This document shows positions 1-64,000 of a DNA stretch of 64,000 nucleotides, piece after piece. The notes under the pieces were generated by a model. That model was not told the origin of the DNA and ran no database searches. It worked only from the letters and a program-made list of their open reading frames with translations. The DNA lies in IMG/VR virus record IMGVR_UViG_3300010397_000042, positions 1 to 64,000 of that record; one strand, written 5' to 3'. This stretch comes from a virus. The translations under genes and the position numbers were made by a program. Position 1 is the stretch's first letter; every line of letters starts with the position of its first letter.

Positions 1-2
1 AT

Positions 3-212
3 GCGGGGACCTCGTTCATTGTGGACGTCTTTCCAATCGACTTCTATCGGACCATCCAGATCGATGCTGGTGCGATCGTCACCTTCTTTGCCGACGCCAC
101 GGATGGCAACGAGATCGACCACACCTATAACTTCCCGGGCGTCACTGACCCACCGCAGCCATACGGCGGTCAGTGGGCCAACGCGACCGTAGTGAACGTT
201 GTGAAGAGATAA
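3..212 (+). CDS. C-terminal end of a virion-associated protein, truncated by the window
   Basis: Open from the window edge in the frame of position 3 and stopping at a TAA at 210-212, directly abutting the ATG of the tail-fibre gene. About 69 residues are visible, beta-rich in appearance, with no motif I recognise. Abutment to the fibre gene suggests a tail or baseplate protein in the same operon, which is inference from position only. Confidence 0.6.
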   Translation, partial: AGTSFIVDVFPIDFYRTIQIDAGAIVTFFADATDGNEIDHTYNFPGVTDPPQPYGGQWANATVVNVVKR

Positions 213-3200
213 ATGAGCACGAAAATTCTTACCGATCTGGAGGTCGACGCACCGCTCCAGATGAACGCGAATTACCGTTTCAGTCCACTCGACCGGCGAT
301 ACATTGATGAACAGATCATTGGGATCGAGACGCTTCTCGTGCGTGCCCTCATTCGGGGCAACATGGGGACATACTACACCCTCGATCCAGATTCGACCGC
401 CGTTCCCCCTGGATACGCGGTGTGTCTTGGAAGCGCGGCAACGGGTACGGTTACCCTTGCCGACGCTGCTGCTCTTTCTTTAGCTAAGGCTCCTGTCGGC
501 GTCGCCCTTCTTGGTGCATCCCCCGGCGGACGTATCTTCGTTGTTCACGCAGGTATCATTCCCCCGTCAGTCACTGGATTCGAAGGCGGTGCCCCTGGGT
601 TCGCCCGAGTAAACGTGTCGACCGGAGCTCTCGAACGTGTCGCATCGCTCGACAGCACGGACTACGCGATCGGAACGATCGACAATGCCGGCTGGCTTCA
701 GATTGGAAACCACTCGGCAGCGGCATCCGGCGGTGGTGCGTACTCGGAGGTTACTGCACCGCTAACGAACAACGGAACCGGTCAGCTCGATAACGTGTCG
801 ACGTTGAACAGTGGTCTTGCGGTAAGCGCGATTCGATTTACTGGTGTAGCCCCCGACGTAACGGGTCTTGCAAACGGAACGGCAGGACGCCGCGTTCATG
901 TGATCGCGGTCGGCGGTCCTCTTGTTCTCGAAGAGAACAGCATCTCGAGCTCGGCTGGGAATAAGATCAAGACTGGCGCCGGAAACATCGAGATACCGCA
1001 AGGCTCTGCCGGCTGGCTTGTCTACGATGCGAGCTCGAGTCCGGGATACTGGGTCCTTTCTCAAACCGGCCCGATGGGCGGGCAGGGTGCAACCGGCGCG
1101 ATCGGCCCGACAGGACCTCAGGGTAATACCGGTGCCGTAGGACCCCAGGGCCCGACAGGACCCCAGGGCCCGACAGGACCTCAAGGTAATACTGGAGCCA
1201 CGGGGCCCCAGGGTACCACCGGAGCGACTGGACCTCAGGGTTCAACGGGACCCGCAGCGGTCTCCGGTGAAATCCCATCAGCCTATGTACACGACGCGAC
1301 GTCGCAGAACACGAATAGCAACTCGTTCTCGGATGTCACCAATGCGACAACTACGATCACTGTCGCATCCACCGTTCCGATCGTGGCGATGGCATCGATC
1401 TCTTGGAACGCTGGTGCCACCAACACGGACGCTGCCTTCCGACTTGTGATCGATGCTCAGAACGGATCCGAGCATCATGAGATCGTCGATACATCAGGTG
1501 ATGCGAGTACACTCGGCTTGATGTTTGAGTCGACCGCCCTAGCTGCTGGTACGTACACCGTCAAACTGCAGTACCGCGCCATCGCAGGCACGGTGAACTA
1601 CGAGTCGTCATCCATCACCGTTGTCGCCATGCAGGCTTGCGTGGGACCCTCTGGCGCAACCGGCATCCAAGGTGCAACGGGACCCCAGGGTGCGACTGGA
1701 GCAGTGGGCGCAACCGGAGCTGCCGGAGCGGCCGGTGCCGCTGGCGCAACCGGAGCTGTAGGGGCGACTGGCGCCGTTGGCGCAACCGGAGCTGTAGGTG
1801 CCACCGGTGCAGTGGGTAGCACCGGAGCTACGGGAGCTACCGGCATCGGGTTCGGATGGACGACGGTTCTCGACCTCGACTTCACTGCCGAGTCTTCCCA
1901 GACACTATCGACCGACACGACGTATGTGATCGGTGGGATCAACTGGACGAAGCAGAACTCGACGAACGACTCCACTGCGATGGCCCTGACCAATGGGACC
2001 GGCCTCGTCATCGTCCCGAAGTCCACGAGCGACTTCTACCAGGGTACGACGACGATGCCCCTCATCAAGACGGCCCTCAGCAACATCAGCTCGAAGCTGA
2101 TCTTGGGAAAGAAGATCCGGATCTGGTACTACTGGAGCGCCCAGAACTCCAACGCGGACTTCGACGGTGAGGTCGCCGGCATCTCCGACGGCACCTCCTC
2201 CAACTGGTACGGGTACTACCGCGGCAAGGCGGGCGCGACGAACCTCATCTCCCGCATCCAGGGGGCGAACGTCGACAAGTCGCTAGCCATCGCGTACACG
2301 GTCGGCACGGCGAACAACGTGACGATGCTGGAGATCCCCGAGCTGGGGGCTCCGTCGGTGCAGACGTTCTACGGGCAGTATTCGTCGGGATTCCCCGCGG
2401 AGTCCGCGCTGACGGCCAACCGGTACGTCAACGACCAGGCGACCAACATCGTCGGCCTCACCAACTCGAACGCGGTGCTCTTTATCGGGGCTATGCGCGC
2501 GGGCTCGGGCACCGCGTACTCGACCACGCTCGCGAGGATCAAGATCGAGGTCCTCGACGTCGACACCATGAACAGCTCCCAGGGGGCGACGGGTGCCACG
2601 GGTGCCTCCAACGTGACGGTTGCAGCGTTTTCCAGCCGCCCGTCTAACGCGGCAAACAAGGTCTTTTATCCCACGGACGGGGGCTTCAACCAGGTCGCGG
2701 ACGGCACCAACTGGTACAACGTCGTCGCGGGGGTTCCCCTGCGGGAACCGGCGGATCCGTCGGGCTACACGCAGACGAACTTCGGAACGAGTACCGTGTC
2801 GCTCACCCACGGGTGCGTGCACTTTGCCCCGCAGGTGAATGCCGGGCCCATCCTCCGGATGGCGGGCAAAACGATCAACACGCTCGCGGGGTCGTCGATC
2901 ACGTGCTGCGCCCAGATGTCGAACGTCGCCCAGTTCAACGGGCCGGGCGTCTACATGCGGGAGACGAGCACCAGCAAGGTCATGTCGCTGACCCTCCAGA
3001 CCCAGACCGCGGCATCGAAGGACCCTTGGACCCTAGGGAAAGAGATCTGGACTAGCAACGGAGCAACTCGTAGCGCTTCTGGTTTTTACTACGCGTCTGC
3101 CTTCGTCGCGAATCCCGGACCCATCCTCTGGCGTCTGGAGATCTCGGGCTCCAACGTCCTTATCCGCGTGTCGACAGACGGTGGGCAGAACTGGTTTACC

Positions 3201-3332
3201 ATCGAGACCGTTGCGCTCACGACCCCGTTCACGACCCAACCGAACGAGTTCGGAATCTGTATGCACGTCGAGAACAATACCACTCCCGCCCCAGTGGGAC
3301 AGTTCCAGTACGTGGCATTCGTGGGAGATTGA
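213..3332 (+). CDS. Collagen-repeat tail fibre protein
   Basis: A 1039-residue protein, probably the trimeric fibre or host-contact protein at the tail tip. An N-terminal globular part of about 285 residues is followed by a first Gly-X-Y block (about residues 286-350, GPTGPQG type), a globular domain (about 355-470), a second Gly-X-Y block (about 475-545, GATGAVG type), a long beta-rich region (about 548-790) and a short third collagen segment (GATGATGAS) before the C-terminal domain. Collagen-like repeats form triple helices in many phage fibres. The ATG follows the preceding TAA without a gap. Antisense open frames across the repeats are shadows. Confidence 0.9.
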   Translation: MSTKILTDLEVDAPLQMNANYRFSPLDRRYIDEQIIGIETLLVRALIRGNMGTYYTLDPDSTAVPPGYAVCLGSAATGTVTLADAAALSLAKAPVGVALLGASPGGRIFVVHAGIIPPSVTGFEGGAPGFARVNVSTGALERVASLDSTDYAIGTIDNAGWLQIGNHSAAASGGGAYSEVTAPLTNNGTGQLDNVSTLNSGLAVSAIRFTGVAPDVTGLANGTAGRRVHVIAVGGPLVLEENSISSSAGNKIKTGAGNIEIPQGSAGWLVYDASSSPGYWVLSQTGPMGGQGATGAIGPTGPQGNTGAVGPQGPTGPQGPTGPQGNTGATGPQGTTGATGPQGSTGPAAVSGEIPSAYVHDATSQNTNSNSFSDVTNATTTITVASTVPIVAMASISWNAGATNTDAAFRLVIDAQNGSEHHEIVDTSGDASTLGLMFESTALAAGTYTVKLQYRAIAGTVNYESSSITVVAMQACVGPSGATGIQGATGPQGATGAVGATGAAGAAGAAGATGAVGATGAVGATGAVGATGAVGSTGATGATGIGFGWTTVLDLDFTAESSQTLSTDTTYVIGGINWTKQNSTNDSTAMALTNGTGLVIVPKSTSDFYQGTTTMPLIKTALSNISSKLILGKKIRIWYYWSAQNSNADFDGEVAGISDGTSSNWYGYYRGKAGATNLISRIQGANVDKSLAIAYTVGTANNVTMLEIPELGAPSVQTFYGQYSSGFPAESALTANRYVNDQATNIVGLTNSNAVLFIGAMRAGSGTAYSTTLARIKIEVLDVDTMNSSQGATGATGASNVTVAAFSSRPSNAANKVFYPTDGGFNQVADGTNWYNVVAGVPLREPADPSGYTQTNFGTSTVSLTHGCVHFAPQVNAGPILRMAGKTINTLAGSSITCCAQMSNVAQFNGPGVYMRETSTSKVMSLTLQTQTAASKDPWTLGKEIWTSNGATRSASGFYYASAFVANPGPILWRLEISGSNVLIRVSTDGGQNWFTIETVALTTPFTTQPNEFGICMHVENNTTPAPVGQFQYVAFVGD

Positions 3333-3479
3333 CATAGTCTTAGAATCGTGGGTTTTGCCTCCACCGACATGACCGCGATCACCACCGCCAACCTGAGGTT
3401 CGTCATCGGAGCCATCAGGGCGAACTCGGGTACATCCCTGTCCGTTGCCGTGGCGAGGCTGAAGATCGAGTACAGATAA
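3333..3479 (+). pseudogene. Remnant of a second fibre C-terminal module
   Basis: This stretch is in the same frame as the fibre gene, directly after its TGA, and stays open for 48 codons to a TAA at 3477-3479. It encodes an IVG-F...LRFVIGAIRANSGTS...ARLKIE pattern that parallels the fibre's own IVG-L...AVLFIGAMRAGSGTA...ARIKIE at about residues 743-783. I read it as a leftover from modular exchange or duplication of fibre domains. Readthrough of the TGA is formally possible but not supported by any visible signal. Confidence 0.6.
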
Positions 3480-3501
3480 TCTTGTCACCGGTTGATACAC
3501 T

Positions 3502-4083
3502 ATGAGACTGATTCACATACTGGCACTTATCCTTCTTCTTCTCTCTTGCGCGCTAAATCCCGAATCTTCCTCTCCGGAATGTCAGGCTCATATCAGCAGA
3601 GTTGAGTTTCATGTCAGCTCTTCGTTCACTGGGGATGAGCAGGTCAAGCTGCTTGAGGCTGCTCAGGACTGGGGCTTCTTCTCACAAGATCGTATCCGGT
3701 TCAAGTTGATATATGACGGATATACCCCTCCGGGAACACCGTCTATCATTCGGGTTCATTCGCAAGACGCGATTGTCCGGAGCTACGACGAGATCCAGCA
3801 GGCGATACGTGGCACCGACTATCAGGCTAATGGCTGGTACGAGCCCGTAGTGAATCGCCTCTATCTGGTTGTGGATCGACTGGATGGAGAGAAGTTCCGA
3901 CTCGTTGCCACTCATGAGATGGGGCACGCTGCAGGATTGCGGTGGCCCGATTGCGATGAAGATCTGAAGCAGACATGCGAGCACGCTCGTGACCCCAGCG
4001 CTCTGATGGCGCAAAGGTATTCGAATAACCCATTGGGTCCTGGAGACCTTGAGTTCTGTAGAGCCTCTTGTCTTTGTCCATGA
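3502..4083 (+). CDS. Metzincin-like zinc metalloprotease lipoprotein
   Basis: A 193-residue protein with a lipoprotein signal peptide (hydrophobic run ending in LLLLSC, so the lipidated Cys is residue 16). A zinc site HEMGHAAGL sits at residues 138-146 and a probable Met-turn, SALMAQ, lies near the C-terminus. In metzincins the third zinc ligand normally lies three residues after the Gly; here that position is Trp148, so the third ligand may be a His or Asp in the Cys-containing loop that follows (CEHARDPSALM). Likely an exported, membrane-anchored protease. The TGA overlaps the next ATG. First of four protease families in this operon. Confidence 0.75.
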   Translation: MRLIHILALILLLLSCALNPESSSPECQAHISRVEFHVSSSFTGDEQVKLLEAAQDWGFFSQDRIRFKLIYDGYTPPGTPSIIRVHSQDAIVRSYDEIQQAIRGTDYQANGWYEPVVNRLYLVVDRLDGEKFRLVATHEMGHAAGLRWPDCDEDLKQTCEHARDPSALMAQRYSNNPLGPGDLEFCRASCLCP

Positions 4084-4301
4084 CAGCAATAATCGTAGCC
4101 ATAGTCGGTCTGGGACTGACCATCATCGGTCTCATTGTCAAGCTAACCACATTCAACACTGAGATTCGCATCTGGGTAGAGGAGATGCGAAAGGAAATGC
4201 ACATTCTCAAGCGCGTTCCGATGCTGGAGTATCGCGTTGGGGTGCTCGAGAAGCACGCAGGAATCTTCCTGTTTCAAGAAGAGAAGAACGATGAAAATTA
4301 G
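4080..4301 (+). CDS. Single-TM coiled-coil protein, inner-membrane spanin candidate
   Basis: ATG at 4080 overlaps the previous stop (ATGA). The 73-residue product has one N-terminal membrane segment (residues 2-20) followed by a charged, heptad-like helical stretch. That is the architecture of an Rz-type inner-membrane spanin, and the next gene starts inside its 3' end and encodes a small lipoprotein, as in Rz/Rz1 pairs. A holin of another class is the alternative. Function is inferred from topology and context. Confidence 0.55.
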   Translation: MTAIIVAIVGLGLTIIGLIVKLTTFNTEIRIWVEEMRKEMHILKRVPMLEYRVGVLEKHAGIFLFQEEKNDEN

Positions 4302-4488
4302 ACTACTCTTAGCGCTGACTTTCCTAGGGGCTTGCTTTCAACTGACTCCTGGCGATCGAGCGCAGCTCGCGGACGATGCCAACAAGATCGAGCAGTGCCA
4401 GGAGCAGGGACGTGCCTGTAAGGCAGACGGCGGGACGCACTGCAAGGATACCTACAACGACTGTATGAAAGATGCCGGGCTTCACTAA
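4291..4488 (+). CDS. Small Cys-rich lipoprotein, outer-membrane spanin candidate
   Basis: A 65-residue product with a signal peptide ending in lipobox LGAC (Cys15) and four further cysteines in the mature part. It overlaps the preceding TM/coiled-coil gene by 11 bp in another frame. The pair would span the periplasm and fuse the membranes at lysis. Rz1 proteins are usually Pro-rich, which this is not, so the assignment is contextual. Confidence 0.55.
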   Translation: MKIRLLLALTFLGACFQLTPGDRAQLADDANKIEQCQEQGRACKADGGTHCKDTYNDCMKDAGLH

Positions 4489-4664
4489 TGGATGAACTAG
4501 CAGTACTTGCCAAGTGGACCGAGTTTCTCTTGGCTCACATGGACTTGATCATGATGATCAAGAATGCAATCGATGGTGGTGCGTCCAAGTCTGAGATCGT
4601 GAAGGCGATTGAAGCGGGAATGGTTGCAGCGAGTGACGCTGAGATGGATCGCGAGCTCGGATGA
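4488..4664 (+). CDS. Small hypothetical protein (58 aa)
   Basis: The ATG shares its A with the previous TAA, and the TGA overlaps the next ATG. Helical, acidic C-terminal half, no recognisable domain. Translational coupling on both sides supports it as a real lysis-operon gene. Confidence 0.65.
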   Translation: MDELAVLAKWTEFLLAHMDLIMMIKNAIDGGASKSEIVKAIEAGMVAASDAEMDRELG

Positions 4665-5335
4665 AACACTCTAGGCTTCCTGAGATTGTTGTTCCAGGTA
4701 AACGTCTCGGTCGACACATCTTGCACGATCCCCGATCCTTCGGGTTCGCTTCACCGCATACGACTCTGAAGTCGGCGAGCTGGAAACGCCACTGTCTTCC
4801 GTTCGATCAGGGAGATGTCGGTTCCTGCACTGGCAACGCGATGGCGGGCGCTCTCATGACCGAGCCGTTCTTCAAGTCAGGTCGAATCCTGACGGAGAAG
4901 GATGCAGTCGATCTGTATTCAACCGCGACTCATTACGACGGTGTGGTTGGAGTTTATCCACCTGATGATACTGGTTCGAGTGGGCTAGCCGTAGGGAAAG
5001 CTGCCAAGAAGCACGGTTGGATCAAGAGCTATCACCATGCATTCGGTCTGAACCAGACGCTTGCGGCTCTCGTCGCGTCACCGGTGATTATCGGTATTGC
5101 TTGGTACGAGGGCTTCGATAAGCCTCAGGGTCATGACGCCGAGCTCGTTATCGGCGGGGCCCCTCGTGGAGGCCACGAAATCGAACTTCTAGCGGTGGAC
5201 CTGGGTAAGAAGCAGGTTCGCATGTGCAACAGCTGGGGAACCGGTTGGGGCGACCATGGATACGCGGTTTTGTCGTTCGCTACTCTCGAGCGGCTTCTCA
5301 ACGAGGACGGAGACGTCGTCGTTCCGGTGCAGTAA
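4661..5335 (+). CDS. Papain-family (C1) cysteine protease
   Basis: A 224-residue protein with the complete C1 peptidase layout: oxyanion Gln50 and nucleophile Cys56 in QGDVGSCTGNA, catalytic His172 in RGGHEIELLAVD, and Asn190 in CNSWGTGWGDHGY. There is no signal peptide and only a short N-terminal extension in place of a full propeptide. C1 peptidases in phages are uncommon; roles could be processing of virion or host envelope proteins. It is coupled by overlaps to the lysis genes. The family call is strong; the substrate is unknown. Confidence 0.85.
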   Translation: MKHSRLPEIVVPGKRLGRHILHDPRSFGFASPHTTLKSASWKRHCLPFDQGDVGSCTGNAMAGALMTEPFFKSGRILTEKDAVDLYSTATHYDGVVGVYPPDDTGSSGLAVGKAAKKHGWIKSYHHAFGLNQTLAALVASPVIIGIAWYEGFDKPQGHDAELVIGGAPRGGHEIELLAVDLGKKQVRMCNSWGTGWGDHGYAVLSFATLERLLNEDGDVVVPVQ

Positions 5336-5565
5336 TGGAATACACAGTACGTCAGGGAAAGAGCTATCGGGCTAAGATCGAGTTACCATGGACCAAAAGG
5401 GCTTTTGCCACCGAGAGGATTGTCGCTGACCGTCTTCTCGACGCTGGGTTCATCAACGTCACGGTCAAAGCTGAAGGCGGTGGAGTCTATTGGGCCTGGG
5501 GCGAATGGCCAGGTTTCGATGCGACCTCCGAGGTCGATTACGTTACTAGGTTGGATGAATTATGA
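5335..5565 (+). CDS. Hypothetical protein (76 aa)
   Basis: Begins with an ATG that shares its A with the protease TAA and ends in a TGA overlapping the next ATG. Mixed alpha/beta, aromatic C-terminal half, no known domain. The 113-codon frame starting at 5224 is longer but would run through the protease gene, so the coupled ATG is preferred. Confidence 0.65.
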   Translation: MEYTVRQGKSYRAKIELPWTKRAFATERIVADRLLDAGFINVTVKAEGGGVYWAWGEWPGFDATSEVDYVTRLDEL

Positions 5566-5729
5566 TGAAGTTTACATCTTGGCAATTGGTGGTGCTCGTA
5601 GCAGTGATGTTCACTGCGATCATCGCATCACAGGTATTTGCTCCAGGTGTCGCGTCTACCGTGGTTGCCATGGCGACGGCACTCTTTGGAACGCTGTTTG
5701 TTCAGCGTGAGACCTCTGAGAAACAGTGA
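5562..5729 (+). CDS. Two-TM small membrane protein, holin candidate
   Basis: A 55-residue product with two hydrophobic segments (about residues 7-22 and 28-46) separated by a short turn and a charged C-terminal tail. This matches small two-segment holins that let the endolysin reach the cell wall. It lies two genes upstream of the GH25 endolysin. Assignment from topology and position. Confidence 0.6.
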   Translation: MMKFTSWQLVVLVAVMFTAIIASQVFAPGVASTVVAMATALFGTLFVQRETSEKQ

Positions 5730-5899
5730 CTTGGTACACGATCGAATACCTCGGTAAGAACCGATATCGATTGGTTGTGAAGTGGTGGGATCCGCGCTTT
5801 TGGCGGGAAGGCTACCGCACCCTCCGAGAGTCTGGAACAGGGCGACTGGAGAGTCTCTATCTCACGCTCGTACTGATTTGGACGGTGATGTGTAAATGA
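5726..5899 (+). CDS. Small aromatic-rich protein (57 aa)
   Basis: GTG start overlapping the holin-like gene's stop (GTGA), with the stop overlapping the endolysin ATG. Rich in Trp, Tyr and Arg, with a hydrophobic C-terminal helix that may associate with membrane. No domain recognised; the coupling supports a lysis-cassette role. Confidence 0.6.
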   Translation: MTWYTIEYLGKNRYRLVVKWWDPRFWREGYRTLRESGTGRLESLYLTLVLIWTVMCK

Positions 5900-6627
5900 T
5901 TCGCGGGTTCGATGCTTCGTCCTGTCAGGGTGTCCTGCCATTCAAGCAACTAAACTCCGAGTATAACTTCGTCATTCTGAAGGCCCAGCAGGGCAATGAC
6001 GGATTCGATCCTGACTTCGAAAGGAACATGCTCGATGGCTTTGCGTCCGGTCTCGAAGTTTTTGCGTACTGTTTCGGATATCCTTTACCTCCTAAGGATG
6101 GGCATCCTGGAAGAGATCCTCGAGTTCAAGCGAAGCTGTTCGTGGACCGGGTTTACCGGTTCCCCCAGATGCGAGGACGTCCGATCTTCCTCGACTTCGA
6201 ATGGCCCGAACCACAAGACTGGGTGAAGTGGGGAGTCACCGCTGCGTTTATCTCGCAGTGGTGTCGCGATTGTGCCAACGAGGTCTGGAGACTTACTGGT
6301 GTAAAGCCGATTATCTATACCTACCCGGACTGGTGGCATCATGTCTCTACAGCCGACGTCTCTTGGGCGAGTACGTTCAGGTTGTGGCTGGCTGCCTATG
6401 TGAAGGCATGGCCGACGGATGGGAGCTCTCCACATGTGCCGAAGCCGTGGGAAGATTGGCTCTTCTGGCAGTGGGACGGGAATGGTGGTTTCCGATTGCC
6501 CAATGGTGTGGACGCAGACTTTTGTGTTTTCAATGGCGATAGAGCTGCTCTCACAGCTTTAGCGAACCCCCGACCGGTTGACGGTATCGAGGGTGATGCA
6601 GCCATCCTAACGGTGGAGCGCGTATGA
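5896..6627 (+). CDS. GH25-family lysozyme (endolysin)
   Basis: A 243-residue muramidase of glycoside hydrolase family 25: N-terminal GFDAS motif, a central FLDFEWPE acidic motif typical of the active-site strand, and the late W-x-W-D strand (LFWQWDGNGGF). It would cleave the MurNAc-GlcNAc bond of peptidoglycan. There is no signal peptide, so release should depend on a holin, consistent with the upstream two-TM gene. Coupled by ATGA on both sides. Confidence 0.85.
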   Translation: MIRGFDASSCQGVLPFKQLNSEYNFVILKAQQGNDGFDPDFERNMLDGFASGLEVFAYCFGYPLPPKDGHPGRDPRVQAKLFVDRVYRFPQMRGRPIFLDFEWPEPQDWVKWGVTAAFISQWCRDCANEVWRLTGVKPIIYTYPDWWHHVSTADVSWASTFRLWLAAYVKAWPTDGSSPHVPKPWEDWLFWQWDGNGGFRLPNGVDADFCVFNGDRAALTALANPRPVDGIEGDAAILTVERV

Positions 6628-6986
6628 TTCGAGATGGCGAGAAGTTACTGCTGAGTTTCGATATCGGGAGTGTTCCATGGAAGTACGTCGAGTCTGACGA
6701 CAGCATCGAAGACGAGATGACAGAAGCGCAAGGCATCATGCGCGCAGATCGTCAGGTCGTCTATGTGAACCGCAGTGAAACACCGCCTGAGGGTTATGAA
6801 TACGTGTTCTTCCATGAAGCAGGACACGCGGTGTTCTTTACTACTGGTGTCAAAGAAGCACTGAAACAGATCACTGGATTCGAGGGGGACAAGTGCACCC
6901 AACTCGAAGAATTCCTGATGTCCAACTTGATGCATGCCATGTACGACACGCTCAAGCGTAACGGCTGGCTGAAGATTCCCTTATGA
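6624..6986 (+). CDS. HEXXH zinc metallopeptidase-like protein
   Basis: A 120-residue protein with YVFFHEAGHAVFF near residues 57-69, a zincin motif in an otherwise compact ImmA/IrrE-like layout, with a downstream acidic helix that could supply the third ligand (QLEEFLMSNLMHAMYDTL). No signal peptide. ImmA/IrrE-type peptidases cleave repressors in some mobile elements. Here it lies between the endolysin and a short gene, so the target cannot be assigned. Confidence 0.65.
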   Translation: MIRDGEKLLLSFDIGSVPWKYVESDDSIEDEMTEAQGIMRADRQVVYVNRSETPPEGYEYVFFHEAGHAVFFTTGVKEALKQITGFEGDKCTQLEEFLMSNLMHAMYDTLKRNGWLKIPL

Positions 6987-7126
6987 GCGACACAACCCTG
7001 GTTCTTGTGGTCCCAACGGCCACCCTTACACAAACCCAATCGTCGGCGACCCTCGAACTTGAAACGGACGTCGATGCAACCATGACTCAATCGGTACTTT
7101 CGGCGGAGCTTATTGAAAATGAGTGA
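6983..7126 (+). CDS. Small Thr-rich protein (47 aa)
   Basis: ATG overlaps the previous TGA. The protein is a beta-prone, Thr/Val/Leu-rich sequence with internal near-repeats (TxTLxxTQS). Short and of unknown function; could be a tail decoration peptide. Its stop lies within the start region of the next gene. Confidence 0.5.
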   Translation: MSDTTLVLVVPTATLTQTQSSATLELETDVDATMTQSVLSAELIENE

Positions 7127-7475
7127 CTTTACGATCAACCGCGGTGACACAACGGAGTGGAAGCTCACCGCTCGCAAAGACGGCGTAGCCATCGATCTGA
7201 CTGGTGGTCAGGTCTTCATGGCGGTTCGACGCAACTACGCGTCACCATTGCTATTTCAACGGACGAGTGCTGAGGACGGCGGCATCACGATCGACGATGG
7301 TACCGGTGGTACCGCGACGATCGAGCTCAAACCCGAGGACACCCTCAACCTAGCTAATGACGTTCTTTCGGTGGTCTATTCCATCCACGTCGTCACGGCT
7401 GCTGGCAAGCAGTACACCGTCAAACGGGGCACCCTCGAAATCGATCCGATTGCGTGGGATGGTGAAACACTCTGA
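7119..7475 (+). CDS. BppU-like baseplate or fibre-anchor protein
   Basis: A 118-residue protein. The N-terminal FTINRGDTTEWKLTARKDG and IDLTG strands match the N-terminal domain common in baseplate upper proteins (BppU-like). ATG at 7119 is preferred over the TTG at 7113. Likely structural and out of place among lysis genes. The promoter that follows overlaps its stop codon. Confidence 0.6.
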   Translation: MSDFTINRGDTTEWKLTARKDGVAIDLTGGQVFMAVRRNYASPLLFQRTSAEDGGITIDDGTGGTATIELKPEDTLNLANDVLSVVYSIHVVTAAGKQYTVKRGTLEIDPIAWDGETL

Positions 7476-7491
7476 GTTTTTGTGCTATAGT
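7462..7491 (+). promoter_or_regulatory. Phage promoter, ACTCTGAG family
   Basis: -35 GTGAAA fused to CACTCTGAG, 18 bp, -10 TATAGT with an extended TGC. Drives the phosphoesterase gene. The TGA of the upstream gene (7473-7475) lies inside the conserved block. Confidence 0.7.
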
Positions 7492-7511
7492 TCAAGGATA
7501 GTGGAGGATCC

Positions 7512-8333
7512 TTGGACAAAGGCAAAATACATGTGGTCATCGGCGACACCCAAGTCAAAGAGGGCGTACCGACCAACCATCTTTCTTGGATAGGGCAGTA
7601 CATCGTCGACCACTTTGCGGAGTGGCAACCTGACCTCAGTATCATACATACCGGCGACCATGCCGACATGCCGTCACTCAGTTCTTACGACAAGGGTAAG
7701 AAGGAGATGGAGGGCAGGCGTTACAAGGCAGATGTCCGAGCGTCCAACAACGGCTGGGACCTACTGAACGAACCGCTCTACGACTACAACAAGAAGCGCC
7801 GTAAGCCATGGGAGCCCAAGCGATTCATCACTCTTGGGAATCACGAGTATCGAATCAACAAGGCCTGCGAAGACACCGCTCAGTTGGACGGTGTCATCTC
7901 CACGGACGACTTGAACTACAAGGAGTGGGGATGGGAAGTGATTCCATTTCTCGAGATCCTCGACTTGGACGGTATCTGGTACAGCCACTACTTCTATAAC
8001 CCGCAAACCGGCAAACCGTACGGCGGTGCAAACCTTTACACGCGTCTCCAGACCATCGGGCATTCGTTCACGATGGGTCATCAACAAGGATTGAAGGTTG
8101 CGAGTCGCGAGGTCGGTAAGACCCGGCATTGCGGTCTCGTTCTAGGATCCACGTATCTTCACGATGAGAAGTACTTGGGCCCTCAGGGAAATGCGTATTG
8201 GCGAGGAATCGTTGTCTGCCATCAGGTCGAAAACGGTGCCTACGACAGGATGGAAGTCAGTCTCGATTTCTTATGCAGACGTTATGAGGGGAAGACCCTC
8301 TCGGAGTTTATGCGAGGAGTAGTAGCAGCATGA
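7512..8333 (+). CDS. Calcineurin-like metallophosphoesterase
   Basis: A 273-residue metallophosphoesterase with the five-part metal-binding signature: GDTQ near residue 11, TGDHADM near 48, LGNHEY near 111, and two late His clusters (IGHSF-GHQ and TYLHDEK). It would hydrolyse phosphomono- or diesters with two metal ions; nucleic-acid ends or cyclic phosphates are possible. TTG start at 7512, chosen because GGAGG sits 5 bp upstream. It has its own promoter and begins a three-gene unit with the trypsin-like lipoprotein. Confidence 0.8.
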   Translation: MDKGKIHVVIGDTQVKEGVPTNHLSWIGQYIVDHFAEWQPDLSIIHTGDHADMPSLSSYDKGKKEMEGRRYKADVRASNNGWDLLNEPLYDYNKKRRKPWEPKRFITLGNHEYRINKACEDTAQLDGVISTDDLNYKEWGWEVIPFLEILDLDGIWYSHYFYNPQTGKPYGGANLYTRLQTIGHSFTMGHQQGLKVASREVGKTRHCGLVLGSTYLHDEKYLGPQGNAYWRGIVVCHQVENGAYDRMEVSLDFLCRRYEGKTLSEFMRGVVAA

Positions 8334-9040
8334 AGTTAGGTCTTATCTTTGCGTTCGTTCTTTCTTTGGCAGCATGTGTCACGCCATTAGACGTGGTTCC
8401 ACCGTCCGTTTCAAAGGCTCCTGTCTCGAAGGAGCAATCGGCTTTCAGTCTCAGATCAAAGACGGTAGCTCTGGTCCGGGGCACCGATGATGGTCCGGCA
8501 CCTTTTTGCACCGGGGTCTGGGTTACGCCGAGCACATTCCTGACCGCGCAGCACTGCGTCGACGAAGATAAGATGGGAGGGGTGTTCGTTTACACCTCCG
8601 AGAGTGACGTCTTCGGAAAGGGCGATCCTCATCCGAAGGCCAACATTCAAGTGCGACTAGCTTCACTAAAGAAGGTCGATGCGATTCACGACCTGGCGCT
8701 GCTGCATGCTCCCGATCCTCCCGAACAACACGGCATCGTCGAGACGGTGGCTAGCCGAGTTACCGCCGGTCAATTCGTTCAGACCATGGGGCACTCGATC
8801 GGACTCTGGTACAGCTACTCAAGCGGTGACGTAAGCGCGGTCCGATGGATCGATGCTGGTGACGGCAGCATGATGTACGTCCAGACCACCGTTCCAACCA
8901 GTCCGGGTAACAGCGGTGGTGGACTCTTCAACGAGAACCTCGAGCTCGTCGGGCTCTGTCACGGCACGGTGAAGCACGGTCAGAACATCAGCTTCTACGT
9001 TCACGCGCAGCACATCGCCGAGTTCTTGAAGGATAAATGA
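8330..9040 (+). CDS. Trypsin-like serine protease lipoprotein
   Basis: A 236-residue protein with a lipoprotein signal (LSLAAC, Cys16) and a complete S1-type triad: His75 in TAQHC, Asp121 in HDLALL, Ser195 in SPGNSGGG. Probably lipid-anchored in the outer or inner membrane and active outside the cytoplasm. The start overlaps the phosphoesterase stop. No PDZ domain follows, so it is not HtrA-like in full. Such exported proteases could act in lysis, superinfection exclusion or as lysogenic conversion factors; which one is not shown by sequence. Confidence 0.85.
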   Translation: MKLGLIFAFVLSLAACVTPLDVVPPSVSKAPVSKEQSAFSLRSKTVALVRGTDDGPAPFCTGVWVTPSTFLTAQHCVDEDKMGGVFVYTSESDVFGKGDPHPKANIQVRLASLKKVDAIHDLALLHAPDPPEQHGIVETVASRVTAGQFVQTMGHSIGLWYSYSSGDVSAVRWIDAGDGSMMYVQTTVPTSPGNSGGGLFNENLELVGLCHGTVKHGQNISFYVHAQHIAEFLKDK

Positions 9041-9216
9041 CGCCCGAGCAGTTCTGCTACTGGCTCCAAGGCTTCTTCGAGATGACCGGCGACAAGGCCA
9101 AGCTGTCGCCCGAGCAGGTCAAGATGGTCCGAGATCACCTTGCCATCGTCTTCAAAAAGGTGACGCCACCGCTCAAAACTGTCCGTCCATCAAGGTGGGA
9201 CGGGAAGCTCTGTTGA
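9037..9216 (+). CDS. Conserved small phage protein (59 aa)
   Basis: ATG overlapping the protease TGA. It starts MTPEQFCYWLQGFFEM and continues LSPEQVKMVRDHLAIVFKKVTP, a pattern I recognise from many phage genomes without a known function. Helical, probably cytoplasmic. Confidence 0.75.
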   Translation: MTPEQFCYWLQGFFEMTGDKAKLSPEQVKMVRDHLAIVFKKVTPPLKTVRPSRWDGKLC

Positions 9217-9262
9217 TTCGAACTCCGCGAGGTTTCCTCCTCCCTCGTGTTGAGTTCCTGGG

Positions 9263-9289
9263 ACCCCGGGGCCGAAAGGCTACCGGGGT
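9263..9289 (+). terminator. GC-rich hairpin, possible terminator
   Basis: ACCCCGG pairs with CCGGGGT around an inner GCC/GGC with a GAAA loop; followed by TTTCGGTCTTT, a weak T-run. Could end the late transcript, or shape the leader of the next gene. Confidence 0.4.
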
Positions 9290-9316
9290 TTCGGTCTTTG
9301 GAGGCGAAAGAAAACT

Positions 9317-9580
9317 ATGAGTACGTACGTCTATCCGTGTCATGTATGCGGCGAGGATCTGAGTCCCGGGTACTTCCACTACAAGATCGAAGTGAAAGGA
9401 AAGGTCGAGATGATCCACATCCCCTGTCTATCGAAGCTGGATCAAAATTCGATCACGTTGGTCCGCTACCGTGAGGGAGAAAACTCAACCCCGGACTCAA
9501 CCCCTGCTCAACCTCACGGGACGAAAACAGCGGGAACAGCGAAGGCAGTGAAGAGCCTTCGGAGCGACGAAACCCCCTAA
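9317..9580 (+). CDS. Small zinc-ribbon-like protein (87 aa)
   Basis: Good ribosome site GGAGG 12 bp before the ATG. Cys pairs CHVC and a downstream Cys (IPCLS) suggest a small zinc-binding N-terminal part; the C-terminal third is low-complexity Ser/Thr/Pro. Last plus-strand gene before the strand switch. Confidence 0.6.
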   Translation: MSTYVYPCHVCGEDLSPGYFHYKIEVKGKVEMIHIPCLSKLDQNSITLVRYREGENSTPDSTPAQPHGTKTAGTAKAVKSLRSDETP

Positions 9581-9643
9581 ATTCGGTGCCCAGAGACGGA
9601 ATCGAACCGCCGACACGGGGATTTTCAATCCTAAATTCAGTGC
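9576..9643. repeat. Direct repeats flanking the tRNA-Phe segment
   Basis: CCTAAATTCGGTGC (9576-9589) and CCTAAATTCAGTGC (9630-9643), 13 of 14 identical, 54 bp apart, one at each edge of the tRNA-like core. Possibly recombinase arm or exchange-related sites. Confidence 0.5.
9585..9631 (-). other. attP: Probable attP core: 3' half of a tRNA-Phe gene
   Basis: Read on the minus strand, this gives an anticodon loop TTGAAAA (anticodon GAA) with the complete 3' side of a bacterial tRNA-Phe: TCCCCGTGTC, T-arm GGCGG-TTCGATT-CCGTC, acceptor ...GGGCACC. The 5' half (acceptor, D-arm, 5' side of the anticodon stem) is not preserved beyond GGA. Conservation only from the anticodon loop to the 3' end is the usual form of an attP core matching a tRNA attB. 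An integrase gene lies 3.3 kb away and its operon reads towards this site. A decayed phage tRNA is the alternative. Confidence 0.6.
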
Positions 9644-9703
9644 ACCGATTCCAGCTAAAATGGCCGGAAAATGGCCACATTCAGTCTGGACTCACCCCCG
9701 GCT

Positions 9704-9901
9704 CTACCTCGACTTCCGAAGCGCATCTGCGATGCTGACGGCTTTTCCACCCCAGTTGAGCGCCAGGTTTTCCGCATGCACTCGACTGAACACTTCGGGT
9801 TCATCCGTATGCGTCCAGTGATAGCCGAGGCGCCCGCTTGTAAGACGCATCCCGTTACAGCGGTGCACGATGATCCAGGAGCCGTACTGATTCTTTCTCA
9901 C
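9704..9901 (-). CDS. Hypothetical protein (65 aa), last gene of the integrase operon
   Basis: GTG at 9901 chosen because GGAGGT lies 6 bp upstream; the longer frame to 9982 has no such site. Contains a DEPEVFSRVHAENLALNW stretch and basic N-terminus. No known domain. Confidence 0.6.
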   Translation of the reverse strand: MRKNQYGSWIIVHRCNGMRLTSGRLGYHWTHTDEPEVFSRVHAENLALNWGGKAVSIADALRKSR

Positions 9902-10018
9902 GGCTCTACCTCCAGATGCACCAAAACGCCGTACCAGGCCAGTCGTGCATTTCCACGCGGAGCTCGCTATAAGGATCGCCACGAAACGTCATATGCCATC
10001 GAAAATGGTGAACGCAGG

Positions 10019-10207
10019 TCATTCGAGCTCCTCGAGTTCGTCGATCGGGAGCCACTGCCAGCCGCAGGGTGTACCGAAGAAGGCCATCGGTTCGTCGTCG
10101 ATGATCTCCAGCTTGGTGACGGTGCCTTCCATGTCCTCCAGGGCGGCGATGAAACAGTAGCGTTTGTGGCTCTCCGCGGTGGGACGTACGCGACTACCGA
10201 TCTTCAT
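10019..10207 (-). CDS. Small hypothetical protein (62 aa)
   Basis: ATG overlaps the stop of the upstream gene. An SH3-like beta pattern (GSRVRP...GTVTKL) with an acidic C-terminal tail (IDELEELE). Unknown function. Confidence 0.65.
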   Translation of the reverse strand: MKIGSRVRPTAESHKRYCFIAALEDMEGTVTKLEIIDDEPMAFFGTPCGWQWLPIDELEELE

Positions 10208-10389
10208 TCCGAGTCCCCTCTCTGAACGAGGCGAAACATGCCTGCGGGTGCATAGTGGCGATCGCCAGCGTTGATGATCCCATCGGCGGAGATCTCTTTG
10301 ACGATCGTGATCTCGTCTGTCCAAGCTCGGCGATGTCGACGGACTACTAGATCGCCCAGCTTCGGTTCTTCACCTGTAGAGTACTTCAC
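10204..10389 (-). CDS. Small hypothetical protein (61 aa)
   Basis: GTG start overlapping the previous gene's TGA. The GDLVVRR...ITIVKEI pattern resembles the small beta-barrel proteins common in phages. No function can be named. Confidence 0.65.
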   Translation of the reverse strand: MKYSTGEEPKLGDLVVRRHRRAWTDEITIVKEISADGIINAGDRHYAPAGMFRLVQRGDSE

Positions 10390-10523
10390 GTAAACTCCGC
10401 GTCCCCTCTCTGGCTGGGAGTCACCGCCTGCCAGCGCATGGTTCTATGGAACTGCGAACGGCGGCACCTTCCGGTCCGCCGCCCATCATCGTCGAGCTCG
10501 TACTCGATAGCTGGCTTCTTCAT
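10386..10523 (-). CDS. Small basic protein (45 aa)
   Basis: Short frame starting MKKPAIEYELDDD and then Arg-rich. Its ATG overlaps the upstream TGA and its TGA overlaps the downstream GTG, which is why I accept it despite its size. Confidence 0.55.
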   Translation of the reverse strand: MKKPAIEYELDDDGRRTGRCRRSQFHRTMRWQAVTPSQRGDAEFT

Positions 10524-10777
10524 CAGTGGCCTCGCCGGTCGCAACTGGGGCACATGGGGTCTCTGCAGATGGGCCGTACCCGCCCGCCCAGCCTAACGAC
10601 TCGAGCATGTCGACCGTCAACTTCGCGAATCACACGAGCTAGTAAATGGACCAATCCTCGGTCGCTCCAACAAAGAGCTTCCGAACGACGCCGGGTGGTT
10701 GTGATATCGCCACCTGCGTACGAGTTCACGTAGGGTCCAGTACCGCGGCGCTTGCCAATCCGGATGTAGAACTTCAT
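10523..10777 (-). CDS. Hypothetical protein with C-terminal CxxC (84 aa)
   Basis: Basic, with CRDPMCPSC near the C-terminus, probably a small zinc knuckle. Coupled to both neighbours by ATGA overlaps. Function unknown. Confidence 0.6.
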   Translation of the reverse strand: MKFYIRIGKRRGTGPYVNSYAGGDITTTRRRSEALCWSDRGLVHLLARVIREVDGRHARVVRLGGRVRPICRDPMCPSCDRRGH

Positions 10778-11169
10778 AAAGCGGTGTCTCCCGGGACGTG
10801 AAGCCAGACGTGACCGTTCACCAGGTCCCAGACCTTGCGTTCGTAATCGGAGTACTGAACTCGCTCCACGACGGACGGAAACATTTTGAGGAGCTCCGGA
10901 GTGATCTGGACGGGTTCGTAGGGCATGAGCGTTACGATTTCATTCCCGGTCCAGTAGAACATGATGTTGTTCAGTCCCTGCCAGGCGGGATGATTTCGGT
11001 CCTTCAGGTATTCGAAGGCTTCCGCCATCGATCGCACCTCAACCGGTGCCTTGATGTCTTCGTGATAGAGGAACCATCGGTTGTATGTGACGCGGATGGA
11101 GTCAAACCCAGTGGCTTCCAGGGAGTACTCCCAGCGGAACTTCTTCGGCTCCCAAGTTACGATCTTCAT
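10774..11169 (-). CDS. Hypothetical protein (131 aa)
   Basis: Trp/Tyr-rich soluble protein, alpha/beta in appearance, no recognisable motif. ATGA coupled to the genes on both sides in the integrase operon. Confidence 0.65.
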   Translation of the reverse strand: MKIVTWEPKKFRWEYSLEATGFDSIRVTYNRWFLYHEDIKAPVEVRSMAEAFEYLKDRNHPAWQGLNNIMFYWTGNEIVTLMPYEPVQITPELLKMFPSVVERVQYSDYERKVWDLVNGHVWLHVPGDTAL

Positions 11170-11303
11170 TTCTTAGCCTTCGCTAGTTCGAGGGTATCGG
11201 CTACCAAATCGTTCCATCGTGTCTGAAGGTCGCTTGGGAGGTGCTCCCAAGGAGGGAGTTGTTCGCCGGATCGAAAGTACTCGTATAGATCTCGTCCGCT
11301 CAT
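11166..11303 (-). CDS. Small hypothetical protein (45 aa)
   Basis: Starts MSGRDLYEYFRSGEQLPPWE and ends in a Lys/Ala helix; the stop overlaps the downstream ATG. Too short for the usual gene cut-off but consistent with operon coupling. Confidence 0.6.
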   Translation of the reverse strand: MSGRDLYEYFRSGEQLPPWEHLPSDLQTRWNDLVADTLELAKAKK

Positions 11304-11306
11304 TTC

Positions 11307-12161
11307 TTAGCCTCCGCTTGCATGCCCATGGACGGGACACGCTTCATCGGGTATGCGCCGGTCGCTCGGCACGAACCCGCCGGCGCAGTCTTGTTCGTAC
11401 GTGCAGGTACAAAGCGCGTTAGCCAGCTCGGCGAGCACCGCGACGAAACCGTGCTTGAATGCAACCAACCCGTAGCGCTCGGCTTCGTTCACCACCTCAC
11501 GCGCCGCCTCGGCGACCTTCCGGAGCGCCAGCACCTCGTGGACGTAGTCTCGGAGCTCGTTCAGGGCGTACCCGCACTCTCCGCACGGCTCGTTCCCCAG
11601 ATCTTCGAAGTGCGACACCAGCTCCGACATCGACCGGATAGGTTTCGGCGTTGCCCTCTCTCGGCGTCGATCGGCAGCAACCTTGCGAGCAAGCCGACGC
11701 ACTTCCGTACCGGCGTAGTGCTCCGCCGTATCGAGCAGCTCTTTGAGCAAAAGGGCGTCGACCGAGACGCGATCCGGCGTTGACTCGTTGGAGGCTCGCT
11801 CGCGGCGAACCCTTTCCTCCCTCGACTTGGTGACCTCGTCAGCTAGAGCACGCACTTCATTGACAACGCAGCCCATGCTGTAGCCCTTCTGGCCCAGCGC
11901 AGTCATGATGATGTCCCGAACGAGACGCCAAGGATTCTCGTCGTGGACCTCACCGCAAGCCCCGTGAGGCTTCGCTTCGGCGGAGCGTGGCGCATCGGCG
12001 AAGTAGGCTGCACATGCTCCGTCTTCGCTGTTCGTGACGGCATTCCCCGGATGTTTCAGCATTCTGTCGGGCATCCGCCACTCGTCCGCACCGAACTTTC
12101 GGACTGAGCATCGCTTCGAGTGTCCCTCAGCCATGCCGCAGTAGGCACACACGTCGCTCAT
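11307..12161 (-). CDS. Cys-rich hypothetical protein with a paralogue at 51.6-52.4 kb
   Basis: A 284-residue protein with an N-terminal CAYCGMAEGHSKRC zinc-like motif, an internal CGECGY and a C-terminal Cys/His cluster (CTCTYEQDC...CPVH). It shares RRRERATP and ALRKVAE blocks with the gene at 51621-52442, and a stretch of more than 20 bp is identical between the two (near 11650 and 51895). The ATG at 12161 is preferred, overlapping the upstream stop. Role unknown; the shared core suggests duplication within the genome. Confidence 0.65.
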   Translation of the reverse strand: MSDVCAYCGMAEGHSKRCSVRKFGADEWRMPDRMLKHPGNAVTNSEDGACAAYFADAPRSAEAKPHGACGEVHDENPWRLVRDIIMTALGQKGYSMGCVVNEVRALADEVTKSREERVRRERASNESTPDRVSVDALLLKELLDTAEHYAGTEVRRLARKVAADRRRERATPKPIRSMSELVSHFEDLGNEPCGECGYALNELRDYVHEVLALRKVAEAAREVVNEAERYGLVAFKHGFVAVLAELANALCTCTYEQDCAGGFVPSDRRIPDEACPVHGHASGG

Positions 12162-12289
12162 TCTTCGGCCTCGAGCTCGACGATTCGATTCTGTAGTTGT
12201 TGACACCAGTGGCGCAGATCATCCATCTCTCGCCGGACACGCTGCAACTCATCGTACAGACGCCAGTAGTCGTCATCCCTCGTGCTCAT
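12158..12289 (-). CDS. Small coiled-coil protein (43 aa)
   Basis: Charged heptad-like helix (LYDELQRVRREMDDLRHW...LQNRIVELEAEE) with coupled start and stop. Unknown role. Confidence 0.6.
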   Translation of the reverse strand: MSTRDDDYWRLYDELQRVRREMDDLRHWCQQLQNRIVELEAEE

Positions 12290-12474
12290 CGGCGGTACAG
12301 CCCTTCGCCATGGCCACCAACGTTGGCGAGCATGGGCAGGATCGCGGCGAGCGTCTGATGCCACCATGGATGACCCGGGGCCATCCAACTAAGTGCCACA
12401 TATATTCCGGTATACACCGAGGTCTCGCCGACGAACTTCCAGAACAAGCGAGACGTGAAGATCTTCTCAATCAT
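12286..12474 (-). CDS. Small membrane protein (62 aa)
   Basis: Two moderately hydrophobic segments (about residues 17-30 and 39-52) after a charged N-terminus. Resembles short phage membrane proteins, sometimes holin-like; its place in the integrase operon argues against a lysis role. Coupled by ATGA overlaps. Confidence 0.55.
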   Translation of the reverse strand: MIEKIFTSRLFWKFVGETSVYTGIYVALSWMAPGHPWWHQTLAAILPMLANVGGHGEGLYRR

Positions 12475-12728
12475 CGGGCGAACACTCGATTCTGGGCTGC
12501 CACATAGTCTGGGTTGGTCACCTCTCGAAACTCGCCCTTCTCGAGCATGCGATCGACGCAAGCGAGCATCAGCCAACTGTCTCCGGTCGTGCCGCAGATG
12601 GCCGAACCCATGGTGAATGCACCCGCCTTCCGCAGGAGATCCTTCACCCGATCTCGAATCTCGATGTACATGTTGAGCCCCTCCTCAGTGAAGAGTCGCT
12701 CCTTCTCGTTTGGATACTTGTAGCTCAT
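12471..12728 (-). CDS. Conserved-type hypothetical protein (85 aa)
   Basis: Helical protein with GLNMYIEIRDRVKDLLRKAGAF and a C-terminal VAAQNRVF stretch. ATG at 12728 overlaps the upstream stop. No function known to me. Confidence 0.65.
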   Translation of the reverse strand: MSYKYPNEKERLFTEEGLNMYIEIRDRVKDLLRKAGAFTMGSAICGTTGDSWLMLACVDRMLEKGEFREVTNPDYVAAQNRVFAR

Positions 12729-12916
12729 CGGGGGATGATCCTCCCTTTGGTGATGTTCATCTTCTCGTCGAGCTCGAACTCGAGCGATGCGTACTCTCCG
12801 TACTCGAACCACTTCTCATCTTCTTCCTCGGACATGCCGAAGTGGTCGATAACCTCGTTCCACATGTCCGGGTCTTTGATGTCCTCGAGTACAACCTTGA
12901 TCGTCTTCTTCTTCAT
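12725..12916 (-). CDS. Small acidic protein (63 aa)
   Basis: Starts MKKKTIKVVLEDIKD, then strongly acidic. The small, coupled gene immediately downstream of the integrase could be a modulator, but nothing in the sequence shows it. Confidence 0.6.
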   Translation of the reverse strand: MKKKTIKVVLEDIKDPDMWNEVIDHFGMSEEEDEKWFEYGEYASLEFELDEKMNITKGRIIPR

Positions 12917-14154
12917 ACAGCCCTCAAGTGCCTCGGCTTAGGTACCTTCTCGAGCACCGCTTCAATCAACGGGGAGACGTCCGAGGCCTTCCTCTTCCCG
13001 TAGACCTGTTTCAACATTCGATCGTCTGAGTGTCCCATCAGCGGGTACGCAAGCTCGTAGGGGACGCCTGCCTGCATCAGCCATTGGGCAAATGTGCGGC
13101 GTAGGTCGGTTGGGCAGAAAGGCTCGAACACCGGAACCTTCTTGCACTCGGGACACTTCGGATCCCGACATGGCGTTCCCATGGTCTGAGAGGTGCCCCG
13201 AACCAAGCTGTTACCGCTCCTCCACCAGAGATTCTTGCTCTGCTCGCAGTCCTTGCACATCGACAGGTAAGCGCAGGCGATCAGGATGTCGCGTCTTACG
13301 TTGCCCCACGCGGCGAAGAGTGAGTCGTTCTTCCCGTCGGCGTTCCGCATGGCCCGCTCAAACAGGTGACGGCGATCGCTGGGGACGATGAACGTTCGAT
13401 CTCGGAGCTCGCGCTTCGTACCTCGGATGTGAACCTCGAACGTCTCCATGTTCATCTCAGATCGCTTGGAGTGCGCCACCTCGCTCGGGTAGGTCGATCC
13501 GGTCGAGACGATGAAGTCCAAGACACCGCCCTTCGCTGCCGATCGGTTCGCGTACCACCATCGCATAAACCGGTCGTACTCCTCTCGAGTCAGCCACCGT
13601 TCTCTAGGTACATAGAGAGCCTGGAAGTCTTCCGGCTTCATCTCGGTGACGGAGCCGCAACTCACTCCGTCCCGCTTCGCCATCTTCATCGCCATACTCA
13701 GGGCGGTGAGCTCCTTCCCGATGGTGTTGCCTTTGGTTCCCTCGTCGGTTCGCTGCTGAATGTACTGTCGTATCGTTTCTGGAGTGATCCCAGATAGGAG
13801 TAGATTCGGTCCCAATACACGGACAAGGACACCGCTCTTTTTCTCGTAGAACTTGATCGTGTCTTCCGCGAGCTTCTTTCGGGAGGGGTCATTGTTCTTA
13901 CGATTGCTCTTCAACCATTCGATCCGGTTGAGGAGAGCGGTGTTGAGGGTGCGCTCCTTTTTCTCGGAGCCGTCCACAGGATTCTTTCGGACCCGCTCGA
14001 GGTAGACGCGGTGGGCGGCGACATCGTCGCGCTGTCCGGTGCTCTCTCGGATGTGCCGTCCCCCCTTCGGATTCGGGAGCTGCATCCACCAGATCGTCGA
14101 GCCCGGGTACTTGAAGAGCTCTGGGTAGCGCTGATGCCGGATGTAGCCTGACAT
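12913..14154 (-). CDS. int: Tyrosine recombinase (integrase) with altered active site and zinc insert
   Basis: A 413-residue integrase. N-terminal arm-binding region (MSGYIRHQRYPELFKYPGST), SAM-like core, then the catalytic domain. Box I reads TGSTYPSEVAHSKRSEMN, where the usual TGxRxSE Arg is absent. The beta-hairpin Lys is present (RGTKRELRDRTF), box II reads LRRTFAQW with Arg but not the usual HxLR His, and MGHSDDRMLKQVYGK supplies box III His and the nucleophile Tyr. Between the hairpin and box II is an insert with two Cys clusters (CKDC, CRDPKCPEC), a probable zinc finger. ATG at 14154 follows AAGGAG. Recombines attP and attB if still active. Confidence 0.75.
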   Translation of the reverse strand: MSGYIRHQRYPELFKYPGSTIWWMQLPNPKGGRHIRESTGQRDDVAAHRVYLERVRKNPVDGSEKKERTLNTALLNRIEWLKSNRKNNDPSRKKLAEDTIKFYEKKSGVLVRVLGPNLLLSGITPETIRQYIQQRTDEGTKGNTIGKELTALSMAMKMAKRDGVSCGSVTEMKPEDFQALYVPRERWLTREEYDRFMRWWYANRSAAKGGVLDFIVSTGSTYPSEVAHSKRSEMNMETFEVHIRGTKRELRDRTFIVPSDRRHLFERAMRNADGKNDSLFAAWGNVRRDILIACAYLSMCKDCEQSKNLWWRSGNSLVRGTSQTMGTPCRDPKCPECKKVPVFEPFCPTDLRRTFAQWLMQAGVPYELAYPLMGHSDDRMLKQVYGKRKASDVSPLIEAVLEKVPKPRHLRAV

Positions 14155-14306
14155 GTTCGAGACTCCTTCCACTGTTCGAAGGCCTCACGTGAAACGCGAA
14201 TGGACCTCCCCGACACGAGGCGTGTGCACTCGCGAGCGATCTCATACGCGCGCGTCAAGCTAACGCAAAGCTCTTTCGAGATATCCTTTGCAGTCAAGTA
14301 CTGCAT
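13911..14306 (-). CDS. xis: Excisionase-like HTH protein, heavily overlapping the integrase
   Basis: The first ~50 residues (MQYLTAKDISKELCVSLTRAY...SGRSIRVSREAFEQWKES) form a typical MerR/excisionase HTH that binds bent DNA at att sites. The frame then continues for ~80 Ser/Arg-rich low-complexity residues inside the integrase gene. This tail is probably a read-on shadow, or the real product is a shift into the integrase frame at AAGGAGT near 14166. The HTH part is solid; the 3' limit is not. Confidence 0.55.
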   Translation of the reverse strand: MQYLTAKDISKELCVSLTRAYEIARECTRLVSGRSIRVSREAFEQWKESRTCQATSGISATQSSSSTRARRSGGCSSRIRRGDGTSERAPDSATMSPPTASTSSGSERILWTAPRKRSAPSTPLSSTGSNG

Positions 14307-14383
14307 TTGAACGCGTATACGATTACAGAAAGTCCTACAATCACCCAAAGAGTCGCGCAAACATATACGATTGATGTAAACAT
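14294..14383 (-). CDS. 29-residue single-TM peptide
   Basis: AGGAGT 6 bp before the ATG; product is essentially one membrane helix (IVYVCATLWVIVGLSVIVYAF) and overlaps the xis start by 13 bp. The start lies 13 bp after a tRNA-like element. Confidence 0.5.
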   Translation of the reverse strand: MFTSIVYVCATLWVIVGLSVIVYAFKCST

Positions 14384-14395
14384 TATTTACTCCTA

Positions 14396-14490
14396 GGTGA
14401 TTCGGCAGGACTCGAACCTGCACCTGGTGTTGCGTCTGCCAATTGCGCGCGGATCTCGTTAGCAAGACGAGTCCGTCACCCACGAATCAC
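14396..14490 (-). tRNA. tRNA-like element with abnormal arm order
   Basis: Perfect 8-bp acceptor GTGATTCG/CGAATCAC and a perfect T-arm GCAGG-TTCGAGT-CCTGC. The interior is odd: a 5-bp stem with 7-nt loop (CTCGT-CTTGCTA-ACGAG) precedes a D-arm-like GCG-CAATTGGCAGA-CGC, and position 37 of the loop would be T. No CCA is encoded. It could be a class II tRNA with a shrunken D-arm and long variable arm, or a decayed tRNA. Amino-acid identity is not assigned. Confidence 0.4.
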
Positions 14491-14566
14491 TCAGTATCGA
14501 ATCCGATCCAGTGAGCACCAGTGCCTCGATACCTCTGGACGTCGCTGCTCAATCGCTAAGTCCATA

Positions 14567-14639
14567 GGACAGATCGCGGACTCGAACCGCTGCCGAAGGA
14601 GGGCGACTCCCCGTTCAGAACCCCTCTGATCAATCTGTC
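14567..14639 (-). tRNA. tRNA-like element with a 7-bp acceptor and T-arm
   Basis: Acceptor GACAGAT/ATCTGTC is perfect and the T-arm is GCGG-TTCGAGT-CCGC. A D-arm-like TCAGA/TCTGA stem and a GGGGA/TCCTT stem enclosing GTCGCCC fill the middle. The loop nucleotide at 37 would be C and no CCA is encoded, so a functional identity (nominal anticodon CGC) is doubtful. Confidence 0.4.
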
Positions 14640-14701
14640 AAAAAGGGGCGACCTCTCCGTCACCCTCCACCACGCCAATCAAGTACCATTACCCAATTAG
14701 C

Positions 14702-15044
14702 GGTGGACAAGTCGGGAATCGAACCCGAGTCCGAAAAACATCCTCATTCCCTTCATTCACGTGCGTAGCCTCTGTTGTAGCCAGAGGCAGCATTCATGAC
14801 GGTCTACGTCGGTGTCATGCAGACGACCCTGAAACAACCACGACTCGGGTCATCCGTGGCGATTGCCCTATAGGTTTACCCTGGAGCGATACTAGGGCGA
14901 TATGTGCTCCAGAGTCCTCACTCAGGCCGCAGCCTGGAGCTCGGGGATTGCGTTATCGTTCGCAGTTACGTTTCCCGATTGAAGAGGTCGGGGCTCTTGC
15001 ACGCAGAGTCTGATTCCATTCTCCGTCGAAACCATTGCTTGCCC
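14702..15044 (-). ncRNA. ssrA: tmRNA (transfer-messenger RNA)
   Basis: The 5' end GGGCAAGCAATGGTTTCGAC carries the conserved GGTTTCGACGG segment, and the 3' end has TTTTTCGGACTCGGG and a TTCGATT T-loop ending in GTCCACC. The termini pair GGGCAAG with CTTGTCC (7 bp, one G-U). The tag frame starts at a GCG codon at 14963 after CGTAACT and reads ANDNAIPELQAAA then TGA at 14922-14924. Length is about 343 nt before CCA completion (final A not encoded). It rescues stalled ribosomes and tags nascent proteins for proteolysis. Phage-encoded tmRNA is known but uncommon. Confidence 0.9.
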
Positions 15045-15150
15045 TAATGCAGCCGCCGTTGGGACCGGCGCAGCTCTTTCGAGCAACGTTCCCGTTTCGG
15101 TCATTCAAGCTACCCCGACCGGCCGCATGGGTAGCACTGCTAACTTCTAA

Positions 15151-15612
15151 TCAAAATGGAATGTCGTCGTCGCTCACATCACTCGTGAAATCATCATCTA
15201 CAGACTCAGGTTCCGGATTTGTATTTCGTCGCGGTGCAGCAGCCTTCTTAGACTCCTTAGCCTCGCTCTCTCCTCCACCTCGCTTTCCGCCACACAAGAG
15301 AACTTGGTTGGCATTGATCTCTGTTCGGTACCTCTTCTCGCCATCCTTCTCGTAACTCGAGGTACGTAGGCCTCCTTTTACGAAAATGCGATCCCCCTTA
15401 TTGAGGATCTTGGACAGCCCTTCCGCTCGCTTTCCCCAAAGCGTTACAGAGTGCCATTCAGTGCGCTCTTGACGCGTGTTCTCCCTGTCCAGATACGACT
15501 CGGTCGTCGCGAGTCGCAGCTTCAGAATCGCCTGACCGCCACTCGTCACCCGCAACTCAGGGTCTGCTCCGAGGTTCCCCAACAGATTTACTTCGTTTAG
15601 CCCTTCTGCCAT
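15151..15612 (-). CDS. ssb: Single-stranded DNA-binding protein
   Basis: A 153-residue SSB: OB-fold signature (NLLGNLGADPELR, FLT-like W-HSVTLWGKRAE), flexible Gly/Glu-rich linker and an acidic tip DDDIPF that recruits partner proteins. Leader of about 15 nt with AAAGGAAAC ribosome site. It lies downstream of the Sak4-type ATPase, and Sak4 annealases are known to need SSB. Confidence 0.92.
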   Translation of the reverse strand: MAEGLNEVNLLGNLGADPELRVTSGGQAILKLRLATTESYLDRENTRQERTEWHSVTLWGKRAEGLSKILNKGDRIFVKGGLRTSSYEKDGEKRYRTEINANQVLLCGGKRGGGESEAKESKKAAAPRRNTNPEPESVDDDFTSDVSDDDIPF

Positions 15613-15633
15613 TGCTGTTTCCTTTCAAGTCTT

Positions 15634-15662
15634 AGTATAGCACCGTGTTCAGAGTGTGTCAA
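15634..15662 (-). promoter_or_regulatory. Phage promoter for ssb
   Basis: -35 TTGACA (block TTGACACACTCTGAA), 17 bp, -10 TATACT with extended TGC. The -35 overlaps the TGA of the upstream nuclease gene. Confidence 0.85.
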
Positions 15663-16783
15663 GACGCCATCGGCAAGCGCTTTTGCTTCCGGAACTCAGG
15701 GTAGACAGTTTTTCCCTTGAAGGACGCAAGCTTCTTCTCGATGTCTTCATCAGACATACCGAGCTTTGCGAGAGCCTTGACGAGCTCGCCTCGCATTGCA
15801 TCGGTGTCTTCGTATGATCGGCTCCTTTCGACGGGCCTGACTTCGTACTTATCACCGATCGGGATAGGCTTTTCCGCGGCGATTTTCTTCAAGCCTTTGA
15901 GTACGGGCTCAAGGAGTTTCTCCGCCTGTTTTGCCAGCTCCCAGACCTGACCCATCTCCTCCGGTGTGAGAGCGGTGAGATGAGGTCCTTGGGTAATCTC
16001 GGTGAGTTTCCCCAGCATCGCTTTCGCGGTGTTCATCCAGTACGGACAGTACGTCATCGCAGGGCAGTATGCACATGCTTCGTCACTAGGACTGACGGGC
16101 GGCATGATCCCAGACGCCAGCAAGCTCTTGGCTGCTAGTACGTTGTCAATCGCGCTTTTCAGCTGATCGCAGTACTCCTCCGCATCGAACAGGGTGAACT
16201 CGTGGCCATCGTGCTTGATTTCACCGCTGTCCCAGATGTACGCAACACGGCTAATAGCCGTAGAAGCGTCGTAATAGAGCATCAGTCCGGTAGCGCAAAC
16301 TCGTCGCTGCCAGTGCTCTGCTGGATCCCCGATGCTCTGGCCGCTCTTGTAATCCAACTCCACTGGCGTTGTTTCGAAGAATGCCTCGACGTCGATCGTG
16401 AAAGGAATTTCATACGTAGATAGCGGTGCTTGTCCCGTTCGCTCCAGTTCTCCATTGTAGTCTCTCCCAATGTTGGTGCCGACGTATCGGGTGGTTCGGG
16501 TTTGGACATTCAGCGCGTAGGCCTTCTCGCATCCAGTTACGCGAAGACCATCGAGAGCCGAGTTCAGATTCATGCCAGCAGCGGTGTGGCGATACTCTTC
16601 GCTTACAGCCGCGAGAGCGGCATCGCGAGAGCTCGGACTTATGGTTACTACTCGAGCGAACGCGTGAAGCTCGTTCCCGCGCTCAGCTCGCTCAGTGCTC
16701 GTTCTGACTTGGGGAAGCGCAAGGCGCGTGGGGCAAAGAATCGTTGCCCCAGCACCCGACGCCGACATGCCAGACCAGCTCAT
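15659..16783 (-). CDS. PD-(D/E)XK nuclease, RecB/Cas4-like with Cys cluster
   Basis: A 374-residue protein whose core holds the nuclease motif ELDYKSGQ (Asp and Lys of the active site) and a C-terminal CAYCPAMTYC cluster typical of iron-sulphur RecB/Cas4-family exonucleases; I place it near the phage DUF2800 group. Likely resects DNA ends for the recombination module. Coupled by ATGA to the Sak4-type gene upstream and followed by the ssb promoter at its stop. Confidence 0.75.
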   Translation of the reverse strand: MSWSGMSASGAGATILCPTRLALPQVRTSTERAERGNELHAFARVVTISPSSRDAALAAVSEEYRHTAAGMNLNSALDGLRVTGCEKAYALNVQTRTTRYVGTNIGRDYNGELERTGQAPLSTYEIPFTIDVEAFFETTPVELDYKSGQSIGDPAEHWQRRVCATGLMLYYDASTAISRVAYIWDSGEIKHDGHEFTLFDAEEYCDQLKSAIDNVLAAKSLLASGIMPPVSPSDEACAYCPAMTYCPYWMNTAKAMLGKLTEITQGPHLTALTPEEMGQVWELAKQAEKLLEPVLKGLKKIAAEKPIPIGDKYEVRPVERSRSYEDTDAMRGELVKALAKLGMSDEDIEKKLASFKGKTVYPEFRKQKRLPMAS

Positions 16784-17763
16784 GCCGCTGCGCTCCGCAG
16801 TTCAGCGGTTCGAACCTTGAAGGCCTCAGCAAGCTTCTTGTACTCCTCCGGAGAGATTTGCTTGTCATTCCAGACTTGTCGGATCTCGACTCCGATGGCC
16901 TTCAGAGCGACCTCGTCGGGGGCGGTTTGGATGGACACGAGGAGCGTCTCGAACGAGCTACTCGGAACAGAAGGAGAGCTACTCGGAGCTGATGGTGCTG
17001 CCTCCGGTACTGCCATGATCCGAGGATTCGACTCGACGTCGTAATCGGACAGCCACTCCATGATCGGCTTGGCGATGTTGGCACCAGGCATGGAGTACAG
17101 CTGACCATCGAGGGAACGACATCGCGTCTTGTCGATCGTCATGTTGTGATCCATGTCCATGTTGGCCTGGATATCGAATTCGTACTCGAATCCGTCGCGC
17201 ATCTGCGCGCCCATGCCGACCTTGACCTTCTTCTTCTTCCCGTTGACCTCCTCGTCGGCGTACTCGGTCTTCGCCCGAAGATTGCCGATAAAGTGGCAGG
17301 GAAGGTTCAGGATCGTCGTGATGAGCTCGTTGTATTGCTTGGTAACGACCTTCCAAGCTGCGAAGCTGTCGTACTTACCTGACTTGACCTGAATTCGCTT
17401 GGCAACGATTTCGACCTGATCGAGAGCACCGCCGTTTGCGAACCAGAAGTGACTGAGGGAGTCCACAACAATCCCGTCATACTGGCCGCCGAGCTCGCGA
17501 AGAGCCTCGGTAAGCGACTCGAGATTGTAATTGCCCTTCCAGCAATCGTTGTCGATGACCTTGAACTTGCGAGGGAACTCCTTACGATACTTCGCCGCAG
17601 AACCCTGCTCGGTATCGAGGACGAGAATGTTCTGACATCCCATCTCCATCAGAATGTTGATGGCTGAGAACGTCTTACCGCTACCCGAGGGACCCGTAAT
17701 CGCCATACGGAGATGGCCTTGGACCTTCGCTGCTTCCTTCACGAAACCGGAGAATTTACCCAT
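16780..17763 (-). CDS. Sak4-type RecA-like ATPase
   Basis: A 327-residue AAA/RecA-fold ATPase with Walker A GPSGSGKT near residues 24-31, Walker B-like IVVDSLSH, and a C-terminal tail after a Ser/Pro/Ala linker. Matches Sak4 single-strand annealing ATPases of phage recombination modules. Operon: Sak4, nuclease, then ssb. Its own promoter lies directly upstream and the AGGAGAAAGG ribosome site is strong. Confidence 0.85.
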   Translation of the reverse strand: MGKFSGFVKEAAKVQGHLRMAITGPSGSGKTFSAINILMEMGCQNILVLDTEQGSAAKYRKEFPRKFKVIDNDCWKGNYNLESLTEALRELGGQYDGIVVDSLSHFWFANGGALDQVEIVAKRIQVKSGKYDSFAAWKVVTKQYNELITTILNLPCHFIGNLRAKTEYADEEVNGKKKKVKVGMGAQMRDGFEYEFDIQANMDMDHNMTIDKTRCRSLDGQLYSMPGANIAKPIMEWLSDYDVESNPRIMAVPEAAPSAPSSSPSVPSSSFETLLVSIQTAPDEVALKAIGVEIRQVWNDKQISPEEYKKLAEAFKVRTAELRSAAA

Positions 17764-17787
17764 TTGAGCTACCGCCTTTCTCCTCGT

Positions 17788-17816
17788 ATTATAGTCCGAA
17801 CCTCAGAGTGTGTCAA
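17788..17816 (-). promoter_or_regulatory. Phage promoter for the recombination operon
   Basis: -35 TTGACA in TTGACACACTCTGAG, 17 bp, -10 TATAAT. Divergent from the promoter at 18023 across about 200 bp in which I see no convincing gene. Confidence 0.88.
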
Positions 17817-18022
17817 GTAGAGTTGCAAAGAAACTGAGAGTGTGCTAGATTTCAAGTGTGCTTTACGAGACAGAGTGGAGAGGGAAGGTCTATCAGTACC
17901 GGACGCACGGCAGCTCAGCGTGTCTCTCTATAGATGGACAAAACATCTGGTGGGGCAAGACCGGTCAGCCGTTGCCGTGTCGGATAGCACCGCTGATTGT
18001 GATACTGACTTTGTCCCTCGCA

Positions 18023-18051
18023 TTGACACACTCTTAGGTGTGCGCTATACT
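18023..18051 (+). promoter_or_regulatory. Phage promoter for the replication block
   Basis: -35 TTGACA in TTGACACACTCTTAG, 17 bp, -10 TATACT. TSS predicted near 18058, followed by TGAGGTGA and a TTG start. Confidence 0.88.
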
Positions 18052-18072
18052 ATGGGCATATGAGGTGATTCC

Positions 18073-18399
18073 TTGGCATCTAGCAATTATTTCAAGACTA
18101 TCGACGGTTCCTTTTTCTTCTTCAATGAACACTTCCCTATCTCGGTTTCGCAGGCGTTTCGAGCTGCTCTGGGGGGTCCTGACGACCCGCTCCCTGCCAT
18201 CTACTCTCCTGTTTGGATTGCCGGTCCGTGGGATCAGTGTCCGATCGTTGGTCATCGACCACGTAAGAAGGTCTTGAAGGACCTGGCTCGAACCGATGAA
18301 CCGGGAACGATCGAGCAGCTCCACAAGGAGCTCAGCGCCATCGAGAATCGATTTGAAGCGGTGGGCCGACGAGTTCCTCTTGAGACGGTGGCGGCGTGA
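18073..18399 (+). CDS. Hypothetical protein (108 aa)
   Basis: TTG start at 18073 with GAGGTGA upstream. Aromatic N-terminal half and a helical, charged C-terminus. No known domain; first gene of the plus-strand replication block and coupled to the HNH gene. Confidence 0.65.
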   Translation: MASSNYFKTIDGSFFFFNEHFPISVSQAFRAALGGPDDPLPAIYSPVWIAGPWDQCPIVGHRPRKKVLKDLARTDEPGTIEQLHKELSAIENRFEAVGRRVPLETVAA

Positions 18400-18848
18400 G
18401 CGATGCCGAACGCTTCTGGAGCAGGGTTCAGAAGGGTCCTAACAATCACTGCTGGATATGGATTGCAGGAAAGCAACATGGATATGGAATACTGAGAGTT
18501 GGCGGTAGATGCGTACGCGCACACCGCTATAGCTTCATGTTGAATTCCGGAGAGCCAATTCCAGAAGGAATGAACGTCCTGCATAAGTGTGACAACCCAG
18601 CTTGTGTGCGACCAGATCACCTGTTCTTGGGTACGCAAGAAGACAATAATCACGATCGATCGAGAAAGAATCGAAATGCTAAAGGGGAAACGAGAAAGAA
18701 CGCCAAGCTGACAACTGAAGATGTCGTCCGTATTCGCGAATTGGCGGCAGCTGGTATACCTCGGAGAACCCTTATGCATATGTTCGGCATATCCGGCACC
18801 ACCGTAAACAACATCAAACGTCGCGTAGATTGGAAACACGTGGAGTGA
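18396..18848 (+). CDS. HNH endonuclease with C-terminal HTH
   Basis: A 150-residue HNH_3-type nuclease: HKCDNPACVRPDHLFLGT holds the paired Cys and the DHL/H-N motif. It is followed by a HTH segment (AAAGIPRRTLMHMFGISGTTVNNI) that would add DNA contacts, as in NUMOD-containing homing endonucleases. The gene is less GC-rich than its neighbours by eye, suggesting recent arrival as a free-standing mobile endonuclease. Confidence 0.8.
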   Translation: MSDAERFWSRVQKGPNNHCWIWIAGKQHGYGILRVGGRCVRAHRYSFMLNSGEPIPEGMNVLHKCDNPACVRPDHLFLGTQEDNNHDRSRKNRNAKGETRKNAKLTTEDVVRIRELAAAGIPRRTLMHMFGISGTTVNNIKRRVDWKHVE

Positions 18849-19021
18849 GTAATGAAATTGAAGTATATAATCGCTTATGCTGGTGTGGCTGTCATCACGC
18901 TACGCACTGGCGAGATCACCACGGAGAAGGTCCATGCCTCGGTCTCCGTTGCGACGGGTGCCCATTCTTCCGCGATCGCTGGGAACCGGATCCCCTACTG
19001 GTGAGAGGTAAGAAGAAATGA
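18845..19021 (+). CDS. Small Cys/His-rich protein (58 aa)
   Basis: GTG at 18845 overlaps the HNH stop. Contains CWCGCHHATH...CLGLRCDGC, a likely zinc site. A competing ATG frame at 18852 exists but has no matching motif, so this frame is preferred. Confidence 0.6.
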   Translation: MSNEIEVYNRLCWCGCHHATHWRDHHGEGPCLGLRCDGCPFFRDRWEPDPLLVRGKKK

Positions 19022-19404
19022 GAGAGGAATTAGACCAAGCCCTCTGTAGGGATTTTCCGATTCTCTATCGAGATCGGAACGGATCGCTACGAGAGACTTG
19101 TATGGCATACGGTTTCTGTTGCGGCGACGGTTGGTACCACATTATCAGGTGGTTATCTGAGAAACTGGAACCTGCAATCGCAGCACTCCCTGAAGAGGAG
19201 CGACCGTGCGCGTTCCAAGTGAAGGAGAAATTTGGAACTCTCCGGTACTACATGTCGTCCGAAACCGACGAGATGACGAAGTGGATCGCAATGGCTGAGC
19301 ATCTGAGCGCTGACACCTGCGAGGAATGCGGCGCCGAAGGCAAGCTCAGACCAGGTGGATGGATTCAAACCCTTTGTGACGGGTGCCATGAAAAGCGCAG
19401 CTGA
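19018..19404 (+). CDS. Conserved phage zinc-ribbon protein (128 aa)
   Basis: Contains CAFQVKEKFGTLRYYMS and a C-terminal C-x2-C/C-x2-C ribbon (CEECG, CDGCHEKRS), a combination seen in many phage hypothetical proteins. Coupled by ATGA to the previous gene. Confidence 0.7.
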   Translation: MREELDQALCRDFPILYRDRNGSLRETCMAYGFCCGDGWYHIIRWLSEKLEPAIAALPEEERPCAFQVKEKFGTLRYYMSSETDEMTKWIAMAEHLSADTCEECGAEGKLRPGGWIQTLCDGCHEKRS

Positions 19405-19591
19405 GCGAACGATCGCAATGTTTCCCGATGAACCTATTCGCCCTAAGAAGCGACTAGGTCCGTGTAGCAAAACCTTGAAGACCAGGTTGTGGAAGACCGC
19501 AATCGCCTGGGTTCAGGGAAAAGAGCTGGCCGCGAACGTAGCTGCCTACGCCGAACAGCTGGCTAGGGTCCTGGAGACGGAGGGGAAGTAG
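19388..19591 (+). CDS. Hypothetical protein (67 aa)
   Basis: ATG at 19388 inside the 3' end of the previous gene. Basic N-terminus, Ala-rich C-terminal helix. Start is uncertain; function unknown. Confidence 0.5.
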   Translation: MKSAAERTIAMFPDEPIRPKKRLGPCSKTLKTRLWKTAIAWVQGKELAANVAAYAEQLARVLETEGK

Positions 19592-20008
19592 ATGAGCTTG
19601 ATTAGTGATTCATACAAGTTGCACCAGAATGGCACTCACATAAGGTGGGTGGTTGTACCCGAAGTGGATGATGTCAGTTCATGTGTTGCGGCAATGAATG
19701 AACTTGCAGAGATGCTCGATCTACATGAGGGGCAGCCCAAAACGCACGTCTATGAGAAGGGCAAGGCAATCAGGTTCCGTAGGCTCGGTACGACCGAATG
19801 GGGTGCAATCGAACGTTTCTTGGATGAGCAAGAGTCTCGATTTCGCGGTCACGTAAAAGATCGAAGCATCCACAACCCCAACGCGAAAGACGATGGGGAT
19901 TATCGCGATATCGAACGACGCGGCATGCCACCCAAGGATTGGGTTCGAAGAATACATGCACTGCGGCGAGGAATCGAACACCACGCATCTTCGCACTACA
20001 ACCGATGA
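19592..20008 (+). CDS. Hypothetical protein (138 aa)
   Basis: ATG directly after the preceding TAG. Alpha/beta N-terminal half and a basic His/Arg-rich C-terminus; no motif I recognise. The stop overlaps the polymerase ATG. Confidence 0.65.
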   Translation: MSLISDSYKLHQNGTHIRWVVVPEVDDVSSCVAAMNELAEMLDLHEGQPKTHVYEKGKAIRFRRLGTTEWGAIERFLDEQESRFRGHVKDRSIHNPNAKDDGDYRDIERRGMPPKDWVRRIHALRRGIEHHASSHYNR

Positions 20009-22263
20009 TCTCCGCATGGACGTCACACGGTAGAATCCTCTCCTCATACCGCAAGAACGGTGTGCTCGACATTCGCGACATCGGCGGCGCCGAGTATGTC
20101 GGCTTCATCAAGAAGGGTACACCGCATAATCTACTTGATGATCCCGGAGTCCTCTCGATCCGAGATGACTTCCCGGGTTGGCAGAAGGTCGCGTTCGTAG
20201 ATTACGACTCGCGTAAGGCATGTCTCGAGAACAACCCCCGTCTCCTATTCGAGGCTGACGTACCGCCAGTTCGTCGATTCTTGACGGACAATTTTTGCAA
20301 GATCGACCCCCCACGCCGTGTGTTTCTCGACATCGAAACGGATTCGCGGGTGCCTTTTTCGCAGGCTTTGGTTACCGGCACGCGGCTTCTGTCGTTCGCA
20401 CTAGTCGACGAGGAAAACAACAAACACGTCCTCGGGCTCGAGGATGACGACGATCAGGCGGAAGCCGAGCTCTGGGGCGAGCTCTGGCGTCTGATGGGAG
20501 AGTACGACCAGGTCTGCGCATGGAGCGGTGATCGCTTTGACTTTCAGGTCATGAAAATCCAGTGTGAGAAGTACGCACGGAGGTTCAAGCGGATCCTAGA
20601 TCCATACTGGGATCATCGACGGCGGATTCAGCAGGTCGATCAGATGTTGTGCTTCAAGCGCCATCACATGGCAGCTGAAAGCGGCGACGAGAAAACCTCC
20701 CTGCGCCTGAACGACGTCTGCGAGGCCCTCTTCGGCGAGGGTAAGAACGATTTTGATAGCAGTAAGACTTGGGAGGCATGGTCTGCAGGCGGTGCAGCTC
20801 GACAGGAGCTCCTCGACTACAACTTGCAGGACACCGCTCTCCTGAATCGTCTGGAGCAGGAGACGGGCTACCTCGCTCTACAACAGACGATCGCTGAGGT
20901 CACCCTTACGTTCGTAAACACGCACACGCTGAAGCCGATGCCGTGGATTGATGCCTATCTCCTCAAGATGGCACACAAGCTCAAGACTCATCTTCCGAGT
21001 AAGCACCCAGGTGAGAACGGCGCTGATGTCGAAGGTGCGATCGTCATTCCACCCAGAAAGCTCGGCGTTCACGAGAACGTGCACGTGTGCGACTTCAAGA
21101 GTCTCTATCCAACGGTGATCAGGACCTGGAATCTAGGAAGCGAAACCATTCTCGACGGGCCCGCCGAAGGTGCTTGCAAGGCAGCGAACGGTCACTACTT
21201 CCGAACGGATCAACAGAGCATGCTCTCCATGTTCTGCGAAGAGATGATGAACGGTCGCGATAAATACAAGAAGGAGATGAAGAAGCACCCTCCAGGAACT
21301 CCCGCATGGAAGGATGTCGAACGTAAATCGAAAGCCTTCAAGATCGCGAACAACTCAGGGTTCGGAGTCACGGGTAACCCGTTCTTCCGGCTCTACGATC
21401 CGCGTATCACCGACGCTATCATCAGCGGGGCTCGAGTGTGCCTCCTGACTGTCGAAGAGGCTGCAGTGGCCGCGAATAAAGATGCTCTTTATGGGGACAC
21501 GGACAGCTTGTTCGTTTGTGGTGGTACCGTTGCTGAATTCGACGATTTTGTCAAGAGATGCAATTCTGATCATCTTCCCAAGATGCTTGACACCTATGGT
21601 TGCCGTCAAGATTTCCGTGTGATCGAGCTCGCCTACGAAAAGCAGTTCGCAAGACTTGTGTTTCCCCTTGGCAAAGACGGAACGGCTAGCGCCAAGCGAT
21701 ATGCTGGTCTTTACGCGCATTACGGTGGTAAAGCAGCCACCGCCGATTCGAAGCCTGAGATTCGTGGGCTCGAGTGGATGCGAACAGACTCCACTCGCGG
21801 AGCTCGTCACATGCAGCGTGACGCCATCGAGATGATTCTGCGAGGTCGCGTGACCTCGGAGGAGGCGGAGGAATGGGTCAAGCGACGTCGGCAGCTGTTC
21901 TTCGAAGGAGAGGTTCCGCTCGAGGACATCGTTCTTAGTAAGGGCATCTCAAGACCCCTTGACGCATACAAGACGGTTGGTCCACACGTTCGTATCGCCT
22001 CAGCGCTTGCTGAGGCAGGCGAGGACATCGGAGAGGGAACTCGCATCTCGTATGTGGTTACCGATGGTTCGGTGAGCCCGGCGACCGTGATCCCAGCAAG
22101 CGAATACAAAGGGCAGTTCGACCGCTATCACTATTGGAATAAAGCTTACTATTCCGCAACATTACGAGTTCTCGCAGGTGCGTTTCCAGACCGTAACTGG
22201 CTTCGCTGGGTCGCAAGGCGTCCGCGAAAAGTCCCTGTAAAACAGCTTAGTCTTATCACTTGA
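20005..22263 (+). CDS. Family B DNA polymerase with 3'-5' exonuclease
   Basis: A 752-residue replicative polymerase. Exo I FLDIETDS, Exo II WSGDRFDFQV, Exo III YNLQDTALL; polymerase motif A DFKSLYPTVI, motif B KIANNSGFG, motif C YGDTDSLFV, and a KxRY-type AKRYAGL. All catalytic carboxylates are present. ATG at 20005 overlaps the upstream TGA. The promoter for the next gene overlaps its stop codon. Confidence 0.95.
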   Translation: MISAWTSHGRILSSYRKNGVLDIRDIGGAEYVGFIKKGTPHNLLDDPGVLSIRDDFPGWQKVAFVDYDSRKACLENNPRLLFEADVPPVRRFLTDNFCKIDPPRRVFLDIETDSRVPFSQALVTGTRLLSFALVDEENNKHVLGLEDDDDQAEAELWGELWRLMGEYDQVCAWSGDRFDFQVMKIQCEKYARRFKRILDPYWDHRRRIQQVDQMLCFKRHHMAAESGDEKTSLRLNDVCEALFGEGKNDFDSSKTWEAWSAGGAARQELLDYNLQDTALLNRLEQETGYLALQQTIAEVTLTFVNTHTLKPMPWIDAYLLKMAHKLKTHLPSKHPGENGADVEGAIVIPPRKLGVHENVHVCDFKSLYPTVIRTWNLGSETILDGPAEGACKAANGHYFRTDQQSMLSMFCEEMMNGRDKYKKEMKKHPPGTPAWKDVERKSKAFKIANNSGFGVTGNPFFRLYDPRITDAIISGARVCLLTVEEAAVAANKDALYGDTDSLFVCGGTVAEFDDFVKRCNSDHLPKMLDTYGCRQDFRVIELAYEKQFARLVFPLGKDGTASAKRYAGLYAHYGGKAATADSKPEIRGLEWMRTDSTRGARHMQRDAIEMILRGRVTSEEAEEWVKRRRQLFFEGEVPLEDIVLSKGISRPLDAYKTVGPHVRIASALAEAGEDIGEGTRISYVVTDGSVSPATVIPASEYKGQFDRYHYWNKAYYSATLRVLAGAFPDRNWLRWVARRPRKVPVKQLSLIT

Positions 22264-22288
22264 CACACTCTTGGTTTCGCGCTATAAT
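22260..22288 (+). promoter_or_regulatory. Phage promoter at the polymerase stop codon
   Basis: -35 TTGACA in TTGACACACTCTTGG, 17 bp, -10 TATAAT. The TGA of the polymerase gene lies within the -35. Only 10 bp separate the -10 from the next ATG, so the predicted mRNA would start about 3-4 nt before it. Confidence 0.85.
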
Positions 22289-22298
22289 AGGAGGTAAT

Positions 22299-22511
22299 AT
22301 GGCTGAACTTTTTGACTTCATGTATCTCATTTTTCTTCAGGCGTTGAGTCTCGGGATGTCTTCTTGTGGGAGCATCATCACCGCGTGCGCCAACATGGTG
22401 CATGTCTACTTCATCCGTCGTGCGATCAAGCATGACGAGAAGTATGTGAAGAGCTCCAAGTCTGACCTAGAGTCTACACCGCTTGTGTATCTCGATAAGT
22501 CGGTGAACTGA
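22299..22511 (+). CDS. Small membrane protein (70 aa)
   Basis: One or two hydrophobic segments in the first 45 residues, charged C-terminus. GGAGGT lies just upstream of the ATG but might not be in the transcript if the promoter is used as predicted. Confidence 0.6.
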   Translation: MAELFDFMYLIFLQALSLGMSSCGSIITACANMVHVYFIRRAIKHDEKYVKSSKSDLESTPLVYLDKSVN

Positions 22512-23429
22512 TTGGATCAGATCATCGTGTGTGGGGACTGCTCAGACGCAGATCCCAAGCAGTTCGACGTCATGATTGTGGATCCGCCCTACTCGGCGCA
22601 CGTCCACAAGAATGCCACTAGCCAGAGTCCGCGTCGTGGTACTCGCCATCGAGATCTCGGATTCGAGCATCTGAGTGATGAACTTCGTGAGACGATAGCC
22701 GGCTTTGCATCGCAGGTAAGACGCTGGAGTCTGATCTACTCGGACGTGGAAGGTCTTCATGCGTGGCGAAAGTCCTGCATTGAGCATGGAGCAAGCTACA
22801 TCCGCCCAATGGCATGGGTTCGCTGGAGTATGCCCCAGTTGAGCGGTGACCGGCCTACGACGGGGTTCGAGCTCGTCACATGTTACTGGGGCTCGCAGGG
22901 TGGTCGCAAATCCTGGAACGGTCCTGGAAACCTGACACATCTCGATCACAAGTGCTTACGCGGTGAGGGTAAGCACAAGGCTGAAAAGCCACTCGATCAG
23001 ATGTTGGATCTGGTTACGTGGTTTTCTAATCCAGGTGACAAGATCCTCGATCCGTGCGCCGGAGCAGGAACGGTGGGTCTTGCCTGTAAGATCCTGGGTC
23101 GAGAGTACGTCGGGTTCGAGATTGACCCGGTATGGGCGGAGAAGGCGGCTGCTCGGTTGGCTGCACCACTCTCAGAACGAGATCAAGAGCGCTATCAGCG
23201 TTGGCTTGATTCGCAAGTGAAATACTCTGAGAAAAAAGCTATACGCGACGCCAACACGGCGAAGGTGAGGAGGAAGAATGCTCGATCTAAAGACAACAAT
23301 TCAAATGGAGTTGGAGATTCGCAGACTGCAAGTGGGGCAAGCCCGGAAGCGGCTTCGGATGGAGGAGCAGGAAGCGGATCGGGAGAGACGCAGCATCCCC
23401 CACAAGACGCGAGACCGGCTGCTGAGTGA
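22512..23429 (+). CDS. Beta-class DNA N4/N6 methyltransferase
   Basis: A 305-residue methyltransferase: catalytic motif IV VDPPYSAH near residue 25 precedes the SAM-binding DPCAGAGTVGL motif near 190, the beta-class order. TTG start, giving the usual DQIIVCGDC lead-in. The last ~60 residues are Ser/Gly/Ala low complexity and overlap the next gene in another frame. May protect phage DNA from host restriction. Confidence 0.85.
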   Translation: MDQIIVCGDCSDADPKQFDVMIVDPPYSAHVHKNATSQSPRRGTRHRDLGFEHLSDELRETIAGFASQVRRWSLIYSDVEGLHAWRKSCIEHGASYIRPMAWVRWSMPQLSGDRPTTGFELVTCYWGSQGGRKSWNGPGNLTHLDHKCLRGEGKHKAEKPLDQMLDLVTWFSNPGDKILDPCAGAGTVGLACKILGREYVGFEIDPVWAEKAAARLAAPLSERDQERYQRWLDSQVKYSEKKAIRDANTAKVRRKNARSKDNNSNGVGDSQTASGASPEAASDGGAGSGSGETQHPPQDARPAAE

Positions 23430-23517
23430 CATTCGGGATGCGCAGTTGAACGTGGATGCATGTCTGGCTTCGCTCGCAGGAGTCAGTAAGTACCCGCCAC
23501 TTACTAGGAGGATCTGA
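23278..23517 (+). CDS. Helical coiled-coil protein overlapping the methyltransferase
   Basis: 79 residues, charged heptad-rich. Strong AGGAGG site before the ATG. Overlaps the methyltransferase 3' end by 152 bp in another frame; both frames look used. Confidence 0.6.
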   Translation: MLDLKTTIQMELEIRRLQVGQARKRLRMEEQEADRERRSIPHKTRDRLLSDIRDAQLNVDACLASLAGVSKYPPLTRRI

Positions 23518-23660
23518 TGAGTAACTTGAATCCTAATGCTTTGGCTCTTTGGTTGTTTCTTGTTCTGCTCGGCTTCCTGATCGGCGGTTGGCATTACGCC
23601 CTTATTGGTCTGACGGTAGGCGTCGGTATTTCCCTTGCTGTCTCATTGATTGGCGAATGA
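23517..23660 (+). CDS. Two-TM membrane protein (47 aa)
   Basis: AGGAGG site; two hydrophobic helices (about residues 8-23 and 26-44). ATG shares its A with the previous TGA. Unknown role. Confidence 0.6.
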   Translation: MSNLNPNALALWLFLVLLGFLIGGWHYALIGLTVGVGISLAVSLIGE

Positions 23661-24412
23661 CGAAATACCTCAACGACAAGTTCAGCGTATCGGTCGGAGG
23701 GCCCGAGTACGCCGAGGGGTGGGAACGCATCTTCGGTAAGAAGGAAATCGATCCTTCGGATCCCGCGGAGGTTGTGAAGCTCGCGGACAAAGTAAGGGAC
23801 CGTTGGAACGAGACGTTCTTCGGAACGATGGAGGAAACAGTGCAAGAAGTACAACAGCATCTCGAAACAGTCGAAACAGATCTCGCGTTTGACACGTTCG
23901 CAATGGGGCTTCAGAAAGCCTTGGACGAGTATTGGAGGACCGGCCACCGCTCGGATATTCGCGTTCAGGTTGAAGAGTTCCATCGGGCCTACGGGCAACC
24001 GGTACTCGATACACCACAGGTGCCCTCTGAGGAGCGCGTTCGCTTTCGGATGAAGCTTATCGGAGAGGAGTACCTCGAGTTGGTCTCCTCTGTATTCGGA
24101 GTAGATCCGGAGTCTCACAAAGCCTCTGTTGAAATTCTCAACCAGGTTTACGACTTGGCTCCAATCAAGGTTGATCTTCCAAAGGCTATCGATGCACTCC
24201 ACGATATCGATTACGTGGTTGAGGGAATGCGCCTCGAGCTCGGGGTGAATGGATCTCCGATCGCGTGTGAGGTTCATCGAGCCAATATGAGCAAGTTTGG
24301 TGAGGATGGCAAGCCCGTGCTCAACGAATTTGGAAAAGTCATCAAAGGACCAAACTTCAGTCCCCCGGACATCGAAGGTGAGCTGATCAAGCAAGGGTGG
24401 GTGAAGCCATGA
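23657..24412 (+). CDS. MazG-superfamily nucleotide pyrophosphohydrolase-like protein
   Basis: A 251-residue protein whose C-terminal half has the all-alpha NTP pyrophosphohydrolase signature: GEEYLEL, then DALHDIDYVV with acidic metal ligands, and the CEVHRANMSKFG element typical of the phage MazG/PRA-PH-like family. The N-terminal ~110 residues are an added helical domain. Would hydrolyse non-canonical or signalling nucleotides; sits with ThyX and RNR in nucleotide metabolism. Confidence 0.75.
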   Translation: MTKYLNDKFSVSVGGPEYAEGWERIFGKKEIDPSDPAEVVKLADKVRDRWNETFFGTMEETVQEVQQHLETVETDLAFDTFAMGLQKALDEYWRTGHRSDIRVQVEEFHRAYGQPVLDTPQVPSEERVRFRMKLIGEEYLELVSSVFGVDPESHKASVEILNQVYDLAPIKVDLPKAIDALHDIDYVVEGMRLELGVNGSPIACEVHRANMSKFGEDGKPVLNEFGKVIKGPNFSPPDIEGELIKQGWVKP

Positions 24413-24573
24413 ACAAGCGGGTATTCGACGCTGCTCTCAAACGCCTCGAGCGTAGTGGTCAGGTGACTGTAAGTCACGATGAAGAGGGTAGGAAGGTTTA
24501 CAAACTCAATGGGGATTATCGAGATCATGATTCTAGGCTGGATGCTGGGCCTGGCGTGGTGGTGCACTACTGA
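24409..24573 (+). CDS. Small hypothetical protein (54 aa)
   Basis: Basic N-terminus, beta C-terminal part. Coupled to both neighbours by ATGA. Unknown. Confidence 0.6.
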   Translation: MNKRVFDAALKRLERSGQVTVSHDEEGRKVYKLNGDYRDHDSRLDAGPGVVVHY

Positions 24574-25262
24574 TGCAGATACTTGATCACGGCTACATCC
24601 GTCTCGTCGAGACATGGGGTCACGGTGACTTCGGTGTCGCCGAGGCAGGAATCATTGAAGCGGCTCGACAGAGCACCCAAGGCAGCTTTCGCGGCTGGGA
24701 TCGCGACGAGAAGCTGCTTCGATTCCTCTACGAGCACAAGCACTCCACTCCGTTCGAATTCGCGGGAGCAGTAATTGAGGTTCAGGCTCCCATCTTCGTA
24801 TTCCGGGAGTGGCACCGCCATCGAACGCAGAGCTACAACGAGATGAGTGCTCGCTACGAGCCGCTCCCAGACCTCTACTACGTTCCGTCCATCGAGCGCC
24901 TCATGATGAATGCAGGTGGCTCGAACAAGCAGGCCGGCACGGTCTCCGGCTCTGTTGGCCTCACGACCCAATACGCAGAGGCATTTCGAGCACGCCGAAT
25001 CCAGCGGTGCGCTGAGTGGCAGGCTGAGTACGAGGCCGACCTAGCCAACGGTATCCCAAAGGAGCTGGCTCGAGGAGGAATGCCTGTCGAGCATTACACT
25101 CGCATGCGGGCCAGTGCCAACCTCCGCAATTGGCTTTCATTTCTCACGCTACGACAGGATCCGGCAGCGCAATGGGAAATCAGACAATACGCCAATGCGC
25201 TAAACGAAGACATCCTCTCCACTTCCTTCCCTCGTACCTTATCCCTCTTCAACAAGGTGTAA
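24573..25262 (+). CDS. thyX: Flavin-dependent thymidylate synthase
   Basis: A 229-residue ThyX with the signature RHRTQSYNEMSARY near residues 87-100 and C-terminal R-WLSFLTLR substrate-binding helix. Methylates dUMP using methylene-THF and FAD. Followed without gap by the RNR gene: a dNTP-supply unit. Confidence 0.93.
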   Translation: MQILDHGYIRLVETWGHGDFGVAEAGIIEAARQSTQGSFRGWDRDEKLLRFLYEHKHSTPFEFAGAVIEVQAPIFVFREWHRHRTQSYNEMSARYEPLPDLYYVPSIERLMMNAGGSNKQAGTVSGSVGLTTQYAEAFRARRIQRCAEWQAEYEADLANGIPKELARGGMPVEHYTRMRASANLRNWLSFLTLRQDPAAQWEIRQYANALNEDILSTSFPRTLSLFNKV

Positions 25263-27167
25263 ATGCTTAGTCGTGACTTCCTCGCTCCATACTACAAAGC
25301 TGGCGACCCGTTTCCCGATCTCCTTGCCCGATCAACCTACAAGGGAAAATACCAACGACCGGAAGACACATGTTGGACTGACACTATTAGAAGGGTCGTC
25401 CTTGGGAACGTGGCACTCGATCCTGAAGTCACAACTCGCGAAGCCGAGTTCCTTTTCGATCTATTTTGGAGGGGGTACGCTCTTCCACCAGGTCGAGGGC
25501 TTTGGACTGGTGGAGTTCCAGGTATCCCTGTAGACGCTCGCTACAACTGCCACTACGGCACGCTTCGCAGCATCGACGACTGGTGCTGGGCGGCCAACAT
25601 GCTGATGTGCGGTGGCGGTGTTGGCATCGGCTTGCAGCACATCGACGAGCTTCCTCGAGTCCAGTATGCGCGAAATGCGCGTCTCTATATCTTGTGCTCG
25701 AAGTCTCATCCGAACGAGGGTGAGGTTGTGCCCGATGAACTCATCTACGACCGCGATAATGTGGAGTGGGTTGTCGTTGAAGATTCGCGCTTGGGTTGGG
25801 TAGAAGCGCTGAGGTCGGTGCTTACTGCTGCCTTTGAAGGTCGAAGCATCGTCGTCAACGTCAGCTCCATCCGTCAGCGAGGAGCGCTGATCAAGACGTT
25901 CGGTGGGATTGCTTGCGGTCCGGCACCGCTTGCGACGCTACTCCGAGAAGTCTGGACCATCGTTCGAAGTGCTGTAGGTCACAAGCTAACTAGCGTTGAC
26001 TGTCTGGACATCACGAATCACATCGGAGTGTGTATCAAGAGCGGCAACGTTAGGCGTTCCGCGCTGATCGTCCTCGGTAACGCCGACGATTGGGAATTCC
26101 GTCAGGCTAAGCAGGACTGGAAGGCGGTGACAACACACCGCCATTCCAGCAACAACTCGATCGTATTCGAGCACGAATGGCAGATCGATAACTTCAATTG
26201 GACCGACCTCATTGAGGATAACGCGGTATTTGGTGAACCAGGGATCTTGAACCTCTGGAAGATCCGCAAGACGGACCCGGGCGTCGAAGGCGTCAATCCA
26301 TGCGGTGAAATCCCGCTTTACGATCGCGAGGCGTGCTGCCTCTCTGAGATCTATCCAGCGAAGTTCTTGAATCGCGGTAACGATATCGCGAGGATATTCA
26401 AAGCTGTAACTCGGTACACGATGCGACAGCGGCTCGAGCCGATGAGTGACCGTCGTGCGAACCTGGTTCGCGTAGCCAACATGCGGATCGGTGTCGGACT
26501 AGGCGGCATCTGCGATTTCGACTGGTGTGCGGACGATCTCACCTACTTCCGAAAGATCGTACAGAACGAGAGTATCGCCTACGCGAACGAGCTCGGGTGC
26601 ATGTACCCCATCGCAACTACGACGGTGAAGCCGAGCGGTACGATCAGTCTGCTGAACGGGAGCTCGCCAGGCATTCACGCTCCATTTGCACCGTATTACC
26701 TCCGGCGCACCAGGATTAGCGTCAACGAGCCGATGGCTCAGGCTTTGGTTCAGGCGGGCGTTCCCTACGAGCAATGCATCTACGACAGCACCGGTAACAC
26801 GCTGGTGTTCTCGTTTCCGATGAAGTCGGAAGCGTACGTCACTCAGCAAGATCAGACCATCTTGGACCAGATCGGACGTCAAGTCGTCGTCCAGAAGAAT
26901 TGGGCCGATAACTCCGTTAGCTCAACAGTGTCATTCCATGAGGACGAGAAAACGGAGCTGGCTAGGATGCTCGCGTTCTACGCGAAGGACTTGAAGTCAA
27001 TCAGCTGCCTACCGGTCAAACACGGATACGAGCAACCACCGTACCAGGCCATCGAAGAGAGCGAATACGATTTCATGATGTCTGGAATCGATGGCAACCA
27101 TCCTCTCACGCTGGGTGGGGAACTTGACACGATGGAATGTGAGAACGGCGTTTGTCCTATCAAATAG
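25263..27167 (+). CDS. nrdJ: Class II (B12-dependent) ribonucleotide reductase
   Basis: A 634-residue monomeric reductase. N-terminal redox Cys in DARYNCHYGTL, catalytic loop NPCGEIPL with Asn, Cys and Glu, and C-terminal redox pair CENGVCPIK. The pattern matches adenosylcobalamin-dependent ribonucleoside-triphosphate reductase, oxygen-independent. Starts immediately after the thyX TAA. Confidence 0.88.
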   Translation: MLSRDFLAPYYKAGDPFPDLLARSTYKGKYQRPEDTCWTDTIRRVVLGNVALDPEVTTREAEFLFDLFWRGYALPPGRGLWTGGVPGIPVDARYNCHYGTLRSIDDWCWAANMLMCGGGVGIGLQHIDELPRVQYARNARLYILCSKSHPNEGEVVPDELIYDRDNVEWVVVEDSRLGWVEALRSVLTAAFEGRSIVVNVSSIRQRGALIKTFGGIACGPAPLATLLREVWTIVRSAVGHKLTSVDCLDITNHIGVCIKSGNVRRSALIVLGNADDWEFRQAKQDWKAVTTHRHSSNNSIVFEHEWQIDNFNWTDLIEDNAVFGEPGILNLWKIRKTDPGVEGVNPCGEIPLYDREACCLSEIYPAKFLNRGNDIARIFKAVTRYTMRQRLEPMSDRRANLVRVANMRIGVGLGGICDFDWCADDLTYFRKIVQNESIAYANELGCMYPIATTTVKPSGTISLLNGSSPGIHAPFAPYYLRRTRISVNEPMAQALVQAGVPYEQCIYDSTGNTLVFSFPMKSEAYVTQQDQTILDQIGRQVVVQKNWADNSVSSTVSFHEDEKTELARMLAFYAKDLKSISCLPVKHGYEQPPYQAIEESEYDFMMSGIDGNHPLTLGGELDTMECENGVCPIK

Positions 27168-27176
27168 TGCTATACT
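27168..27176 (+). promoter_or_regulatory. Extended -10 element
   Basis: TGC-TATACT, directly after the RNR stop, without a good -35. Followed by the ACTCTGAG block, which here lies downstream of the -10 start. Possible weak promoter for the RNA ligase. Confidence 0.5.
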
Positions 27177-27191
27177 CTGAGTGAGGTGACA

Positions 27192-28265
27192 ATGTCAGAA
27201 TTCAAGATTCAAGTCGTGCGTCTGGGCAAGATCGGGAAGCATCCAAATGCAGATACTCTGAGTATTACTCAGGTATTGGGAAACTACCCGGTCGTCCTGA
27301 AGTCAGGGACGTTCCAACCAGGCGATCTCGCGGTTCACATTCCACCGGATTCGCTCGTACCGGTGGACCATCCGGCTTTCAGCTTCTTAGCTAATAAGGC
27401 GACTAATGGGTTCTGTCGGATTCGCTTCAGTAAGATCCGCAACGTACCGAGTTACGGATTCCTGGTTCCGCTGTCGGATGTGACTTTTCCCGAGCAGAGC
27501 GGACGAGATCTATACGGGCAGGAAATCTACGAAGGCATGGATGTTCAGGAGCTTCTGGGCGTTCAGAAGTACGAACCTGGCCCCTGCTACCAGCTGGGCG
27601 GCGAGATCGCTGGTGAGCACATCAGCCTTCCGCAAGGCGGTGTTGTTCCTCACTACGACATCTTTGGACTCCGCAAGTACGAGCGGCTCTTCGAGGATGG
27701 CGAGCGAGTTATCGTCACCGAGAAGATTCATGGTTCGAACGGTCGGTGGATCTTCCTGAATGACGAGCTCTACTGCGGGTCTCGTACCCGGTTCCGTCGC
27801 GACTCGGTTTGGAATCGCATGGCGGAGAAGTACGACCTCAAGGCGACCCTGGAGATGGTCCCGGGGATTGTTCTTTACGGTGAAGTCTATGGTAGCAAGA
27901 TCCAAGATCTGACCTACGGCATCGACGATCAGCGCGTTGTGTTCTTCGACATCTACGACACGCGCACCGGTACTTGGTGGGACTCCGATCGGTTCCGCAT
28001 CTTCTGTCGCGCGTTCAATCTGCCAGCGGTACCGGTTCTGTACGACGGTCCATTCGAGCTCGACAGGATGTACGAGTACGCCGAAGGCGGCTCGATTCTT
28101 CACATGGACAATTACGCAGCGCGAAAGCCCGGCTGCGCAGGCAACTTCCACGTGCGAGAGGGCATTGTCGTCAGGCCTGCCGAGGAGCGGTGGGATCAGC
28201 GATTGGGACGCGTGTTCTTGAAGCTTCCCGGGGAAGGTTACCTCCTCCGAAAGCAAGCAGCGTGA
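27192..28265 (+). CDS. DraRnl-type ATP-dependent RNA ligase
   Basis: A 357-residue ligase with an N-terminal OB-like domain (VVRLGKIGKHPNADTL...RNVPSYGFLVPL) and a nucleotidyltransferase core with motif I TEKIHGSNG (adenylated Lys near residue 178) and late motifs (REGIVVRP, FLKLPGEGYL). The domain order matches the Deinococcus DraRnl family, which seals 3'-OH/5'-P breaks in RNA. ATG at 27192 preferred over GTG at 27186. Could repair tRNAs cut by host defence nucleases. Confidence 0.85.
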   Translation: MSEFKIQVVRLGKIGKHPNADTLSITQVLGNYPVVLKSGTFQPGDLAVHIPPDSLVPVDHPAFSFLANKATNGFCRIRFSKIRNVPSYGFLVPLSDVTFPEQSGRDLYGQEIYEGMDVQELLGVQKYEPGPCYQLGGEIAGEHISLPQGGVVPHYDIFGLRKYERLFEDGERVIVTEKIHGSNGRWIFLNDELYCGSRTRFRRDSVWNRMAEKYDLKATLEMVPGIVLYGEVYGSKIQDLTYGIDDQRVVFFDIYDTRTGTWWDSDRFRIFCRAFNLPAVPVLYDGPFELDRMYEYAEGGSILHMDNYAARKPGCAGNFHVREGIVVRPAEERWDQRLGRVFLKLPGEGYLLRKQAA

Positions 28266-28534
28266 ATCGCGATTACTTCTTTCTTGCTTGCGCCAAGGCA
28301 CTCGGAATCGCCGGAATGGGCTGCGCCTACGTCGGTTGGATGCAGCTTGGCGCTTTTCTTCTCTTTCTCGATGCGGTGTGTCTTGCGGTCCTCGTGAGCT
28401 CCTGCGTCCGGAGGTTGTTGCTTGAGTACAAGGAGTCACAAGAGACGCAAAGCTCGCGAGTGGATGACAAAGGAGCAAGAGCGACACGAGCAGATCCAGA
28501 AAGCTCAGCTCGAGAGTCATCGCCAGCAGGCTGA
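28262..28534 (+). CDS. Membrane protein (90 aa)
   Basis: GTG overlapping the ligase TGA. Two hydrophobic segments (about residues 5-25 and 30-52), then a hydrophilic tail that overlaps the next gene in a second frame. Confidence 0.5.
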   Translation: MNRDYFFLACAKALGIAGMGCAYVGWMQLGAFLLFLDAVCLAVLVSSCVRRLLLEYKESQETQSSRVDDKGARATRADPESSARESSPAG

Positions 28535-28793
28535 ACGTATCCGACGCGAAGAGCGCGAGAAGTACATCAACGTCGTCTCGCCGGATGACGACAATGTCTG
28601 CTGTCCGCTCGGTAAGCCGGACTCGCTTTACTACAAGGTCGCTGTCAAGCCGGGAATCCCAACCCGGTTTATGAACCGGCACGACTACCGCTTCTATGAT
28701 GTGAAAGAGCATCTCTTTCGAGTCAGGCAGTACGCCCACCGTCTACCAGATGGAACTACAGTCATTTGGTACGGGTTGGAGCACTGCGGTTGA
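28422..28793 (+). CDS. Helical/beta hypothetical protein (123 aa)
   Basis: TTG start after GGAGG. The first 50 residues are a highly charged coiled coil; the rest is beta-rich and aromatic. Overlaps the previous gene's tail by 113 bp. Unknown function. Confidence 0.6.
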   Translation: MSTRSHKRRKAREWMTKEQERHEQIQKAQLESHRQQAERIRREEREKYINVVSPDDDNVCCPLGKPDSLYYKVAVKPGIPTRFMNRHDYRFYDVKEHLFRVRQYAHRLPDGTTVIWYGLEHCG

Positions 28794-30118
28794 GACTCTG
28801 GCCACATCAGGAAAAAGCCATTTCTATGACCGCAGCTCAATTCCGTCAGGGTAGACGGGCTGTATGCCTAGTGATGCCGACAGGGGCCGGCAAAACCACA
28901 ACTGCGAGCGCAATCATCAAGCAGCACCTAAAGAAGAAGCCGGATGGATGTGTTCTATTCTGCGCCCATCGGGAAGAGCTCGTAGCGCAAGCTTACGATG
29001 ACCTTCTGAGCTGGGGACTTCTCCCCAGCGTCATCCAGGCCAACCCCGATCCGCTACGCGTTCACAACCCCCATCGTAGGGTTCAGGTGGCATCTACGCA
29101 GACCATTCTCAGTCGAGAGATCTTTCCGAAGATTTCACTGCTGGTACTGGACGAATTTCACCACTACGCGAGCGACAAGTGGGAGGTGTTGGGATCCAAG
29201 TACAAGCAGATGGGCGTTCCGATCATAGGTCTCACCGCTACTCCGATCCGTGGAGACGGACGTGGGTTCGAAGGATTGGTAGACGAGCTCATATGCCCGA
29301 TCTCCATGCGCGAACTCATCGAGCAGGGCTTTCTCGTTCCGTACGAGTTGGTGGTACCGGACAAAACGCTACGTAGTGACCAGATCGTACAGTCACCGGT
29401 CGACGCCTACCTCGAACATGCGAAAGGTCGCAAAGCGATCGTTTTTGCGGGAAACGTCAAAGCCGCTTACGAGTTTGCTAGTCAATTCGAGAATGCGGGG
29501 ATACGTTCATCTGTTGTTCATGGAGCCATGGACGCCGGGGAACGGCGTCGGGTTCTTGAAGACTATAAATCGGGGAAAATTCGCGTACTTGCGAATGTCG
29601 GCGTTCTCACGGAAGGATTTGATGACCCTTCGACATCTTGCGTCATCCTTGCACGCGCCATTGGAACGCTGGCCCTCTACCTGCAGATCTGTGGCCGAGC
29701 ACTTCGTGTAGCCCCAGGTAAGACCGATGCCATCATCATCGACCTACATGGTAGTTCCAGGGTGCACGGCGAACCTGCCGAGGACCGAGAGTGGACCCTC
29801 GAGGGTCGGGGGATCGTCAAGAAGAACCTGGAGCAACCTACAGAGCGGTTCTGTCCGGTCTGCGGTGTGTACCTCGAATCGGGTGCCGGGAACATCTGTG
29901 AACTTTGCGGCATCGCCAGGCCCGAAGCGGGCGCCCCAGAGGTGGTTGGAGGTAGGTTGGTCAGGTACGCGCGGAAGCTCCGCGAGTCGCCAGAGATACG
30001 TCGTGTTTACTTTGAAAAGCTCAAAGGAATCGCAAGGGTCAAGGGATACAACAAGTGGCAACCGCATGCGAAGTACAAGGCCATTTATGGGGAGAAACCC
30101 CCCCGAGAGTGGTGGTGA
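28790..30118 (+). CDS. SF2 DNA helicase with C-terminal zinc ribbon
   Basis: A 442-residue helicase: Walker A MPTGAGKTTT, DEAH-like box DEFHHY, motif III TATP, and motif VI QICGRALR. A four-Cys ribbon (CPVC...CELC) follows near residues 358-376. TTG at 28790 overlaps the previous stop, with GGAG upstream. Replication or recombination helicase of the RAD25/UvsW-like type. Confidence 0.85.
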   Translation: MRLWPHQEKAISMTAAQFRQGRRAVCLVMPTGAGKTTTASAIIKQHLKKKPDGCVLFCAHREELVAQAYDDLLSWGLLPSVIQANPDPLRVHNPHRRVQVASTQTILSREIFPKISLLVLDEFHHYASDKWEVLGSKYKQMGVPIIGLTATPIRGDGRGFEGLVDELICPISMRELIEQGFLVPYELVVPDKTLRSDQIVQSPVDAYLEHAKGRKAIVFAGNVKAAYEFASQFENAGIRSSVVHGAMDAGERRRVLEDYKSGKIRVLANVGVLTEGFDDPSTSCVILARAIGTLALYLQICGRALRVAPGKTDAIIIDLHGSSRVHGEPAEDREWTLEGRGIVKKNLEQPTERFCPVCGVYLESGAGNICELCGIARPEAGAPEVVGGRLVRYARKLRESPEIRRVYFEKLKGIARVKGYNKWQPHAKYKAIYGEKPPREWW

Positions 30119-30148
30119 CTTTTGCCTCATGAAATAGTCTGGGACAGT

Positions 30149-30177
30149 TTGACACACGCTGTCTCCCATGGTATACT
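30149..30177 (+). promoter_or_regulatory. Phage promoter before the VRR-NUC gene
   Basis: -35 TTGACA in TTGACACACGCTGTC, 17 bp, -10 TATACT with extended TGG. Conserved block is more diverged than in other copies. Confidence 0.75.
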
Positions 30178-30204
30178 TTCTCTATATTCTTCGAATTCCA
30201 CGGA

Positions 30205-30549
30205 TTGATCTTGAGAGAAACGATTTTACAAGCAAAAATTCGGGCGGTTCTCTGCCATAGAGACAGCCCATGTAGGTTGTTCAGAAACAATGTCGGAGCA
30301 CTGCCTGGAGCGGACGGGAAACCTATCCGTTTCGGTCTAGGAAAGGGGAGTGCTGACTTGATCGGCCTCATCATTCCAACTGGGCAGTTCCTCGCAGTCG
30401 AAGTGAAAACGCCCGTAGGCCGTTTGAGCAAGGAGCAAAAAGCGTGGTTGAGAACGATCAACAAAATGGGCGGAAGAGCATTGGTGATCAGGTCGGTCGA
30501 AGAGGCTCGACAACTTGTCGAGTCCCTAAAGGTGAAAAAAGCAGCATGA
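30205..30549 (+). CDS. VRR-NUC domain nuclease
   Basis: A 114-residue minimal VRR-NUC: RNNVGALPGADGKPIRFGLGKGSADLIG then VEVKTPVGRLSKEQKAW, with the PD-(D/E)XK core Asp, Glu and Lys. Structure-specific nuclease in replication. Start uncertain between TTG 30205 and TTG 30211. Confidence 0.8.
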   Translation: MILRETILQAKIRAVLCHRDSPCRLFRNNVGALPGADGKPIRFGLGKGSADLIGLIIPTGQFLAVEVKTPVGRLSKEQKAWLRTINKMGGRALVIRSVEEARQLVESLKVKKAA

Positions 30550-30740
30550 ATAACATGGCGATCGCTGATCTGATCGATGATCTCGGGGGTAAGTACTACG
30601 ACCGAGGTTGCCAGTGGCTCGTGAAGCTGGACGAGAAAGGCGAGGGAGGCGTCTTTTTGCGAAAGCTAGCGATCAGGATTCTCAATGGCGAAAAGGAGGA
30701 ACGCGCACTATTCGAAATGCTGAAGGAATTGAATGACTGA
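30546..30740 (+). CDS. Small hypothetical protein (64 aa)
   Basis: Coupled start (ATGA) after the VRR-NUC gene. Helical, charged; unknown. Confidence 0.6.
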   Translation: MNNMAIADLIDDLGGKYYDRGCQWLVKLDEKGEGGVFLRKLAIRILNGEKEERALFEMLKELND

Positions 30741-30882
30741 AGACGAGAAAATTGACTTACTTATCGAGCTCTTCGGATGGGACAACTCGGAGCTCTCCCG
30801 ATACTCGGCTCTGAGATTGCTTAGACTGGCACGAAAGGAACCAGTTCCTGCTTATGATGACTTCCTCGTACACCGGTATTGA
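30733..30882 (+). CDS. Small acidic helical protein (49 aa)
   Basis: ATG inside the end of the previous gene, the frame running into the next gene's start. No domain. Confidence 0.5.
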   Translation: MTEDEKIDLLIELFGWDNSELSRYSALRLLRLARKEPVPAYDDFLVHRY

Positions 30883-31249
30883 ACAAGCGGAGAGGGCGTT
30901 CGGTTGCAAACTTAGCTACCGAAAAGAACCGGGTGGCGCGGACCGACTAGACGATCTCGCCCAAGCTTGGATCGATGGCGACCGCAAACGAGTGCGAGAA
31001 TATGTGCTACACTATGAGAAGGAGAAAAGGAGAGGATGGAATACAGGTTCGCGGAACAGCAAGAAGCGCTTAGAGGCGCGACGGACCCGGAGGGTCCTCC
31101 GGTTACGGTCTGGGGGTCTTACAACCCGCCAAATAGCAAAACGGTTGAAGGTGAGTCAAAGGACAGTGTTTCGGATCCTGTCGACCATCCGCGACACTAC
31201 AACGTGCACCCCAGCGGTGTTGAGTGCATCACCGTTACCAAGCACATGA
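30854..31249 (+). CDS. HTH DNA-binding protein (131 aa)
   Basis: A clear HTH of the HTH_23/28 type at about residues 85-115 (GLTTRQIAKRLKVSQRTVFRIL) after an Arg-rich segment. Its second half overlaps the DUF3310 gene's N-terminal part by 214 bp in a different frame. Possible regulator. Confidence 0.55.
   Translation: MMTSSYTGIEQAERAFGCKLSYRKEPGGADRLDDLAQAWIDGDRKRVREYVLHYEKEKRRGWNTGSRNSKKRLEARRTRRVLRLRSGGLTTRQIAKRLKVSQRTVFRILSTIRDTTTCTPAVLSASPLPST
31005..31013 (+). promoter_or_regulatory. Extended -10 element before the DUF3310 gene
   Basis: TGC-TACACT with no good -35; followed by AAGGAG and the ATG at 31036. Internal to the HTH gene. Confidence 0.4.
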
Positions 31250-31377
31250 ATTTCTGTTTGGGGAACGCGATGAAGTACATTTGGAGGGCTGGCGAGAAGG
31301 GTGACGCGATCGAAGACTTGAAGAAGGCAATTTGGTATTGTCAGTGTGAGATTGATAGACTACAAGGAATAAAATAA
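31036..31377 (+). CDS. DUF3310 phage protein
   Basis: A 113-residue protein. The core DPVDHPRHYNVHPSGVECI...GNAMKYIWRAGEKGD..EDLKKAIWY matches DUF3310, a conserved phage family of uncertain biochemical role in nucleotide metabolism. The first ~43 residues are an extension overlapping the HTH gene. SD AGGAGAGG abuts the ATG. Confidence 0.8.
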   Translation: MEYRFAEQQEALRGATDPEGPPVTVWGSYNPPNSKTVEGESKDSVSDPVDHPRHYNVHPSGVECITVTKHMNFCLGNAMKYIWRAGEKGDAIEDLKKAIWYCQCEIDRLQGIK

Positions 31378-31580
31378 TGGCAAAAGCAAAGCGAACGGGT
31401 GGTGTGACGTTGACTCTTACGGGCACTGAGGCTAGCCAGTTGGCTGCGCTCCTCATGCAGCGTTCGGATTGGTTTGAGGAGGGTGAGGAGTTGTTTGAAG
31501 ACATCTACAACGCTCTTCAAGATGGTGCGGAGGTCGAGGAGGGCCACCTTGCGAAGCACTGGTCTGCCGACGACGACTGA
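31377..31580 (+). CDS. Small acidic protein (67 aa)
   Basis: ATG shares an A with the previous TAA. Basic tip, then acidic helical part. Unknown. A TGATACACTCTAAGG promoter-like block follows its stop. Confidence 0.6.
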   Translation: MAKAKRTGGVTLTLTGTEASQLAALLMQRSDWFEEGEELFEDIYNALQDGAEVEEGHLAKHWSADDD

Positions 31581-31603
31581 TGATACACTCTAAGGAAACA
31601 GAC

Positions 31604-31870
31604 ATGCAGCGCGTGGCTACGGCGTTCGGAGTTCTTGGGAAGATCCTCAAGGTCAATGGACGCCGCAAGGTGCGCGCTGAGTGCGAGATCAGGATGCGTC
31701 TGATTCGGGACGATCAGGGTGCAGCTCGATTCGCTCCGATGGAGGATCGCAAGACGCGTCGCGCCATCGCAAGAAGGCTGAACATACCGTTCAGGCCTGT
31801 TTACTTCTACAAAGGATCAGGAGCTCCCGGAGCTCCAAAAACCATCCGGCATGGTATGGCAGGAGGCTAG
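31604..31870 (+). CDS. Basic hypothetical protein (88 aa)
   Basis: ATG at 31604 chosen because AAGGAAACAG precedes it; the frame is open from 31580. Lys/Arg-rich, probably nucleic-acid-binding. Unknown. Confidence 0.55.
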   Translation: MQRVATAFGVLGKILKVNGRRKVRAECEIRMRLIRDDQGAARFAPMEDRKTRRAIARRLNIPFRPVYFYKGSGAPGAPKTIRHGMAGG

Positions 31871-31871
31871 C

Positions 31872-32042
31872 GTGTATTACGTTATCACCTACGGGAATCA
31901 ATATCTTAGCAAGTTCGGAACGGGTTGGACCTTTTGGTCGCAAGACGAAAAGGAGGCTCGCGTGTTCTCTTCCCTAACGATGGCAGAGGATATTGCGATT
32001 CTCGTAGGTGGTAACATCGAACTACGTTGTGCAGAGGAATAA
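31872..32042 (+). CDS. Small hypothetical protein (56 aa)
   Basis: GTG with AGGAGG 5 bp upstream at 31861. Beta-rich and aromatic. Unknown. Confidence 0.6.
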   Translation: MYYVITYGNQYLSKFGTGWTFWSQDEKEARVFSSLTMAEDIAILVGGNIELRCAEE

Positions 32043-32237
32043 ATGGAACGATCTTATGTAATCGTAGACGCAAACAGTAATCTGTACTGCGGAATGGATC
32101 AATGGGAGCCCGATCTTTCGTTTGCGGCCCGATGGTCAACACTTCGAGGTGCCTGCCAAGCTCTGGACAGGCTTATCTCCGGTTCTGAGAACGACGCAAG
32201 ACCTTTTCAAATCACTAAGTACGTGCCCAAAGGATGA
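32043..32237 (+). CDS. Small hypothetical protein (64 aa)
   Basis: ATG directly after the preceding TAA, the stop overlapping the primase ATG. Unknown. Confidence 0.6.
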   Translation: MERSYVIVDANSNLYCGMDQWEPDLSFAARWSTLRGACQALDRLISGSENDARPFQITKYVPKG

Positions 32238-34543
32238 CAGCTACGGCAAACACCGCTCAAAATACATTCGAAATTCTACAACAATGTGTCCAATACCTCG
32301 GAGTGGCCATCCTTCCGCTTTGGGGTCTGGACAAGGAAGGCAACTGCCTCTGTCCAAAGGGGAAGCAGTGTAAGGAATCGCGTAACGCAGGGAAACATCC
32401 GTACTCCAAGCTCTGTCCGAACGGCGTAAAGAACGCCACTCGCGATCTGTCGATCATCCGTCAATGGGTTCGACAAGCGCCCAACTGCAACTGGGGCATT
32501 CGCTGCGGCGAGCCCATTCCCGATGGGGGCTTTCTAGGTGTGTTCGACTGGGATCCTCGTAATGGGTCTGAGGCGAGTCTTGCTGAGATCCGATCGCGCG
32601 GCGACATTCTTCCCGAGACAGTCACTCAGGTCAGTGGCGGTGGCGGCGGCCACCGCTTGTATCGGTTCCCGAAGTCCCCAGCGAGTCGATCCATCGCTCC
32701 TGGGTTGGACTTCCAGGGTGCGGGTAAGTACATCGTTATCAGCCCAAGTAAGCACTATACAGGCGGTGTTTATCTCTGGGAGCTCGGACAAGGTCCTGGT
32801 GAGATCAAGGTAGCCGATGCTCCCGAGTGGCTGATTACTGGCACTGAAGAGGCTCAGGCGCGTCCAGCAGGCGATGGTGGTACCGCTCGAGAGACGGTTT
32901 TAGGCGAGGCGTTCGCGCTCGCCGGTAGGGCAGGCGCCATCATGCCGACGGGCGAGATGTTCGTCGACTGCCCTCATAGCCATTTGCATTCCGATAGCCG
33001 AGGCCGAGGTCAGGACGCGTCGTGTGTGATTCTACCCCCAGCGGGCGGGTCCCGCTTCGGTGGCTTCAAGTGTCAGCATGGCCATTGCGCGAACCTGAAA
33101 TGGCAAGACGTCATCAATAGCTTCACAAAGGAGATCCGTGAAGAGGCGTTCAAGAAGTATCCAAGGCTAGGTGCAGTTCCACCCCCTCCCGAAGGTGCAC
33201 CGGATCAACCCGAAGAGGAGCTACCCGAAGACGAGCTCCGCGAGATCAAAGAGCGACTCGCCTTCAAGAACACAACCAAGGGATCGAAGATCATCCAGGA
33301 CATCATCAACCTGGTGGTGATCCTGAAGTACGATCCCCGGTGGAAGGATGTTCTCAGGTTCGATGAGTTCTCGCAGGTTCTGAGGTTCACCAAAGAGCCC
33401 CCATGGCATCCCGACGACAAGAGCAAAGACCAGACGGACATCTGGACTGATGCCGACGTTACGCGTCTGGATCTCTGGCTTCGTCGAAACTGGGCCCTCG
33501 AGCTCCCGAACCAGAAGATCCACGAGTGCGTCTACATCGTGGGCCGCGGAAACAGCATCAATCCTCTGAAGGACTACCTCAACGGTTTGGTCTGGGATGG
33601 CCAGCCCAGGATCGATCGATGGCTCCCCACATACGCAGGCACCAAAGACACCGCCTACACCCAGAGTGCAGGGCGGAAATGGCTCATTTCGGCAGTGGCT
33701 CGAGCCTTGGATCCCGGCTGTAAGGTCGACCAGCTGATCATTCTCGAGGGTCCCCAAGGGAAAGGAAAGAGTACTTTACTAAGGACTATTACAACCGGCT
33801 CTCCAACGACGGGAGATGGGCCACATGCCGAGTGGTTCAGCGATACGCCCATCCCGATCGGGGAGAAGGATTCTTATGTTGCTCTAAAGGGTAAGTGGAT
33901 TATCGAGCTACCCGAGCTCGCGAGCTTGAAGAAGGCTGACCTCGATCGCGCCAAGGCATTCTTCTCGGCACCGGTGGACTCGTACCGACCTCCCTACGGT
34001 CGGGAGAACGTGTCGGTCCCTCGTACCGCGGTGTTTGCAGGCACGGTCAACCTAGGTGAGTACCTGAATGACGTCACGGGAGCTAGGCGCTTCGTTCCCG
34101 TCTTGTGCGGTGCAATCGACATCGAAACTCTGGCTGCAGACCGAGATCAGATCTGGGCTGAGGCGGTGCACGTCTATAAGGACTGGGTAGCGCAGGGTCG
34201 AAAACAGAGTAGGTGCCTCTGGTGGCCATCGATGGAAGAGATCCCCATGTATGAGGAAGAGCAGCTACGCCGACAGGTGGCAGGCACTCAGCATCCTTGG
34301 ACAGAAGCGATCGCGCTCTGGTTGATGACCGAGAAGGCCCAGACGATGCTCGAGAAGAACGGTTACCTCACGCTTAGGGAGATCGGCATGCATGCGATCA
34401 ATCTCAGCGACAAGGAATGCGATCACAACACGCTGACAGGAATCGGCGGAGTCATGTCAAGGGAGATGAAATGGACGAAGTTGCAAGTACCGAAGGGCGG
34501 AGCGAAAGCGTGGGGCTACAAACCCCCCACCGCAGGCTCCTAG
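32234..34543 (+). CDS. Primase-polymerase fused to VirE-family helicase
   Basis: A 769-residue replication protein. N-terminal archaeo-eukaryotic primase domain: FDWDPRNG acidic pair, SGGGGGHRLYRFP, and SPSKHYTGGVYLW. A Cys/His zinc segment follows (CPHSHLHSD...CQHGHC, near 255-290). The C-terminal VirE/D5-like ATPase has Walker A GPQGKGKSTLL and the LPELASLKKAD and GARRFVPV elements. It would prime and unwind at the fork with the family B polymerase. Confidence 0.88.
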   Translation: MTATANTAQNTFEILQQCVQYLGVAILPLWGLDKEGNCLCPKGKQCKESRNAGKHPYSKLCPNGVKNATRDLSIIRQWVRQAPNCNWGIRCGEPIPDGGFLGVFDWDPRNGSEASLAEIRSRGDILPETVTQVSGGGGGHRLYRFPKSPASRSIAPGLDFQGAGKYIVISPSKHYTGGVYLWELGQGPGEIKVADAPEWLITGTEEAQARPAGDGGTARETVLGEAFALAGRAGAIMPTGEMFVDCPHSHLHSDSRGRGQDASCVILPPAGGSRFGGFKCQHGHCANLKWQDVINSFTKEIREEAFKKYPRLGAVPPPPEGAPDQPEEELPEDELREIKERLAFKNTTKGSKIIQDIINLVVILKYDPRWKDVLRFDEFSQVLRFTKEPPWHPDDKSKDQTDIWTDADVTRLDLWLRRNWALELPNQKIHECVYIVGRGNSINPLKDYLNGLVWDGQPRIDRWLPTYAGTKDTAYTQSAGRKWLISAVARALDPGCKVDQLIILEGPQGKGKSTLLRTITTGSPTTGDGPHAEWFSDTPIPIGEKDSYVALKGKWIIELPELASLKKADLDRAKAFFSAPVDSYRPPYGRENVSVPRTAVFAGTVNLGEYLNDVTGARRFVPVLCGAIDIETLAADRDQIWAEAVHVYKDWVAQGRKQSRCLWWPSMEEIPMYEEEQLRRQVAGTQHPWTEAIALWLMTEKAQTMLEKNGYLTLREIGMHAINLSDKECDHNTLTGIGGVMSREMKWTKLQVPKGGAKAWGYKPPTAGS

Positions 34544-34728
34544 ACCTGCTAGCCGGCTGGGAACAGTATGTTGATTTTATTGGTAGCCCCAACGAAGCGA
34601 ACGCCATCGCGGAGCTCTATCAGCAGGCAGGTCGAAAGGAGAACATGACGAGGACGGAGATCTACTTGATGCTCACTGGTCCGATCGTCGACATCCTTTG
34701 GACAGGTAAGACTAATGGGGGCATCTAA
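34471..34728 (+). CDS. Hypothetical protein (85 aa)
   Basis: ATG at 34471 with GGGAGAT upstream, starting inside the primase gene. Helical. Unknown. Confidence 0.55.
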   Translation: MDEVASTEGRSESVGLQTPHRRLLDLLAGWEQYVDFIGSPNEANAIAELYQQAGRKENMTRTEIYLMLTGPIVDILWTGKTNGGI

Positions 34729-34858
34729 AGGTAGCAAACGAGAACGCCGAAACGAACTCGAAAAGAAAAAGGAAACGTGCTCCCGATGCCCTCCTCACGA
34801 CAACGAAAACCGCGGAAGAAGACCCCGTACCGATCGCCACAAGAACCACCGATCCTAA
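34715..34858 (+). CDS. Small conserved phage-type basic protein (47 aa)
   Basis: MGASKGSKRERRNE then CSRCPPHDNENRGRRPRTDRHK, a pattern I recognise from many phages, with a CxxC and a very basic tail. Overlaps the previous gene's end. Confidence 0.65.
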   Translation: MGASKGSKRERRNELEKKKETCSRCPPHDNENRGRRPRTDRHKNHRS

Positions 34859-34977
34859 CACCAGAGGAATGCGAGCGTCTCTTGCAGGAGGGTCTAGAGC
34901 TACGCAAAGCGCTGGAAGAGCGTCTAAACCGTATGACTCGACTCACTGCTGAGGACTGGCATTTCAGGTGTAAGTGA
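34786..34977 (+). CDS. Small helical protein (63 aa)
   Basis: Starts inside the previous gene; C-terminal half LTPEECERLLQEGLELRKALEE is a convincing helix. Ends 14 bp into a convergent minus-strand gene. Confidence 0.5.
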   Translation: MPSSRQRKPRKKTPYRSPQEPPILTPEECERLLQEGLELRKALEERLNRMTRLTAEDWHFRCK

Positions 34978-35185
34978 TCGGTTCCTTACAGAGAGCGCAA
35001 TGATCGTCGCGGTTCTGTTCGCATGGGACCGCTTCCTTGTCGGTCTCGCATGCTCGGTTCCAAAGTGACTCTGGTATGTGCTCGTCTTGCCAGCAGAAGG
35101 CTAATAAGCGCATACAATCGAGGCACCCAACGCCAAGCGTCTGGTCGCATACTTCAGTGATCAGACGTTCGTGTTTACAGCTCAT
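34964..35185 (-). CDS. Zinc-binding protein with three Cys pairs (73 aa)
   Basis: CKHE...CDQ...CLDC and CALCKEP: paired Cys/His suggests one or two small zinc ribbons. Last gene of the minus accessory operon, convergent with the replication block. Confidence 0.6.
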   Translation of the reverse strand: MSCKHERLITEVCDQTLGVGCLDCMRLLAFCWQDEHIPESLWNRACETDKEAVPCEQNRDDHCALCKEPITYT

Positions 35186-35469
35186 GGTGGAAACTCAACT
35201 CCTACGCAAAAAGCGCAAGCATCCTCGGTGGGGCAGTACCAGAAATCGCCTAGTTTGCGATTGCAGAGCCTGCACGTGAACTTCAGCTCGCAATAAGGGG
35301 CGATGCTAGCGGATGCCTCAAGGGCATCTAACGCGTCTACTTCTTCCTGGTCTGTTTCCGAGTCGATCTGTTCCTCTGCGATAGCTTCCCCCTCACGTTT
35401 CACGAGAGCACGGGCGCTCTTGATTCGCGGTTCCGTGTCAAAACTTCGTTTGCTGCCGTAAGGTCTCAC
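35182..35469 (-). CDS. Hypothetical protein with C-terminal zinc ribbon (95 aa)
   Basis: GTG start; acidic middle, then CRLCNRKLGDFWYCPTEDACAFC, a four-Cys ribbon. Coupled to the next gene. Confidence 0.6.
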   Translation of the reverse strand: MRPYGSKRSFDTEPRIKSARALVKREGEAIAEEQIDSETDQEEVDALDALEASASIAPYCELKFTCRLCNRKLGDFWYCPTEDACAFCVGVEFPP

Positions 35470-35482
35470 GAGAGCTACGCCT

Positions 35483-35692
35483 TTATTCTCCGTGGGTCGA
35501 ATCGAGCGGCCGTTGCCACCAACTCGCTTCGCAGTTCCGACACGTGCGGGCCATCAGGTCGAGATCTGATCGGTAGATGTACCTCACGCTATCTCCACCG
35601 CACTTCGGACAGGTGCACTCCTTTACGAAGGGTGGGTACTTGGGAGGAGGTTGGTCTGCTGGCTTTGCGTTCTGTCTAAAAGGATTCCACAT
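35483..35692 (-). CDS. Small zinc-ribbon protein (69 aa)
   Basis: Pro-rich N-terminus, then CTCPKCGG...CRNCEASW, a classic two-knuckle ribbon. A GCGCAGCTATG leader resembles that of the next gene upstream. Confidence 0.65.
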   Translation of the reverse strand: MWNPFRQNAKPADQPPPKYPPFVKECTCPKCGGDSVRYIYRSDLDLMARTCRNCEASWWQRPLDSTHGE

Positions 35693-35702
35693 AGCTGCGC
35701 CC

Positions 35703-35921
35703 TTATCCTCCGTCGCTCAGTGCTCTGATGGCACACTCGACATCGCAGACGGATCGGATCAACTCACGAGTCGCCAAGTCGAGATCGATGTCCTCGTATG
35801 TTCGCTGAGATTCAGCGTGCACGAGCGAGTGCGCACCGCGGAGCAGTGTGCAAGCCTGCTTTGCCAGTTCAACGGCCGCATCGATATTCGTCTTCGCGTT
35901 CTTCTCGATACTGTTCAACAT
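35703..35921 (-). CDS. Helical protein (72 aa)
   Basis: ATG at 35921 chosen for AGGAGG 8 bp upstream. Mostly alpha. Unknown. Confidence 0.6.
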   Translation of the reverse strand: MLNSIEKNAKTNIDAAVELAKQACTLLRGAHSLVHAESQRTYEDIDLDLATRELIRSVCDVECAIRALSDGG

Positions 35922-35932
35922 AGCTGCGCCTC

Positions 35933-36109
35933 CTAACTCCGTCGCTCCTGGTAACCCAACCGCCCGTCTTCCACACCAGCCTCGTAAGCCTCGCGAAGCT
36001 TGGCCTCGACGTGCTGGCGGTACTTCTCGATACGGGAGGGCCACTGACACCCGCTCGGTACTCCGGGGTGACATCCGACGAGCCATCTTGATTCTAATCT
36101 GAAGTCCAT
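35933..36109 (-). CDS. Small hypothetical protein (58 aa)
   Basis: MDFRLESRWLVGCHPGVPSG then YRQHVEAKLREAYEAG, good codon bias. The AYEAG helix motif also occurs at 36858-37085. Confidence 0.55.
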   Translation of the reverse strand: MDFRLESRWLVGCHPGVPSGCQWPSRIEKYRQHVEAKLREAYEAGVEDGRLGYQERRS

Positions 36110-36134
36110 GATCTTCCTTCTCTCAGCTACGCTC

Positions 36135-36329
36135 CTAACATCCGTGACTTTTCACCCAACGAACGATCGCGGCATTCGAGACGGTCCACCATCGCCGCTT
36201 CTTTTCCGGATCGAAGAATTCGGTCACAAGACGAACCACTCCCGTCTTGGTTGAGCAGCAGTACAGAGGCGCTCCCAAGGTCTTGGGGTAATGCTTTTGC
36301 TCGCACTTCTTACACTGGACTTCCAACAT
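36135..36329 (-). CDS. Small zinc-ribbon protein (64 aa)
   Basis: CKKCEQKHYPKTLGAPLYCC at the N-terminus. Start at 36329 or five codons earlier at 36344; unknown function. Confidence 0.6.
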   Translation of the reverse strand: MLEVQCKKCEQKHYPKTLGAPLYCCSTKTGVVRLVTEFFDPEKKRRWWTVSNAAIVRWVKSHGC

Positions 36330-36371
36330 CCTGACTTCCCTCATCGCACCTACGGAGTGGCGCTCCGTGGG

Positions 36372-36638
36372 TTATCGACAACCCTGACAACCCCGCGGTG
36401 TTGTGCACTCGGATGACGGATGTGTAAAATCGAGTGGTTTTGGTGTGACTGCGTCTCTACGGCGATCCAGTGCTTCATGAAATGCGGCGTTCTTCGCTGC
36501 CTCGATCAGAAGCGCTAGCGCTGATTCGCAAGCCGTTTTCAGGTAGACCTGAGAACATCGTTCGGCTTGTCCTGCCATTTTAGAGATGGTGTCGGACAGT
36601 TCGAGAATCTCGTCGGTTGTTATTTTTTGTTGTTTCAT
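36372..36638 (-). CDS. Helical protein (88 aa)
   Basis: MKQQKITTDEILEL then a helical bundle and a C-terminal C...CQGC. Start weakly supported. Unknown. Confidence 0.55.
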   Translation of the reverse strand: MKQQKITTDEILELSDTISKMAGQAERCSQVYLKTACESALALLIEAAKNAAFHEALDRRRDAVTPKPLDFTHPSSECTTPRGCQGCR

Positions 36639-36640
36639 GT

Positions 36641-36868
36641 TCAAATCCAGATCGCAAACCACTTACAGCTGATTACTAGGTAGACTCGAGATAGCTCGCC
36701 CCATTCAACGTAACCCCAGCTGATAGGACCCAGGCTTCCGCAGGAGCCTCGAAGGACGCAGCAATCTACCGGTACGTAAACGAACGGCTTTCCCTTCTCG
36801 TAGTCGAGATCGGTGTGGACCTGCCGGTAGGGAGGTCCCGCGATCGATGTTCCGCGACTACCGCTCAT
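36641..36868 (-). CDS. Hypothetical protein (75 aa)
   Basis: ATG at 36868 lies inside the end of the upstream gene. Beta-rich (FVYVPVDCCVLRG, WGELSRVYLVIS). Unknown. Confidence 0.55.
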   Translation of the reverse strand: MSGSRGTSIAGPPYRQVHTDLDYEKGKPFVYVPVDCCVLRGSCGSLGPISWGYVEWGELSRVYLVISCKWFAIWI

Positions 36869-37085
36869 GACCGCGTGCTCCGAGCAGATATCGAATTTCC
36901 TCGGATCGGGCTTTCTTGCCAGCCTCGTAGGCTCGCGCGAGCATGCGGAGGATGGTTTCATGCTCGAAAAGCCGGGTAGGGTGAAGGTGAACTCCGGGAG
37001 AACAACCGTGATATCCAAGTCCGGGACCCCGAAATTCGTACTCTGTACCGATCGCGGTTTCATGTTCTTTTGCTGAATACGTCAT
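36858..37085 (-). CDS. Hypothetical protein (75 aa)
   Basis: His-rich middle and C-terminal helix with AYEAGKKARSEEIR. Coupled start (ATG overlapping the upstream TGA). Confidence 0.6.
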   Translation of the reverse strand: MTYSAKEHETAIGTEYEFRGPGLGYHGCSPGVHLHPTRLFEHETILRMLARAYEAGKKARSEEIRYLLGARGHER

Positions 37086-37279
37086 AGATAGCTCTTGAGC
37101 CAACCCACGGTGTTTTTCCAACGATACATCTCAGTCATGTCTTCGTGATTGTCGTCTTCCTCAAACAACTTCTTCGAATCGCGATAATACTTAGAAGCAT
37201 CCGCGATTAGTAATTTGAGAAACGCCTGCTCTGCAGGTATCGCCTTGTAGCGAATTGCGCGTCGGGACTCATTTTTCAT
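37082..37279 (-). CDS. Small charged helical protein (65 aa)
   Basis: Basic N-terminus and acidic centre; coupled. Unknown. Confidence 0.6.
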   Translation of the reverse strand: MKNESRRAIRYKAIPAEQAFLKLLIADASKYYRDSKKLFEEDDNHEDMTEMYRWKNTVGWLKSYL

Positions 37280-37323
37280 GCTGCTTCACCCATGGGACTA
37301 GATGTCGTGTTTTTGGAGCATGG

Positions 37324-37698
37324 TCATCCGCGCCACCCAGGTCTAATCGTGATCGAAACGTGGTTTGGTGCATAATTGTTGAGCAGTTTGAACATGTCGT
37401 TTCGGCCAACCGGATTCATCGTGTGAAGGATGATCTCCTCTGGCCACACATCGTTTTCGACCATCCAAAGCGCGACGTCGTAACCGGTAGGCTCTTTCAG
37501 CATCGGTCGAATGTCTTCGTATCCGTAGAGGTCAACATGGTCGAATAGGGCTTGATCGTAATGCTCCTCGGCTAGGTCGTGATCGAGTGAGATCGCTTCC
37601 ACGTCGCCGATTCTGAGTTGCTCGATCGCGCCAGCAGCGGTGTAAACACGCTCCCAACCGAACGGAGCCGGTCGGACATCATCCAAGTAGACTTTCAT
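37324..37698 (-). CDS. cREC-type receiver-fold protein
   Basis: A 124-residue protein: N-terminal YLDDVRPAPFGWE, central AISLDHDLAEE, and HTMNPVGRNDM match the phage and bacterial family described as cyclic-phosphate-processing receiver (cREC) domains, which computational work links to RNA-end repair. Metal-binding acidic residues D6/D7 and the DHD are present. Coupled to the downstream genes. Confidence 0.7.
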   Translation of the reverse strand: MKVYLDDVRPAPFGWERVYTAAGAIEQLRIGDVEAISLDHDLAEEHYDQALFDHVDLYGYEDIRPMLKEPTGYDVALWMVENDVWPEEIILHTMNPVGRNDMFKLLNNYAPNHVSITIRPGWRG

Positions 37699-37904
37699 GA
37701 TTCGAGGGGCACCAAGCGAGAATAGGCGCCGAGAATTATTGGGTCGTGCTCACCGCCATTTTTGGCGTCGTACTTCAGGTGATCGTCACCCTCGCAGTGT
37801 ACAAATCCTTTGGACACCTTGGCGATCGTGACGATCGAAGCCGTCTCGATGCCGGCGATCGAGAACAACTTCACAACCTTCTGACCCTTCTTGAACTTCT
37901 TCAT
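37695..37904 (-). CDS. Small SH3-like hypothetical protein (69 aa)
   Basis: ATG at 37904. KKGQKVVKL...IVTIAKVSKGFVHC, an SH3-barrel pattern. Coupled to the glycosyltransferase upstream. Confidence 0.6.
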   Translation of the reverse strand: MKKFKKGQKVVKLFSIAGIETASIVTIAKVSKGFVHCEGDDHLKYDAKNGGEHDPIILGAYSRLVPLES

Positions 37905-38998
37905 GCTGCCCAACCTTCTCCCCATAGGGTTTCAATCTGACCAAACCACTCCGCGTACATCGGTCTAACCGCATCTAGGCTGAAGTTCCGATTTGCGTAA
38001 TCGGCAATTCGTTGCCTATCCAAGCCCATCGCCTCAATCACGGCTTGGCATCCTTGTTGTAGGGTCCGGAAGCGACGTCCAACCTGATGATTGATCGTTT
38101 CCGTAAACGCACCCCAATCGCTGGCGACCACGGGGCAACCCGCCATCATCGCTTCGATGGCGACACCGCCGAATGGCTCGACATACAAGGTCGGCATGAG
38201 AACGCACGCGGCATTGCGTAGGAGCTGAGCTCGCTCGTGCTTGCTCGTAATCTCCCCCAGGTAGCGCACGTTGCCCTCAATGGTGCAACCGTCGCCCTGG
38301 ATCGGTCCAAGGGCCTTCTGAGAGCCCCCAGGCCCGGCAATGAGTAGTTTCATTCCCAAGCGGGCAGCGATCTGACCTGCGATGTGAGGTCCCTTCCGAA
38401 CGGTTACCCTGCCCAGGTAGAGTAGGTAGGAGTCAGGGTTATCGTTGACCGGTAGGAAATCTGCAGGGTCGAAGTAGTTGGGAATCACCTGATCGTAGGC
38501 ACGACCGTTTCGCCACTTGTTCAGACCGTAGACGTGGTGCATCCACGAATAGCTCTCAAAGGCGCATGCGTTGGTGTAGATCCCCTCGTAACCGACACCC
38601 CACTCGACGGGATAGAGCAACGGAACGGCATCCGAGATCGGTTTCTGCGCGTTACCCCCAATAATAAGGAGGAGATCACGAGTCTGAGCTCGTGCTTGCA
38701 ACGCCGGGATCGCGCGAGACGCGAACAGCTGCCAGTAAGACATGTTCGAATCCCATACGAGCGGTGTCGAAACGGTGTTGAATCCGGGACCGAAGTGGAA
38801 GGTTCGTTCGCCTTCCGAGATGCACTCCACATGCTCCGCGTAACCCGAGGTACCGGAAACGTCAGCGCCCGCATAAAGGATAATGGGATAGGAGTTACCC
38901 ATCATCTTGCAGAATTTCGCCACTTTCTGGGTGTATGCGCAGCTTAGGAAGCTTTCTGCAACCTGGGTATGCGGGAGAGCCAATAAGTGAAGTTTCAT
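37901..38998 (-). CDS. GT4-like glycosyltransferase
   Basis: A 365-residue GT-B fold enzyme: LYLGRVTVRKGPH in the middle, and EPFGGVAIEAMMAGCPVVASD, the GT4 nucleotide-sugar-binding EX7E motif. Could modify phage DNA bases or host or virion surface glycans. Preceded by a phage promoter whose -10 ends 5 bp before the ATG. Confidence 0.85.
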   Translation of the reverse strand: MKLHLLALPHTQVAESFLSCAYTQKVAKFCKMMGNSYPIILYAGADVSGTSGYAEHVECISEGERTFHFGPGFNTVSTPLVWDSNMSYWQLFASRAIPALQARAQTRDLLLIIGGNAQKPISDAVPLLYPVEWGVGYEGIYTNACAFESYSWMHHVYGLNKWRNGRAYDQVIPNYFDPADFLPVNDNPDSYLLYLGRVTVRKGPHIAGQIAARLGMKLLIAGPGGSQKALGPIQGDGCTIEGNVRYLGEITSKHERAQLLRNAACVLMPTLYVEPFGGVAIEAMMAGCPVVASDWGAFTETINHQVGRRFRTLQQGCQAVIEAMGLDRQRIADYANRNFSLDAVRPMYAEWFGQIETLWGEGWAA

Positions 38999-39003
38999 GA
39001 CGT

Positions 39004-39032
39004 ACTATAGCACGTTATTCAGAGTGTGTCAA
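39004..39032 (-). promoter_or_regulatory. Phage promoter, leaderless type
   Basis: -35 TTGACA in TTGACACACTCTGAA, 17 bp, -10 TATAGT; 5 bp to the ATG. The -35 overlaps the TGA of the 58-aa gene upstream. Confidence 0.88.
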
Positions 39033-39205
39033 GCCGCGGCACGAAGTTTTGAGATTTCGTTCAGTTGCTTGTGGGCTAGGTCGCGGTAACGGCGCGATGC
39101 CGTTCCGTTGTTCTTGCCTTGATGGTAGGAGTGTTTTGATCCGCTGTACCAAAGGTGCAGTCGGATCGCTTCGCGGTATTGTTCGATGTAGTATGTTTCG
39201 GTCAT
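39029..39205 (-). CDS. Small hypothetical protein (58 aa)
   Basis: MTETYYIEQYREAIRLHLWY, then a basic helical part. ATG overlaps the upstream TGA. Unknown. Confidence 0.6.
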   Translation of the reverse strand: MTETYYIEQYREAIRLHLWYSGSKHSYHQGKNNGTASRRYRDLAHKQLNEISKLRAAA

Positions 39206-39663
39206 TGTTCTAATAGGTACTGTAATGCGAGTCTTATCGGTTCGGGCATGTCTGGAAACTGTTCGCTGTTTACGAGCTGTAAGATCTGACGGTCCGGGAT
39301 GGTTTGCTTGATGCGTTTCAGGGTAGATGCGTTTGCTTTCGCGGCGTGCTCAGGCTTGCCGCCGTCTCTGAGCTCGCGTTGTATGGCCTCCCCTAGGATG
39401 AGTAGGGGGCGCACGTTCTTAGCGAGCGGTCTAGGCACGTCTGGGTTGTCCAGAGGGTTGTCTAGACCTTCAGTGTTACAGAATATTTCGAGTTTTTCGA
39501 GAGCATCATCGGGAAAGGATGCATGTCCGCGAATGGCCTTGGTGAATCCGGAAGTAGGAACGTTCGTCTCAGTCATCATGTCTAGGATCTCAGCTAATCC
39601 CTTAGCGGATCCAGCTGCACGGATAACCGGTAACCACGCGGGATGAACCCCAAGCTTTCTCAT
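39202..39663 (-). CDS. Hypothetical protein (153 aa)
   Basis: All-helical in appearance; no recognised motif. Coupled. Confidence 0.6.
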   Translation of the reverse strand: MRKLGVHPAWLPVIRAAGSAKGLAEILDMMTETNVPTSGFTKAIRGHASFPDDALEKLEIFCNTEGLDNPLDNPDVPRPLAKNVRPLLILGEAIQRELRDGGKPEHAAKANASTLKRIKQTIPDRQILQLVNSEQFPDMPEPIRLALQYLLEQ

Positions 39664-39713
39664 TTGGATCGGAGTATAGCAATCGCGATGCCGATCAGCA
39701 AAGCGAGGGTCAT
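39660..39713 (-). CDS. 17-residue hydrophobic micro-ORF
   Basis: AAAGGAG site, product MTLALLIGIAIAILRSK, coupled to the next gene by ATGA. Possibly a membrane micropeptide. Confidence 0.4.
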   Translation of the reverse strand: MTLALLIGIAIAILRSK

Positions 39714-39907
39714 AGCAGCGTCTCCTTTGGTTGTTTCCGTCCCCCTCCGTACACCCAAGTGAACGACCAGAAACGGGTTGGGGTTTCGATGGCGATCGAG
39801 CGTGTATCGAGCAATCCTGCTTCGCCTGGCCAGTAGGATAGGAACGTACTACCTAGGCCGATCCAATAGTATGGTGATCCATGTTTCTCTCCTCGTCCCC
39901 AGTTCAT
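39710..39907 (-). CDS. Small hypothetical protein (65 aa)
   Basis: Trp/Gly-rich, beta-like. Coupled by ATGA on both sides. Unknown. Confidence 0.55.
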   Translation of the reverse strand: MNWGRGEKHGSPYYWIGLGSTFLSYWPGEAGLLDTRSIAIETPTRFWSFTWVYGGGRKQPKETLL

Positions 39908-40191
39908 GCGATGGGCCTCCCTTCATCGTCGAACAACTCAGGGATCGGGAGCATGTCGACTAACTCACCTAATACCGTTTCGATTATTTCTCGGGCGCCT
40001 AAGGGCGGGTTATGGTGCCACTGGATCGACTCGACCAGACGTCGCCTAGCCTGTTCCGGGTTGAGTCCGTCGAGTAGCGTTCCCTTCCCGTCAACCGAGG
40101 CGAGAGTGTAGTAACAACCCCCTAGTTGATCGTTGGCTTCTACCTCAGCGGTGCCCCACGCGTTGATGGTAACTCGGATACTAAATGCCAT
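39904..40191 (-). CDS. Hypothetical protein (95 aa)
   Basis: Mixed alpha/beta, coupled, no motif. Confidence 0.6.
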   Translation of the reverse strand: MAFSIRVTINAWGTAEVEANDQLGGCYYTLASVDGKGTLLDGLNPEQARRRLVESIQWHHNPPLGAREIIETVLGELVDMLPIPELFDDEGRPIA

Positions 40192-40496
40192 TATTGTCCC
40201 CTATGTCGTTTGAACCATTCACAATAGTCGTTTAGTGACATCGAACTGTAATAACTCGGTATGTGCAGCTCGACCGCGATCACGCAATCGTGATAATTCC
40301 AGTTGACGGCGCACATTTCGAGCTCATAGGTGAACGAGCGTTCGAATCCGAGAGGTCCGTCCGGTTTCTCGAATCGGAATACGATCCGGTCCCCTTCGCG
40401 TGGCACGTGATCGACCAAATAATCACGTACCTTGTAGTTGAGATCCCGGACGTCGAGTTTCGCCTCGTCTAGGTTGGTGTGGAATGTGAGCTTCAT
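40191..40496 (-). CDS. Hypothetical protein (101 aa)
   Basis: DLNYKVRDYLVDHVPREGDRIVF...SFTYELEMCAVN, beta-rich. Unknown. Confidence 0.6.
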   Translation of the reverse strand: MKLTFHTNLDEAKLDVRDLNYKVRDYLVDHVPREGDRIVFRFEKPDGPLGFERSFTYELEMCAVNWNYHDCVIAVELHIPSYYSSMSLNDYCEWFKRHRGQ

Positions 40497-40810
40497 TACT
40501 TGCGCATCTCCTTACTCCAGCTACAGGAATCGAGCGCATAGCTCGCGGCCATGCGTGCACGTTGGCAGGCAGCACGGTGCATTGGTCCGCCGTGGAAGAT
40601 GGCTAGATCGTCTGCCGATACGCTTACGCATATGCAAACTTCGGTAGAGGTGCTAATCATTTCCACGTAGGCCGCAGGCACTGCAATTAGAACCGCATCA
40701 CGGATCTCTTGTGCGGATCTCTCGGCTAGGGCGCGATCGGCGACCGTACACAATCCGTAGATCCGAACTAAACAACCGTAACGATCACGCGTCCAGGAAC
40801 AGCCTTTCAT
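40496..40810 (-). CDS. Hypothetical protein with Cys (104 aa)
   Basis: Helical with five Cys, coupled start, downstream of an interrupted gene. Unknown. Confidence 0.55.
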   Translation of the reverse strand: MKGCSWTRDRYGCLVRIYGLCTVADRALAERSAQEIRDAVLIAVPAAYVEMISTSTEVCICVSVSADDLAIFHGGPMHRAACQRARMAASYALDSCSWSKEMRK

Positions 40811-40983
40811 TCTGCACCTACGATGTGGAAACCTTCGGCAGCAAGTTCGTTTAGGAGTGTGTCACGGTCGCGACGTCATCGGAGCGAATCGCCTGTTTCC
40901 GCGTGATAGGCCTCCCAAACGTGATTTGGAATGGCGCTTGGGGTTCGAAGCTTCTTGACGATAACGGAAGGTTTAGAGCTCAT
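40807..40983 (-). pseudogene. Small gene interrupted by one in-frame TGA
   Basis: Open from the ATG at 40983 for 35 codons to TGA at 40876-40878, then open in the same frame for 22 more codons to a TGA at 40807-40809 that overlaps the next gene's ATG. The second part (LLNELAAEGFHIVG) is a plausible C-terminus and its ATGA coupling matches the operon style. A CGA-to-TGA change, or programmed readthrough, would explain it. Confidence 0.55.
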
Positions 40984-41234
40984 TCGGGTAGGTCCGGCGG
41001 GAATTCGCATCTCAGGATGTAATGACGTTTGATGATGAGATCGTGTTCAGTTTGGGCTTCGCTCTGCGATTGGTCGTTCTGTAGACACCCGATGTAGATG
41101 CGTTCGGCGTAGTTGTGGAGTGCTTTATAAGCATCCGAGTAATATGTGTATGGTCCGGCTTTGATCCCACCGTGATGGCCATCGGAGATCACCCAACGGC
41201 CAACCCATTCGAGGATGATGAATCGATCTCTCAC
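40980..41234 (-). CDS. Hypothetical protein (84 aa), paralogue of 41479-41739
   Basis: EWVGRWVISDGHHGGIKAGP aligns with WNGDWVLPDHDHGGIDPGP in the gene two places upstream. A duplicated, unknown family with a His-rich loop. Confidence 0.6.
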   Translation of the reverse strand: MRDRFIILEWVGRWVISDGHHGGIKAGPYTYYSDAYKALHNYAERIYIGCLQNDQSQSEAQTEHDLIIKRHYILRCEFPPDLPE

Positions 41235-41482
41235 GACTGAGCCTCGACGATGCTGTTCTCGAGAGCATCCGAAACGCGGTGGAGTTGCGTCATACCCTTT
41301 TCCAGGATCTGGGTTAGCTTGGGGTTGAGGGCTGGCTTGACCTCAGTGAGGAGGGTCAAGGCGCGTTCAATGTTGCGGTGGGCTTCTTCCTCAACGTCAA
41401 GGTAATCCTTATCGTCGGTCGTATCGTTGTCGTCGTATTCGTAGTACGACGGGACTTCCAGCTTGTAATGATCGTAACTCAT
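41231..41482 (-). CDS. Acidic helical protein (83 aa)
   Basis: MSYDHYKLEVPSYYEYDD then acidic and helical. Coupled both sides, between the two paralogues. Confidence 0.6.
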   Translation of the reverse strand: MSYDHYKLEVPSYYEYDDNDTTDDKDYLDVEEEAHRNIERALTLLTEVKPALNPKLTQILEKGMTQLHRVSDALENSIVEAQS

Positions 41483-41739
41483 GGTTCCTCTTCTGGAGTG
41501 TAGGTGGGCCAATCGAGTCGAATGATGGTGTGGTAGGCTAGGAAGATCCGTTTCTCGCGTGCTGCGAATTCGGGGGTATGTCCGTCTCGGATCCAACCTT
41601 CCTCGATCGCACGTGCGACGGCTTGTAGGTGATCGTTAGCGGTTCCCCAATGCTGGTATGGTCCTGGATCGATTCCGCCATGGTCGTGATCGGGAAGCAC
41701 CCAATCACCATTCCAGGCCACTATGAGCCAACGAGTCAT
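41479..41739 (-). CDS. Hypothetical protein (86 aa), paralogue of 40980-41234
   Basis: WNGDWVLPDHDHGGIDPGPYQHW pattern shared with the downstream paralogue. Coupled to the micro-ORF upstream. Confidence 0.6.
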   Translation of the reverse strand: MTRWLIVAWNGDWVLPDHDHGGIDPGPYQHWGTANDHLQAVARAIEEGWIRDGHTPEFAAREKRIFLAYHTIIRLDWPTYTPEEEP

Positions 41740-41816
41740 CGGATGAGGCCCAAGGTGAGTGCTAGTTGCAGACCGACCGAGACGAGCCAGCTGAGGTAGG
41801 CGAGCACGTTACGCAT
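41736..41816 (-). CDS. 26-residue single-TM peptide
   Basis: MRNVLAYLSWLVSVGLQLAL..., a membrane helix with ATGA coupling to the next gene. Confidence 0.45.
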   Translation of the reverse strand: MRNVLAYLSWLVSVGLQLALTLGLIR

Positions 41817-42270
41817 TGCTGTCCTCCTCATTCGCGAGATGTACGTACCATGCGTTCAAAATGACCCCGGCAACTTGCTCGATCGCACATACCTGAATTA
41901 TTTGAATGTGATCCGTAATGTGCGAGCCCGTAGGTGTTTTGGATGGCTCGTAATATCCACTAGCGTTGTCTTCCGCATCGGTAAATAGCGGTGTACGGTG
42001 CATGTCGAGGCCCCACTGCCAGAGATCGTGGGAGTCAATGTCCTTCCGCGTTTCGGCGTAGCCTTGTAGATCGTCGATCACTTCTAGATCCCCTTCGTCA
42101 ATTGCCTCGCATGCGGCCTGGCATTCCGAGTAGATCCAATTTTGGGGTAGCGCACCATCATGGGCGTCTAGAACGGCTTTCATGAGCCAATCGGGACGAT
42201 TGACCGTCAAGCCCCAGTAGAATTCCCCGTTACCCTTCGAGTGCTTCATCCAGAAATTTGCGAGCTTCAT
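41809..42270 (-). CDS. Hypothetical protein (153 aa)
   Basis: ATG at 42270 preferred over 42276. Mixed alpha/beta, Trp-rich N-terminal half. A 43-nt hairpin lies 1 bp upstream of the ATG. Confidence 0.6.
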   Translation of the reverse strand: MKLANFWMKHSKGNGEFYWGLTVNRPDWLMKAVLDAHDGALPQNWIYSECQAACEAIDEGDLEVIDDLQGYAETRKDIDSHDLWQWGLDMHRTPLFTDAEDNASGYYEPSKTPTGSHITDHIQIIQVCAIEQVAGVILNAWYVHLANEEDSNA

Positions 42271-42271
42271 G

Positions 42272-42314
42272 ATCACCTAAAGCCCGCATCCCACGTGGGA
42301 GCGAGCTAGGTGAT
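42272..42314 (-). promoter_or_regulatory. Structured hairpin abutting a start codon (copy 1)
   Basis: ATCACCTA/TAGGTGAT outer stem, GCTCGC/GCGGGC inner stem, apical TCCCACGTGGGA. The AGGTGA that could serve as ribosome site lies in the 3' arm. Confidence 0.55.
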
Positions 42315-42316
42315 AC

Positions 42317-42547
42317 TTAGCGCCAGCTTGATTCTTGCGCGCCTTCAATACGACTGAGGTTTACGCAAACCTCCCAATCGTCACTAGGTTCGCGTGCCAA
42401 CAACAGATCACCGATCCCGTATCGGTTCGGTAACTCACGCACTACGAACCACTCTCCTTCGAATCCGTCCGGACCGAAGCGACCCGATCCGTTGTAGCGA
42501 GACAGGACAGTGACCTTCAAGCCCTTTTCGTATCGTTCCGTCTTCAT
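42317..42547 (-). CDS. Hypothetical protein (76 aa)
   Basis: KGLKVTVLSRYNGSGRFG...WFVVREL, beta-rich. Its ATG lies 6 bp from a -10 box, predicted leaderless. Confidence 0.65.
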   Translation of the reverse strand: MKTERYEKGLKVTVLSRYNGSGRFGPDGFEGEWFVVRELPNRYGIGDLLLAREPSDDWEVCVNLSRIEGAQESSWR

Positions 42548-42553
42548 ACCTAG

Positions 42554-42582
42554 ACTATAGCTCGGACCTCAGAGTCTGTCAA
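42554..42582 (-). promoter_or_regulatory. Phage promoter, leaderless type
   Basis: -35 TTGACA in TTGACAGACTCTGAG, 17 bp, -10 TATAGT, 6 bp to ATG. Overlaps the RadC-like gene's TGA. Confidence 0.88.
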
Positions 42583-43049
42583 CCGAGACACGAACGAAAT
42601 TTCATTTTTTCTGCAGTGACCACCAAGTGGTCAAGCATCGGGAGGCCCACGAGGTTAGCTGCAATGCCGATCGCGGCGGTGGTTTCGAGATCCTGGCGTG
42701 ATGGTGTGGGATCGTTGTTGGGGTGGTTGTGGATGAGAACGAACGCATCCGCGTGACCGATGAGAACAGCACGCAAGATATCCGGCACTTTCAGACTCGC
42801 CGAATGCGCTCCACCTTGGGAGAGCGTTGTAATGTTCGTGATGTCACCTCCCGAGTTGATGAGGATCGCGATCATGTATTCGATCGGCATGTGGCCAATG
42901 AGCTTGTGTCCGATGAGTGCAGCCTGAGCCGGATCGGAACACCTATCGATAGGGAGCGAAATGGTCTTCTCTTTGACCATTCGCAGGCCGACTTGCTTGA
43001 TCTTGTACGATTTCGTGCCAGCCAAAGATCCAACGTATTGGGAGTTCAT
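42579..43049 (-). CDS. RadC/JAB-domain protein
   Basis: A 156-residue protein with the JAMM-like signature HNHPNNDPTPSRQDL typical of RadC-family MPN domains, often found in mobile elements with unclear function. Zinc ligands are the two His and the following Asp. Confidence 0.8.
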   Translation of the reverse strand: MNSQYVGSLAGTKSYKIKQVGLRMVKEKTISLPIDRCSDPAQAALIGHKLIGHMPIEYMIAILINSGGDITNITTLSQGGAHSASLKVPDILRAVLIGHADAFVLIHNHPNNDPTPSRQDLETTAAIGIAANLVGLPMLDHLVVTAEKMKFRSCLG

Positions 43050-43167
43050 GTGTGTCTGATACCTCGTGGAAAACGCCAGCGTGTGGCCATTGTTCGATTA
43101 GAACGAATCGTGATTGCGGTGGGAAATTGTAGTGGTCGTGATTGAGCCTAAAGTGTGAGTGTGACAT
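42943..43167 (-). CDS. Possible small ORF between ParB-like and RadC-like genes
   Basis: The first 40 residues lie in the 98-bp gap between the neighbouring genes and look codon-biased; the rest overlaps the RadC-like gene. No ribosome site. Kept as low-confidence. Confidence 0.3.
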   Translation of the reverse strand: MSHSHFRLNHDHYNFPPQSRFVLIEQWPHAGVFHEVSDTHELPIRWIFGWHEIVQDQASRPANGQREDHFAPYR

Positions 43168-43456
43168 GTTGGGTGGAAACTACCTTCCCAGATCTAGAGT
43201 ATTCGCGCACGATGGCTGATATCTGAGTGTCGCCACGTTCGCGGGCAACGGTTAGACGATGTCTGCCGTCGGTCAAGATCGGCGCTTTGCCGGGCCACAC
43301 TTCGACTACGATCGGGCGCATGGCTTTCCCGGATGCTCGTTCCCCTCGCACGATATCCAGGCTTTCTGGACGCATTCCCGAGTAGTCGATAGTTACCTCA
43401 CGAATAGATGTCACCCGTGATTGTGGTGTGCTCGCGCTCGATCCTCTGCCGCCCAT
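43148..43456 (-). CDS. ParB-N/sulfiredoxin-like protein (102 aa)
   Basis: VEVWPGKAPILTDGRHRLTVARERGDTQISAIV carries the GRHR-like nucleotide-binding motif of ParB N-domains. ATG at 43456 has GAGAGG upstream. Roles range from partitioning to DNA binding. Confidence 0.65.
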   Translation of the reverse strand: MGGRGSSASTPQSRVTSIREVTIDYSGMRPESLDIVRGERASGKAMRPIVVEVWPGKAPILTDGRHRLTVARERGDTQISAIVREYSRSGKVVSTQHVTLTL

Positions 43457-44081
43457 GATGTAACCTCTCAACGTGTAGTGATGGGTAATACGTAACGTGT
43501 GGTGCTAGCCATTCGGGTAGCTTGCCCCCAATGCATACGATGCGTGTGGGGTGGAGTGCTGCGCGCATTGCCTCGAAACCCTCGCGATACTCGACAGGGT
43601 TGCGGCTCGCGCCATAGGCGGAAATCGCGATCGTGGAGTCTTGTGGGAGCCCTAGAAAGCAGTATTTCCAGCTTTCAGGATCCGCCCACGAGACCGAAGG
43701 GATAACGTGGGCTCCACGTACCTGTAATGCACGCGCGAGCCAACGTGAGCGGAATACCTGCCATTGCTTCGCAGCTAGAGGCCATTCCGGATAGATCGAA
43801 AAATCTGGACTGCAGATAATACGATCGTTGATCTTATATCGATCGGGAGAGCGCCAAAGTGGCTCGAATCGATAATCATCTGTAAAACAGTGGATGCCCT
43901 CGAGAGGAGTAGCGCGCTTTCGGTCGGGCCAAGCATGCCAACGATTTGGGAGTGTATCATCGTACCTCAAAACGTAGGGGATACCTAATAGATTGTCGCT
44001 CGCGTAGTATTCGCGTAGGTTTAGCGGATCGAAGCGCGCGGTACGTTGGTCAGTATTGATTCTGCGAAGCGGATTAGTCAT
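43398..44081 (-). CDS. DUF4417 protein
   Basis: A 227-residue protein. FTDDYRFEPLWRSPDRY, SPDFSIYPEWPLAAKQWQVF and HVIPSVSWADPESW match the DUF4417 family, frequent in phages and plasmids, biochemical function unknown. Overlaps the ParB-like gene by 59 bp. Confidence 0.8.
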   Translation of the reverse strand: MTNPLRRINTDQRTARFDPLNLREYYASDNLLGIPYVLRYDDTLPNRWHAWPDRKRATPLEGIHCFTDDYRFEPLWRSPDRYKINDRIICSPDFSIYPEWPLAAKQWQVFRSRWLARALQVRGAHVIPSVSWADPESWKYCFLGLPQDSTIAISAYGASRNPVEYREGFEAMRAALHPTRIVCIGGKLPEWLAPHVTYYPSLHVERLHHGRQRIEREHTTITGDIYS

Positions 44082-44280
44082 CGGGTTGCCCCGTTCGGTA
44101 GCAGCCATCGAGTGTGCAACCCTCGTGACGTGCTTCCAACGCGTGCTCTTCGCAGGCGTACCATTCGGGGTAGTGACGTTGGGAGATCTCAGCTACGGCA
44201 GGCTTACCGCACGGCACGTAGGTGACGTGGGAACCGCAGTCTTCGTAGGGATCGGTTAGGTTGCGTTGACATGTGTTCAT
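44074..44280 (-). CDS. Cys-rich small protein (68 aa)
   Basis: Six Cys and several His, likely zinc-binding (CGSHVTYVPCGK, CEEHALEARHEGC). Coupled to DUF4417. Confidence 0.6.
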   Translation of the reverse strand: MNTCQRNLTDPYEDCGSHVTYVPCGKPAVAEISQRHYPEWYACEEHALEARHEGCTLDGCYRTGQPDD

Positions 44281-44579
44281 GATTCCTCTATCAAATCAGC
44301 CCAATCGATTCCTTCGTGGATCAGTTGGGCCGTTTGGGGTTCAAGAATAGTGATCGCATCGAGTAGCAGACCGATAGGACCGCGCGAGTCGACCTTGTGA
44401 CCACTATATAACCATACGATCTTGAGAAGAGTTTGCACCGCGTCATACCGAATCGATGCATTAGTTATTAGTTCGGTCTCGGTCGCCTTCACACGCGCTG
44501 CTAACTCGCGTACCGCTTTCCTACGATCCACGTCACTAAAGGCGTGGACCATGCATAAAACTTCGTCCGATAGACTCAT
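44277..44579 (-). CDS. Helical protein (100 aa)
   Basis: All-alpha, coupled to the VWA-like gene by ATGA. Unknown; part of the same transcript. Confidence 0.6.
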   Translation of the reverse strand: MSLSDEVLCMVHAFSDVDRRKAVRELAARVKATETELITNASIRYDAVQTLLKIVWLYSGHKVDSRGPIGLLLDAITILEPQTAQLIHEGIDWADLIEES

Positions 44580-45373
44580 GATGCCGCCTTTACTTGGTTG
44601 ATACGTTCGGCGATCCAGCGCGTTGGTTCCTTTACGATCGTGTCCGTGAGGTAGACCTCAGGGACGAGCACGTCGGTTGGGAGCATTTCGGTAACCTTGC
44701 GTAGGTAGTTGCGATATTGCTCGGTACCCATCGCGTGATATGAACGAGGCCATGCGCCATAGAAGCCGTATTTCTCAGCGTGGCCGTAGCAGACGTTGCG
44801 GGAGAATGACGGATGTGCGAGCGCGAATGCGGCCGACGAGATGTCCAAGGGTTTGGACTCGACGCGGATAACCTGAAACAGATCCCCGTCATCTCCGCCA
44901 TTGGTGCAGCACATGAGGAACAGATCAACGCCTACTTGGTTGCGCTGGAGCTGTTCCAGGAATCCGAGGATCGTGATCCCGCGCTTCAGCATGACGGATG
45001 CGTCGATGCCAGCTGAGCACGTCATGTCCACGTAGACCGAGACGTGACGTGTGACTTGCTCGGTTCGCTTGCGCTGGCGCATGCACATGGGATTACCCGC
45101 GAGGTATGCAGGCACGCATACGCGCGAGCCGGCGACCGAGGGCATGAACGCGAGCTTCAGAGTCTCGTCACATTCGATGTCCAAGTTTTCGAGGGCTTTC
45201 ATTGCTTTCGAGGCGATTTCGATGTCACCCGAAAGGGCGCGCTTACGTGCCTCAGGACCTCGCACATTGAGATCCCACTGAGTGCTAGAACAGCCCTCGA
45301 TTTGGTCCCACGTGCTGCTTTTCTTGCTGGCTTCGAGAAATTCGGCGACGGAATCGAAACGGAGGATCGTCAT
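44576..45373 (-). CDS. VWA-like (MIDAS-type) protein
   Basis: A 265-residue protein. SVYVDMTCSAGIDASVMLKRG looks like a divergent MIDAS metal site (DxTxS) and the downstream LQRNQVGVDLFLMCC like the next strand of a VWA fold. A MoxR-type ATPase lies one gene upstream, the usual partner of such proteins. Predicted leaderless. Confidence 0.55.
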   Translation of the reverse strand: MTILRFDSVAEFLEASKKSSTWDQIEGCSSTQWDLNVRGPEARKRALSGDIEIASKAMKALENLDIECDETLKLAFMPSVAGSRVCVPAYLAGNPMCMRQRKRTEQVTRHVSVYVDMTCSAGIDASVMLKRGITILGFLEQLQRNQVGVDLFLMCCTNGGDDGDLFQVIRVESKPLDISSAAFALAHPSFSRNVCYGHAEKYGFYGAWPRSYHAMGTEQYRNYLRKVTEMLPTDVLVPEVYLTDTIVKEPTRWIAERINQVKAAS

Positions 45374-45376
45374 GGT

Positions 45377-45613
45377 TTAGGTGTAGCTCGATTCTGAGAG
45401 TATGTCAAACGGTTTTTTGAGAGCGCGCGCCATATCTCGCGCTTCCCACCGTGTGCCGTAGTACCAGAACGATGGGGCCTCCATTTGCGACGATTGCCAC
45501 TGCACGCACCATGCATGCTTGCCGCGTTCGATGTAGCTGCGGTGCGTACGGCTATCCGTGAGAAGGATCCCCCAATGGGATCGTGGATTGATCTTGCGAA
45601 CAATAGCTTTCAT
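45377..45613 (-). CDS. Hypothetical protein (78 aa)
   Basis: WGILLTDSRTHRSYIERGKH... and a C-terminus (FDILSES) that is encoded by the next promoter. Preceded by a structured hairpin that abuts its ATG. Confidence 0.6.
   Translation of the reverse strand: MKAIVRKINPRSHWGILLTDSRTHRSYIERGKHAWCVQWQSSQMEAPSFWYYGTRWEARDMARALKKPFDILSESSYT
45380..45408 (-). promoter_or_regulatory. Phage promoter, leaderless type, inside a coding end
   Basis: -35 TTGACA in TTGACATACTCTCAG, 17 bp, -10 TACACC, 6 bp to ATG. Lies within the last codons of the upstream gene. Confidence 0.8.
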
Positions 45614-45614
45614 G

Positions 45615-45658
45615 ATCGCCGAAAGCCCGCGATCCGTTAGGATGCAAGCTAGGGCGAT
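45615..45658 (-). promoter_or_regulatory. Structured hairpin abutting a start codon (copy 2)
   Basis: ATCGCC/GGCGAT outer stem, GCTTGC/GCGGGC inner stem with wobbles, apical ATCC-TAAC-GGAT. Ends 1 bp before the ATG. Confidence 0.5.
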
Positions 45659-45675
45659 AATATCCGAGTGTGTCG

Positions 45676-46737
45676 TTATGCTGCGCTCTTCACGCTATCC
45701 CATTGTTCGGGAGTCATGGCGCTGGCCATGGTCATCTCCTCAACCGTGCTTTGATCCAGACCTTGGGACAGCAGGTCCGCGCCATCGAACGATGCACGTG
45801 GTGTAACGAGCACGCGCAACCCCTTGGACATAACAGCCTTGCGGATCGCCTGCACACGCTTAGTCCACGTCATGTTGGGCGCAACAGCCAATTCCAGATC
45901 CAGATCGTACGGCCACGCGACGCGAACGAACCGATCCAGAAACGCGCCGTCCAGCTTGTTTCGGCCCACGTACTCATGGGTAGCGCCATGCCCCCATGTG
46001 TTGGCCGCAGCGATGATCACGCAATCGGGGTGACGCGTAACCATACCATCGGGGAAGGCTGCTACGCCGTTTGCCAAGAGGGCATTGAACGCAACGAGCG
46101 CGGTGGGATCGGATCCGTCGACCTCATCCCACAAGAACACCCCACCATGTTCGTATGCCTCACGCAACATGGTGCGCTTATAGTTCCCGTTCGCGTCAAT
46201 GAAGCCTAGGAGAGCGTAGGGATCCGAGACTGCACCCGTGTAGTAGAATTTCAAGCCGAGGGCTTTCGCCACGTTCTCAGCAGCGGTGGTCTTGCCCGAT
46301 CCTGCAGGACCTGCAACCCATGCGTTACGCTTGCGCGTGTTGCAAGCGGCGAGCAAGCGGGGAAAATGCTTGTGCTGTAGGCCTACGTCGATCGTGCTCA
46401 GATCCGGCCGAACCACGTTGATCGTGACGGCCTTGATCGAGCTCATGGCTTGCTGGATTGACTCCAGATCAAGCCGTTCCTCGATCATGGGGTAGAGTAC
46501 TTCTGCGAGGCTTTCGAGCGCGTTGGAGTGAGCCTTGGGCGTTTCGGTAGATGAGGTATTGACCTGCATGTTCTCGGACGTTTCACCGCCCCATTTCCCC
46601 CTGCGGGTCCACGAAATCATATCGCCCGCGTGAATGCGATCCGAGCACAAGTCGCACGGACCATCAAACTTTGCAGGAAACGCGCGCTTGACTGATTTGC
46701 CGTTCTTTTCTTCCCAGCACTTGGCATGAAATGGCAT
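45676..46737 (-). CDS. MoxR/CbbQ-type AAA+ ATPase
   Basis: A 353-residue AAA+ protein: Walker A GPAGSGKTT, Walker B VFLWDEVD, sensor 1 AANTWG, arginine-finger region LDGAFLDRFV. N-terminal ~50 residues include a CDLC zinc-like motif. MoxR ATPases remodel partner complexes, often with a VWA protein, which is encoded two genes downstream. Good SD AGGAGAG and a 42-nt leader. Confidence 0.8.
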   Translation of the reverse strand: MPFHAKCWEEKNGKSVKRAFPAKFDGPCDLCSDRIHAGDMISWTRRGKWGGETSENMQVNTSSTETPKAHSNALESLAEVLYPMIEERLDLESIQQAMSSIKAVTINVVRPDLSTIDVGLQHKHFPRLLAACNTRKRNAWVAGPAGSGKTTAAENVAKALGLKFYYTGAVSDPYALLGFIDANGNYKRTMLREAYEHGGVFLWDEVDGSDPTALVAFNALLANGVAAFPDGMVTRHPDCVIIAAANTWGHGATHEYVGRNKLDGAFLDRFVRVAWPYDLDLELAVAPNMTWTKRVQAIRKAVMSKGLRVLVTPRASFDGADLLSQGLDQSTVEEMTMASAMTPEQWDSVKSAA

Positions 46738-46779
46738 GGTCTCTCTCCTGTTTTACGTCTGTTCCGACGCTCGTGATTA

Positions 46780-46808
46780 TGTGTAGCGCGAATCTAAGAG
46801 TCTGTCAA
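46780..46808 (-). promoter_or_regulatory. Phage promoter for the MoxR operon
   Basis: -35 TTGACA in TTGACAGACTCTTAG, 17 bp, -10 TACACA; leader of about 35 nt. Confidence 0.8.
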
Positions 46809-46859
46809 TCAATTATCTATCGATCGAGGTTACACGTGGGTGCGCGTGTTTCCCTACAT

Positions 46860-47000
46860 TTATTTCACTTGAATCGAACAACACCAACCTGGTTGCCAGC
46901 GCCAGTGTGTCCCGCATACTGGACACGTCCAATTCGGTCCTTTGCGCTTGGTCGTGCAGACATCACACCAACAATCAATCCCGTGTTTGGTTTTACTCAT
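46860..47000 (-). CDS. Cys-rich zinc protein (46 aa)
   Basis: CWCDVC, CPVCGTHW and terminal CC: a small ribbon. Start shares a base with the upstream TGA (TGATG). Not the product of the upstream gene. Confidence 0.6.
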   Translation of the reverse strand: MSKTKHGIDCWCDVCTTKRKGPNWTCPVCGTHWRWQPGWCCSIQVK

Positions 47001-47224
47001 CATGTGCGTTCCTTTCGGATCACTAGCGAGCCATCGAGTGTCGCGTAGGCGACTCCACGGCAGATCCCGGTCACGTATGGCACGTCACATTTGGCGCCTT
47101 GCCAATACACGTTGCCGTCGATTTGACCTCGAACGTCATCCGTTGAGATCATGCGAATCGCTTGGATCGCTAGATCCATATTGGATAGTTCCGCAAACGA
47201 CCAAATCAGCGTGCCTTTACTCAT
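47000..47224 (-). CDS. Hypothetical protein (74 aa)
   Basis: Helical N-terminal half, beta C-terminal. Preceded by a 13-bp perfect hairpin ending 3 bp before the ATG. Confidence 0.6.
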   Translation of the reverse strand: MSKGTLIWSFAELSNMDLAIQAIRMISTDDVRGQIDGNVYWQGAKCDVPYVTGICRGVAYATLDGSLVIRKERT

Positions 47225-47227
47225 GAC

Positions 47228-47267
47228 GCCCTAAGCCTCGATCCAACGTGGGACCGAGGCTTAGGGC
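47228..47267 (-). promoter_or_regulatory. Structured hairpin abutting a start codon (copy 3)
   Basis: 13-bp perfect stem GCCCTAAGCCTCG/CGAGGCTTAGGGC with an apical TCC/GGA, loop CACGTT. Strongest of the three. Confidence 0.65.
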
Positions 47268-47284
47268 ATGAATCTCTGAGTCTA

Positions 47285-47419
47285 TCACTCTAGGATGTAG
47301 CGAGCTCGACGTGTGAGCGGTGGACGAGCGATCATGCCGCGGCTCAGCTCAGCGCGAGCACGTGCGATGATGTTGTAAACGGTCGTGAGATCAACGAGGA
47401 TTTGCTTACTTGGGTGCAT
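47285..47419 (-). CDS. Small basic protein (44 aa)
   Basis: AAGGAGG ribosome site 5 bp before the ATG. ILVDLTTVYNIIARARAELSRG then a basic tail. Unknown. Confidence 0.55.
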   Translation of the reverse strand: MHPSKQILVDLTTVYNIIARARAELSRGMIARPPLTRRARYILE

Positions 47420-47430
47420 GTGGGCCTCCT

Positions 47431-47490
47431 TCAGATGAAATGGTGTAGGACGATCGCTGCGAAACCAACGTAGGCGAGTAGGGTTCTCAT
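47431..47490 (-). CDS. 19-residue single-TM micro-ORF
   Basis: MRTLLAYVGFAAIVLHHFI. ATGA-coupled to the upstream gene and 12 bp from a -10 box. Confidence 0.4.
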   Translation of the reverse strand: MRTLLAYVGFAAIVLHHFI

Positions 47491-47693
47491 CGGGGTGTTG
47501 GGAGTATGGTGCTGTTCTCAGAGTCTGTCAATCTGTTTTTATCCGCCAGCGCGACGATCGCGATTGGGTTGTGCATGCGAGCGCGATACCAGCGGATGAA
47601 ATGCTCATGACACCGCCTGCATTGGAGCACGGTCGGTGTCACCTGATGACCCGTTGCCGGATGCGCAGGTCCGCCGCAGAAAAAACAGCTCAT
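47487..47693 (-). CDS. Zinc-binding small protein (68 aa)
   Basis: CFFCGGPAH and CRRCHEHF, paired knuckles. The C-terminal NRLTDSENSTIL is encoded by a promoter sequence. Confidence 0.6.
   Translation of the reverse strand: MSCFFCGGPAHPATGHQVTPTVLQCRRCHEHFIRWYRARMHNPIAIVALADKNRLTDSENSTILPTPR
47503..47531 (-). promoter_or_regulatory. Phage promoter inside the end of a coding region
   Basis: -35 TTGACA in TTGACAGACTCTGAG, 17 bp, -10 CATACT. Lies within the C-terminal codons of the zinc-protein gene (47487-47693). Confidence 0.8.
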
Positions 47694-47899
47694 GATACCT
47701 CCACATTGAACCATGCCGCATCGGTGCTCATGACGCGCGAGATGATGCGGGCGTACTGACTGCGATCCATCTCACGGCCGATCGTGAGTGAGAACATCTC
47801 GCACACACGACGGGCCGTTGCGATACGAGACTTCGTGGTCTCGATCGTAAACTTGTGTGCACCTTGTGTCGTGAGGATCGTGACGTTCCGGGTAGCCAT
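47690..47899 (-). CDS. Small hypothetical protein (69 aa)
   Basis: KFTIETTKSRIATARRVCEMF... helical. Predicted leaderless (6 bp between -10 and ATG). Confidence 0.65.
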   Translation of the reverse strand: MATRNVTILTTQGAHKFTIETTKSRIATARRVCEMFSLTIGREMDRSQYARIISRVMSTDAAWFNVEVS

Positions 47900-47905
47900 G
47901 ACCAG

Positions 47906-47934
47906 AGTATGGCCGCTACCTCAGAGTCTGTCAA
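47906..47934 (-). promoter_or_regulatory. Phage promoter, leaderless type
   Basis: -35 TTGACA in TTGACAGACTCTGAG, 17 bp, -10 CATACT, 6 bp to ATG. Confidence 0.85.
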
Positions 47935-48026
47935 GACTTCACTTGAGAATAGTTCGTACCTGGCGGTACGTATGCCCAAAAATACGTGCCATCCCGGCGT
48001 TTGATCTGGATCTTGTGCCATCCCAA
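47931..48026 (-). CDS. Small ORF (31 aa or longer) with unclear start
   Basis: The frame reads GWHKIQIKRRDGTYFWAYVPPG and ends in a TGA inside the next promoter's -35. It has good codon bias but no ATG; a TTG at 48026 is the only conventional start, without a ribosome site, so a non-AUG start after AGGAAAATC is possible. Confidence 0.4.
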   Translation of the reverse strand: MGWHKIQIKRRDGTYFWAYVPPGTNYSQVKS

Positions 48027-48046
48027 TTGTATTAGTTCGCGTGGTG

Positions 48047-48280
48047 TTATCTTGATTTTCCTAGGGTTAGATTGTTGCGATTCGTTTCAATTTGAAGCGC
48101 GCCCAATTTCGTGAGTCGTAAGACCACGTGGCCTTGATTCGACGCAACCGAGATCCACCGCTGTTTGATTGCTTCCCAATAGAGAGCGAGCTGGTCAGGC
48201 GAGTCAATTCGAAGCTCAGTGATCACACGTTCGAGCACTGCTATCTGTTGCCGTAGATCGGCTATCGTCTGGCGACTCAT
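48047..48280 (-). CDS. Helical protein (77 aa)
   Basis: ATG overlaps the previous TGA. IADLRQQIAVLERVITEL coiled coil. Unknown. Confidence 0.6.
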   Translation of the reverse strand: MSRQTIADLRQQIAVLERVITELRIDSPDQLALYWEAIKQRWISVASNQGHVVLRLTKLGALQIETNRNNLTLGKSR

Positions 48281-48582
48281 AGCTCGTCCACCAAAGAGCG
48301 GAGATCTTCCTTGCTCATTTGCTCCAGGATGCGCCGTAGCGTCCGTTTGACACCTGCAACGTACGTAGACCTCCCGTTGTGCATCGATGCCGTGCGGCGC
48401 CACGTGCGATCGTTCGTCTGGTCGGGATCGCGCTCGAGACGAGCTTCCGGGTAGTCCCGGTACCAGCGTTTGAGGTACGGGCCGTATAGACTCTCGTGGT
48501 AGTCGAATGCTGGATGAGTCGTGACCATACGTCCGATGATTTGGAAACCATGCTTGACGAGAAAGTATGTAATGTCTGACAT
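48277..48582 (-). CDS. Hypothetical protein (101 aa)
   Basis: YFLVKHGFQIIGRM N-terminus, basic middle. First gene of this minus unit, 7 bp from the -10. Confidence 0.6.
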   Translation of the reverse strand: MSDITYFLVKHGFQIIGRMVTTHPAFDYHESLYGPYLKRWYRDYPEARLERDPDQTNDRTWRRTASMHNGRSTYVAGVKRTLRRILEQMSKEDLRSLVDEL

Positions 48583-48589
48583 GACCTAT

Positions 48590-48618
48590 AGTGTAGCAGA
48601 AAGCTTGTAGTATGTCAA
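48590..48618 (-). promoter_or_regulatory. Phage promoter, leaderless type
   Basis: -35 TTGACA in TTGACATACTACAAG, 17 bp, -10 TACACT, 7 bp to ATG. Confidence 0.8.
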
Positions 48619-48624
48619 GAGACG

Positions 48625-48925
48625 GTAGGATACGGGGGTAGTCGAGAGGGGTATCCTCGGGAACTTCAATGATTCCAATGACTCTATACCCTAGAAACCC
48701 TAAAACACCCTAGATTTGAAAAGTCAAAAGATTATTTACGTCACCTAATAGGTTTTGCTATAGACCTATATGCGGAGAGGGTATAGACGGTATCTACAGA
48801 TTCGTGAATGATTTCATAGGCAATTTGACCAAAATCGGAAAACCATAGGGTGTCGAAGGCTTACCGCGCTTTTTTGAGTGATTTCGAGGGCTACCAGAAA
48901 TCGACACAACTATCCCAATCGGTAT
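48625..48925. other. AT-rich divergent intergenic region
   Basis: About 300 bp without a supported gene, visibly richer in A and T than its surroundings, with short repeats such as CCCTA (ATACCCTAGAAACCCTAAAACACCCTAG) and TATAGAC motifs. Lies between divergent promoters; could hold a replication origin or control region. Confidence 0.45.
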
Positions 48926-48954
48926 TGGACACACTCTAAGATCCGATCCATACT
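48926..48954 (+). promoter_or_regulatory. Phage promoter, leaderless type
   Basis: -35 TGGACA in GGACACACTCTAAG, 17 bp, -10 CATACT, 6 bp to ATG. Confidence 0.8.
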
Positions 48955-48960
48955 ATCAGC

Positions 48961-49107
48961 ATGTACACGCTCAACAATCAAAACACGTTCGGCAGCTTCT
49001 CTGATGCAATCGAGGCCTCGCGCGACTTGCGCGACGCTGGTTATCGCGGGGTCATTGTGATCCACGACGAGAATGGCGAAGTCTGTTACTACCACGCCGC
49101 GCTGTAA
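48961..49107 (+). CDS. Small hypothetical protein (48 aa)
   Basis: MYTLNNQNTFGSFSDAIEAS then GYRGVIVIHDENGEVCYY, alpha/beta. The leaderless layout makes the ATG start firm. Confidence 0.6.
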   Translation: MYTLNNQNTFGSFSDAIEASRDLRDAGYRGVIVIHDENGEVCYYHAAL

Positions 49108-49122
49108 GGCTCGACGACATAA

Positions 49123-49161
49123 CCCGCAGGGGATAACCGCTAACGCGGTGTCTCTTGCGGG
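49123..49161. repeat. Nested stem-loop after the 48-aa gene
   Basis: CCCGCA/TGCGGG outer stem enclosing ACCGC-TAAC-GCGGT. Could act as a terminator; no T-run. Confidence 0.45.
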
Positions 49162-49200
49162 GGCAGGGGGAGCCGCTAAGCACTGCGGGGCGATGAATGC

Positions 49201-49226
49201 GTAGTGTGTTAGCTAATAACACCTAC
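49201..49226. repeat. Inverted repeat before the next promoter
   Basis: GTAG-T-GTGTTA, short loop, TAACAC-CTAC. Possible operator or terminator. Confidence 0.4.
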
Positions 49227-49264
49227 ATCTCTCACTTATTATCAATCATTAGCGCTATTAGACA

Positions 49265-49294
49265 TCGACACACTCTAAGAAATCGAGTCATGCT
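49265..49294 (+). promoter_or_regulatory. Phage promoter, leaderless type
   Basis: -35 TCGACA in TCGACACACTCTAAG, 18 bp, -10 CATGCT, 6 bp to ATG. Weaker -35. Confidence 0.65.
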
Positions 49295-49300
49295 CTAGTT

Positions 49301-49498
49301 ATGTACACGGTCATCATCATCCACGCACCGATCCTCGGTAACTACAGCGCTAGCAACGTGCTCTGCTACGTCCGTTCGCGCAAGGCAGCGGACAAGATGG
49401 TGCGCGAGCTTAGCGCTAAGAACGCGGGCAACGGTTACGTCGCAGGCTACATGTTTTGCGAGGGAAAGCTCGCAAGTACGATTTCTCAGATTTCTTGA
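49301..49498 (+). CDS. Small hypothetical protein (65 aa)
   Basis: MYTVIIIHAP... then a basic helix and VAGYMFCEGKL. The opening MYT and strand pattern resemble the 48-aa neighbour. Leaderless layout. Confidence 0.6.
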   Translation: MYTVIIIHAPILGNYSASNVLCYVRSRKAADKMVRELSAKNAGNGYVAGYMFCEGKLASTISQIS

Positions 49499-49527
49499 TT
49501 GACATACTCTGAGGCCCACGCTATAGT
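49499..49527 (+). promoter_or_regulatory. Phage promoter, leaderless type
   Basis: -35 TTGACA in TTGACATACTCTGAG, 17 bp, -10 TATAGT, 6 bp to ATG. Starts directly after the previous TGA. Confidence 0.88.
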
Positions 49528-49533
49528 CTACTC

Positions 49534-49692
49534 ATGTTCGACGCCGCAAAAAAGCACGATGCCCGACGCGCCGAAGTCTACGCGCGTTTGCTCGCCGCTA
49601 CGGCCGCTCTTGAGGCCTCGATCGCAACGTCCGTCAAGTACGTCAGCACCACGGCCGACACCACGGCCGCCACTGTTCGCCCCTCGCGCTGA
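49534..49692 (+). CDS. Small Ala-rich protein (52 aa)
   Basis: Helical, Ala-rich, basic tip. Leaderless layout. Unknown. Confidence 0.55.
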   Translation: MFDAAKKHDARRAEVYARLLAATAALEASIATSVKYVSTTADTTAATVRPSR

Positions 49693-49715
49693 TACACTCT
49701 AAGAAAGGCGATAAT
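49689..49715 (+). promoter_or_regulatory. Variant phage promoter
   Basis: CTGATA-CACTCTAAG with -10 GATAAT at 15 bp spacing, overlapping the previous TGA; only 3 bp to the ATG. Less certain. Confidence 0.4.
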
Positions 49716-49718
49716 CCC

Positions 49719-50054
49719 ATGGTCACCCTATCGTTCATTGTACTCGCGCTGTTCCCCATCGTGCTCCCGTCGGTACTTGCCCTCGTTGGGCTCGTCCTGC
49801 TCGTGTGCGTCCCCACGCGCTCGTTTGAGCGTGAGGAGACTGCTCTGTACGTTGCCGAACAAGCGGCACTCTGGTCGGCCGTACGGGACGCGTACAATGC
49901 GGATGCGTTAGAGCTTGGGCTCGCTGTCGTGGAAGCGCAGCACACACCTGTACCTACAGAGCCTACCATGGCGGATGCGCTCTTCGCTGGGATGGCGGTT
50001 TACAGTAGGATTAGAACTTCTAATGTCACTGTAATCGATGAGTCGAGGGCCTGA
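49719..50054 (+). CDS. Membrane-anchored protein (111 aa)
   Basis: N-terminal TM helix (residues 3-31), then a soluble Ala/Thr-rich region. Unknown. Confidence 0.6.
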   Translation: MVTLSFIVLALFPIVLPSVLALVGLVLLVCVPTRSFEREETALYVAEQAALWSAVRDAYNADALELGLAVVEAQHTPVPTEPTMADALFAGMAVYSRIRTSNVTVIDESRA

Positions 50055-50259
50055 GTATCCCGTTCGGGATGTAGTACACTCGATAGGGATAGCATTAGCG
50101 CGATAATCGCTATCCCAACTCGGATATTACGCGATGCGTTATCCGCGCGATATTACTCATGATTTCGCACTGGGGGCCGATACCCCCTCCCCACCCCCCT
50201 CGTAGGAACGCAGGACTGGTCCCCCTACAACAAGAAACGATACTAGCATTAGGTGTAGA
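50055..50259. other. Intergenic region with hairpins and a C-rich run
   Basis: Contains ATCCCG-TT-CGGGAT (50057-50070), GGGATAGC/GCTATCCC (50086-50116), and a C-rich run at 50183-50199 whose complement has G-runs (GGGGGG-T-GGGG-A-GGGGG). A palindrome AGGTGTAG-A-CTACACCT (50251-50267) overlaps the next gene's stop. No gene supported. Confidence 0.5.
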
Positions 50260-50442
50260 CTACACCTTATTCCTACGATAATGGCACCCGTCGTGGTCTT
50301 TGCACTTCCATGTGCCCTCGCCGAAGATCTGTCTCGGGTATGAGTTATTGTCACATAACTCACACGGCCTCAGGTATCCACGCATCCACAAGCAACCCCC
50401 ACCGAATCCAATCAAAGCAAAGATAATAGCTACTAGAAGCAC
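50260..50442 (-). CDS. Membrane-anchored Cys-rich protein (60 aa)
   Basis: GTG start; N-terminal TM (LLVAIIFALIGFGGG), then CELCDN...CKDHDGCH, a likely zinc site outside the membrane. Overlaps the upstream lipoprotein gene's end. Confidence 0.6.
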   Translation of the reverse strand: MLLVAIIFALIGFGGGCLWMRGYLRPCELCDNNSYPRQIFGEGTWKCKDHDGCHYRRNKV

Positions 50443-50942
50443 TTATTTTCCCCATTCTGACCTGCGTTATCGCAGTGTTCTTTGATCCATCGTTTGTAAT
50501 ACCAAACGCTTCGATCGAGCTGCAGATACTTCCCGGTGATCGGCACATCAACGAGCTGTCCATCGCAGATCCATGCGCTCTCCGTGCGTCCAACCAGGAC
50601 CTCGTTCCCACGTAGATCATGCCCTACGTGATGCTTGAGGGTCCCAGTACAGTGAGATTTCGCCCACTCGTTCATGCGAACCTCTTCGGCATCGAGCTCG
50701 CGTTTTTTATCGGCTAGCTTCGCCTCGTAGTCGTCGCACTGAGGACACCTCACACGTTTGGCAATGTCGGTCCGAGGTGGCGGATCTGGCTGCGCAGGCG
50801 GTGGTCTGTTCGCAACTTCGATTTGCCGTGCCTGATCAGCCTGCTCAGCAGGAGTTGGAGGTCTCCACGATTTGTCCTCCGCATGACTCGCAGCACATCC
50901 CGTCGCTATCAGTACCAGCCCAAAAAAATAAAATTTTCTCAT
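50433..50942 (-). CDS. Lipoprotein (169 aa)
   Basis: Lipobox ATGC (Cys at residue 16), Pro-rich linker, then CPQCDD and a helical region. Exported to the envelope. Unknown function; a degenerate promoter motif lies 10-20 bp upstream. Confidence 0.7.
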   Translation of the reverse strand: MRKFYFFGLVLIATGCAASHAEDKSWRPPTPAEQADQARQIEVANRPPPAQPDPPPRTDIAKRVRCPQCDDYEAKLADKKRELDAEEVRMNEWAKSHCTGTLKHHVGHDLRGNEVLVGRTESAWICDGQLVDVPITGKYLQLDRSVWYYKRWIKEHCDNAGQNGENKCF

Positions 50943-50981
50943 TTCGGAATGGTAATAATCGAAGAGTGTGTCGTCAAGAGC

Positions 50982-51518
50982 TCATGTTCGAGGTCCCTGC
51001 AGGCTCTCAAGTGCAACGCGTAGATCCACCTCGCGATCCCTAATGAAGGCAGCTACATACTTGCTCTGAGCAGGATCGTTTCGTTGTGGGTCAGTACACC
51101 AATTGATGAGGCCTCTGGCCGCCACGATGACTCGCCACATCCCATCGATCTTTTTCTGCGCTGCCTGAGGTCCCTTGACACCCAAATCCCGCTCTACGTC
51201 TTCCCAACTCATTTGTTTATCCTCTGACCATCGGTGTTCGCCATCCGAGTGGTAGTCGAGAAGGTGATTCTTCCCAAAGACGCACTCGTATCCGTTGTAA
51301 GTCGCTCCACATTGTAAGTCCGGTCGTTCGATCGTGAATGGCGACTTGAATCCCATCTCGCGAGCAATCTCCTCGAGTCGCTCATCGCTGGCATCGATCG
51401 CAGGTCCGTGGATCTGCTGATACGCGAGCAATCGCTTCGCCGGATTAGGCGATATACACCATCCCAACCGGATGCCGCCAACATCTCCCCACCAGATCAG
51501 AGCCGAGTCCTGCTTCAT
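50982..51518 (-). CDS. Hypothetical protein (178 aa)
   Basis: ATG at 51518 with AAAGGAGAC upstream; the longer frame to 51599 lacks such a site. Contains CGATYNGYECVFGKNH and a C-terminal helical part. Unknown. Confidence 0.65.
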   Translation of the reverse strand: MKQDSALIWWGDVGGIRLGWCISPNPAKRLLAYQQIHGPAIDASDERLEEIAREMGFKSPFTIERPDLQCGATYNGYECVFGKNHLLDYHSDGEHRWSEDKQMSWEDVERDLGVKGPQAAQKKIDGMWRVIVAARGLINWCTDPQRNDPAQSKYVAAFIRDREVDLRVALESLQGPRT

Positions 51519-51624
51519 CGAGTCTCCTTTGCGCCGCAGCGCGAGCAGCGGTAGTAGTCGAACGGCCCCAGGAGGAATCCAGCCGCCACAGGTGGCCAAA
51601 CATCATGCACATCCAAGCGATCAT
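51515..51624 (-). pseudogene. Small zinc-ribbon gene with a frameshift
   Basis: From the ATG at 51624 (with AGGAGG) the frame reads MIAWMCMMFGHLW, a typical phage zinc-ribbon opening, but the matching C-terminus GPFDYYRCSRCGAKETR lies in the -1 frame and ends at 51515. Length to that stop is 110 bp, so one frameshift separates the halves. Confidence 0.45.
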
Positions 51625-52442
51625 GTGCCCTCCTGCGTTGCCTTGGCCGAGGCTCGCCACGCCTCGAGCGCGTTTGAGAGGACCACGTAGGTCCCGAACC
51701 CTACCTGCGTCTCCCGGATGTCATTCTTCCCGAGGGTCTCGCGGACTCTTTCTGCAACCTCGGCGACCTTCCGGAGCGCGGCGAGCTCGATGTGCAACGC
51801 TTCGAGCTTCGATGCGTCGCCAGAATTGAGCACCCGGATATCGCCGACCCGGGGGGCCGTGCGATCGAATTCAGCGCAAGGACCATCGCACGGCGTTGCC
51901 CTCTCTCGGCGTCGCAGCGCACGGAAAGTCTCGACGAGATGGTGCTCGATATGGCCGTTGCTCACGTCGCGCTCGACGATGGCCACGCATGCCTCAATGG
52001 CGTTGTCCCACGTCGCGTCCAGCGATGCAGTCCAGCTCGGCTGCGCCTCGTTGGAGCAATACCCTGGCACATCGCGCCGAAGATTCTCGGGCATGCGACG
52101 CCACACGAAGGGGTCAATCCCTGACCCTACGGGCGGGTCATCGGCGGAGTCCCGCTCATCTACCTGCTCCCAAAACCCGCACTCCTCGGGATGACCTGAG
52201 GGGCGATGACAACGCCTCAGAAACGGGATATCGGACTGAACGGCGAACGTACCCGTGCACCTCGGTTCGGCGGAGCAAAGCGGGATCCGCTCCCCATCCT
52301 CGCTTACATACGTGTCTGCAGGTCCTGGTACGATGGCGATAGTTGTCTCGCTCTCTCCTCGTCCTTGAGCAGTATTCACCAGACGGCTTTTCGGCTTTGC
52401 CGTGCCATCCTCATCTAAACGAGCAAACTCATCATTCGACAT
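51621..52442 (-). CDS. Hypothetical protein (273 aa), paralogue of 11307-12161
   Basis: Shares RRRERATP and ALRKVAE blocks and a DNA stretch of more than 20 bp with the 284-residue protein at 11.3-12.2 kb. N-terminal Cys/His cluster (CSAEPRCTG...CHRPSGHPEEC). Long, mixed helical. Confidence 0.65.
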   Translation of the reverse strand: MSNDEFARLDEDGTAKPKSRLVNTAQGRGESETTIAIVPGPADTYVSEDGERIPLCSAEPRCTGTFAVQSDIPFLRRCHRPSGHPEECGFWEQVDERDSADDPPVGSGIDPFVWRRMPENLRRDVPGYCSNEAQPSWTASLDATWDNAIEACVAIVERDVSNGHIEHHLVETFRALRRRERATPCDGPCAEFDRTAPRVGDIRVLNSGDASKLEALHIELAALRKVAEVAERVRETLGKNDIRETQVGFGTYVVLSNALEAWRASAKATQEGT

Positions 52443-52452
52443 AGCTAACTCC

Positions 52453-52908
52453 TTATGCCCATTCGACGTAGTCTGCTTCGAGTTGCGCTAGCGTGCGTGT
52501 TTCATCGTTGATCCGACGTGTCAGACTAGCGATCGTGCTCTGGATCGATTCACGTCGCTTCTCGAGCACGCTGGGTACCGGCTTACCGAGGTACCGACGG
52601 AAGAAATCGGTAGCCGTGAAGCGCCGTCCATCCATGGTTTCCAGTCCCTCAATACTCTCATTCCGGCCTGAGAAGGATCGAAGTACCCAGCACTGCTTTC
52701 CGACCATGTCATCGAGCTTGTTCACTCGAAACAGAGCGCAGATCTCTCTGGTCCACTGCTCTCGGAATTCGTTCAGTACATAGCCACCGAAGGCTTGAAA
52801 GCACCCTTCGGTGAGTCTGATTCCGATAAACATGGTATCGAACCGTCCATCGCAGTCGTCATCTTTGATGTAATCGATGGTTCCGTGCTCACGATGTTGC
52901 TTTTTCAT
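52453..52908 (-). CDS. Hypothetical protein (151 aa)
   Basis: Beta-rich N-terminal half, helical C-terminus (SIQSTIASLTRRINDETRTLAQLE). Unknown. Confidence 0.6.
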   Translation of the reverse strand: MKKQHREHGTIDYIKDDDCDGRFDTMFIGIRLTEGCFQAFGGYVLNEFREQWTREICALFRVNKLDDMVGKQCWVLRSFSGRNESIEGLETMDGRRFTATDFFRRYLGKPVPSVLEKRRESIQSTIASLTRRINDETRTLAQLEADYVEWA

Positions 52909-53300
52909 GATCCGAACTCCACAAGTCGAACGGGAATGCCCTTCTCTCGAGCCTTCTTGACGGTGTCCATGGTGCCTCCTGTCTTTCCATCCCAGAACGC
53001 GAGCACGTAATCGACCCCCGAGTTCACCATCTGAGTGTTCCTCATCGGGCCGGCTTTCTTCCCGTAGGTGTTCCAGTCGGCAAGAAAGACCTCCGTTGAG
53101 AACCCCATTTCCTTAGCCACACCGTCGGCAAACATGTCCGCACCGCTCTCCAGTACCTGCTTTCTTCGAACCATCTTGTACTTTCCCTGTCCTCCATGGA
53201 CGATCGTGACGCCCTCTTCAGGAAGCGTTTCGAACTCACGCCTCATGACGGGTAGATGCTTCTCGCGGAACGTTCGGGACCCGCAAACAAGTACTCTCAT
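52905..53300 (-). CDS. SLOG-family (DUF2493, YspA-like) protein
   Basis: A 131-residue protein. MRVLVCGSRTF, IVHGG, GADMFADGVAKEMG, and ADWNTYGKKAGPMRN match the YspA-like SLOG fold, which binds nucleotides or ADP-ribose-like ligands in signalling and defence contexts. Coupled start. Confidence 0.75.
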   Translation of the reverse strand: MRVLVCGSRTFREKHLPVMRREFETLPEEGVTIVHGGQGKYKMVRRKQVLESGADMFADGVAKEMGFSTEVFLADWNTYGKKAGPMRNTQMVNSGVDYVLAFWDGKTGGTMDTVKKAREKGIPVRLVEFGS

Positions 53301-53530
53301 GCTCGAGCCAGCCGATCGAAGTGAATTTGAGCCTCATCCAGAGCGAATTTGGCCTTCTTCAACAACTCAACTCGAAGTCGCGCCACTGCTTCCTCAGGCG
53401 AATCGGCCACGACGACCTTGTGAACTGCCCCAGGAAGCACCGTTCCAGCACTCCACTTGCCCCCGTTGATGCAAAAAGTGACCGTACTCGCCGGAAAAGC
53501 ATTCAAAATAGCCCTAATATCGTCGTTCAT
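53297..53530 (-). CDS. Helical/beta protein (77 aa)
   Basis: ATG at 53530 overlaps the upstream stop. Unknown. Confidence 0.6.
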   Translation of the reverse strand: MNDDIRAILNAFPASTVTFCINGGKWSAGTVLPGAVHKVVVADSPEEAVARLRVELLKKAKFALDEAQIHFDRLARA

Positions 53531-53736
53531 GCTTGGTACTCGGGGCACATCGACATTGCCTTCTTCGCGTAGAAGCAGGCTTCTTCCATCTTCGTTCGAC
53601 AGAGACTCAGCTCCCTCGACTCCACGGTAAGAGCTCGTAGAAGTCCTTCCAGCATCAGATCGAACCCTTGTGCGATTTGCTTGGCTCGTTCTTGCCCTTG
53701 CTCATTCAACATGTGTACTTCAAATTCCTTATTCAT
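53527..53736 (-). CDS. Helical protein (69 aa)
   Basis: All-alpha, coupled. Unknown. Confidence 0.6.
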   Translation of the reverse strand: MNKEFEVHMLNEQGQERAKQIAQGFDLMLEGLLRALTVESRELSLCRTKMEEACFYAKKAMSMCPEYQA

Positions 53737-53924
53737 TTAGCAGGCACCTCTCCGTTCCCATCACACCAATCGCAGTCAATCCATCCGAAACCCTGACACT
53801 CCTCGCACTCCCCAACCTCTTCGTCGTCAGGATGCGTGTCCGCGTCACCCGAGCCCCCGCAGTTCCAGCAGATGATGGTCCCATCGCCATCGCACTCTGG
53901 GCATTCATCGTAAATCTCGTCCAT
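53733..53924 (-). CDS. DnaJ-type zinc-finger protein (63 aa)
   Basis: Four CxxCxGxG-like repeats (CPECDGDG, CWNCGGSG, CEECQGFG, CDWCDGNG), the DnaJ Cys-rich domain without a J-domain. Could act as a small chaperone- or RNA-binding module. Confidence 0.7.
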   Translation of the reverse strand: MDEIYDECPECDGDGTIICWNCGGSGDADTHPDDEEVGECEECQGFGWIDCDWCDGNGEVPAK

Positions 53925-54114
53925 TTCTCATAAGCTCCATAATGTCTTGTTCAAGCTCCCCGATCTTGCGATCTAAAACACGAATAATCCGAGCCAAATC
54001 TCGAGATTTGGGTGGAATCTTGTCGTTCCAAGCAGACTCGATCTCCAATTCCCGTGCTCGCTTGACGATGTCTTCCCAATCCCAGTCATCAACCGGATCC
54101 CAACGCTCGGTCAT
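53905..54114 (-). CDS. Acidic helical protein (69 aa)
   Basis: Trp-rich N-terminus then charged helix (IIRVLDRKIGELEQDIMEL). Overlaps the DnaJ-finger gene by 20 bp. Confidence 0.6.
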   Translation of the reverse strand: MTERWDPVDDWDWEDIVKRARELEIESAWNDKIPPKSRDLARIIRVLDRKIGELEQDIMELMRNGRDLR

Positions 54115-54509
54115 TCGAAGAACACCGAGGGGGTCGGATTGCCGTTTTGGATCCGAATCCAGCTCAAAAGCTCCCGCTTCCGGTCGCTCCCCAGCGCCGC
54201 CTGAAGCAGAATCCGCTCCTCATGGGAGCGCACCGGTCGATTGAGATACACAATGACGTGTCGATGTGGGAGTCCGCTTTTGGAAGGAATGGCGCCGTAT
54301 CCAAACACGTATCCAGCTTGGCTCAGTACCGTGTAGTGTCTCAAAAACACCCCGAAGTCCTCTTCCGTATCGATATCGATGAAGAGTTCGTGCTCTGCTG
54401 GTTCCACAACCTGCTGTCCGGCTCCGGCAGCACACACCTTTTGAAAATCCTGACTGAAGTAGTCATCCAACGACGGTGCCTTGCGCACTTCCATGCAGAG
54501 TTTAGTCAT
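54111..54509 (-). CDS. Possible AEP/primase-like protein (132 aa)
   Basis: ELFIDIDTEEDF gives a DxD acidic pair, SKSGLPHRHVIVYL an S-x-H-like strand, and GSDRKREL a late acidic site, compatible with a minimal primase-polymerase core. No zinc domain. Family assignment is tentative. Confidence 0.45.
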   Translation of the reverse strand: MTKLCMEVRKAPSLDDYFSQDFQKVCAAGAGQQVVEPAEHELFIDIDTEEDFGVFLRHYTVLSQAGYVFGYGAIPSKSGLPHRHVIVYLNRPVRSHEERILLQAALGSDRKRELLSWIRIQNGNPTPSVFFE

Positions 54510-54739
54510 AATGTCCTCTTAGCTTTGAGCTTGGTAAGCCGGCATTCCAGATCTGCAATCTGCTTTTCGATCTCACCGCATTTGAAACAAGTCCAGACAC
54601 CATCTACCTCGATTTCCGATTTCGTAGCGTCATCTAGACCCTCCTCGTAAGAACCAATCGCCTTATGTCCACACGAGAGCACGGGAAACCACTGACGTGG
54701 CGGCTGATAATCGGCCCAGTCTATGATCTTGACCTTCAT
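54506..54739 (-). CDS. Zinc-ribbon-like protein (77 aa)
   Basis: ATG at 54739. SCGHKAIG...CFKCGEIEK then a coiled coil. Coupled. Confidence 0.6.
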   Translation of the reverse strand: MKVKIIDWADYQPPRQWFPVLSCGHKAIGSYEEGLDDATKSEIEVDGVWTCFKCGEIEKQIADLECRLTKLKAKRTL

Positions 54740-55098
54740 AGAAAACGCTCCACTCGACGCTGTTCTGGCGTCACTAGATCCCCATACCAAATCTCAACCT
54801 CATCGAGTGCCACCCAGTGCTCGATTCCGTGAACTGGCACTCGTAATCCAGGCACCTGACTGTGAACATCGTAGGAATGCCCATGGTCGTAGACCCTACG
54901 GGTCTCAGTTCGGATGGAGATCAGTTCGAAGGTTGCGACTCCATTCGGCCATTGCACCATAACGACATCCCCATCCTCGAAGATGAGTCCGTATCGAACG
55001 TTGGCCGTCTTGTCCGGACCCAGCCCGAATCCTGGAAGGGAGAAGTAGATGTTTCCCCAGTCATCATGCCGCTCAAGTTTGATGTATTGATGGCTCAT
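54736..55098 (-). CDS. Beta-rich hypothetical protein (120 aa)
   Basis: ATG at 55098 overlaps the upstream stop. Gly/Val-rich strands. Unknown. Confidence 0.6.
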   Translation of the reverse strand: MSHQYIKLERHDDWGNIYFSLPGFGLGPDKTANVRYGLIFEDGDVVMVQWPNGVATFELISIRTETRRVYDHGHSYDVHSQVPGLRVPVHGIEHWVALDEVEIWYGDLVTPEQRRVERFL

Positions 55099-55394
55099 CG
55101 ACCATCCCATCGGAAGCGTTCCATGACCGTCCTAGCCTTTGAAATGGAACCCCATACGATCAGGTTGTAGACGTCGCTAATGAGTTCCTGCGCTCGCCAA
55201 CGCATTAGCGCCAGCTCATCGCGTTCTTTCCGCAGCTCCTCATTCTCAGCCCTCAGAACCTCGAGCTCCTGCTCGTAGGAGGCCTTGATTGACGAAACAG
55301 CAGCTCCGGCCACCGCTCCAACAGCCTCATTGAGATCCTTCCACGGATCCTGCTGGGGCTGCCTCCAGTTTGAAATCCAATCTCTAATACTCAC
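55095..55394 (-). CDS. Coiled-coil protein (99 aa)
   Basis: Ala/Gly segment then LEVLRAENEELRKERDELALM coiled coil. Unknown. Confidence 0.6.
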   Translation of the reverse strand: MSIRDWISNWRQPQQDPWKDLNEAVGAVAGAAVSSIKASYEQELEVLRAENEELRKERDELALMRWRAQELISDVYNLIVWGSISKARTVMERFRWDGR

Positions 55395-55621
55395 GACTGA
55401 GATCTCCAGGACTGAAGGGCGTCTCGCATGGCCACCAAGTAGGCCTCAACGGCTACGACCTCGGCCTCGAACATCGTCTCACACGGAACCCAGTTTCTCG
55501 CCGTCTGTACCAAGACTCGAGCCTGAGCGAGCTCCTCCGGTGAGGTTCGCCAGAACCTGAACGTGAGCGATAACTCACCCGGTTGCTCGGCGTCATCATC
55601 ATGCCAATCGATCCGAATCAT
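55391..55621 (-). CDS. Hypothetical protein (76 aa)
   Basis: Beta then helical; coupled. Unknown. Confidence 0.6.
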   Translation of the reverse strand: MIRIDWHDDDAEQPGELSLTFRFWRTSPEELAQARVLVQTARNWVPCETMFEAEVVAVEAYLVAMRDALQSWRSQS

Positions 55622-55836
55622 CGTCCGTATTCTGCCTCCTCGGCAGCTTGTTGGAGTTGCTCACCAAGCATTCGAGCGATGTCGCACGTGAGAGTTTGAC
55701 CGGTTCCTCCGATGCTCAGGTGAACCTGTTTTCCCTCCTCATTCCACGTGAGCTTGATATCTTCGAACATCCAAACAGCGCTTCTTTCCATTGCAGGCAC
55801 CCTCTCTATTTCTCCCGGCGTTCGATATGCACTCAT
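55618..55836 (-). CDS. Hypothetical protein (72 aa)
   Basis: WMFEDIKLTWNEEGKQVHLSIGGTGQTL then a helical tail. Coupled. Confidence 0.6.
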   Translation of the reverse strand: MSAYRTPGEIERVPAMERSAVWMFEDIKLTWNEEGKQVHLSIGGTGQTLTCDIARMLGEQLQQAAEEAEYGR

Positions 55837-55973
55837 AGCTTCAGAACCTCCTCAGCTTCCTCCGCGATGTCGGAGAGCTCGAGGATGATTTCTGCGGCAT
55901 CATCGCCATGCCAACTCAGATGGACCAACCTCTCCAGAATCTCTTCCATCGCTTCGTATTTCTCTCGGTTCAT
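55833..55973 (-). CDS. Acidic helical protein (46 aa or 83 aa)
   Basis: ATG at 55973 has AAGGA upstream. The frame is open to a GTG at 56084, which would add a TM segment but would run through a terminator-like hairpin. The shorter form is preferred. Confidence 0.5.
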   Translation of the reverse strand: MNREKYEAMEEILERLVHLSWHGDDAAEIILELSDIAEEAEEVLKL

Positions 55974-55984
55974 TTCGTAGTCCT

Positions 55985-56017
55985 TATAAAACGGGTCCCC
56001 GGAGCCGTAGCTCCGGG
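55985..56017 (-). terminator. Hairpin with T-run, minus strand
   Basis: CCCGGAGC/GCTCCGGG stem (8 bp) with a 4-nt loop, followed on the minus strand by CCCGTTTTAT. Intrinsic terminator or mRNA 3' end between two genes. Confidence 0.5.
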
Positions 56018-56023
56018 AAATCC

Positions 56024-56263
56024 CTAATCTGAAGAAGAGAAGAACCCATAAGGCCAAAAGAGAGACATTGAGAACCTTGTCCACGCTTGCATGACCTCGG
56101 GACTGGACTTCAGCCCCTTGAACTGCTCGAGGACTTCAGCTCCCACAAGATTCCAGACATCCTCCCAGGAATCCCATCGTCCCATCATCCAAAGAGGACA
56201 GAACCATGTGAGTACCGACAGTCCGGAATAGAAGAAGATAAGCGAAGCGATAAAGCTAACCAT
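56024..56263 (-). CDS. Membrane protein (79 aa)
   Basis: ATG at 56263 within the upstream gene's last codons (AATGGTTAG). N-terminal TM (FIASLIFFYSGLSVLTWF). Unknown. Confidence 0.55.
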   Translation of the reverse strand: MVSFIASLIFFYSGLSVLTWFCPLWMMGRWDSWEDVWNLVGAEVLEQFKGLKSSPEVMQAWTRFSMSLFWPYGFFSSSD

Positions 56264-56615
56264 TGATAAGCTCCAACAGGTCACCCATCGCCACGTCACG
56301 ATCCAAACAACGAAACTCGATCTTCAGGCCGTATTCCATCGCCGTTCGAAACGCATACCTCATCCCACCACTCACGCCTCGATCGAGATAGAACGCCACC
56401 ACGTCGGCAAACTCACGCCACGCGAATCCAGCCTGGATGCCCTGCTGTCGCTCATCAAACACCGCGTCATTGAGAATACCCTGTTGCGTGTACAGTAGAT
56501 GACTCGCAAACGGTGCTTCCTTGCGGTTGAGGCAATCCTTCATACACTTTCGAGCGTATGCGACGTTTGCCGTAACCTCGCCCTCATACGGAGATTCGAT
56601 AACTACCAGCCGCAC
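56256..56615 (-). CDS. DUF7768-like phage protein (119 aa)
   Basis: VVIESPYEGEVTANVAYAR, APFASHLLYTQQGILND and GFAWREFADVV, conserved across many phages; a Rossmann-like nucleoside-processing enzyme is a common guess. GTG at 56615 with GGAG upstream. Confidence 0.7.
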   Translation of the reverse strand: MRLVVIESPYEGEVTANVAYARKCMKDCLNRKEAPFASHLLYTQQGILNDAVFDERQQGIQAGFAWREFADVVAFYLDRGVSGGMRYAFRTAMEYGLKIEFRCLDRDVAMGDLLELING

Positions 56616-56995
56616 TTCTCGGACTCCTCGATCTCCATGTCCATGAGCTTGCGACAGAACTTGAGATCCGTTGTGCATCTGAAGTCGGTAAACTGACGAC
56701 GAGCCTCGAACTCGGCGACCGGTCCGTCGTCGTAGTGACTCAGGATGACGGCCTGGTTTGCGTTCGCCGTGACGTCGTCGGTAAGCAAGACCTTGCGGAT
56801 GTCCTCGGCGAGCTTGAGTACCTGCTCGAGACGAGCCATCTTCTCATCCTCGTTCCAGAGTTCGGAAGTCGCCCAGAGCAACATGTGTCCAAGCTGCTTC
56901 TTGAGGATTCGTGATCTCAAGTCGTGAACTTGCTGATCCTCTTCCAGCTTCAGCAACGCACCCGACCAACCCTCTACGTACTTCGGCTCAGACAT
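56603..56995 (-). CDS. Helical protein (130 aa)
   Basis: ATG at 56995. All-alpha, charged. Overlaps the next gene by 13 bp. Confidence 0.6.
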   Translation of the reverse strand: MSEPKYVEGWSGALLKLEEDQQVHDLRSRILKKQLGHMLLWATSELWNEDEKMARLEQVLKLAEDIRKVLLTDDVTANANQAVILSHYDDGPVAEFEARRQFTDFRCTTDLKFCRKLMDMEIEESEKCGW

Positions 56996-57380
56996 TCTGC
57001 TCCTCCACGAACTTCCTAATGTGAGCCGCGACCTCACGAGCGGTCGCATCCTCACCGAGTCGGCCGTCGGCGTAGTTGTTTGGAATGAAGAGCCGCAAGT
57101 ACTCACTTATTGAGAGTCCAAAGATCCTCTCTGCGACCTCTACAGCTCCGGAATTCTCGTTGTCTGCCATCCTGGGCATGACTCCTCTGAACTCGTCTGG
57201 AACCAGAGTGGCACCCAGCTTCTGGAACTCTGGCATCGAGCAAGCCCAACCCAGTGCACAAGCGGTGGTCCCGCAACCACCCTCGAACCAGTCATCGGAC
57301 GCCCAACTCGCGTAATTGAACCTCTCTGGTGGAAGATCATCCAGAAAGTCAGCCAATCTAAGCAATCGTTCTTTATTCAT
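56988..57380 (-). CDS. Conserved-type hypothetical protein (130 aa)
   Basis: CGTTACALGWACSMPEF is a motif shared by a phage family of unknown function. Coupled. Confidence 0.65.
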   Translation of the reverse strand: MNKERLLRLADFLDDLPPERFNYASWASDDWFEGGCGTTACALGWACSMPEFQKLGATLVPDEFRGVMPRMADNENSGAVEVAERIFGLSISEYLRLFIPNNYADGRLGEDATAREVAAHIRKFVEEQNV

Positions 57381-57703
57381 TCCCAGCTCCTACACGGTCC
57401 ACATCGGAACCCCTCTTTGACCTCGGCAAATTCGTTGTAGTCTCCACATTTGCTGCAAACAGCTCCGTAGACTGGAGGTGCAGCTTTGAACGTTTGAATC
57501 GTGGGCACCCCGAAGCGCCGCCACTTGTAGGCACCCCGCTGGTGATAGGTGATGTAGAAGTCCAACCCATCAAGATTCAACTTGACGTAACTTCCACTTA
57601 TTTGGGTGACAGTCCCTTCACCAAGAGGGATACCGCTGTAATCGACCTCAATGATATCGCCTACTATGAGATCCTCAGGACAGTCCCAATCAGTCATCAT
57701 CAT
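57377..57703 (-). CDS. Hypothetical protein with C-terminal zinc ribbon
   Basis: From the ATG run at 57703: SH3-like VGDIIEVDYSGIPLGEGTV, then CSKCGDYNEF...CGPCRSW. The same frame is open and strongly coding back to about 57829, where the upstream gene's N-terminal part lies in another frame, so this may be the C-terminal part of a frameshifted longer gene. Confidence 0.55.
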   Translation of the reverse strand: MMMTDWDCPEDLIVGDIIEVDYSGIPLGEGTVTQISGSYVKLNLDGLDFYITYHQRGAYKWRRFGVPTIQTFKAAPPVYGAVCSKCGDYNEFAEVKEGFRCGPCRSWE

Positions 57704-57926
57704 CTTCCTCAGGTACACTTGGTAATCCTCGATTAGCTCGCAGGCGTCGGAGAGCTCCATGGGTATTTCGAAATGCGTGGTCTCGACCTGGCCATTCACC
57801 AAGATCTCGAATTCCACCCTGGAAGTAGACGGCGTTTCGCCAGAACTCACCCTCCAGCCACACAAGTGCATAGTAATCTCCGTCCTCGAATTCATAGTTG
57901 CCTTCTCCGAGACGCTTCCAGCTCAC
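57690..57926 (-). CDS. Hypothetical gene with an apparent +1 frameshift
   Basis: Codons from 57926 to about 57830 (MSWKRLGEGNYEFEDGDYYALVW...) are clearly coding. After that the third-position GC bias moves to the +1 frame, which reads RVEFEILVNGQVETTHFEIP and runs on into the ATG at 57703. In its own frame the ORF continues to 57690, but with weaker bias. One-base change, error, or programmed shift. Confidence 0.5.
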   Translation of the reverse strand: MSWKRLGEGNYEFEDGDYYALVWLEGEFWRNAVYFQGGIRDLGEWPGRDHAFRNTHGALRRLRANRGLPSVPEEDDDD

Positions 57927-58162
57927 TTCTCAACGAGTTCTCCACTCGGCGTCACCTTGAAGTTCGCTCGAATCTTGGCTTCGGGGATAATCGTGTATCC
58001 CATCTCGTCTTCCTCGGTCACATGGTCGATGAGCCCATCGACGTCACCAGGGACCCACTCCGGGTTCTCCTCGAGAAAGTGGTAAACGTCGTCCTCTTCC
58101 TCAGCATCGACGAAGAAGGTCACTAAGCGCTCCATCACCATATCGACTCGGTAAGTGTTCAT
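57923..58162 (-). CDS. Hypothetical protein (79 aa)
   Basis: ATG at 58162, 7 bp from the -10, predicted leaderless. FVDAEEEDDVYHFLEENPEW, acidic. Unknown. Confidence 0.6.
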   Translation of the reverse strand: MNTYRVDMVMERLVTFFVDAEEEDDVYHFLEENPEWVPGDVDGLIDHVTEEDEMGYTIIPEAKIRANFKVTPSGELVEK

Positions 58163-58169
58163 AGTCTGT

Positions 58170-58198
58170 ATTCTAGCACTAAACTCAGAGTGTGTCAA
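58170..58198 (-). promoter_or_regulatory. Phage promoter, leaderless type
   Basis: -35 TTGACA in TTGACACACTCTGAG, 17 bp, -10 TAGAAT, 7 bp to ATG. Confidence 0.85.
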
Positions 58199-58239
58199 AC
58201 GGTTTCAAAAGAAAAGGCGCCACTACCGACGCCTGTTCT

Positions 58240-58695
58240 TCAGAGGACGAAGTACCGTCCCTCGATCTTGGTGATCACGCCACGAGACTTGAGCTCATCG
58301 AGGGCCGAATACAACCGATCGCGGTGTTGCTGGTCGTCGAGCCCGTAGAGCTTACGAACGAGCACACCGTTGTCGATGTGGCCATTGCCCTCTTTGATGG
58401 CTTGGATGATGAGTTTCTGGACACGACTCGAGCCGCGAGGCTTGTTCCTAGGGGGTCCAGCATTACGGATAAGCCCAAGGTTTTCGAGATCGTCCCAAAG
58501 ATTCAAGGACTTGATCTCTCGGTTGATGGTGCTGAGGCTAACCTCGAGGGCTTCCGCAGCCTCTTCGCGGTTTCCATCATGCTTCTTCATCGTATCAAGG
58601 ATGAGCTTTCGGCGCTCTTCCTCTGTGAATCTGCGTCGCATTCCACTTCCTGCGGGTTCAGATTGGAATTTCTTAGCTCCCGCCCTGTTCTTCAT
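58240..58695 (-). CDS. HTH/winged-helix transcription regulator
   Basis: A 151-residue protein. A Fis-type HTH near residues 30-60 (NREEAAEALEVSLSTINREI) is followed by a winged-helix-like domain (VQKLIIQAIKEGNGHIDNGVLVRKLYGLDDQ...SALDELKSRGVITK). Predicted leaderless from its own motif promoter, so possibly autoregulated. A candidate regulator of the promoter family. Confidence 0.7.
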   Translation of the reverse strand: MKNRAGAKKFQSEPAGSGMRRRFTEEERRKLILDTMKKHDGNREEAAEALEVSLSTINREIKSLNLWDDLENLGLIRNAGPPRNKPRGSSRVQKLIIQAIKEGNGHIDNGVLVRKLYGLDDQQHRDRLYSALDELKSRGVITKIEGRYFVL

Positions 58696-58702
58696 GAGCT
58701 CT

Positions 58703-58730
58703 ATTTTAGGACAATTTGAGAGTATGTCAA
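58703..58730 (-). promoter_or_regulatory. Phage promoter, leaderless type
   Basis: -35 TTGACA in TTGACATACTCTCAA, 16 bp, -10 TAAAAT, 7 bp to ATG. Confidence 0.8.
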
Positions 58731-58745
58731 TGTCATAGGTGAAAA

Positions 58746-59012
58746 ATGTCTAATCGTGCGAAAGAAGCTCAGAAAAAAGTCATCGAAGAGAAGCTGAAGG
58801 AGATGCTGATTTACTACGCCAGCATCAGCGGTGGGAAGTTCCCAGAGAATATCTGTGAGGATGAGAAGACCTACAAAGGTTTGGTGCTGCGATGGATGGA
58901 ACCCATCATCCCGGGCGTCGACAACGTCATTCTGATCGAGGAGTGCTTGGGCGACAATTGGTCACTCCGGTTCGACAGGATTCGGGAGCAGATCAAAATT
59001 TTCACTCCGTAA
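58746..59012 (+). CDS. Hypothetical protein (88 aa)
   Basis: AGGTGA 4 bp before the ATG. Charged helical N-terminus, mixed. Start of the packaging block. Confidence 0.6.
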   Translation: MSNRAKEAQKKVIEEKLKEMLIYYASISGGKFPENICEDEKTYKGLVLRWMEPIIPGVDNVILIEECLGDNWSLRFDRIREQIKIFTP

Positions 59013-59014
59013 TG

Positions 59015-59023
59015 TGCTATACT
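59015..59023 (+). promoter_or_regulatory. Extended -10 element
   Basis: TGC-TATACT with ACTCTTAG after it; no good -35. Confidence 0.4.
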
Positions 59024-59042
59024 CTTAGAAAAAGGAAATATT

Positions 59043-59714
59043 GTGGTTCAGGTTAGTGACGTCTTAGATTTTTTTGTAACCAGGTACGCGAACGCCCCCT
59101 CTGCGATGGGGGCATCGATGGAAATAGCCGAGAGTAACTTCGGAAAACGTAAAGAAGAAAGGCAGCACCGAAACTCCGATCAGATGGAGGAGGATCCTCC
59201 GAAGACGGGTCCGAACGAAGAGATAGTAGGACAATACATGCGGGTAGGTAACGATTTCGCCCGCGTCGACACGAATCAGGAAGTCCGGATGATGCGGCAA
59301 GCAAGAATCTTGCGCTGCATCCAAGAGTTCCAGAGTACAGCTGAGTTCAAAGACCGGTATGTGGACGGTGCGGCTGTCCTTCGCAAGGAAGCGCGGTTCA
59401 AGACGCTGTCCAAACTGAGGAAGTCAACCGCCTACCCCGAGGGGCTAATAGCGGTGGGCATTCTTCGGGCTTACCAAGAATGGGGGACGCAGAGCGTCGA
59501 GCGTGGACTCTTGGAAGTCTACAATTACCTGAAGAATATTGCACCTGAAAAGGTGCCTCATACCTCGAAGACGCATGCGGATCTGTTGCAGGCCTTCCGC
59601 GAGGGCGCCGAAAAACGAGCTCGGAATGCAGCGTGCGAAGCGTACGCGGATGCGCTCCTGGCCCTTCGAGATCACGTAATCGAGTTCAATCGCGAAGAAG
59701 CAAAACGGAAATGA
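59043..59714 (+). CDS. Hypothetical helical protein (223 aa)
   Basis: GTG start with AAGGAAA upstream. Charged and helical throughout; no motif. Precedes the glycosyltransferase with coupled stop/start. Confidence 0.6.
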   Translation: MVQVSDVLDFFVTRYANAPSAMGASMEIAESNFGKRKEERQHRNSDQMEEDPPKTGPNEEIVGQYMRVGNDFARVDTNQEVRMMRQARILRCIQEFQSTAEFKDRYVDGAAVLRKEARFKTLSKLRKSTAYPEGLIAVGILRAYQEWGTQSVERGLLEVYNYLKNIAPEKVPHTSKTHADLLQAFREGAEKRARNAACEAYADALLALRDHVIEFNREEAKRK

Positions 59715-60676
59715 ATCATCACTTAGCCGACCATCGACATCATCACGAGCTCCAAACCGACAGCACGTTGCATGTCGTCGGAGTCTTGAGCAATCCAGTT
59801 CGCTGGCACACGCGCTACCGCCTGGCGAGACAGTGGCTTTCTGAGATGGAGAAGCACCCGAACGTGCGGGCCTACATGGTGGAGGCCGCTTTCGGCGATC
59901 GCCATCATGAGGTGACGATGATGGACGATCACTGTCACCTACAATTGAGGACGAACACCGAGATCTGGATCAAAGAAAACATGATCAATCTCGGCGTCCG
60001 CTATCTGCTTCCTCGAGACTGGAAGTACATGGCGTGGGTCGATGCCGACATCACTTTCCGGAATCCGAACTGGGCGCTCGAGACCATCCATCAGTTGCAG
60101 CACTGGCCCGTCGTCCAGCCGTGGCAGCAGTGCTCGGACCTGGGCCCTCACGGAAACGTGATGCAGCTCCATCAGAGCTTCGGCTGGATGCACCAGCAGG
60201 AGAAGCCCAAAAAGAAGCATCCGGACGACTACTACGGATTCGCTCACCCCGGTTACGCGTGGGCGTGTACTCGGAAGTTTTGGGAACAGGCCAATGGTTT
60301 GATGGACTTCTGTATCCTCGGCTCTGCCGACCGTCATATGGCATGGGCGATGATTGGTGACAGTGAGTGGTCGGTGAATTCCGAACTGCGCCCCGGCTAC
60401 CACCGCCGAGTGAAGGAGTGGCAAGATCGAGCCGTTCGAATCACCCACAAGCAGGTGGGATTCACCCACGGTCGCATCGAACACAACTTCCATGGCAGTA
60501 AAAGCGATCGTAATTACCAGTCCCGATGGCAGATCCTCATTGACCACAAGTACGATCCGGACACGGACCTGATGTACGACGAGCAGGGCCTCATCTACCT
60601 CGCCGGCAAGCCGGACTTCGAGCAAGCCATCCGTCAGTACAACCGAGCTCGCAATGAGGATAGCGGCGATGAGTGA
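59711..60676 (+). CDS. GT-A-type glycosyltransferase
   Basis: A 321-residue protein, ATG at 59711 overlapping the previous TGA. WVDADITFRN is the DxD metal/nucleotide-sugar motif; GFAHPGYAWACTRKFWEQANGL...FCILGSADRHMAWA matches a phage glycosyltransferase family near terminase genes. Could glycosylate DNA or virion proteins. Confidence 0.75.
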   Translation: MNHHLADHRHHHELQTDSTLHVVGVLSNPVRWHTRYRLARQWLSEMEKHPNVRAYMVEAAFGDRHHEVTMMDDHCHLQLRTNTEIWIKENMINLGVRYLLPRDWKYMAWVDADITFRNPNWALETIHQLQHWPVVQPWQQCSDLGPHGNVMQLHQSFGWMHQQEKPKKKHPDDYYGFAHPGYAWACTRKFWEQANGLMDFCILGSADRHMAWAMIGDSEWSVNSELRPGYHRRVKEWQDRAVRITHKQVGFTHGRIEHNFHGSKSDRNYQSRWQILIDHKYDPDTDLMYDEQGLIYLAGKPDFEQAIRQYNRARNEDSGDE

Positions 60677-60869
60677 TGCTGTCGTTCCTAGTTACTGTCC
60701 TTGTGAGTTTTGTCGGATACACGGGAGTTTCAATGCCTGCTCTGTACGCGAGATGATCCTCCGGATAACGCAACTCGAGCTCGCCATCAAAGACGCCCTC
60801 AAGGCGAACTCAGTTGCCGAGTGTGCAGCGGCGTTACACATCTTCCGAATCCTGATGGAGGCACCCTGA
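60669..60869 (+). CDS. Small Cys-rich protein (66 aa)
   Basis: CPCEFCRIHGSFNAC at the N-terminus, helical after. ATG at 60669 within the previous gene's end. Confidence 0.6.
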   Translation: MSDAVVPSYCPCEFCRIHGSFNACSVREMILRITQLELAIKDALKANSVAECAAALHIFRILMEAP

Positions 60870-61234
60870 AACCCATCAAAGCAGCATGGCTTGCAAAACA
60901 TCTTGGGATCCCAGAACGCGCAGTTCGACGGTGGGCCTCACGAGTCGGTAAACAGTTGGACGGTGCCTGGTACGTCTCGATCGACGAGCTCGCGAAGTGT
61001 GACGGCATCGGCGGACTAACTGGAGCCTTACTCCTAATGAACGGTCCGCCCCGGAAGTGGCAGGAGGCGGTGCCGCTGGTGACAGGAGCACTCGGAGTTT
61101 CCTCGAGAACCGTCGAGGAGTGGTGTCAGAATCGACAAGGATTCGCCAAGCGTCTTGGGGACGTTTGGTACATCGATCTGGAAGAGATGAAGGAAAATTG
61201 GACCAACGAGGAAGACTGTGAAACTGCTGGATAA
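60866..61234 (+). CDS. Tandem HTH protein with a CTG start
   Basis: A 122-residue protein with two excisionase/MerR-like HTHs, AAWLAKHLGIPERAVRRWA and VTGALGVSSRTVEEWC, each followed by a wing. The start is placed at CTG 60866, overlapping the previous TGA with GGAGG 4 bp upstream. No ATG fits, and an upstream GTG near 60821 lacks a site. Could assist packaging or regulate the terminase operon. Confidence 0.6.
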   Translation: MKPIKAAWLAKHLGIPERAVRRWASRVGKQLDGAWYVSIDELAKCDGIGGLTGALLLMNGPPRKWQEAVPLVTGALGVSSRTVEEWCQNRQGFAKRLGDVWYIDLEEMKENWTNEEDCETAG

Positions 61235-61294
61235 TATGAGAAGTACCGGTCACTACCGCAACGAAATGTTGCTTATATTATGAGAGGGTAAGAG

Positions 61295-61528
61295 ATGAAT
61301 ATCATTGATCAGCCCCTCTTCCCGTGGCCACCCGCGACGCCGGTGATTCCGGACTATTCTTGGGTGCTCGGTAAAGCACTCGAACCACAGTCTACCTCGC
61401 AGCTTGTGGCTCAGCTGAAGGCTCGTCGAGACCACATCAAGCGCGAACTAGAGTCACACTCGATGCTACTCAAAGAGCTCGAGTACCTGGAATATCTTCT
61501 TGAAAAAGAAGAACAATTTCACAAGTGA
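61295..61528 (+). CDS. Coiled-coil protein (77 aa)
   Basis: MNIIDQPLFPWPP, then a coiled coil (LKARRDHIKRELESHSMLLKEL). Stop overlaps the terminase GTG. Confidence 0.6.
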   Translation: MNIIDQPLFPWPPATPVIPDYSWVLGKALEPQSTSQLVAQLKARRDHIKRELESHSMLLKELEYLEYLLEKEEQFHK

Positions 61529-62130
61529 AACCTAGTGAATCCCTCAAGGAACAGCGCCCTGCGCTGGTCCATAATGAGGACTTGATGCATGGGTACGACG
61601 ATCGTACCCCTCTCGGCCCGCCACCCGCGAAGTACACGGCAGCGGTTCACGAGAAGATTTGTGACGAACTGAAGAAGGGTCAGAGCAAGCGGGCAGCCGC
61701 AGCTCGCGCCGGCATTACCGAGGCCACTCTACATGACTGGCTCAAGCGGGGCCGGGACGGCGATCCTCACCTCTGGCAGTTTGCCGAGGATGTCGAGATT
61801 GCCCAGCATCTGTTCGAGGCAGGAGCGGTGGAAACCATCACCGCAAGTGCTCTGAGTCAGGAACCTGACAAGCAGAGTTCCGAAGATGCGAAGTGGATGC
61901 TCGAACGCACACGATCTGATGCGTTCTCGAAGCAGGTGAAAACCACCGTTGAAAACCAAATCAGAGACTTCATGATTAGGCTCGAGGCTGCACTCGACGA
62001 GCGCACCTTCGCCAAGGTCCTAGCTGTCTACCTGGGCCAGGCACTGCCGGCCGAGTTGGAAGTAGTAGGGATTCTGCCCGAAAATGGCAGCACGGAAGAG
62101 ACAGACGAAAACGCCGAAGAACTCGGCTGA
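61525..62130 (+). CDS. terS: Small terminase subunit-like protein
   Basis: A 201-residue protein with GTG start. N-terminal HTH (KRAAAARAGITEATLHDWLKRG), central coiled-coil and acidic C-terminus. Located directly before terL, overlapping it by 47 bp. Would recognise phage DNA for packaging. Confidence 0.7.
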   Translation: MKPSESLKEQRPALVHNEDLMHGYDDRTPLGPPPAKYTAAVHEKICDELKKGQSKRAAAARAGITEATLHDWLKRGRDGDPHLWQFAEDVEIAQHLFEAGAVETITASALSQEPDKQSSEDAKWMLERTRSDAFSKQVKTTVENQIRDFMIRLEAALDERTFAKVLAVYLGQALPAELEVVGILPENGSTEETDENAEELG

Positions 62131-63487
62131 GAGCGCTCTCGCTCGCTACGCAAAAGAAAGATACGCAGCATTACAGGATAAGACGAGAGGGAATCTAGCA
62201 GACCTCCCGCTCTTCGACTTCCTGACGACGACCTCGCCACATCTTTGTCGTCCGGAGCATCTGGTCTCAGTCGTTCCGTACATGGAGGCACTCGACGAGT
62301 CGCCTCAGGCCTTCGCGCTGTCGGCGCCACCGCGGCACGGTAAGAGCGTTCTGGTCAATCATCTCTGCGCTCGGCAGATGATTCGACATCCGGGACTCAA
62401 GGTCGCTTACGGGTGCTACTCTCTCGACCTCGCAGGCTTCAACAGCCTCGAAGTCAAAGACATCCTTATCGCGAACAACGTCGAGCTCGACCGGAACCAG
62501 AATTCCAAGGAAGAGTGGCGACTCGAGAACGGAAGCGTCTTCAAGTGCGTCGCCCCCGGATCAGGCTTCACGGGTCGCGGAGCAGACCTCATCATCATCG
62601 ATGACCCTTACAAGGGTCGAACCGAAGCCGAGTCAGGACGCATCCGAGATGCCACGTGGTCCTGGTTCACCGCCGTCGCTATTACGCGACGTAGTCCTAA
62701 CGCTTCCGTCATAGTCACTCACACTCGATGGACGGTTGACGATCTCATCGGAAAGGTCACCAAAGAACACGGGTGGCCCTACGTGAATCTGCAGGCCATC
62801 AATGATCAGAGCGATGCGCTCTGGCCCAACGAATGGCCGCTCGATAAGCTTCTCGAGATCAAGTCCCTCATCGGTCCTTACGAGTGGCACTCGCTCTACA
62901 TGGGCGAACCCAGACCTCGTGGCGGAGCGGTGTTCGGGGATCCCAGTCCTTGCTCAAAGGAAGACTGGCCGACGGCGTTCGACAAGATCGTCATCGGAAT
63001 CGACTGCGCGTACACGAAGAAGACCCACTCAGACTGGTCAGTCGCCGTTGTACTCGGAGTCAAAGACGGTATTCACTACATCCTCGAAGTTGTTCGCAAG
63101 CAGTGCGAGGCTCCCGAGTTCGAGAGCATTCTTCGAGGTCTTCGATTCAAGTACGGCAACCCGCCGATCTACTGGTACGTGGGTGGTCAAGAAAAAGTCA
63201 TCGCTGACTTCTTCATCAACCGCGGTGTTCCGGTCAAGGCGATTCCCGCCAAGGACGACAAGTTCGTTCGTGCACAAGCGGTGGCTGCAGCATGGAATGC
63301 ACACCGTGTAATGGTTCCTGCGGAAGACCAGCGATGGAGCCGCGACTTTCTTTCTGAGGTCTTATTGTTCACGGGTCTCGATGACCCTCACGACGACCAG
63401 GTTGACGCTCTCGCTTCGGCCTTCATTCCTTCGGCTTCTAAGCGCGTTGTTCGCGGCAACCTGACGACTCAGCTTCTTTCGTACTGA
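62084..63487 (+). CDS. terL: Large terminase subunit (ATPase/nuclease)
   Basis: A 467-residue packaging motor: Walker A APPRHGKSV, Walker B ADLIIIDDPY, then an RNase H-like nuclease with GIDCAYTKK and DDPHDDQVDALASAF acidic residues. Powers DNA packaging and cuts concatemers. Confidence 0.92.
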   Translation: MAARKRQTKTPKNSAESALARYAKERYAALQDKTRGNLADLPLFDFLTTTSPHLCRPEHLVSVVPYMEALDESPQAFALSAPPRHGKSVLVNHLCARQMIRHPGLKVAYGCYSLDLAGFNSLEVKDILIANNVELDRNQNSKEEWRLENGSVFKCVAPGSGFTGRGADLIIIDDPYKGRTEAESGRIRDATWSWFTAVAITRRSPNASVIVTHTRWTVDDLIGKVTKEHGWPYVNLQAINDQSDALWPNEWPLDKLLEIKSLIGPYEWHSLYMGEPRPRGGAVFGDPSPCSKEDWPTAFDKIVIGIDCAYTKKTHSDWSVAVVLGVKDGIHYILEVVRKQCEAPEFESILRGLRFKYGNPPIYWYVGGQEKVIADFFINRGVPVKAIPAKDDKFVRAQAVAAAWNAHRVMVPAEDQRWSRDFLSEVLLFTGLDDPHDDQVDALASAFIPSASKRVVRGNLTTQLLSY

Positions 63488-63495
63488 TAGACTCT

Positions 63496-64000
63496 ATGAA
63501 ACTTGGAACATTAGATCAGAAGCATAGCTCCTATGATGCTGATCGCTGGTGCCAAGTAGAGGCTCTTGCGAAGGGTGGCAAGAAGTTCCGAGAACATATC
63601 GGCTGCTTTCTTCCGCAGAACCCTGTCGAGCCGGAAGAGATCTACTTCCAACGACGATCGCAGGCTCACTACCGATCGTACATGGGAAGTATTATCAACC
63701 TGTATGTAGGTTGGCTCTTTGCTTCCTCGTTTAGCGTCAAGCCCTACGAGCGTGGAACCGAGACTCCCGTCGCGGAAGTCGACAAGTTCTACGGCTTCTT
63801 TCAAGAAGACGTGGGTAACGAGACTCAGCTCAATGCGTTCATGCAGGAGCGCTTTCGAGGCGCCCTGACGAATCACAAATCGTACTGGCTGATCGAGTTG
63901 CCCAGCAACGATGGTCAAGAAGCTGAGGATGCTGCGGACTACGAGCTTCGTGGTCTTGGTCGAGCAACTCTCAAGGCGATTGAACGCCATGAGATGTACG
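63496..64000 (+). CDS. Portal protein, truncated at the window edge
   Basis: Starts at 63496, 8 bp after the terL stop, and runs off the window. YFQRRSQAHYRSYMGSIINLYVGWLF is typical of SPP1-like portal proteins that form the packaging pore. The first 168 residues are visible. Confidence 0.75.
   Translation, partial: MKLGTLDQKHSSYDADRWCQVEALAKGGKKFREHIGCFLPQNPVEPEEIYFQRRSQAHYRSYMGSIINLYVGWLFASSFSVKPYERGTETPVAEVDKFYGFFQEDVGNETQLNAFMQERFRGALTNHKSYWLIELPSNDGQEAEDAADYELRGLGRATLKAIERHEMY

What the first reader, a model, noticed from the sequence alone, without database searches (positions are those of the whole stretch)
3502..9040. Four unrelated predicted proteases in one lysis/envelope block
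Within 5.5 kb there are a metzincin-like lipoprotein, a papain-type enzyme, an HEXXH protein and a trypsin-like lipoprotein with a full catalytic triad, interleaved with spanin-, holin- and lysozyme-like genes. Two are lipoproteins. One or two proteases are known in phages, but four catalytic classes together are unusual. They may attack envelope or host surface proteins at lysis or during lysogeny, or exclude competitors.
Basis: partly seen in the sequence, partly recalled or inferred. Interest (0 to 1): 0.78.

Follow-up and report, generated by a model that had tools for sequence, protein, structure and literature searches.

The report
Phage lysis operon with four proteases
A virus that probably infects predatory soil bacteria (Myxococcota) carries, packed into one run of cell-bursting genes, two well-supported and two weaker protein-cutting enzymes; one is a widespread but little-studied phage lysis protein, and the others look like add-ons that may help weaken the host's outer layers before it bursts.

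Summary
Window 3502-9216 is one tightly packed, co-directional gene run behind the tail-fibre gene, in an 89-kb contractile-tailed temperate phage whose capsid relatives lie in Myxococcota genomes. It encodes four protease-like proteins. (1) 4661-5335 is a papain-like cysteine peptidase (phrog_16701) with all catalytic residues. It is widespread in phages (549 IMG/VR relatives), sits beside endolysin and holin in Gordonia phages, and pairs with GH25 lysozyme in other relatives. (2) 8330-9040 is a trypsin-like lipoprotein, over Pfam's cut-off, triad H75/D121/S195. (3) 3502-4083 is a divergent matrixin-like lipoprotein. Four of 50 other papain-carrying phages also carry a small metzincin, three of them lipoproteins, with a normal zinc motif; the window's copy has a 13-residue insert before the third histidine. 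(4) 6624-6986 is a small HExxH protein, only weakly like M78/IrrE. Structure prediction failed for (3) and (4); activity is untested. No other phage examined carries all four. The papain-GH25 pairing is conserved; the rest are accessory. Best reading: a lysis operon whose endolysin is assisted by a papain-type peptidase and by exported lipoprotein proteases that loosen the envelope. Closest precedent: the phage-derived Listeria Mtz-Tim pair. The lysogeny/exclusion idea is unsupported. New variant of a known kind.

The parts
3502..4083 (+). Matrixin-like (metzincin) lipoprotein: lipobox LLSC (C16), H138 E139 H142, G145, third His H161 after a 13-residue insert (147-159, with C151 and C159), Met-turn M169
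   Evidence: AF2 model low confidence, Foldseek hits mostly MMPs but E>0.1
4080..4301 (+). Small protein, N-terminal TM plus charged coiled-coil-like region; possible inner-membrane spanin subunit or holin accessory
   Evidence: translation; phrog_34309 weak; inference from layout
4291..4488 (+). Small Cys-rich lipoprotein (lipobox LGAC) overlapping the previous gene; possible outer-membrane spanin subunit
   Evidence: sequence; no family match
4661..5335 (+). Papain-like (C1A-type) cysteine peptidase, phrog_16701; Q50, C56, H172, N190; no signal peptide seen
5562..5729 (+). 55-aa two-TM protein, holin candidate
   Evidence: translation; layout only (no convincing family match)
5896..6627 (+). 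GH25 muramidase, endolysin
   Evidence: PF01183 E 4e-22, phrog_291 E 1e-19
6624..6986 (+). 120-aa HExxH protein (H64 E65 H68, Glu95/96 as possible third ligand), M78/IrrE-like zincin candidate, no signal peptide seen
   Evidence: PF06114 20.2 bits below cut-off 22; phrog_1233 E 1e-5; AF2 uninformative
7119..7475 (+). phrog_1084 protein of unknown function
7512..8333 (+). Calcineurin-like metallophosphoesterase, phrog_221
   Evidence: E 1.5e-44; 60 viral relatives
8330..9040 (+). Trypsin-like serine protease lipoprotein: lipobox LAAC (C16), triad H75/D121/S195, C60-C76 candidate disulfide
   Evidence: PF13365 E 6e-16 over cut-off; closest solved relatives are DegQ/HtrA-type proteases
9037..9216 (+). 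Small phage protein phrog_28500/35763, last gene of the packed run

Best explanation
This is the late lysis operon of a temperate contractile-tailed phage of a diderm, probably Myxococcota, host. A GH25 muramidase, a holin and a spanin-like pair do the standard work. The papain-type peptidase has no visible signal peptide, so it would be released with the endolysin when the holin opens. There it would cut a peptide or protein part of the wall (cross-bridges or envelope-tethering proteins). The two lipoprotein proteases would be exported by the host's own pathway before lysis and anchored in the membrane, where they clip envelope proteins and so make the cell easier to burst. This resembles in principle the phage-derived metzincin Mtz of Listeria. 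The small HExxH protein is an accessory of uncertain, possibly cytoplasmic role. The four did not evolve as one machine: the papain-endolysin pair is conserved, the others are separately acquired add-ons. Shown: gene order, packing, catalytic residues, relatives. Inferred: timing, export, substrates, activity.
For: Nearly every gene from 3502 to 9216 overlaps or abuts the next; gaps are 169 nt before the metzincin and 36 nt before the phosphoesterase, and promoter- or terminator-like sites do not exceed chance. Papain sits next to lysin A or endolysins in Arthrobacter phage Mufasa8 and, with a holin, in Gordonia phages Forza, GMA2 and Aleemily; near GH25 in L089, L090, L096 and L111; and L088 has TM protein - lipoprotein - papain - lysozyme-like ORF. 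Its active site is invariant. It is rare in Myxococcota genomes (3 of 379) and frequent in phages (549), so it is a phage gene. Metzincins co-occur with papain in G001, G003, G017 and G024. Host: the capsid profile rings at E 1e-103 in two Myxococcota genomes, and contractile-tail prophage relatives occur in G122 and G327, the latter with a GH25 relative after the tail genes. Precedent: Mtz-Tim are prophage accessory genes often downstream of holin-lysin that increase sensitivity to phage lysis (PMC8235301).
Against: No activity, expression or localisation data. Some papain relatives lie outside lysis cassettes (Mycobacterium phage CRB2, Streptomyces phage Shaeky) and some apparently cellular loci encode it. 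Related metzincins in other phages lie outside the lysis genes (antisense among tail genes in G003, near an HTH-like ORF in G001), which fits a lysogenic accessory role as well. The metzincin has a disrupted zinc motif and might be inactive. Both structure models were low confidence.
Confidence: 0.5

Rival explanations
1. Only the papain peptidase and GH25 are lysis proteins. The metzincin, HExxH and trypsin genes are unrelated accessory genes that accumulated at a permissive spot behind the tail genes; some act in the lysogen (surface remodelling, predation-type secreted enzymes), others are near-neutral.
For: Metzincins sit at different places and strands in other phages. No relative has all four. 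The metzincin has atypical codon usage (7th percentile). Myxococcota genomes are rich in metzincin-like matches (211 of 284) and carry many trypsin relatives.
Against: In the window they are embedded in the lysis gene run by 4-nt overlaps with no promoter signal above chance; the trypsin gene has typical phage codon usage.
Confidence: 0.33
2. The cysteine and zinc proteins are really peptidoglycan or isopeptide hydrolases rather than proteases, i.e. a multi-enzyme endolysin set for an unusual wall.
For: Papain sits beside endolysins, and the GMA2 match lies under features annotated putative lysin; papain-superfamily folds include NlpC/P60 and CHAP wall hydrolases (PMC10318531); mycobacteriophage endolysins often carry a peptidase next to a glycosidase domain (PMC3314691).
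Against: The sequence aligns with C1 proteases (papain, cathepsins, a bacterial cysteine protease) with the Gln/Cys/His/Asn set, rather than NlpC/CHAP models. It does not explain the trypsin-like lipoprotein.
Confidence: 0.12
3. The metzincin and HExxH calls are motif coincidences or dead enzymes; the block holds only two real proteases. (This can be true together with either of the first two readings.)
For: Both are below Pfam cut-offs, the metzincin zinc motif is interrupted, HExxH occurs 0.73 times by chance in this proteome, and models are poor.
Against: The metzincin is homologous outside the motif to canonical phage metzincins and its predicted strand/helix order fits a metzincin; the HExxH protein matches phrog_1233 at E 1e-5.
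Confidence: 0.3

Closest known systems
phrog_16701 cysteine peptidases of Arthrobacter/Gordonia phages
   Same: Full-length homology, same catalytic residues, same position beside endolysin (and holin)
   Different: No trypsin or metzincin found in those phage records; no experimental function found in the papers searched
Listeria Mtz-Tim (phage-derived metzincin and TIMP-like lipoprotein, PMC8235301)
   Same: Metzincin encoded by a phage-related locus, often near holin-lysin, with a lipoprotein gene close by; acts on the envelope and boosts phage lysis
   Different: Mtz is a secreted protein of a Gram-positive host with a dedicated TIMP-like lipoprotein substrate; here the protease itself is the lipoprotein. 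No direct sequence comparison was made
Matrixins (Pfam PF00413; bacterial example karilysin)
   Same: HExxHxxG, Met-turn with DPSALM, fold-search hits enriched in MMPs
   Different: 13-residue insert before the third His, below the Pfam cut-off, minimal lipoprotein form
Trypsin_2 / DegQ-HtrA-type serine proteases
   Same: Protease domain and triad
   Different: 236 aa with no room for a PDZ domain, lipoprotein, phage-borne
M78 ImmA/IrrE-type zinc peptidases
   Same: HExxH with downstream Glu pair
   Different: Score below cut-off; lies in a lysis gene run rather than beside a repressor
GH25 phage endolysins (phrog_291)
   Same: Catalytic domain present
   Different: No separate wall-binding domain identified here

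Membership tests
Papain-like C1 peptidases / phrog_16701 | Oxyanion Gln, catalytic Cys, His and Asn in order | tested here: met
   Q50, C56, H172, N190 invariant in 8 sequences
Papain-like C1 peptidases / phrog_16701 | Full-length profile match | tested here: met
   phrog_16701 residues 14-224, E 3.7e-50; generic PF00112 15.3 bits is below its 20.7 cut-off
Papain-like C1 peptidases / phrog_16701 | Proteolytic activity | not testable with these tools
   needs purified protein
Metzincin / matrixin (M10) | Contiguous HExxHxxGxxH/D zinc motif | tested here: not met
   position 11 of the motif is Trp; EH follows after a 13-residue insert. Four phage relatives have the canonical motif
Metzincin / matrixin (M10) | Met-turn downstream | tested here: met
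   DPSALM, M169 invariant in alignment
Metzincin / matrixin (M10) | Metzincin fold | tested here: inconclusive
   pLDDT 47.7, pTM 0.40; Foldseek hits largely MMPs and karilysin but best E 0.17
Trypsin-like S1 (Trypsin_2) | His-Asp-Ser triad and profile over cut-off | tested here: met
   H75/D121/S195; 59.9 bits against 27.6
M78 / IrrE-like | Profile over curated cut-off | tested here: not met
   20.2 bits against 22
M78 / IrrE-like | HExxH plus downstream Glu ligand | tested here: inconclusive
   H64 E65 H68 and E95/E96 present; ligand role not shown; model uninformative
GH25 endolysin | GH25 domain over cut-off | tested here: met
   79.8 bits against 27
Two-component spanin | Inner-membrane coiled-coil protein plus small outer-membrane lipoprotein, overlapping genes | tested here: inconclusive
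   layout fits (4080-4301 / 4291-4488); no spanin family match
Listeria Mtz-Tim-like pair | TIMP-like lipoprotein partner | not tested
   neighbouring 65-aa lipoprotein has no family match; no structure made and no comparison with Tim

The most novel reading that the evidence does not exclude
A staged, multi-protease envelope-disassembly cassette: membrane-anchored metzincin and trypsin lipoproteins pre-cut the tough envelope of a predatory myxobacterium, then papain and muramidase finish the sacculus when the holin opens. This would be a lysis mode beyond holin-endolysin-spanin.
Probability: 0.15. Interest if true: 0.75.

Novelty: new variant of a known kind. Interest (0 to 1): 0.45.

Why it matters
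The papain-like peptidase is carried by hundreds of phages and often sits next to their endolysins, yet no experimental study of it turned up in the library searched; a lysis role for it is directly testable in isolated Arthrobacter or Gordonia phages. The phage metzincin lipoproteins have no PHROG family match and would extend the single Listeria precedent found for a phage-derived metzincin that boosts lysis. If lipoprotein proteases help lysis in diderm hosts, lysis models need a protein-cutting step.

Tried and rejected
Relatives of the metzincin, HExxH and trypsin proteins by short peptide patterns in IMG/VR: none. tblastn in phage records: none for metzincin and HExxH; only partial DegQ/Do-type or unannotated matches for trypsin. 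Block genes in 60 phosphoesterase-carrying loci: none of the other three proteases; the trypsin in one such phage (L046) is in replication genes. First genome scan with the capsid alignment: nothing; the sampled Myxococcota search succeeded. Two Myxococcota prophages with the closest capsids (G390, G468) share only the capsid module in the parts read, so the block could not be compared there. G122 and G327 contractile-tail prophages show no papain or trypsin motif of this type and no metzincin of this family in the pieces read. AF2 of the HExxH protein alone was unusable and was not searched further. Weak PF00413 hits in two phosphoesterase phages are not the metzincin family. Enrichment of metzincins with papain (4 of 50 others against 0 real hits in 49 further records, which mix phosphoesterase phages and shorter papain fragments) is suggestive, not significant. 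An antisense ORF over the metzincin (3682-4089) was set aside.

Full report
Setting. The window is the first 64 kb of an 89,011-bp IMG/VR virus record. The record encodes a terminase, major head protein, tail sheath and baseplate wedge, a tyrosine integrase (12913-14172, minus) and a complete tmRNA gene (14701-15044, minus). It is a contractile-tailed temperate phage. Collagen-like tail-fibre genes at both ends of the record suggest a near-complete, circularly permuted genome (inference). Structural genes have close relatives only on short viral contigs. A capsid profile rings at E about 1e-103 in two Myxococcota genomes, and more distant contractile-tail prophages lie in others, so the host is probably a myxobacterium, a diderm (inference).

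The gene run. Between 3502 and 9216 all genes point the same way. Almost every pair overlaps by ATGA or TAATG; the only gaps are 169 nt before the metzincin and 36 nt before the phosphoesterase (and the sequence; small genes whose frame was mis-set were re-read by eye). Promoter- and terminator-like sites are no more frequent than in shuffled DNA. The simplest reading is one late transcript behind the tail genes, with all four protease-like genes translationally coupled to the endolysin genes.

The papain-like enzyme (4661-5335). It matches phrog_16701 over its whole length. Q50, C56, H172 and N190 are invariant across eight phage sequences, the relatives being 35-47% identical to the window protein. 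54 phage records match at over 80% coverage and an IMG/VR scan gave 549 confirmed relatives. In Arthrobacter phage Mufasa8 and Gordonia phages Forza, GMA2 and Aleemily it lies beside lysin A or endolysins and, in the Gordonia phages, the holin. In contigs L089, L090, L096 and L111 a GH25 relative is next to it or one small gene away, as in the window. In L088 the order is tail fibre, TM protein, lipoprotein, papain, lysozyme-like ORF. CRB2 and Shaeky carry it elsewhere. It is rare in Myxococcota chromosomes (3 of 379). It is therefore a phage gene with a recurrent lysis-cassette position. No signal peptide is visible, so release through the holin lesion is the natural inference.

The trypsin-like lipoprotein (8330-9040). 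It is over the Pfam cut-off with triad H75/D121/S195 and lipobox LAAC. Nearest solved relatives are DegQ/HtrA-type proteases. Only one of 99 other phage records searched has a Trypsin_2 protein, in a replication region. Distant relatives are common in Myxococcota (40 of 189 genomes at E 1e-8).

The metzincin-like lipoprotein (3502-4083). Alone it scores below the matrixin cut-off. Searching 50 other papain-carrying records with PF00413 turned up small metzincins in four: G017, G003, G024 and G001. Three have lipoboxes and one a cleavable-looking signal (by eye). One passes the Pfam cut-off. The window protein is homologous to the G017 protein (BLASTP 1e-11 for the pair; phmmer 4.6e-7 among about 31,000 ORFs), with the main similarity outside the zinc motif. 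G017 also has papain, GH25 and a related tail fibre. All relatives have contiguous HExxHxxGxxH. The window copy has 13 residues (147-159, with Cys151 and Cys159) inserted between HExxHxxGL and EHxxDPSALM. A disulfide-closed loop that still lets H161 reach the zinc is possible; so is a dead site. AF2 gave a strand/helix order like a metzincin but low confidence, and Foldseek's weak hits were largely MMPs and karilysin. In the relatives the gene is not in the lysis gene run: antisense among tail genes in G003, about 10 kb away near an HTH-like ORF in G001, opposite strand in G017, 1.5 kb upstream in G024. Its codon usage in the window is atypical (7th percentile). It is best seen as an accessory gene that in this phage has become part of the lysis operon. 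Myxococcota genomes are rich in metzincin-like matches (211 of 284), but the few top ones inspected are larger secreted proteins.

The HExxH protein (6624-6986). Scores are marginal (PF06114 20.2 against 22; phrog_1233 E 1e-5), and HExxH alone is expected 0.73 times in this proteome. The single-sequence model is uninformative. It may be a small zincin; protease function is unproven.

Is the set unusual? Given the papain gene, metzincins occurred in 4 of 50 other records, Trypsin_2 in 0 of 50, M78 in 4 of 50 (away from the lysis genes where placement is known) and phrog_1233 in 1 of 50 as a weak hit to an IrrE-like gene. No other phage had all four, so the combination is rare. Rarity in one genome is not evidence of a joint function. 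Many records are fragments.

Mechanism. The closest functional precedent found is Listeria Mtz-Tim, a phage-derived metzincin with a lipoprotein partner, often downstream of holin-lysin in prophages. [quoted passage not shown]). By analogy, exported lipoprotein proteases here could loosen the envelope while papain and muramidase act once the holin opens. The analogy was not tested by sequence comparison with Mtz. Lysogenic conversion or competitor exclusion has no positive evidence in this window but cannot be ruled out for the metzincin and trypsin genes.

Verdict. The lysis-side interpretation is plausible, and the 'four together' system is not supported by relatives.

Noticed in passing
window 14701-15044 (-): Complete phage-borne tmRNA gene (tag ANDNAIPELQAAA) next to the integrase; candidate attachment-site gene or functional phage tmRNA.
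   Followed up: partly
window about 14395-14660 (-): Two tRNA-like pieces with paired acceptor ends and T arms (GGTTCGAGTCC) but abnormal D and anticodon regions, between tmRNA and integrase; not called by ARAGORN.
   Followed up: no
window 213-3332 and record 86209-88692: Two collagen-like (Gly-X-Y) tail-fibre genes with similar N-termini at the two ends of the record; probably neighbours in the circular genome.
   Followed up: partly
G000 record; Myxococcota genomes G390, G468, G122, G327: Capsid and contractile-tail relatives place this phage group in Myxococcota; the tail sheath had no match in the phage records searched.
   Followed up: partly
window 7512-8333: Phage metallophosphoesterase phrog_221 with 60 IMG/VR relatives (up to 61% identity) in otherwise unrelated phages.
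   Followed up: partly
L167, L168, L169, L170: Small phage-borne metzincins, three of them lipoproteins, without a PHROG family match; placement varies like moron genes.
   Followed up: yes
L046 4559-5263: Secreted trypsin-like protease gene inside a phage DNA-replication module.
   Followed up: partly
L176, L177: Related small HELGH proteins in two phages that carry the phosphoesterase.
   Followed up: no

What the first reader, a model, noticed from the sequence alone, without database searches (positions are those of the whole stretch)
7462..58730. About 19 copies of one promoter with a conserved block fused to the -35
Copies of TTGACA-[C/T/G]-ACTCT-[G/A/T]-AG sit before genes at 7.5, 15.6, 17.8, 18.0, 22.3, 30.1, 39.0, 42.6, 45.4, 46.8, 47.5, 47.9, 48.6, 48.9, 49.3, 49.5, 49.7, 58.2 and 58.7 kb. 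Most have a 16-18 bp spacer and a TATAAT-like -10. Sigma70 does not need the ACTCTnAG extension, so its conservation on both strands suggests a second protein reads it. Mycobacteriophage L5 is a precedent: its repressor binds many dispersed sites that overlap a -35 (stoperators). This may be an equivalent in an unrelated phage.
Basis: partly seen in the sequence, partly recalled or inferred. Interest (0 to 1): 0.88.

Follow-up and report, generated by a model that had tools for sequence, protein, structure and literature searches.

The report
Phage-wide switch sites fused to promoters
A tailed phage carries about 35 copies of one short, one-directional DNA signal, roughly half of them built into its promoters and the rest mostly in gaps between genes, which looks like the set of docking sites that a single phage repressor would use to silence the whole genome, as in some mycobacterium phages.

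Summary
In the 89-kb phage record a 14-15-bp asymmetric site, about TGAyAnACTCTnAG, occurs 36 times at >=15 bits (mean 0.7, maximum 3, in 30 Markov shuffles). There are two classes: 19 sites with a sigma70-type promoter (3 of them weak), many before a leaderless ATG, and 17 without a usable -10, mostly in short gene gaps. The next called gene is on the site's own strand for 34 of 36. Outside promoters the purely -35 letters (T1, C5) are mostly lost while the rest stays, so something besides sigma70 reads the site. Stoperator-type sites of a Cluster A mycobacteriophage (Naca), found by the same method, have the same polarity and form (TTGACA-n-block), but no Cluster A repressor homologue was detected here. 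Best reading: operators plus stoperators of one phage-encoded repressor, perhaps of lysogeny. The protein is not identified; candidates are P0002 (58240-58695), P0003 (60866-61234), ORF 30854-31249 and a recombinase-like protein with lost catalytic residues (12913-14154). No close relative was found, so conservation across phages is untested.

The parts
17802..17816 (-). site with promoter (TTGACA-17-TATAAT)
   Evidence: 25.0 bits
18023..18037 (+). site with promoter (TATACT, spacer 17), divergent from 17802-17816
   Evidence: 25.4 bits
15648..15662 (-). site with promoter (TATACT), overlaps stop of exonuclease-like gene, before SSB gene
   Evidence: 21.1 bits
22260..22274 (+). site with promoter (TATAAT), overlaps TGA stop of DNA polymerase gene
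   Evidence: 20.3 bits
7462..7476 (+). site with promoter (GTGAAA, spacer 18, TATAGT)
   Evidence: 21.5 bits
39018..39032 (-). site with promoter, ATG 5 nt after the -10
   Evidence: 22.5 bits
42568..42582 (-). site with promoter, ATG 6 nt after the -10
   Evidence: 23.8 bits
45394..45408 (-). site with weak promoter (TACACC), ATG 6 nt after
   Evidence: 23.2 bits
46794..46808 (-). site with weak promoter (TACACA)
   Evidence: 25.4 bits
47517..47531 (-). site with promoter (CATACT)
   Evidence: 26.3 bits
47920..47934 (-). site with promoter (CATACT), ATG 6 nt after
   Evidence: 23.5 bits
48604..48618 (-). site with promoter (TACACT), ATG 7 nt after
   Evidence: 15.9 bits
48926..48940 (+). site with promoter (CATACT), ATG 6 nt after
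   Evidence: 21.0 bits
49265..49279 (+). site with weak promoter (CATGCT, spacer 18), ATG 6 nt after
   Evidence: 23.6 bits
49499..49513 (+). site with promoter (TATAGT), ATG 6 nt after
   Evidence: 22.5 bits
58184..58198 (-). site with promoter, ATG 7 nt after; just downstream of candidate repressor gene
   Evidence: 24.5 bits
58716..58730 (-). site in P0002's own promoter (TAAAAT, spacer 16), ATG 7 nt after
   Evidence: 22.5 bits
3492..3506 (+). site, possible promoter (TTGATA, spacer 18, CATACT)
   Evidence: 21.0 bits
3329..3343 (+). site without -10, overlaps stop of tail-fibre-like gene
   Evidence: 21.0 bits
4661..4675 (+). weak site without -10 at a called gene start
   Evidence: 15.8 bits
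23217..23231 (+). site without full -10, inside methyltransferase-like gene, same direction
   Evidence: 23.0 bits
27167..27181 (+). site without -10 in the short gap after the ribonucleotide reductase gene
   Evidence: 15.4 bits
31004..31018 (+). site without -10 just before the DUF3310 gene
   Evidence: 17.8 bits
31352..31366 (+). site without -10 at a gene junction
   Evidence: 17.6 bits
31580..31594 (+). site without -10 in a short gene gap
   Evidence: 22.1 bits
40851..40865 (-). weak site without -10
   Evidence: 15.2 bits
43946..43960 (-). weak site inside a called gene, same direction
   Evidence: 17.0 bits
47274..47288 (-). site without -10
   Evidence: 19.1 bits
49689..49703 (+). site without -10 in register, overlaps upstream TGA stop
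   Evidence: 22.2 bits
50960..50974 (-). weak site without -10
   Evidence: 16.8 bits
59014..59028 (+). site classed as non-promoter (GTGCTA at -35; AATATT at spacer 17), in a gene gap
   Evidence: 18.3 bits
63484..63498 (+). site without usable promoter between terminase large subunit and portal genes
   Evidence: 17.1 bits
58240..58695 (-). P0002, first-choice candidate reader protein: Fis-like HTH plus C-terminal winged-helix-like segment; own promoter carries the site
   Evidence: Pfam HTH_8 1.2e-6; secondary structure of a low-confidence model
60866..61234 (+). P0003, candidate: two HTH segments in 122 aa; apparent CTG start
   Evidence: Pfam HTH_17 1.5e-7 at 76-111, HTH_23/HTH_28 3-4e-5 at 7-34
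12913..14154 (-). P0001, tyrosine-recombinase-like protein lacking Arg-I and the HxxR histidine; integrase or MrpR-like candidate
   Evidence: PF00589 2.6e-7; alignment A1
30854..31249 (+).
   Evidence: HTH_23 6e-7; best match of any open frame to the Cluster A repressor profile, HTH part only

Best explanation
The sites are the binding sites of one phage-encoded DNA-binding protein, most likely a repressor. At promoters the site covers the -35 and the first 9 bp of the spacer, so binding would block RNA polymerase. In gene gaps the same site, in the same direction, would stop elongating polymerase (stoperator). Together they would hold the whole genome silent, most plausibly in lysogeny. Shown by sequence: the repeated asymmetric site, its two classes, its direction, and its independence from the -35. 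Inferred: that a protein binds it, that it represses, that it stops elongation, and the lysogenic role.
For: Site statistics. A matrix trained only on 15 exact-TTGACA sites (13 with a good -10, 2 with a weak one) finds 11 more sites >=12 bits, 7 of them in the non-promoter class, 0 antisense and 7 within 60 nt of a called start; 200 column-permuted matrices gave means of 1.64 sites and 0.08 near a start (maxima 7 and 1). At 10 bits it is 16 sites, 9 near a start and 1 antisense, against 4.04, 0.28 and 1.74. T1 and C5 of the -35 are present at 18 and 17 of 19 promoter sites but at 3 and 4 of 17 others (Fisher 3e-6 and 1e-4; counts taken by hand, tested); A6 is present in 36 of 36. The next called gene is on the same strand for 34 of 36. 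In Naca the same word count finds CG.TGTCAAG first, and CTTGACA.CG is in the direction of its genome arm in 15 of 15. Cluster A repressor genes have a site in their own upstream region and sites downstream (PMC6550527, passages); P0002 has the same layout.
Against: No protein is shown to bind. No relative was found in which to test conservation. The only recombinase found lacks two catalytic residues, so temperate life is not certain. P0002 has no match in the phage collection at E <= 1, its single-sequence model is poor (pLDDT 49.7), and hhalign against the Cluster A repressor profile gives 0.6% for it, against 70% (HTH only) for ORF 30854-31249. The promoter class was partly defined by having <=2 mismatches in the -35, which biases the T1/C5 contrast a little (only 59021 was excluded by that rule alone). 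Lytic phages T1 and Stevie also have asymmetric, co-oriented, mostly intergenic repeats of unknown role (PMC4319613, passage).
Confidence: 0.66

Rival explanations
1. The sites serve the lytic cycle only: a phage protein made early switches off (or activates) all early promoters later in infection; the gap sites tune operons, as may be true of the T1-type repeats of unknown role.
For: T1 and Stevie precedents; the recombinase looks catalytically damaged; many promoters with the site precede small genes without a Pfam match.
Against: Sites also lie in the head/tail gene region (63491, 74541, 86196, 3336), which an early shut-off would not need to block. Near-consensus -35/-10 elements do not need an activator (inference).
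Confidence: 0.16
2. The block is simply part of the host's own sigma70-type promoters (extended -35/spacer).
For: 13 of 14 exact-TTGACA promoter-like hits (-10 <=2 mismatches with A2 and T6 fixed, spacer 16-18) carry the site at >=15 bits.
Against: 17 sites have no usable promoter and mostly lose T1 and C5. Of 17 promoter-like hits with one mismatch in the -35 only 2 carry the site; 12 of the other 15 lie in called genes and may be chance. A promoter-form pattern has 2 matches in genome contigs and 41 in viral contigs; across those 41 whole records none has more than 2 sites at <=1 mismatch, against 17 here. The host genome itself may be absent from these collections.
Confidence: 0.08
3. The reader is the tyrosine-recombinase-like protein P0001, a repressor that lost recombinase activity, like MrpR of SPbeta with its SPBRE sites.
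For: P0001 aligns along its length with D3-type integrases (24% identity) but has TGSTYPSE where they have TGCRREE, and TDLR for HDLR; MrpR also lost the Arg and His residues and keeps Lys and Tyr (PMC10516654, passages); no site >=9 bits lies between 7469 and 15655, where P0001 and its upstream region lie.
Against: A small HTH_17 (excisionase-type) frame lies directly upstream (E 0.001, below Pfam's cut-off), an int-xis-like arrangement beside a tmRNA gene, which fits an ordinary integrase; it is the only recombinase found.
Confidence: 0.1
4. The gap sites act as RNA (processing, antitermination or translation signals) rather than as DNA.
For: They lie close to stops, ribosome-binding sites and starts and nearly all are co-oriented.
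Against: The promoter copies lie upstream of their own start of transcription, so the transcript of that promoter does not contain them (sequence).
Confidence: 0.04

Closest known systems
Operator/stoperator system of Cluster A actinobacteriophages (L5, Bxb1, TipsytheTRex; Naca tested here)
   Same: Asymmetric 13-14-bp site, dozens of copies across the genome, in the direction of transcription, at promoters and in short gene gaps (PMC9283540, PMC6550527, PMC3029335, passages); TTGACA at the 5' end followed by a specificity block (Naca, SWU2).
   Different: No homologue of the Cluster A repressor detected; here about half of the sites have a promoter, against 0 of 15 Naca sites with a -10 of <=2 mismatches; most non-promoter sites here do not keep TTGACA, whereas the Naca and SWU2 counts used TTGACA in the search pattern itself.
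MrpR (YopR)/SPBRE of Bacillus phage SPbeta
   Same: Repeated element at many promoters of one prophage bound by a master repressor (PMC10516654, passages); P0001 shows a similar loss of catalytic residues.
   Different: Ten ChAP-seq peaks, in promoter regions; site sequence not compared here; no evidence that P0001 is the repressor.
Streptomyces phage R4-type repressor-stoperator system
   Same: Repressor acts at an early promoter and at many sites across the genome (PMC10276819, passages).
   Different: Site sequence and repressor not compared here.
Repeats of phages Stevie (22 bp, 16 copies) and T1 (20 copies); Nostoc phage A-1/N-1 motifs
   Same: Asymmetric, mostly intergenic repeats (PMC4319613, PMC4916379, one passage each).
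   Different: T1 and Stevie are lytic; the Nostoc motifs are not consistently in the direction of the genes; no -35 within the site is described in the passages seen.

Membership tests
Cluster A operator/stoperator system | Many copies of one short asymmetric site across the genome | tested here: met
   36 sites >=15 bits vs mean 0.7, maximum 3, in 30 Markov shuffles; 40 >11 bits vs 2-8 in 20 shuffles
Cluster A operator/stoperator system | Sites oriented with transcription | tested here: met
   next called gene on the same strand for 34 of 36; controls by genome arm 15 of 15 Naca, 8 of 8 SWU2
Cluster A operator/stoperator system | Sites both at promoters and in gene gaps | tested here: met
   16 strict promoters, 3 weaker, 17 without; 4 of 36 deep inside called genes
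Cluster A operator/stoperator system | Homologous repressor (HTH plus Stoperator domain) | tested here: not met
   profile of 8 repressors vs all open frames >=40 codons of the record: best E 0.4 (the 30854 frame), HTH part only in hhalign (70%); SWU2 ORF70 control 6e-41
Cluster A operator/stoperator system | Repressor binding blocks initiation and elongation | not testable with these tools
   needs footprinting and reporters
MrpR/SPBRE type | Master repressor is a tyrosine recombinase fold that lost catalysis | tested here: inconclusive
   P0001 lacks Arg-I and the HxxR His in the alignment; fold model too poor; binding untested; xis-like frame upstream
MrpR/SPBRE type | Repeated element lies in promoter regions | tested here: inconclusive
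   19 of 36 sites have a promoter, 17 do not
Plain sigma70 promoter family | Conserved letters explained by -35 and -10 alone | tested here: not met
   block kept where -35 letters and -10 are absent

The most novel reading that the evidence does not exclude
A phage unrelated to the Cluster A phages, with a non-homologous repressor (a two-HTH protein or a catalytically dead recombinase), has independently arrived at the same design: an asymmetric site that begins with the -35 hexamer, continues into a specificity block, and is used in one direction both as operator on a battery of leaderless promoters and as elongation stop in gene gaps.
Probability: 0.4. Interest if true: 0.66.

Novelty: new variant of a known kind. 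Interest (0 to 1): 0.52.

Why it matters
Stoperator-type silencing is best known from one phage group and its relatives, with the Streptomyces R4 group beside it. A further, non-homologous case with the same polarity and the same -35-first layout would show that this is a recurring solution, and would give an independent system for asking how a one-sided bound protein stops RNA polymerase. It also gives a simple sequence test (non-promoter copies lose T1 and C5 of the -35 but keep the rest) for finding such networks in uncultured phages.

Tried and rejected
Relatives: megablast of 20 kb in phages found nothing. Viral-contig scans with P0002 and capsid found no relative; RNR gave 3 loci (32%), terminase 9 loci (26-40%), primase-helicase 1 partial locus (29%). 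None of these 13 loci holds a site above 15 bits. The integrase in genome contigs found nothing.

Motif scans: the promoter-form pattern in viral contigs gave 41 stretches with one match each. Within the stretches the most was 3 matrix hits >15 bits (L047), six stretches having 2 or 3. I then searched the 41 whole records at <=1 mismatch: 38 have one match, 3 have two. I treat these as chance or single promoters. The variant with GCTATA in genome contigs gave 2 stretches, one before a PadR-like gene in an acidobacterial MAG and one in a Methanosarcinales MAG ('PadR-like' is my reading of the translation); in their whole genomes 1 and 3 matches at <=1 mismatch, against 0 and 2 for the reversed control.

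The nearest capsid relative in the phage collection, MW202476 (36%), shares four head genes and three short weak hits, holds no site, and its top repeated word is a tandem repeat, 21 of 22 copies in one array. MW202701 (first 50 kb) has no site either.

Controls that did not go fully my way: in SWU2 the stoperator-like word was not the top word (GGGGGCCT was); its 8 sites were listed with a pattern chosen after seeing the words. Its ORF70 matches the solved repressor over residues 129-207 only. Gene direction in Naca and SWU2 was taken by genome arm. That both are Cluster A is recalled.

Single-sequence structure predictions were too poor to use: P0002 pLDDT 49.7, P0001 37.3; no fold search was run.

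A matrix of the block letters (with A6) alone separates weakly: at >=9 bits 67 further sites against 59.6 expected; at >=11 bits 29 against 10.7. So the whole site is the unit. Thresholds of 9, 11, 13 and 15 bits were tried; 15 was used for the final table. The matrix behind the 36 sites was refined on the same genome; one search is the independent test. My gene calls are home-made and certainly miss or misplace some genes; the 49728-49862 call that makes site 49696 look misdirected is probably one such error. An earlier count said '15 of 16 exact TTGACA promoters carry the block'; the recount is 13 of 14.

Full report
What the window is. The window is bases 1-64000 of an 89,011-base virus record. 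It is a tailed phage, with tail sheath and baseplate genes outside the window, terminase and replication genes, a tmRNA gene, a class II-type ribonucleotide reductase, and one tyrosine-recombinase-like gene; no resolvase-type recombinase was found. The host is unknown. Genes were called with a home-made codon-bias script.

The observation. TTGACANACTCTNAG with up to three mismatches occurs 39 times in the window against 15.7 expected, and with up to one mismatch 17 times in the record against one for the reversed pattern. A count of gapped words of 14 shapes ranks TTGACA.ACTC first, 14 against 0.12 expected. A weight matrix refined on the record finds 40 sites above 11 bits, where 20 Markov-shuffled genomes gave 2 to 8, and 36 at 15 bits, where 30 gave 0 to 3, mean 0.7.

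Two classes. Sixteen of 36 sites have a -10 with at most two mismatches (A2 and T6 fixed), spacer 16-18, and at most two mismatches in the -35; three more (45401, 46801, 49272) have a weaker -10; 17 have none usable (these numbers give the first base of the block). The spacer is 17 in 13 of the 16. In 10 of the 16 a start codon of an open frame of at least 30 codons follows 4-9 nt after the -10, eight of them ATG at 5-7 nt, so the start codon would be near the transcription start: leaderless messages (inference). The non-promoter copies sit mostly in short gaps between genes read in the same direction, including between terminase and portal (63491), after the tail-fibre-like gene (3336), and at 74541 and 86196 outside the window. 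At several the upstream stop codon overlaps the TGA of the site. Of the 36, four lie deep inside called genes although those stretches make up 76% of the record (binomial 2e-16), and the next called gene in the site's direction is on the same strand for 34; one exception, 26031, is antisense within the reductase gene and probably chance, the other (49696) is probably a gene-calling error.

Independence from the -35. A matrix trained only on 15 exact-TTGACA sites finds 11 further sites at 12 bits or more, seven of them non-promoter, none antisense and seven within 60 nt of a called start; 200 column-permuted matrices gave on average 1.64 sites (maximum 7) and 0.08 near a start (maximum 1). At 10 bits one of 16 is antisense. 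The letters that only a -35 needs, T1 and C5, are present in 18 and 17 of 19 promoter sites but in 3 and 4 of 17 others (Fisher 3e-6 and 1e-4; with the strict promoter rule, 15 and 14 of 16 against 6 and 7 of 20, 1e-4 and 2e-3). A6 is present in all 36, T2 in 32 and G3 in 35. The promoter class was itself limited to two mismatches in the -35, which affects one site (59021). Two readers therefore probably act on these sites: sigma70 at promoters and something else at all of them. The block letters alone are at best about three-fold enriched, so the whole site is the unit.

Is it a general promoter feature? Of 14 exact-TTGACA promoter-like hits in the record 13 carry the site; of 17 with one mismatch in the -35 two do. 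The promoter-form pattern gives 41 stretches in viral contigs and its GCTATA variant 2 in genome contigs. In the 41 whole records no more than two sites at one mismatch occur, against 17 here. So the network was not seen elsewhere in these collections.

Comparison with known stoperators. In Naca, which has an annotated repressor, the top word is CG.TGTCAAG (15 against 0.81). Read as CTTGACA.CG, 15 of 15 copies lie in the direction of their genome arm and none has a -10 of at most two mismatches at 16-18 bp. In SWU2, whose ORF70 matches the solved TipsytheTRex immunity repressor over its C-terminal part, CTTGACAC.G is in arm direction in 8 of 8, though there the word was not the top one. So the form TTGACA-n-block and the polarity agree with this phage. 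PMC3029335 (passages) gives the L5 and Bxb1 consensus sites, PMC9283540 (passages) the two-domain monomer on an asymmetric site, and PMC6550527 (passages and one section) the site upstream of the repressor gene and stoperators downstream of it. The differences are that about half of the sites here have a promoter and that no Cluster A repressor homologue was detected: a profile of eight repressors finds nothing better than E 0.4 in any open frame of 40 codons or more, while it finds SWU2 ORF70 at 6e-41.

Who reads the site. P0002 (58240-58695) has a Fis-like HTH (Pfam HTH_8 1.2e-6) and, by secondary structure of a poor model, a C-terminal winged-helix-like part. Its own promoter carries a site (58723) and another site follows the gene (58191), the layout of Cluster A repressor genes; but hhalign against the Cluster A profile gives it 0.6%. 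P0003 (60866-61234) has two HTH segments but lies just upstream of the terminase genes (1.7%). ORF 30854-31249 has the best match to the profile (70%, HTH only) but overlaps the DUF3310 gene. P0001 (12913-14154) is a tyrosine-recombinase-like protein in which the first catalytic arginine and the histidine of HxxR are replaced, as in MrpR of SPbeta. A weak HTH_17 frame upstream speaks for an ordinary integrase module. None is shown to bind.

How it most likely works. A repressor would bind 14-15 bp from the -35 into the spacer, shutting the early promoters, and would stand in the path of polymerase in gene gaps, in one orientation. Steps shown here: sites, classes, direction, independence from the -35. 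Steps inferred: binding, repression, elongation stop, lysogenic role.

Limits. No close relative was found in the searches made, and records very near this one may be left out of them, so conservation across phages was not tested. That this site is not described in print rests on one full-text search for three site strings, which listed four unrelated papers, and on passages of seven of the papers met.

Noticed in passing
window 9588-9660 (-), 14396-14500 (-), 14559-14640 (-): Three tRNA-like stretches with a matching acceptor stem and a standard T arm but, by eye, no normal D arm. ARAGORN reports no tRNA; Rfam gives weak tRNA-Sec matches (E 0.05 and 0.16, below its gathering score) at the first two and nothing at the third.
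   Followed up: partly
window 14702-15044 (-): Complete tmRNA gene with tag ANDNAIPELQAAA, near the recombinase gene; could mark the integration site or help find the host.
   Followed up: no
window 12913-14154 (-): Recombinase-like protein with replaced catalytic residues and a cysteine-rich insert, zinc-ribbon-like by eye, before the second Arg motif.
   Followed up: partly
window 30129-30175 (+): The exact-TTGACA promoter without the block; an imperfect inverted repeat (GGGACAG ... CTGTCTCCC, by eye) straddles its -35, which may suit a different regulator.
   Followed up: no
window 17834-17848 (-): A second block copy (CTAGCACACTCTCAG) lies 32 bp upstream of the 17.8-kb site; it is not among the matrix hits.
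   Followed up: no
window 60866 (+): Gene with two HTH segments appears to start at CTG, overlapping the upstream stop (CTGA) after a GGAGG.
   Followed up: no
L078 46853-47187: Phage MW202476 has a long 12-bp tandem repeat (AGCCTCnGGAGC) within the stretch 46595-47872 annotated as one gene.
   Followed up: no
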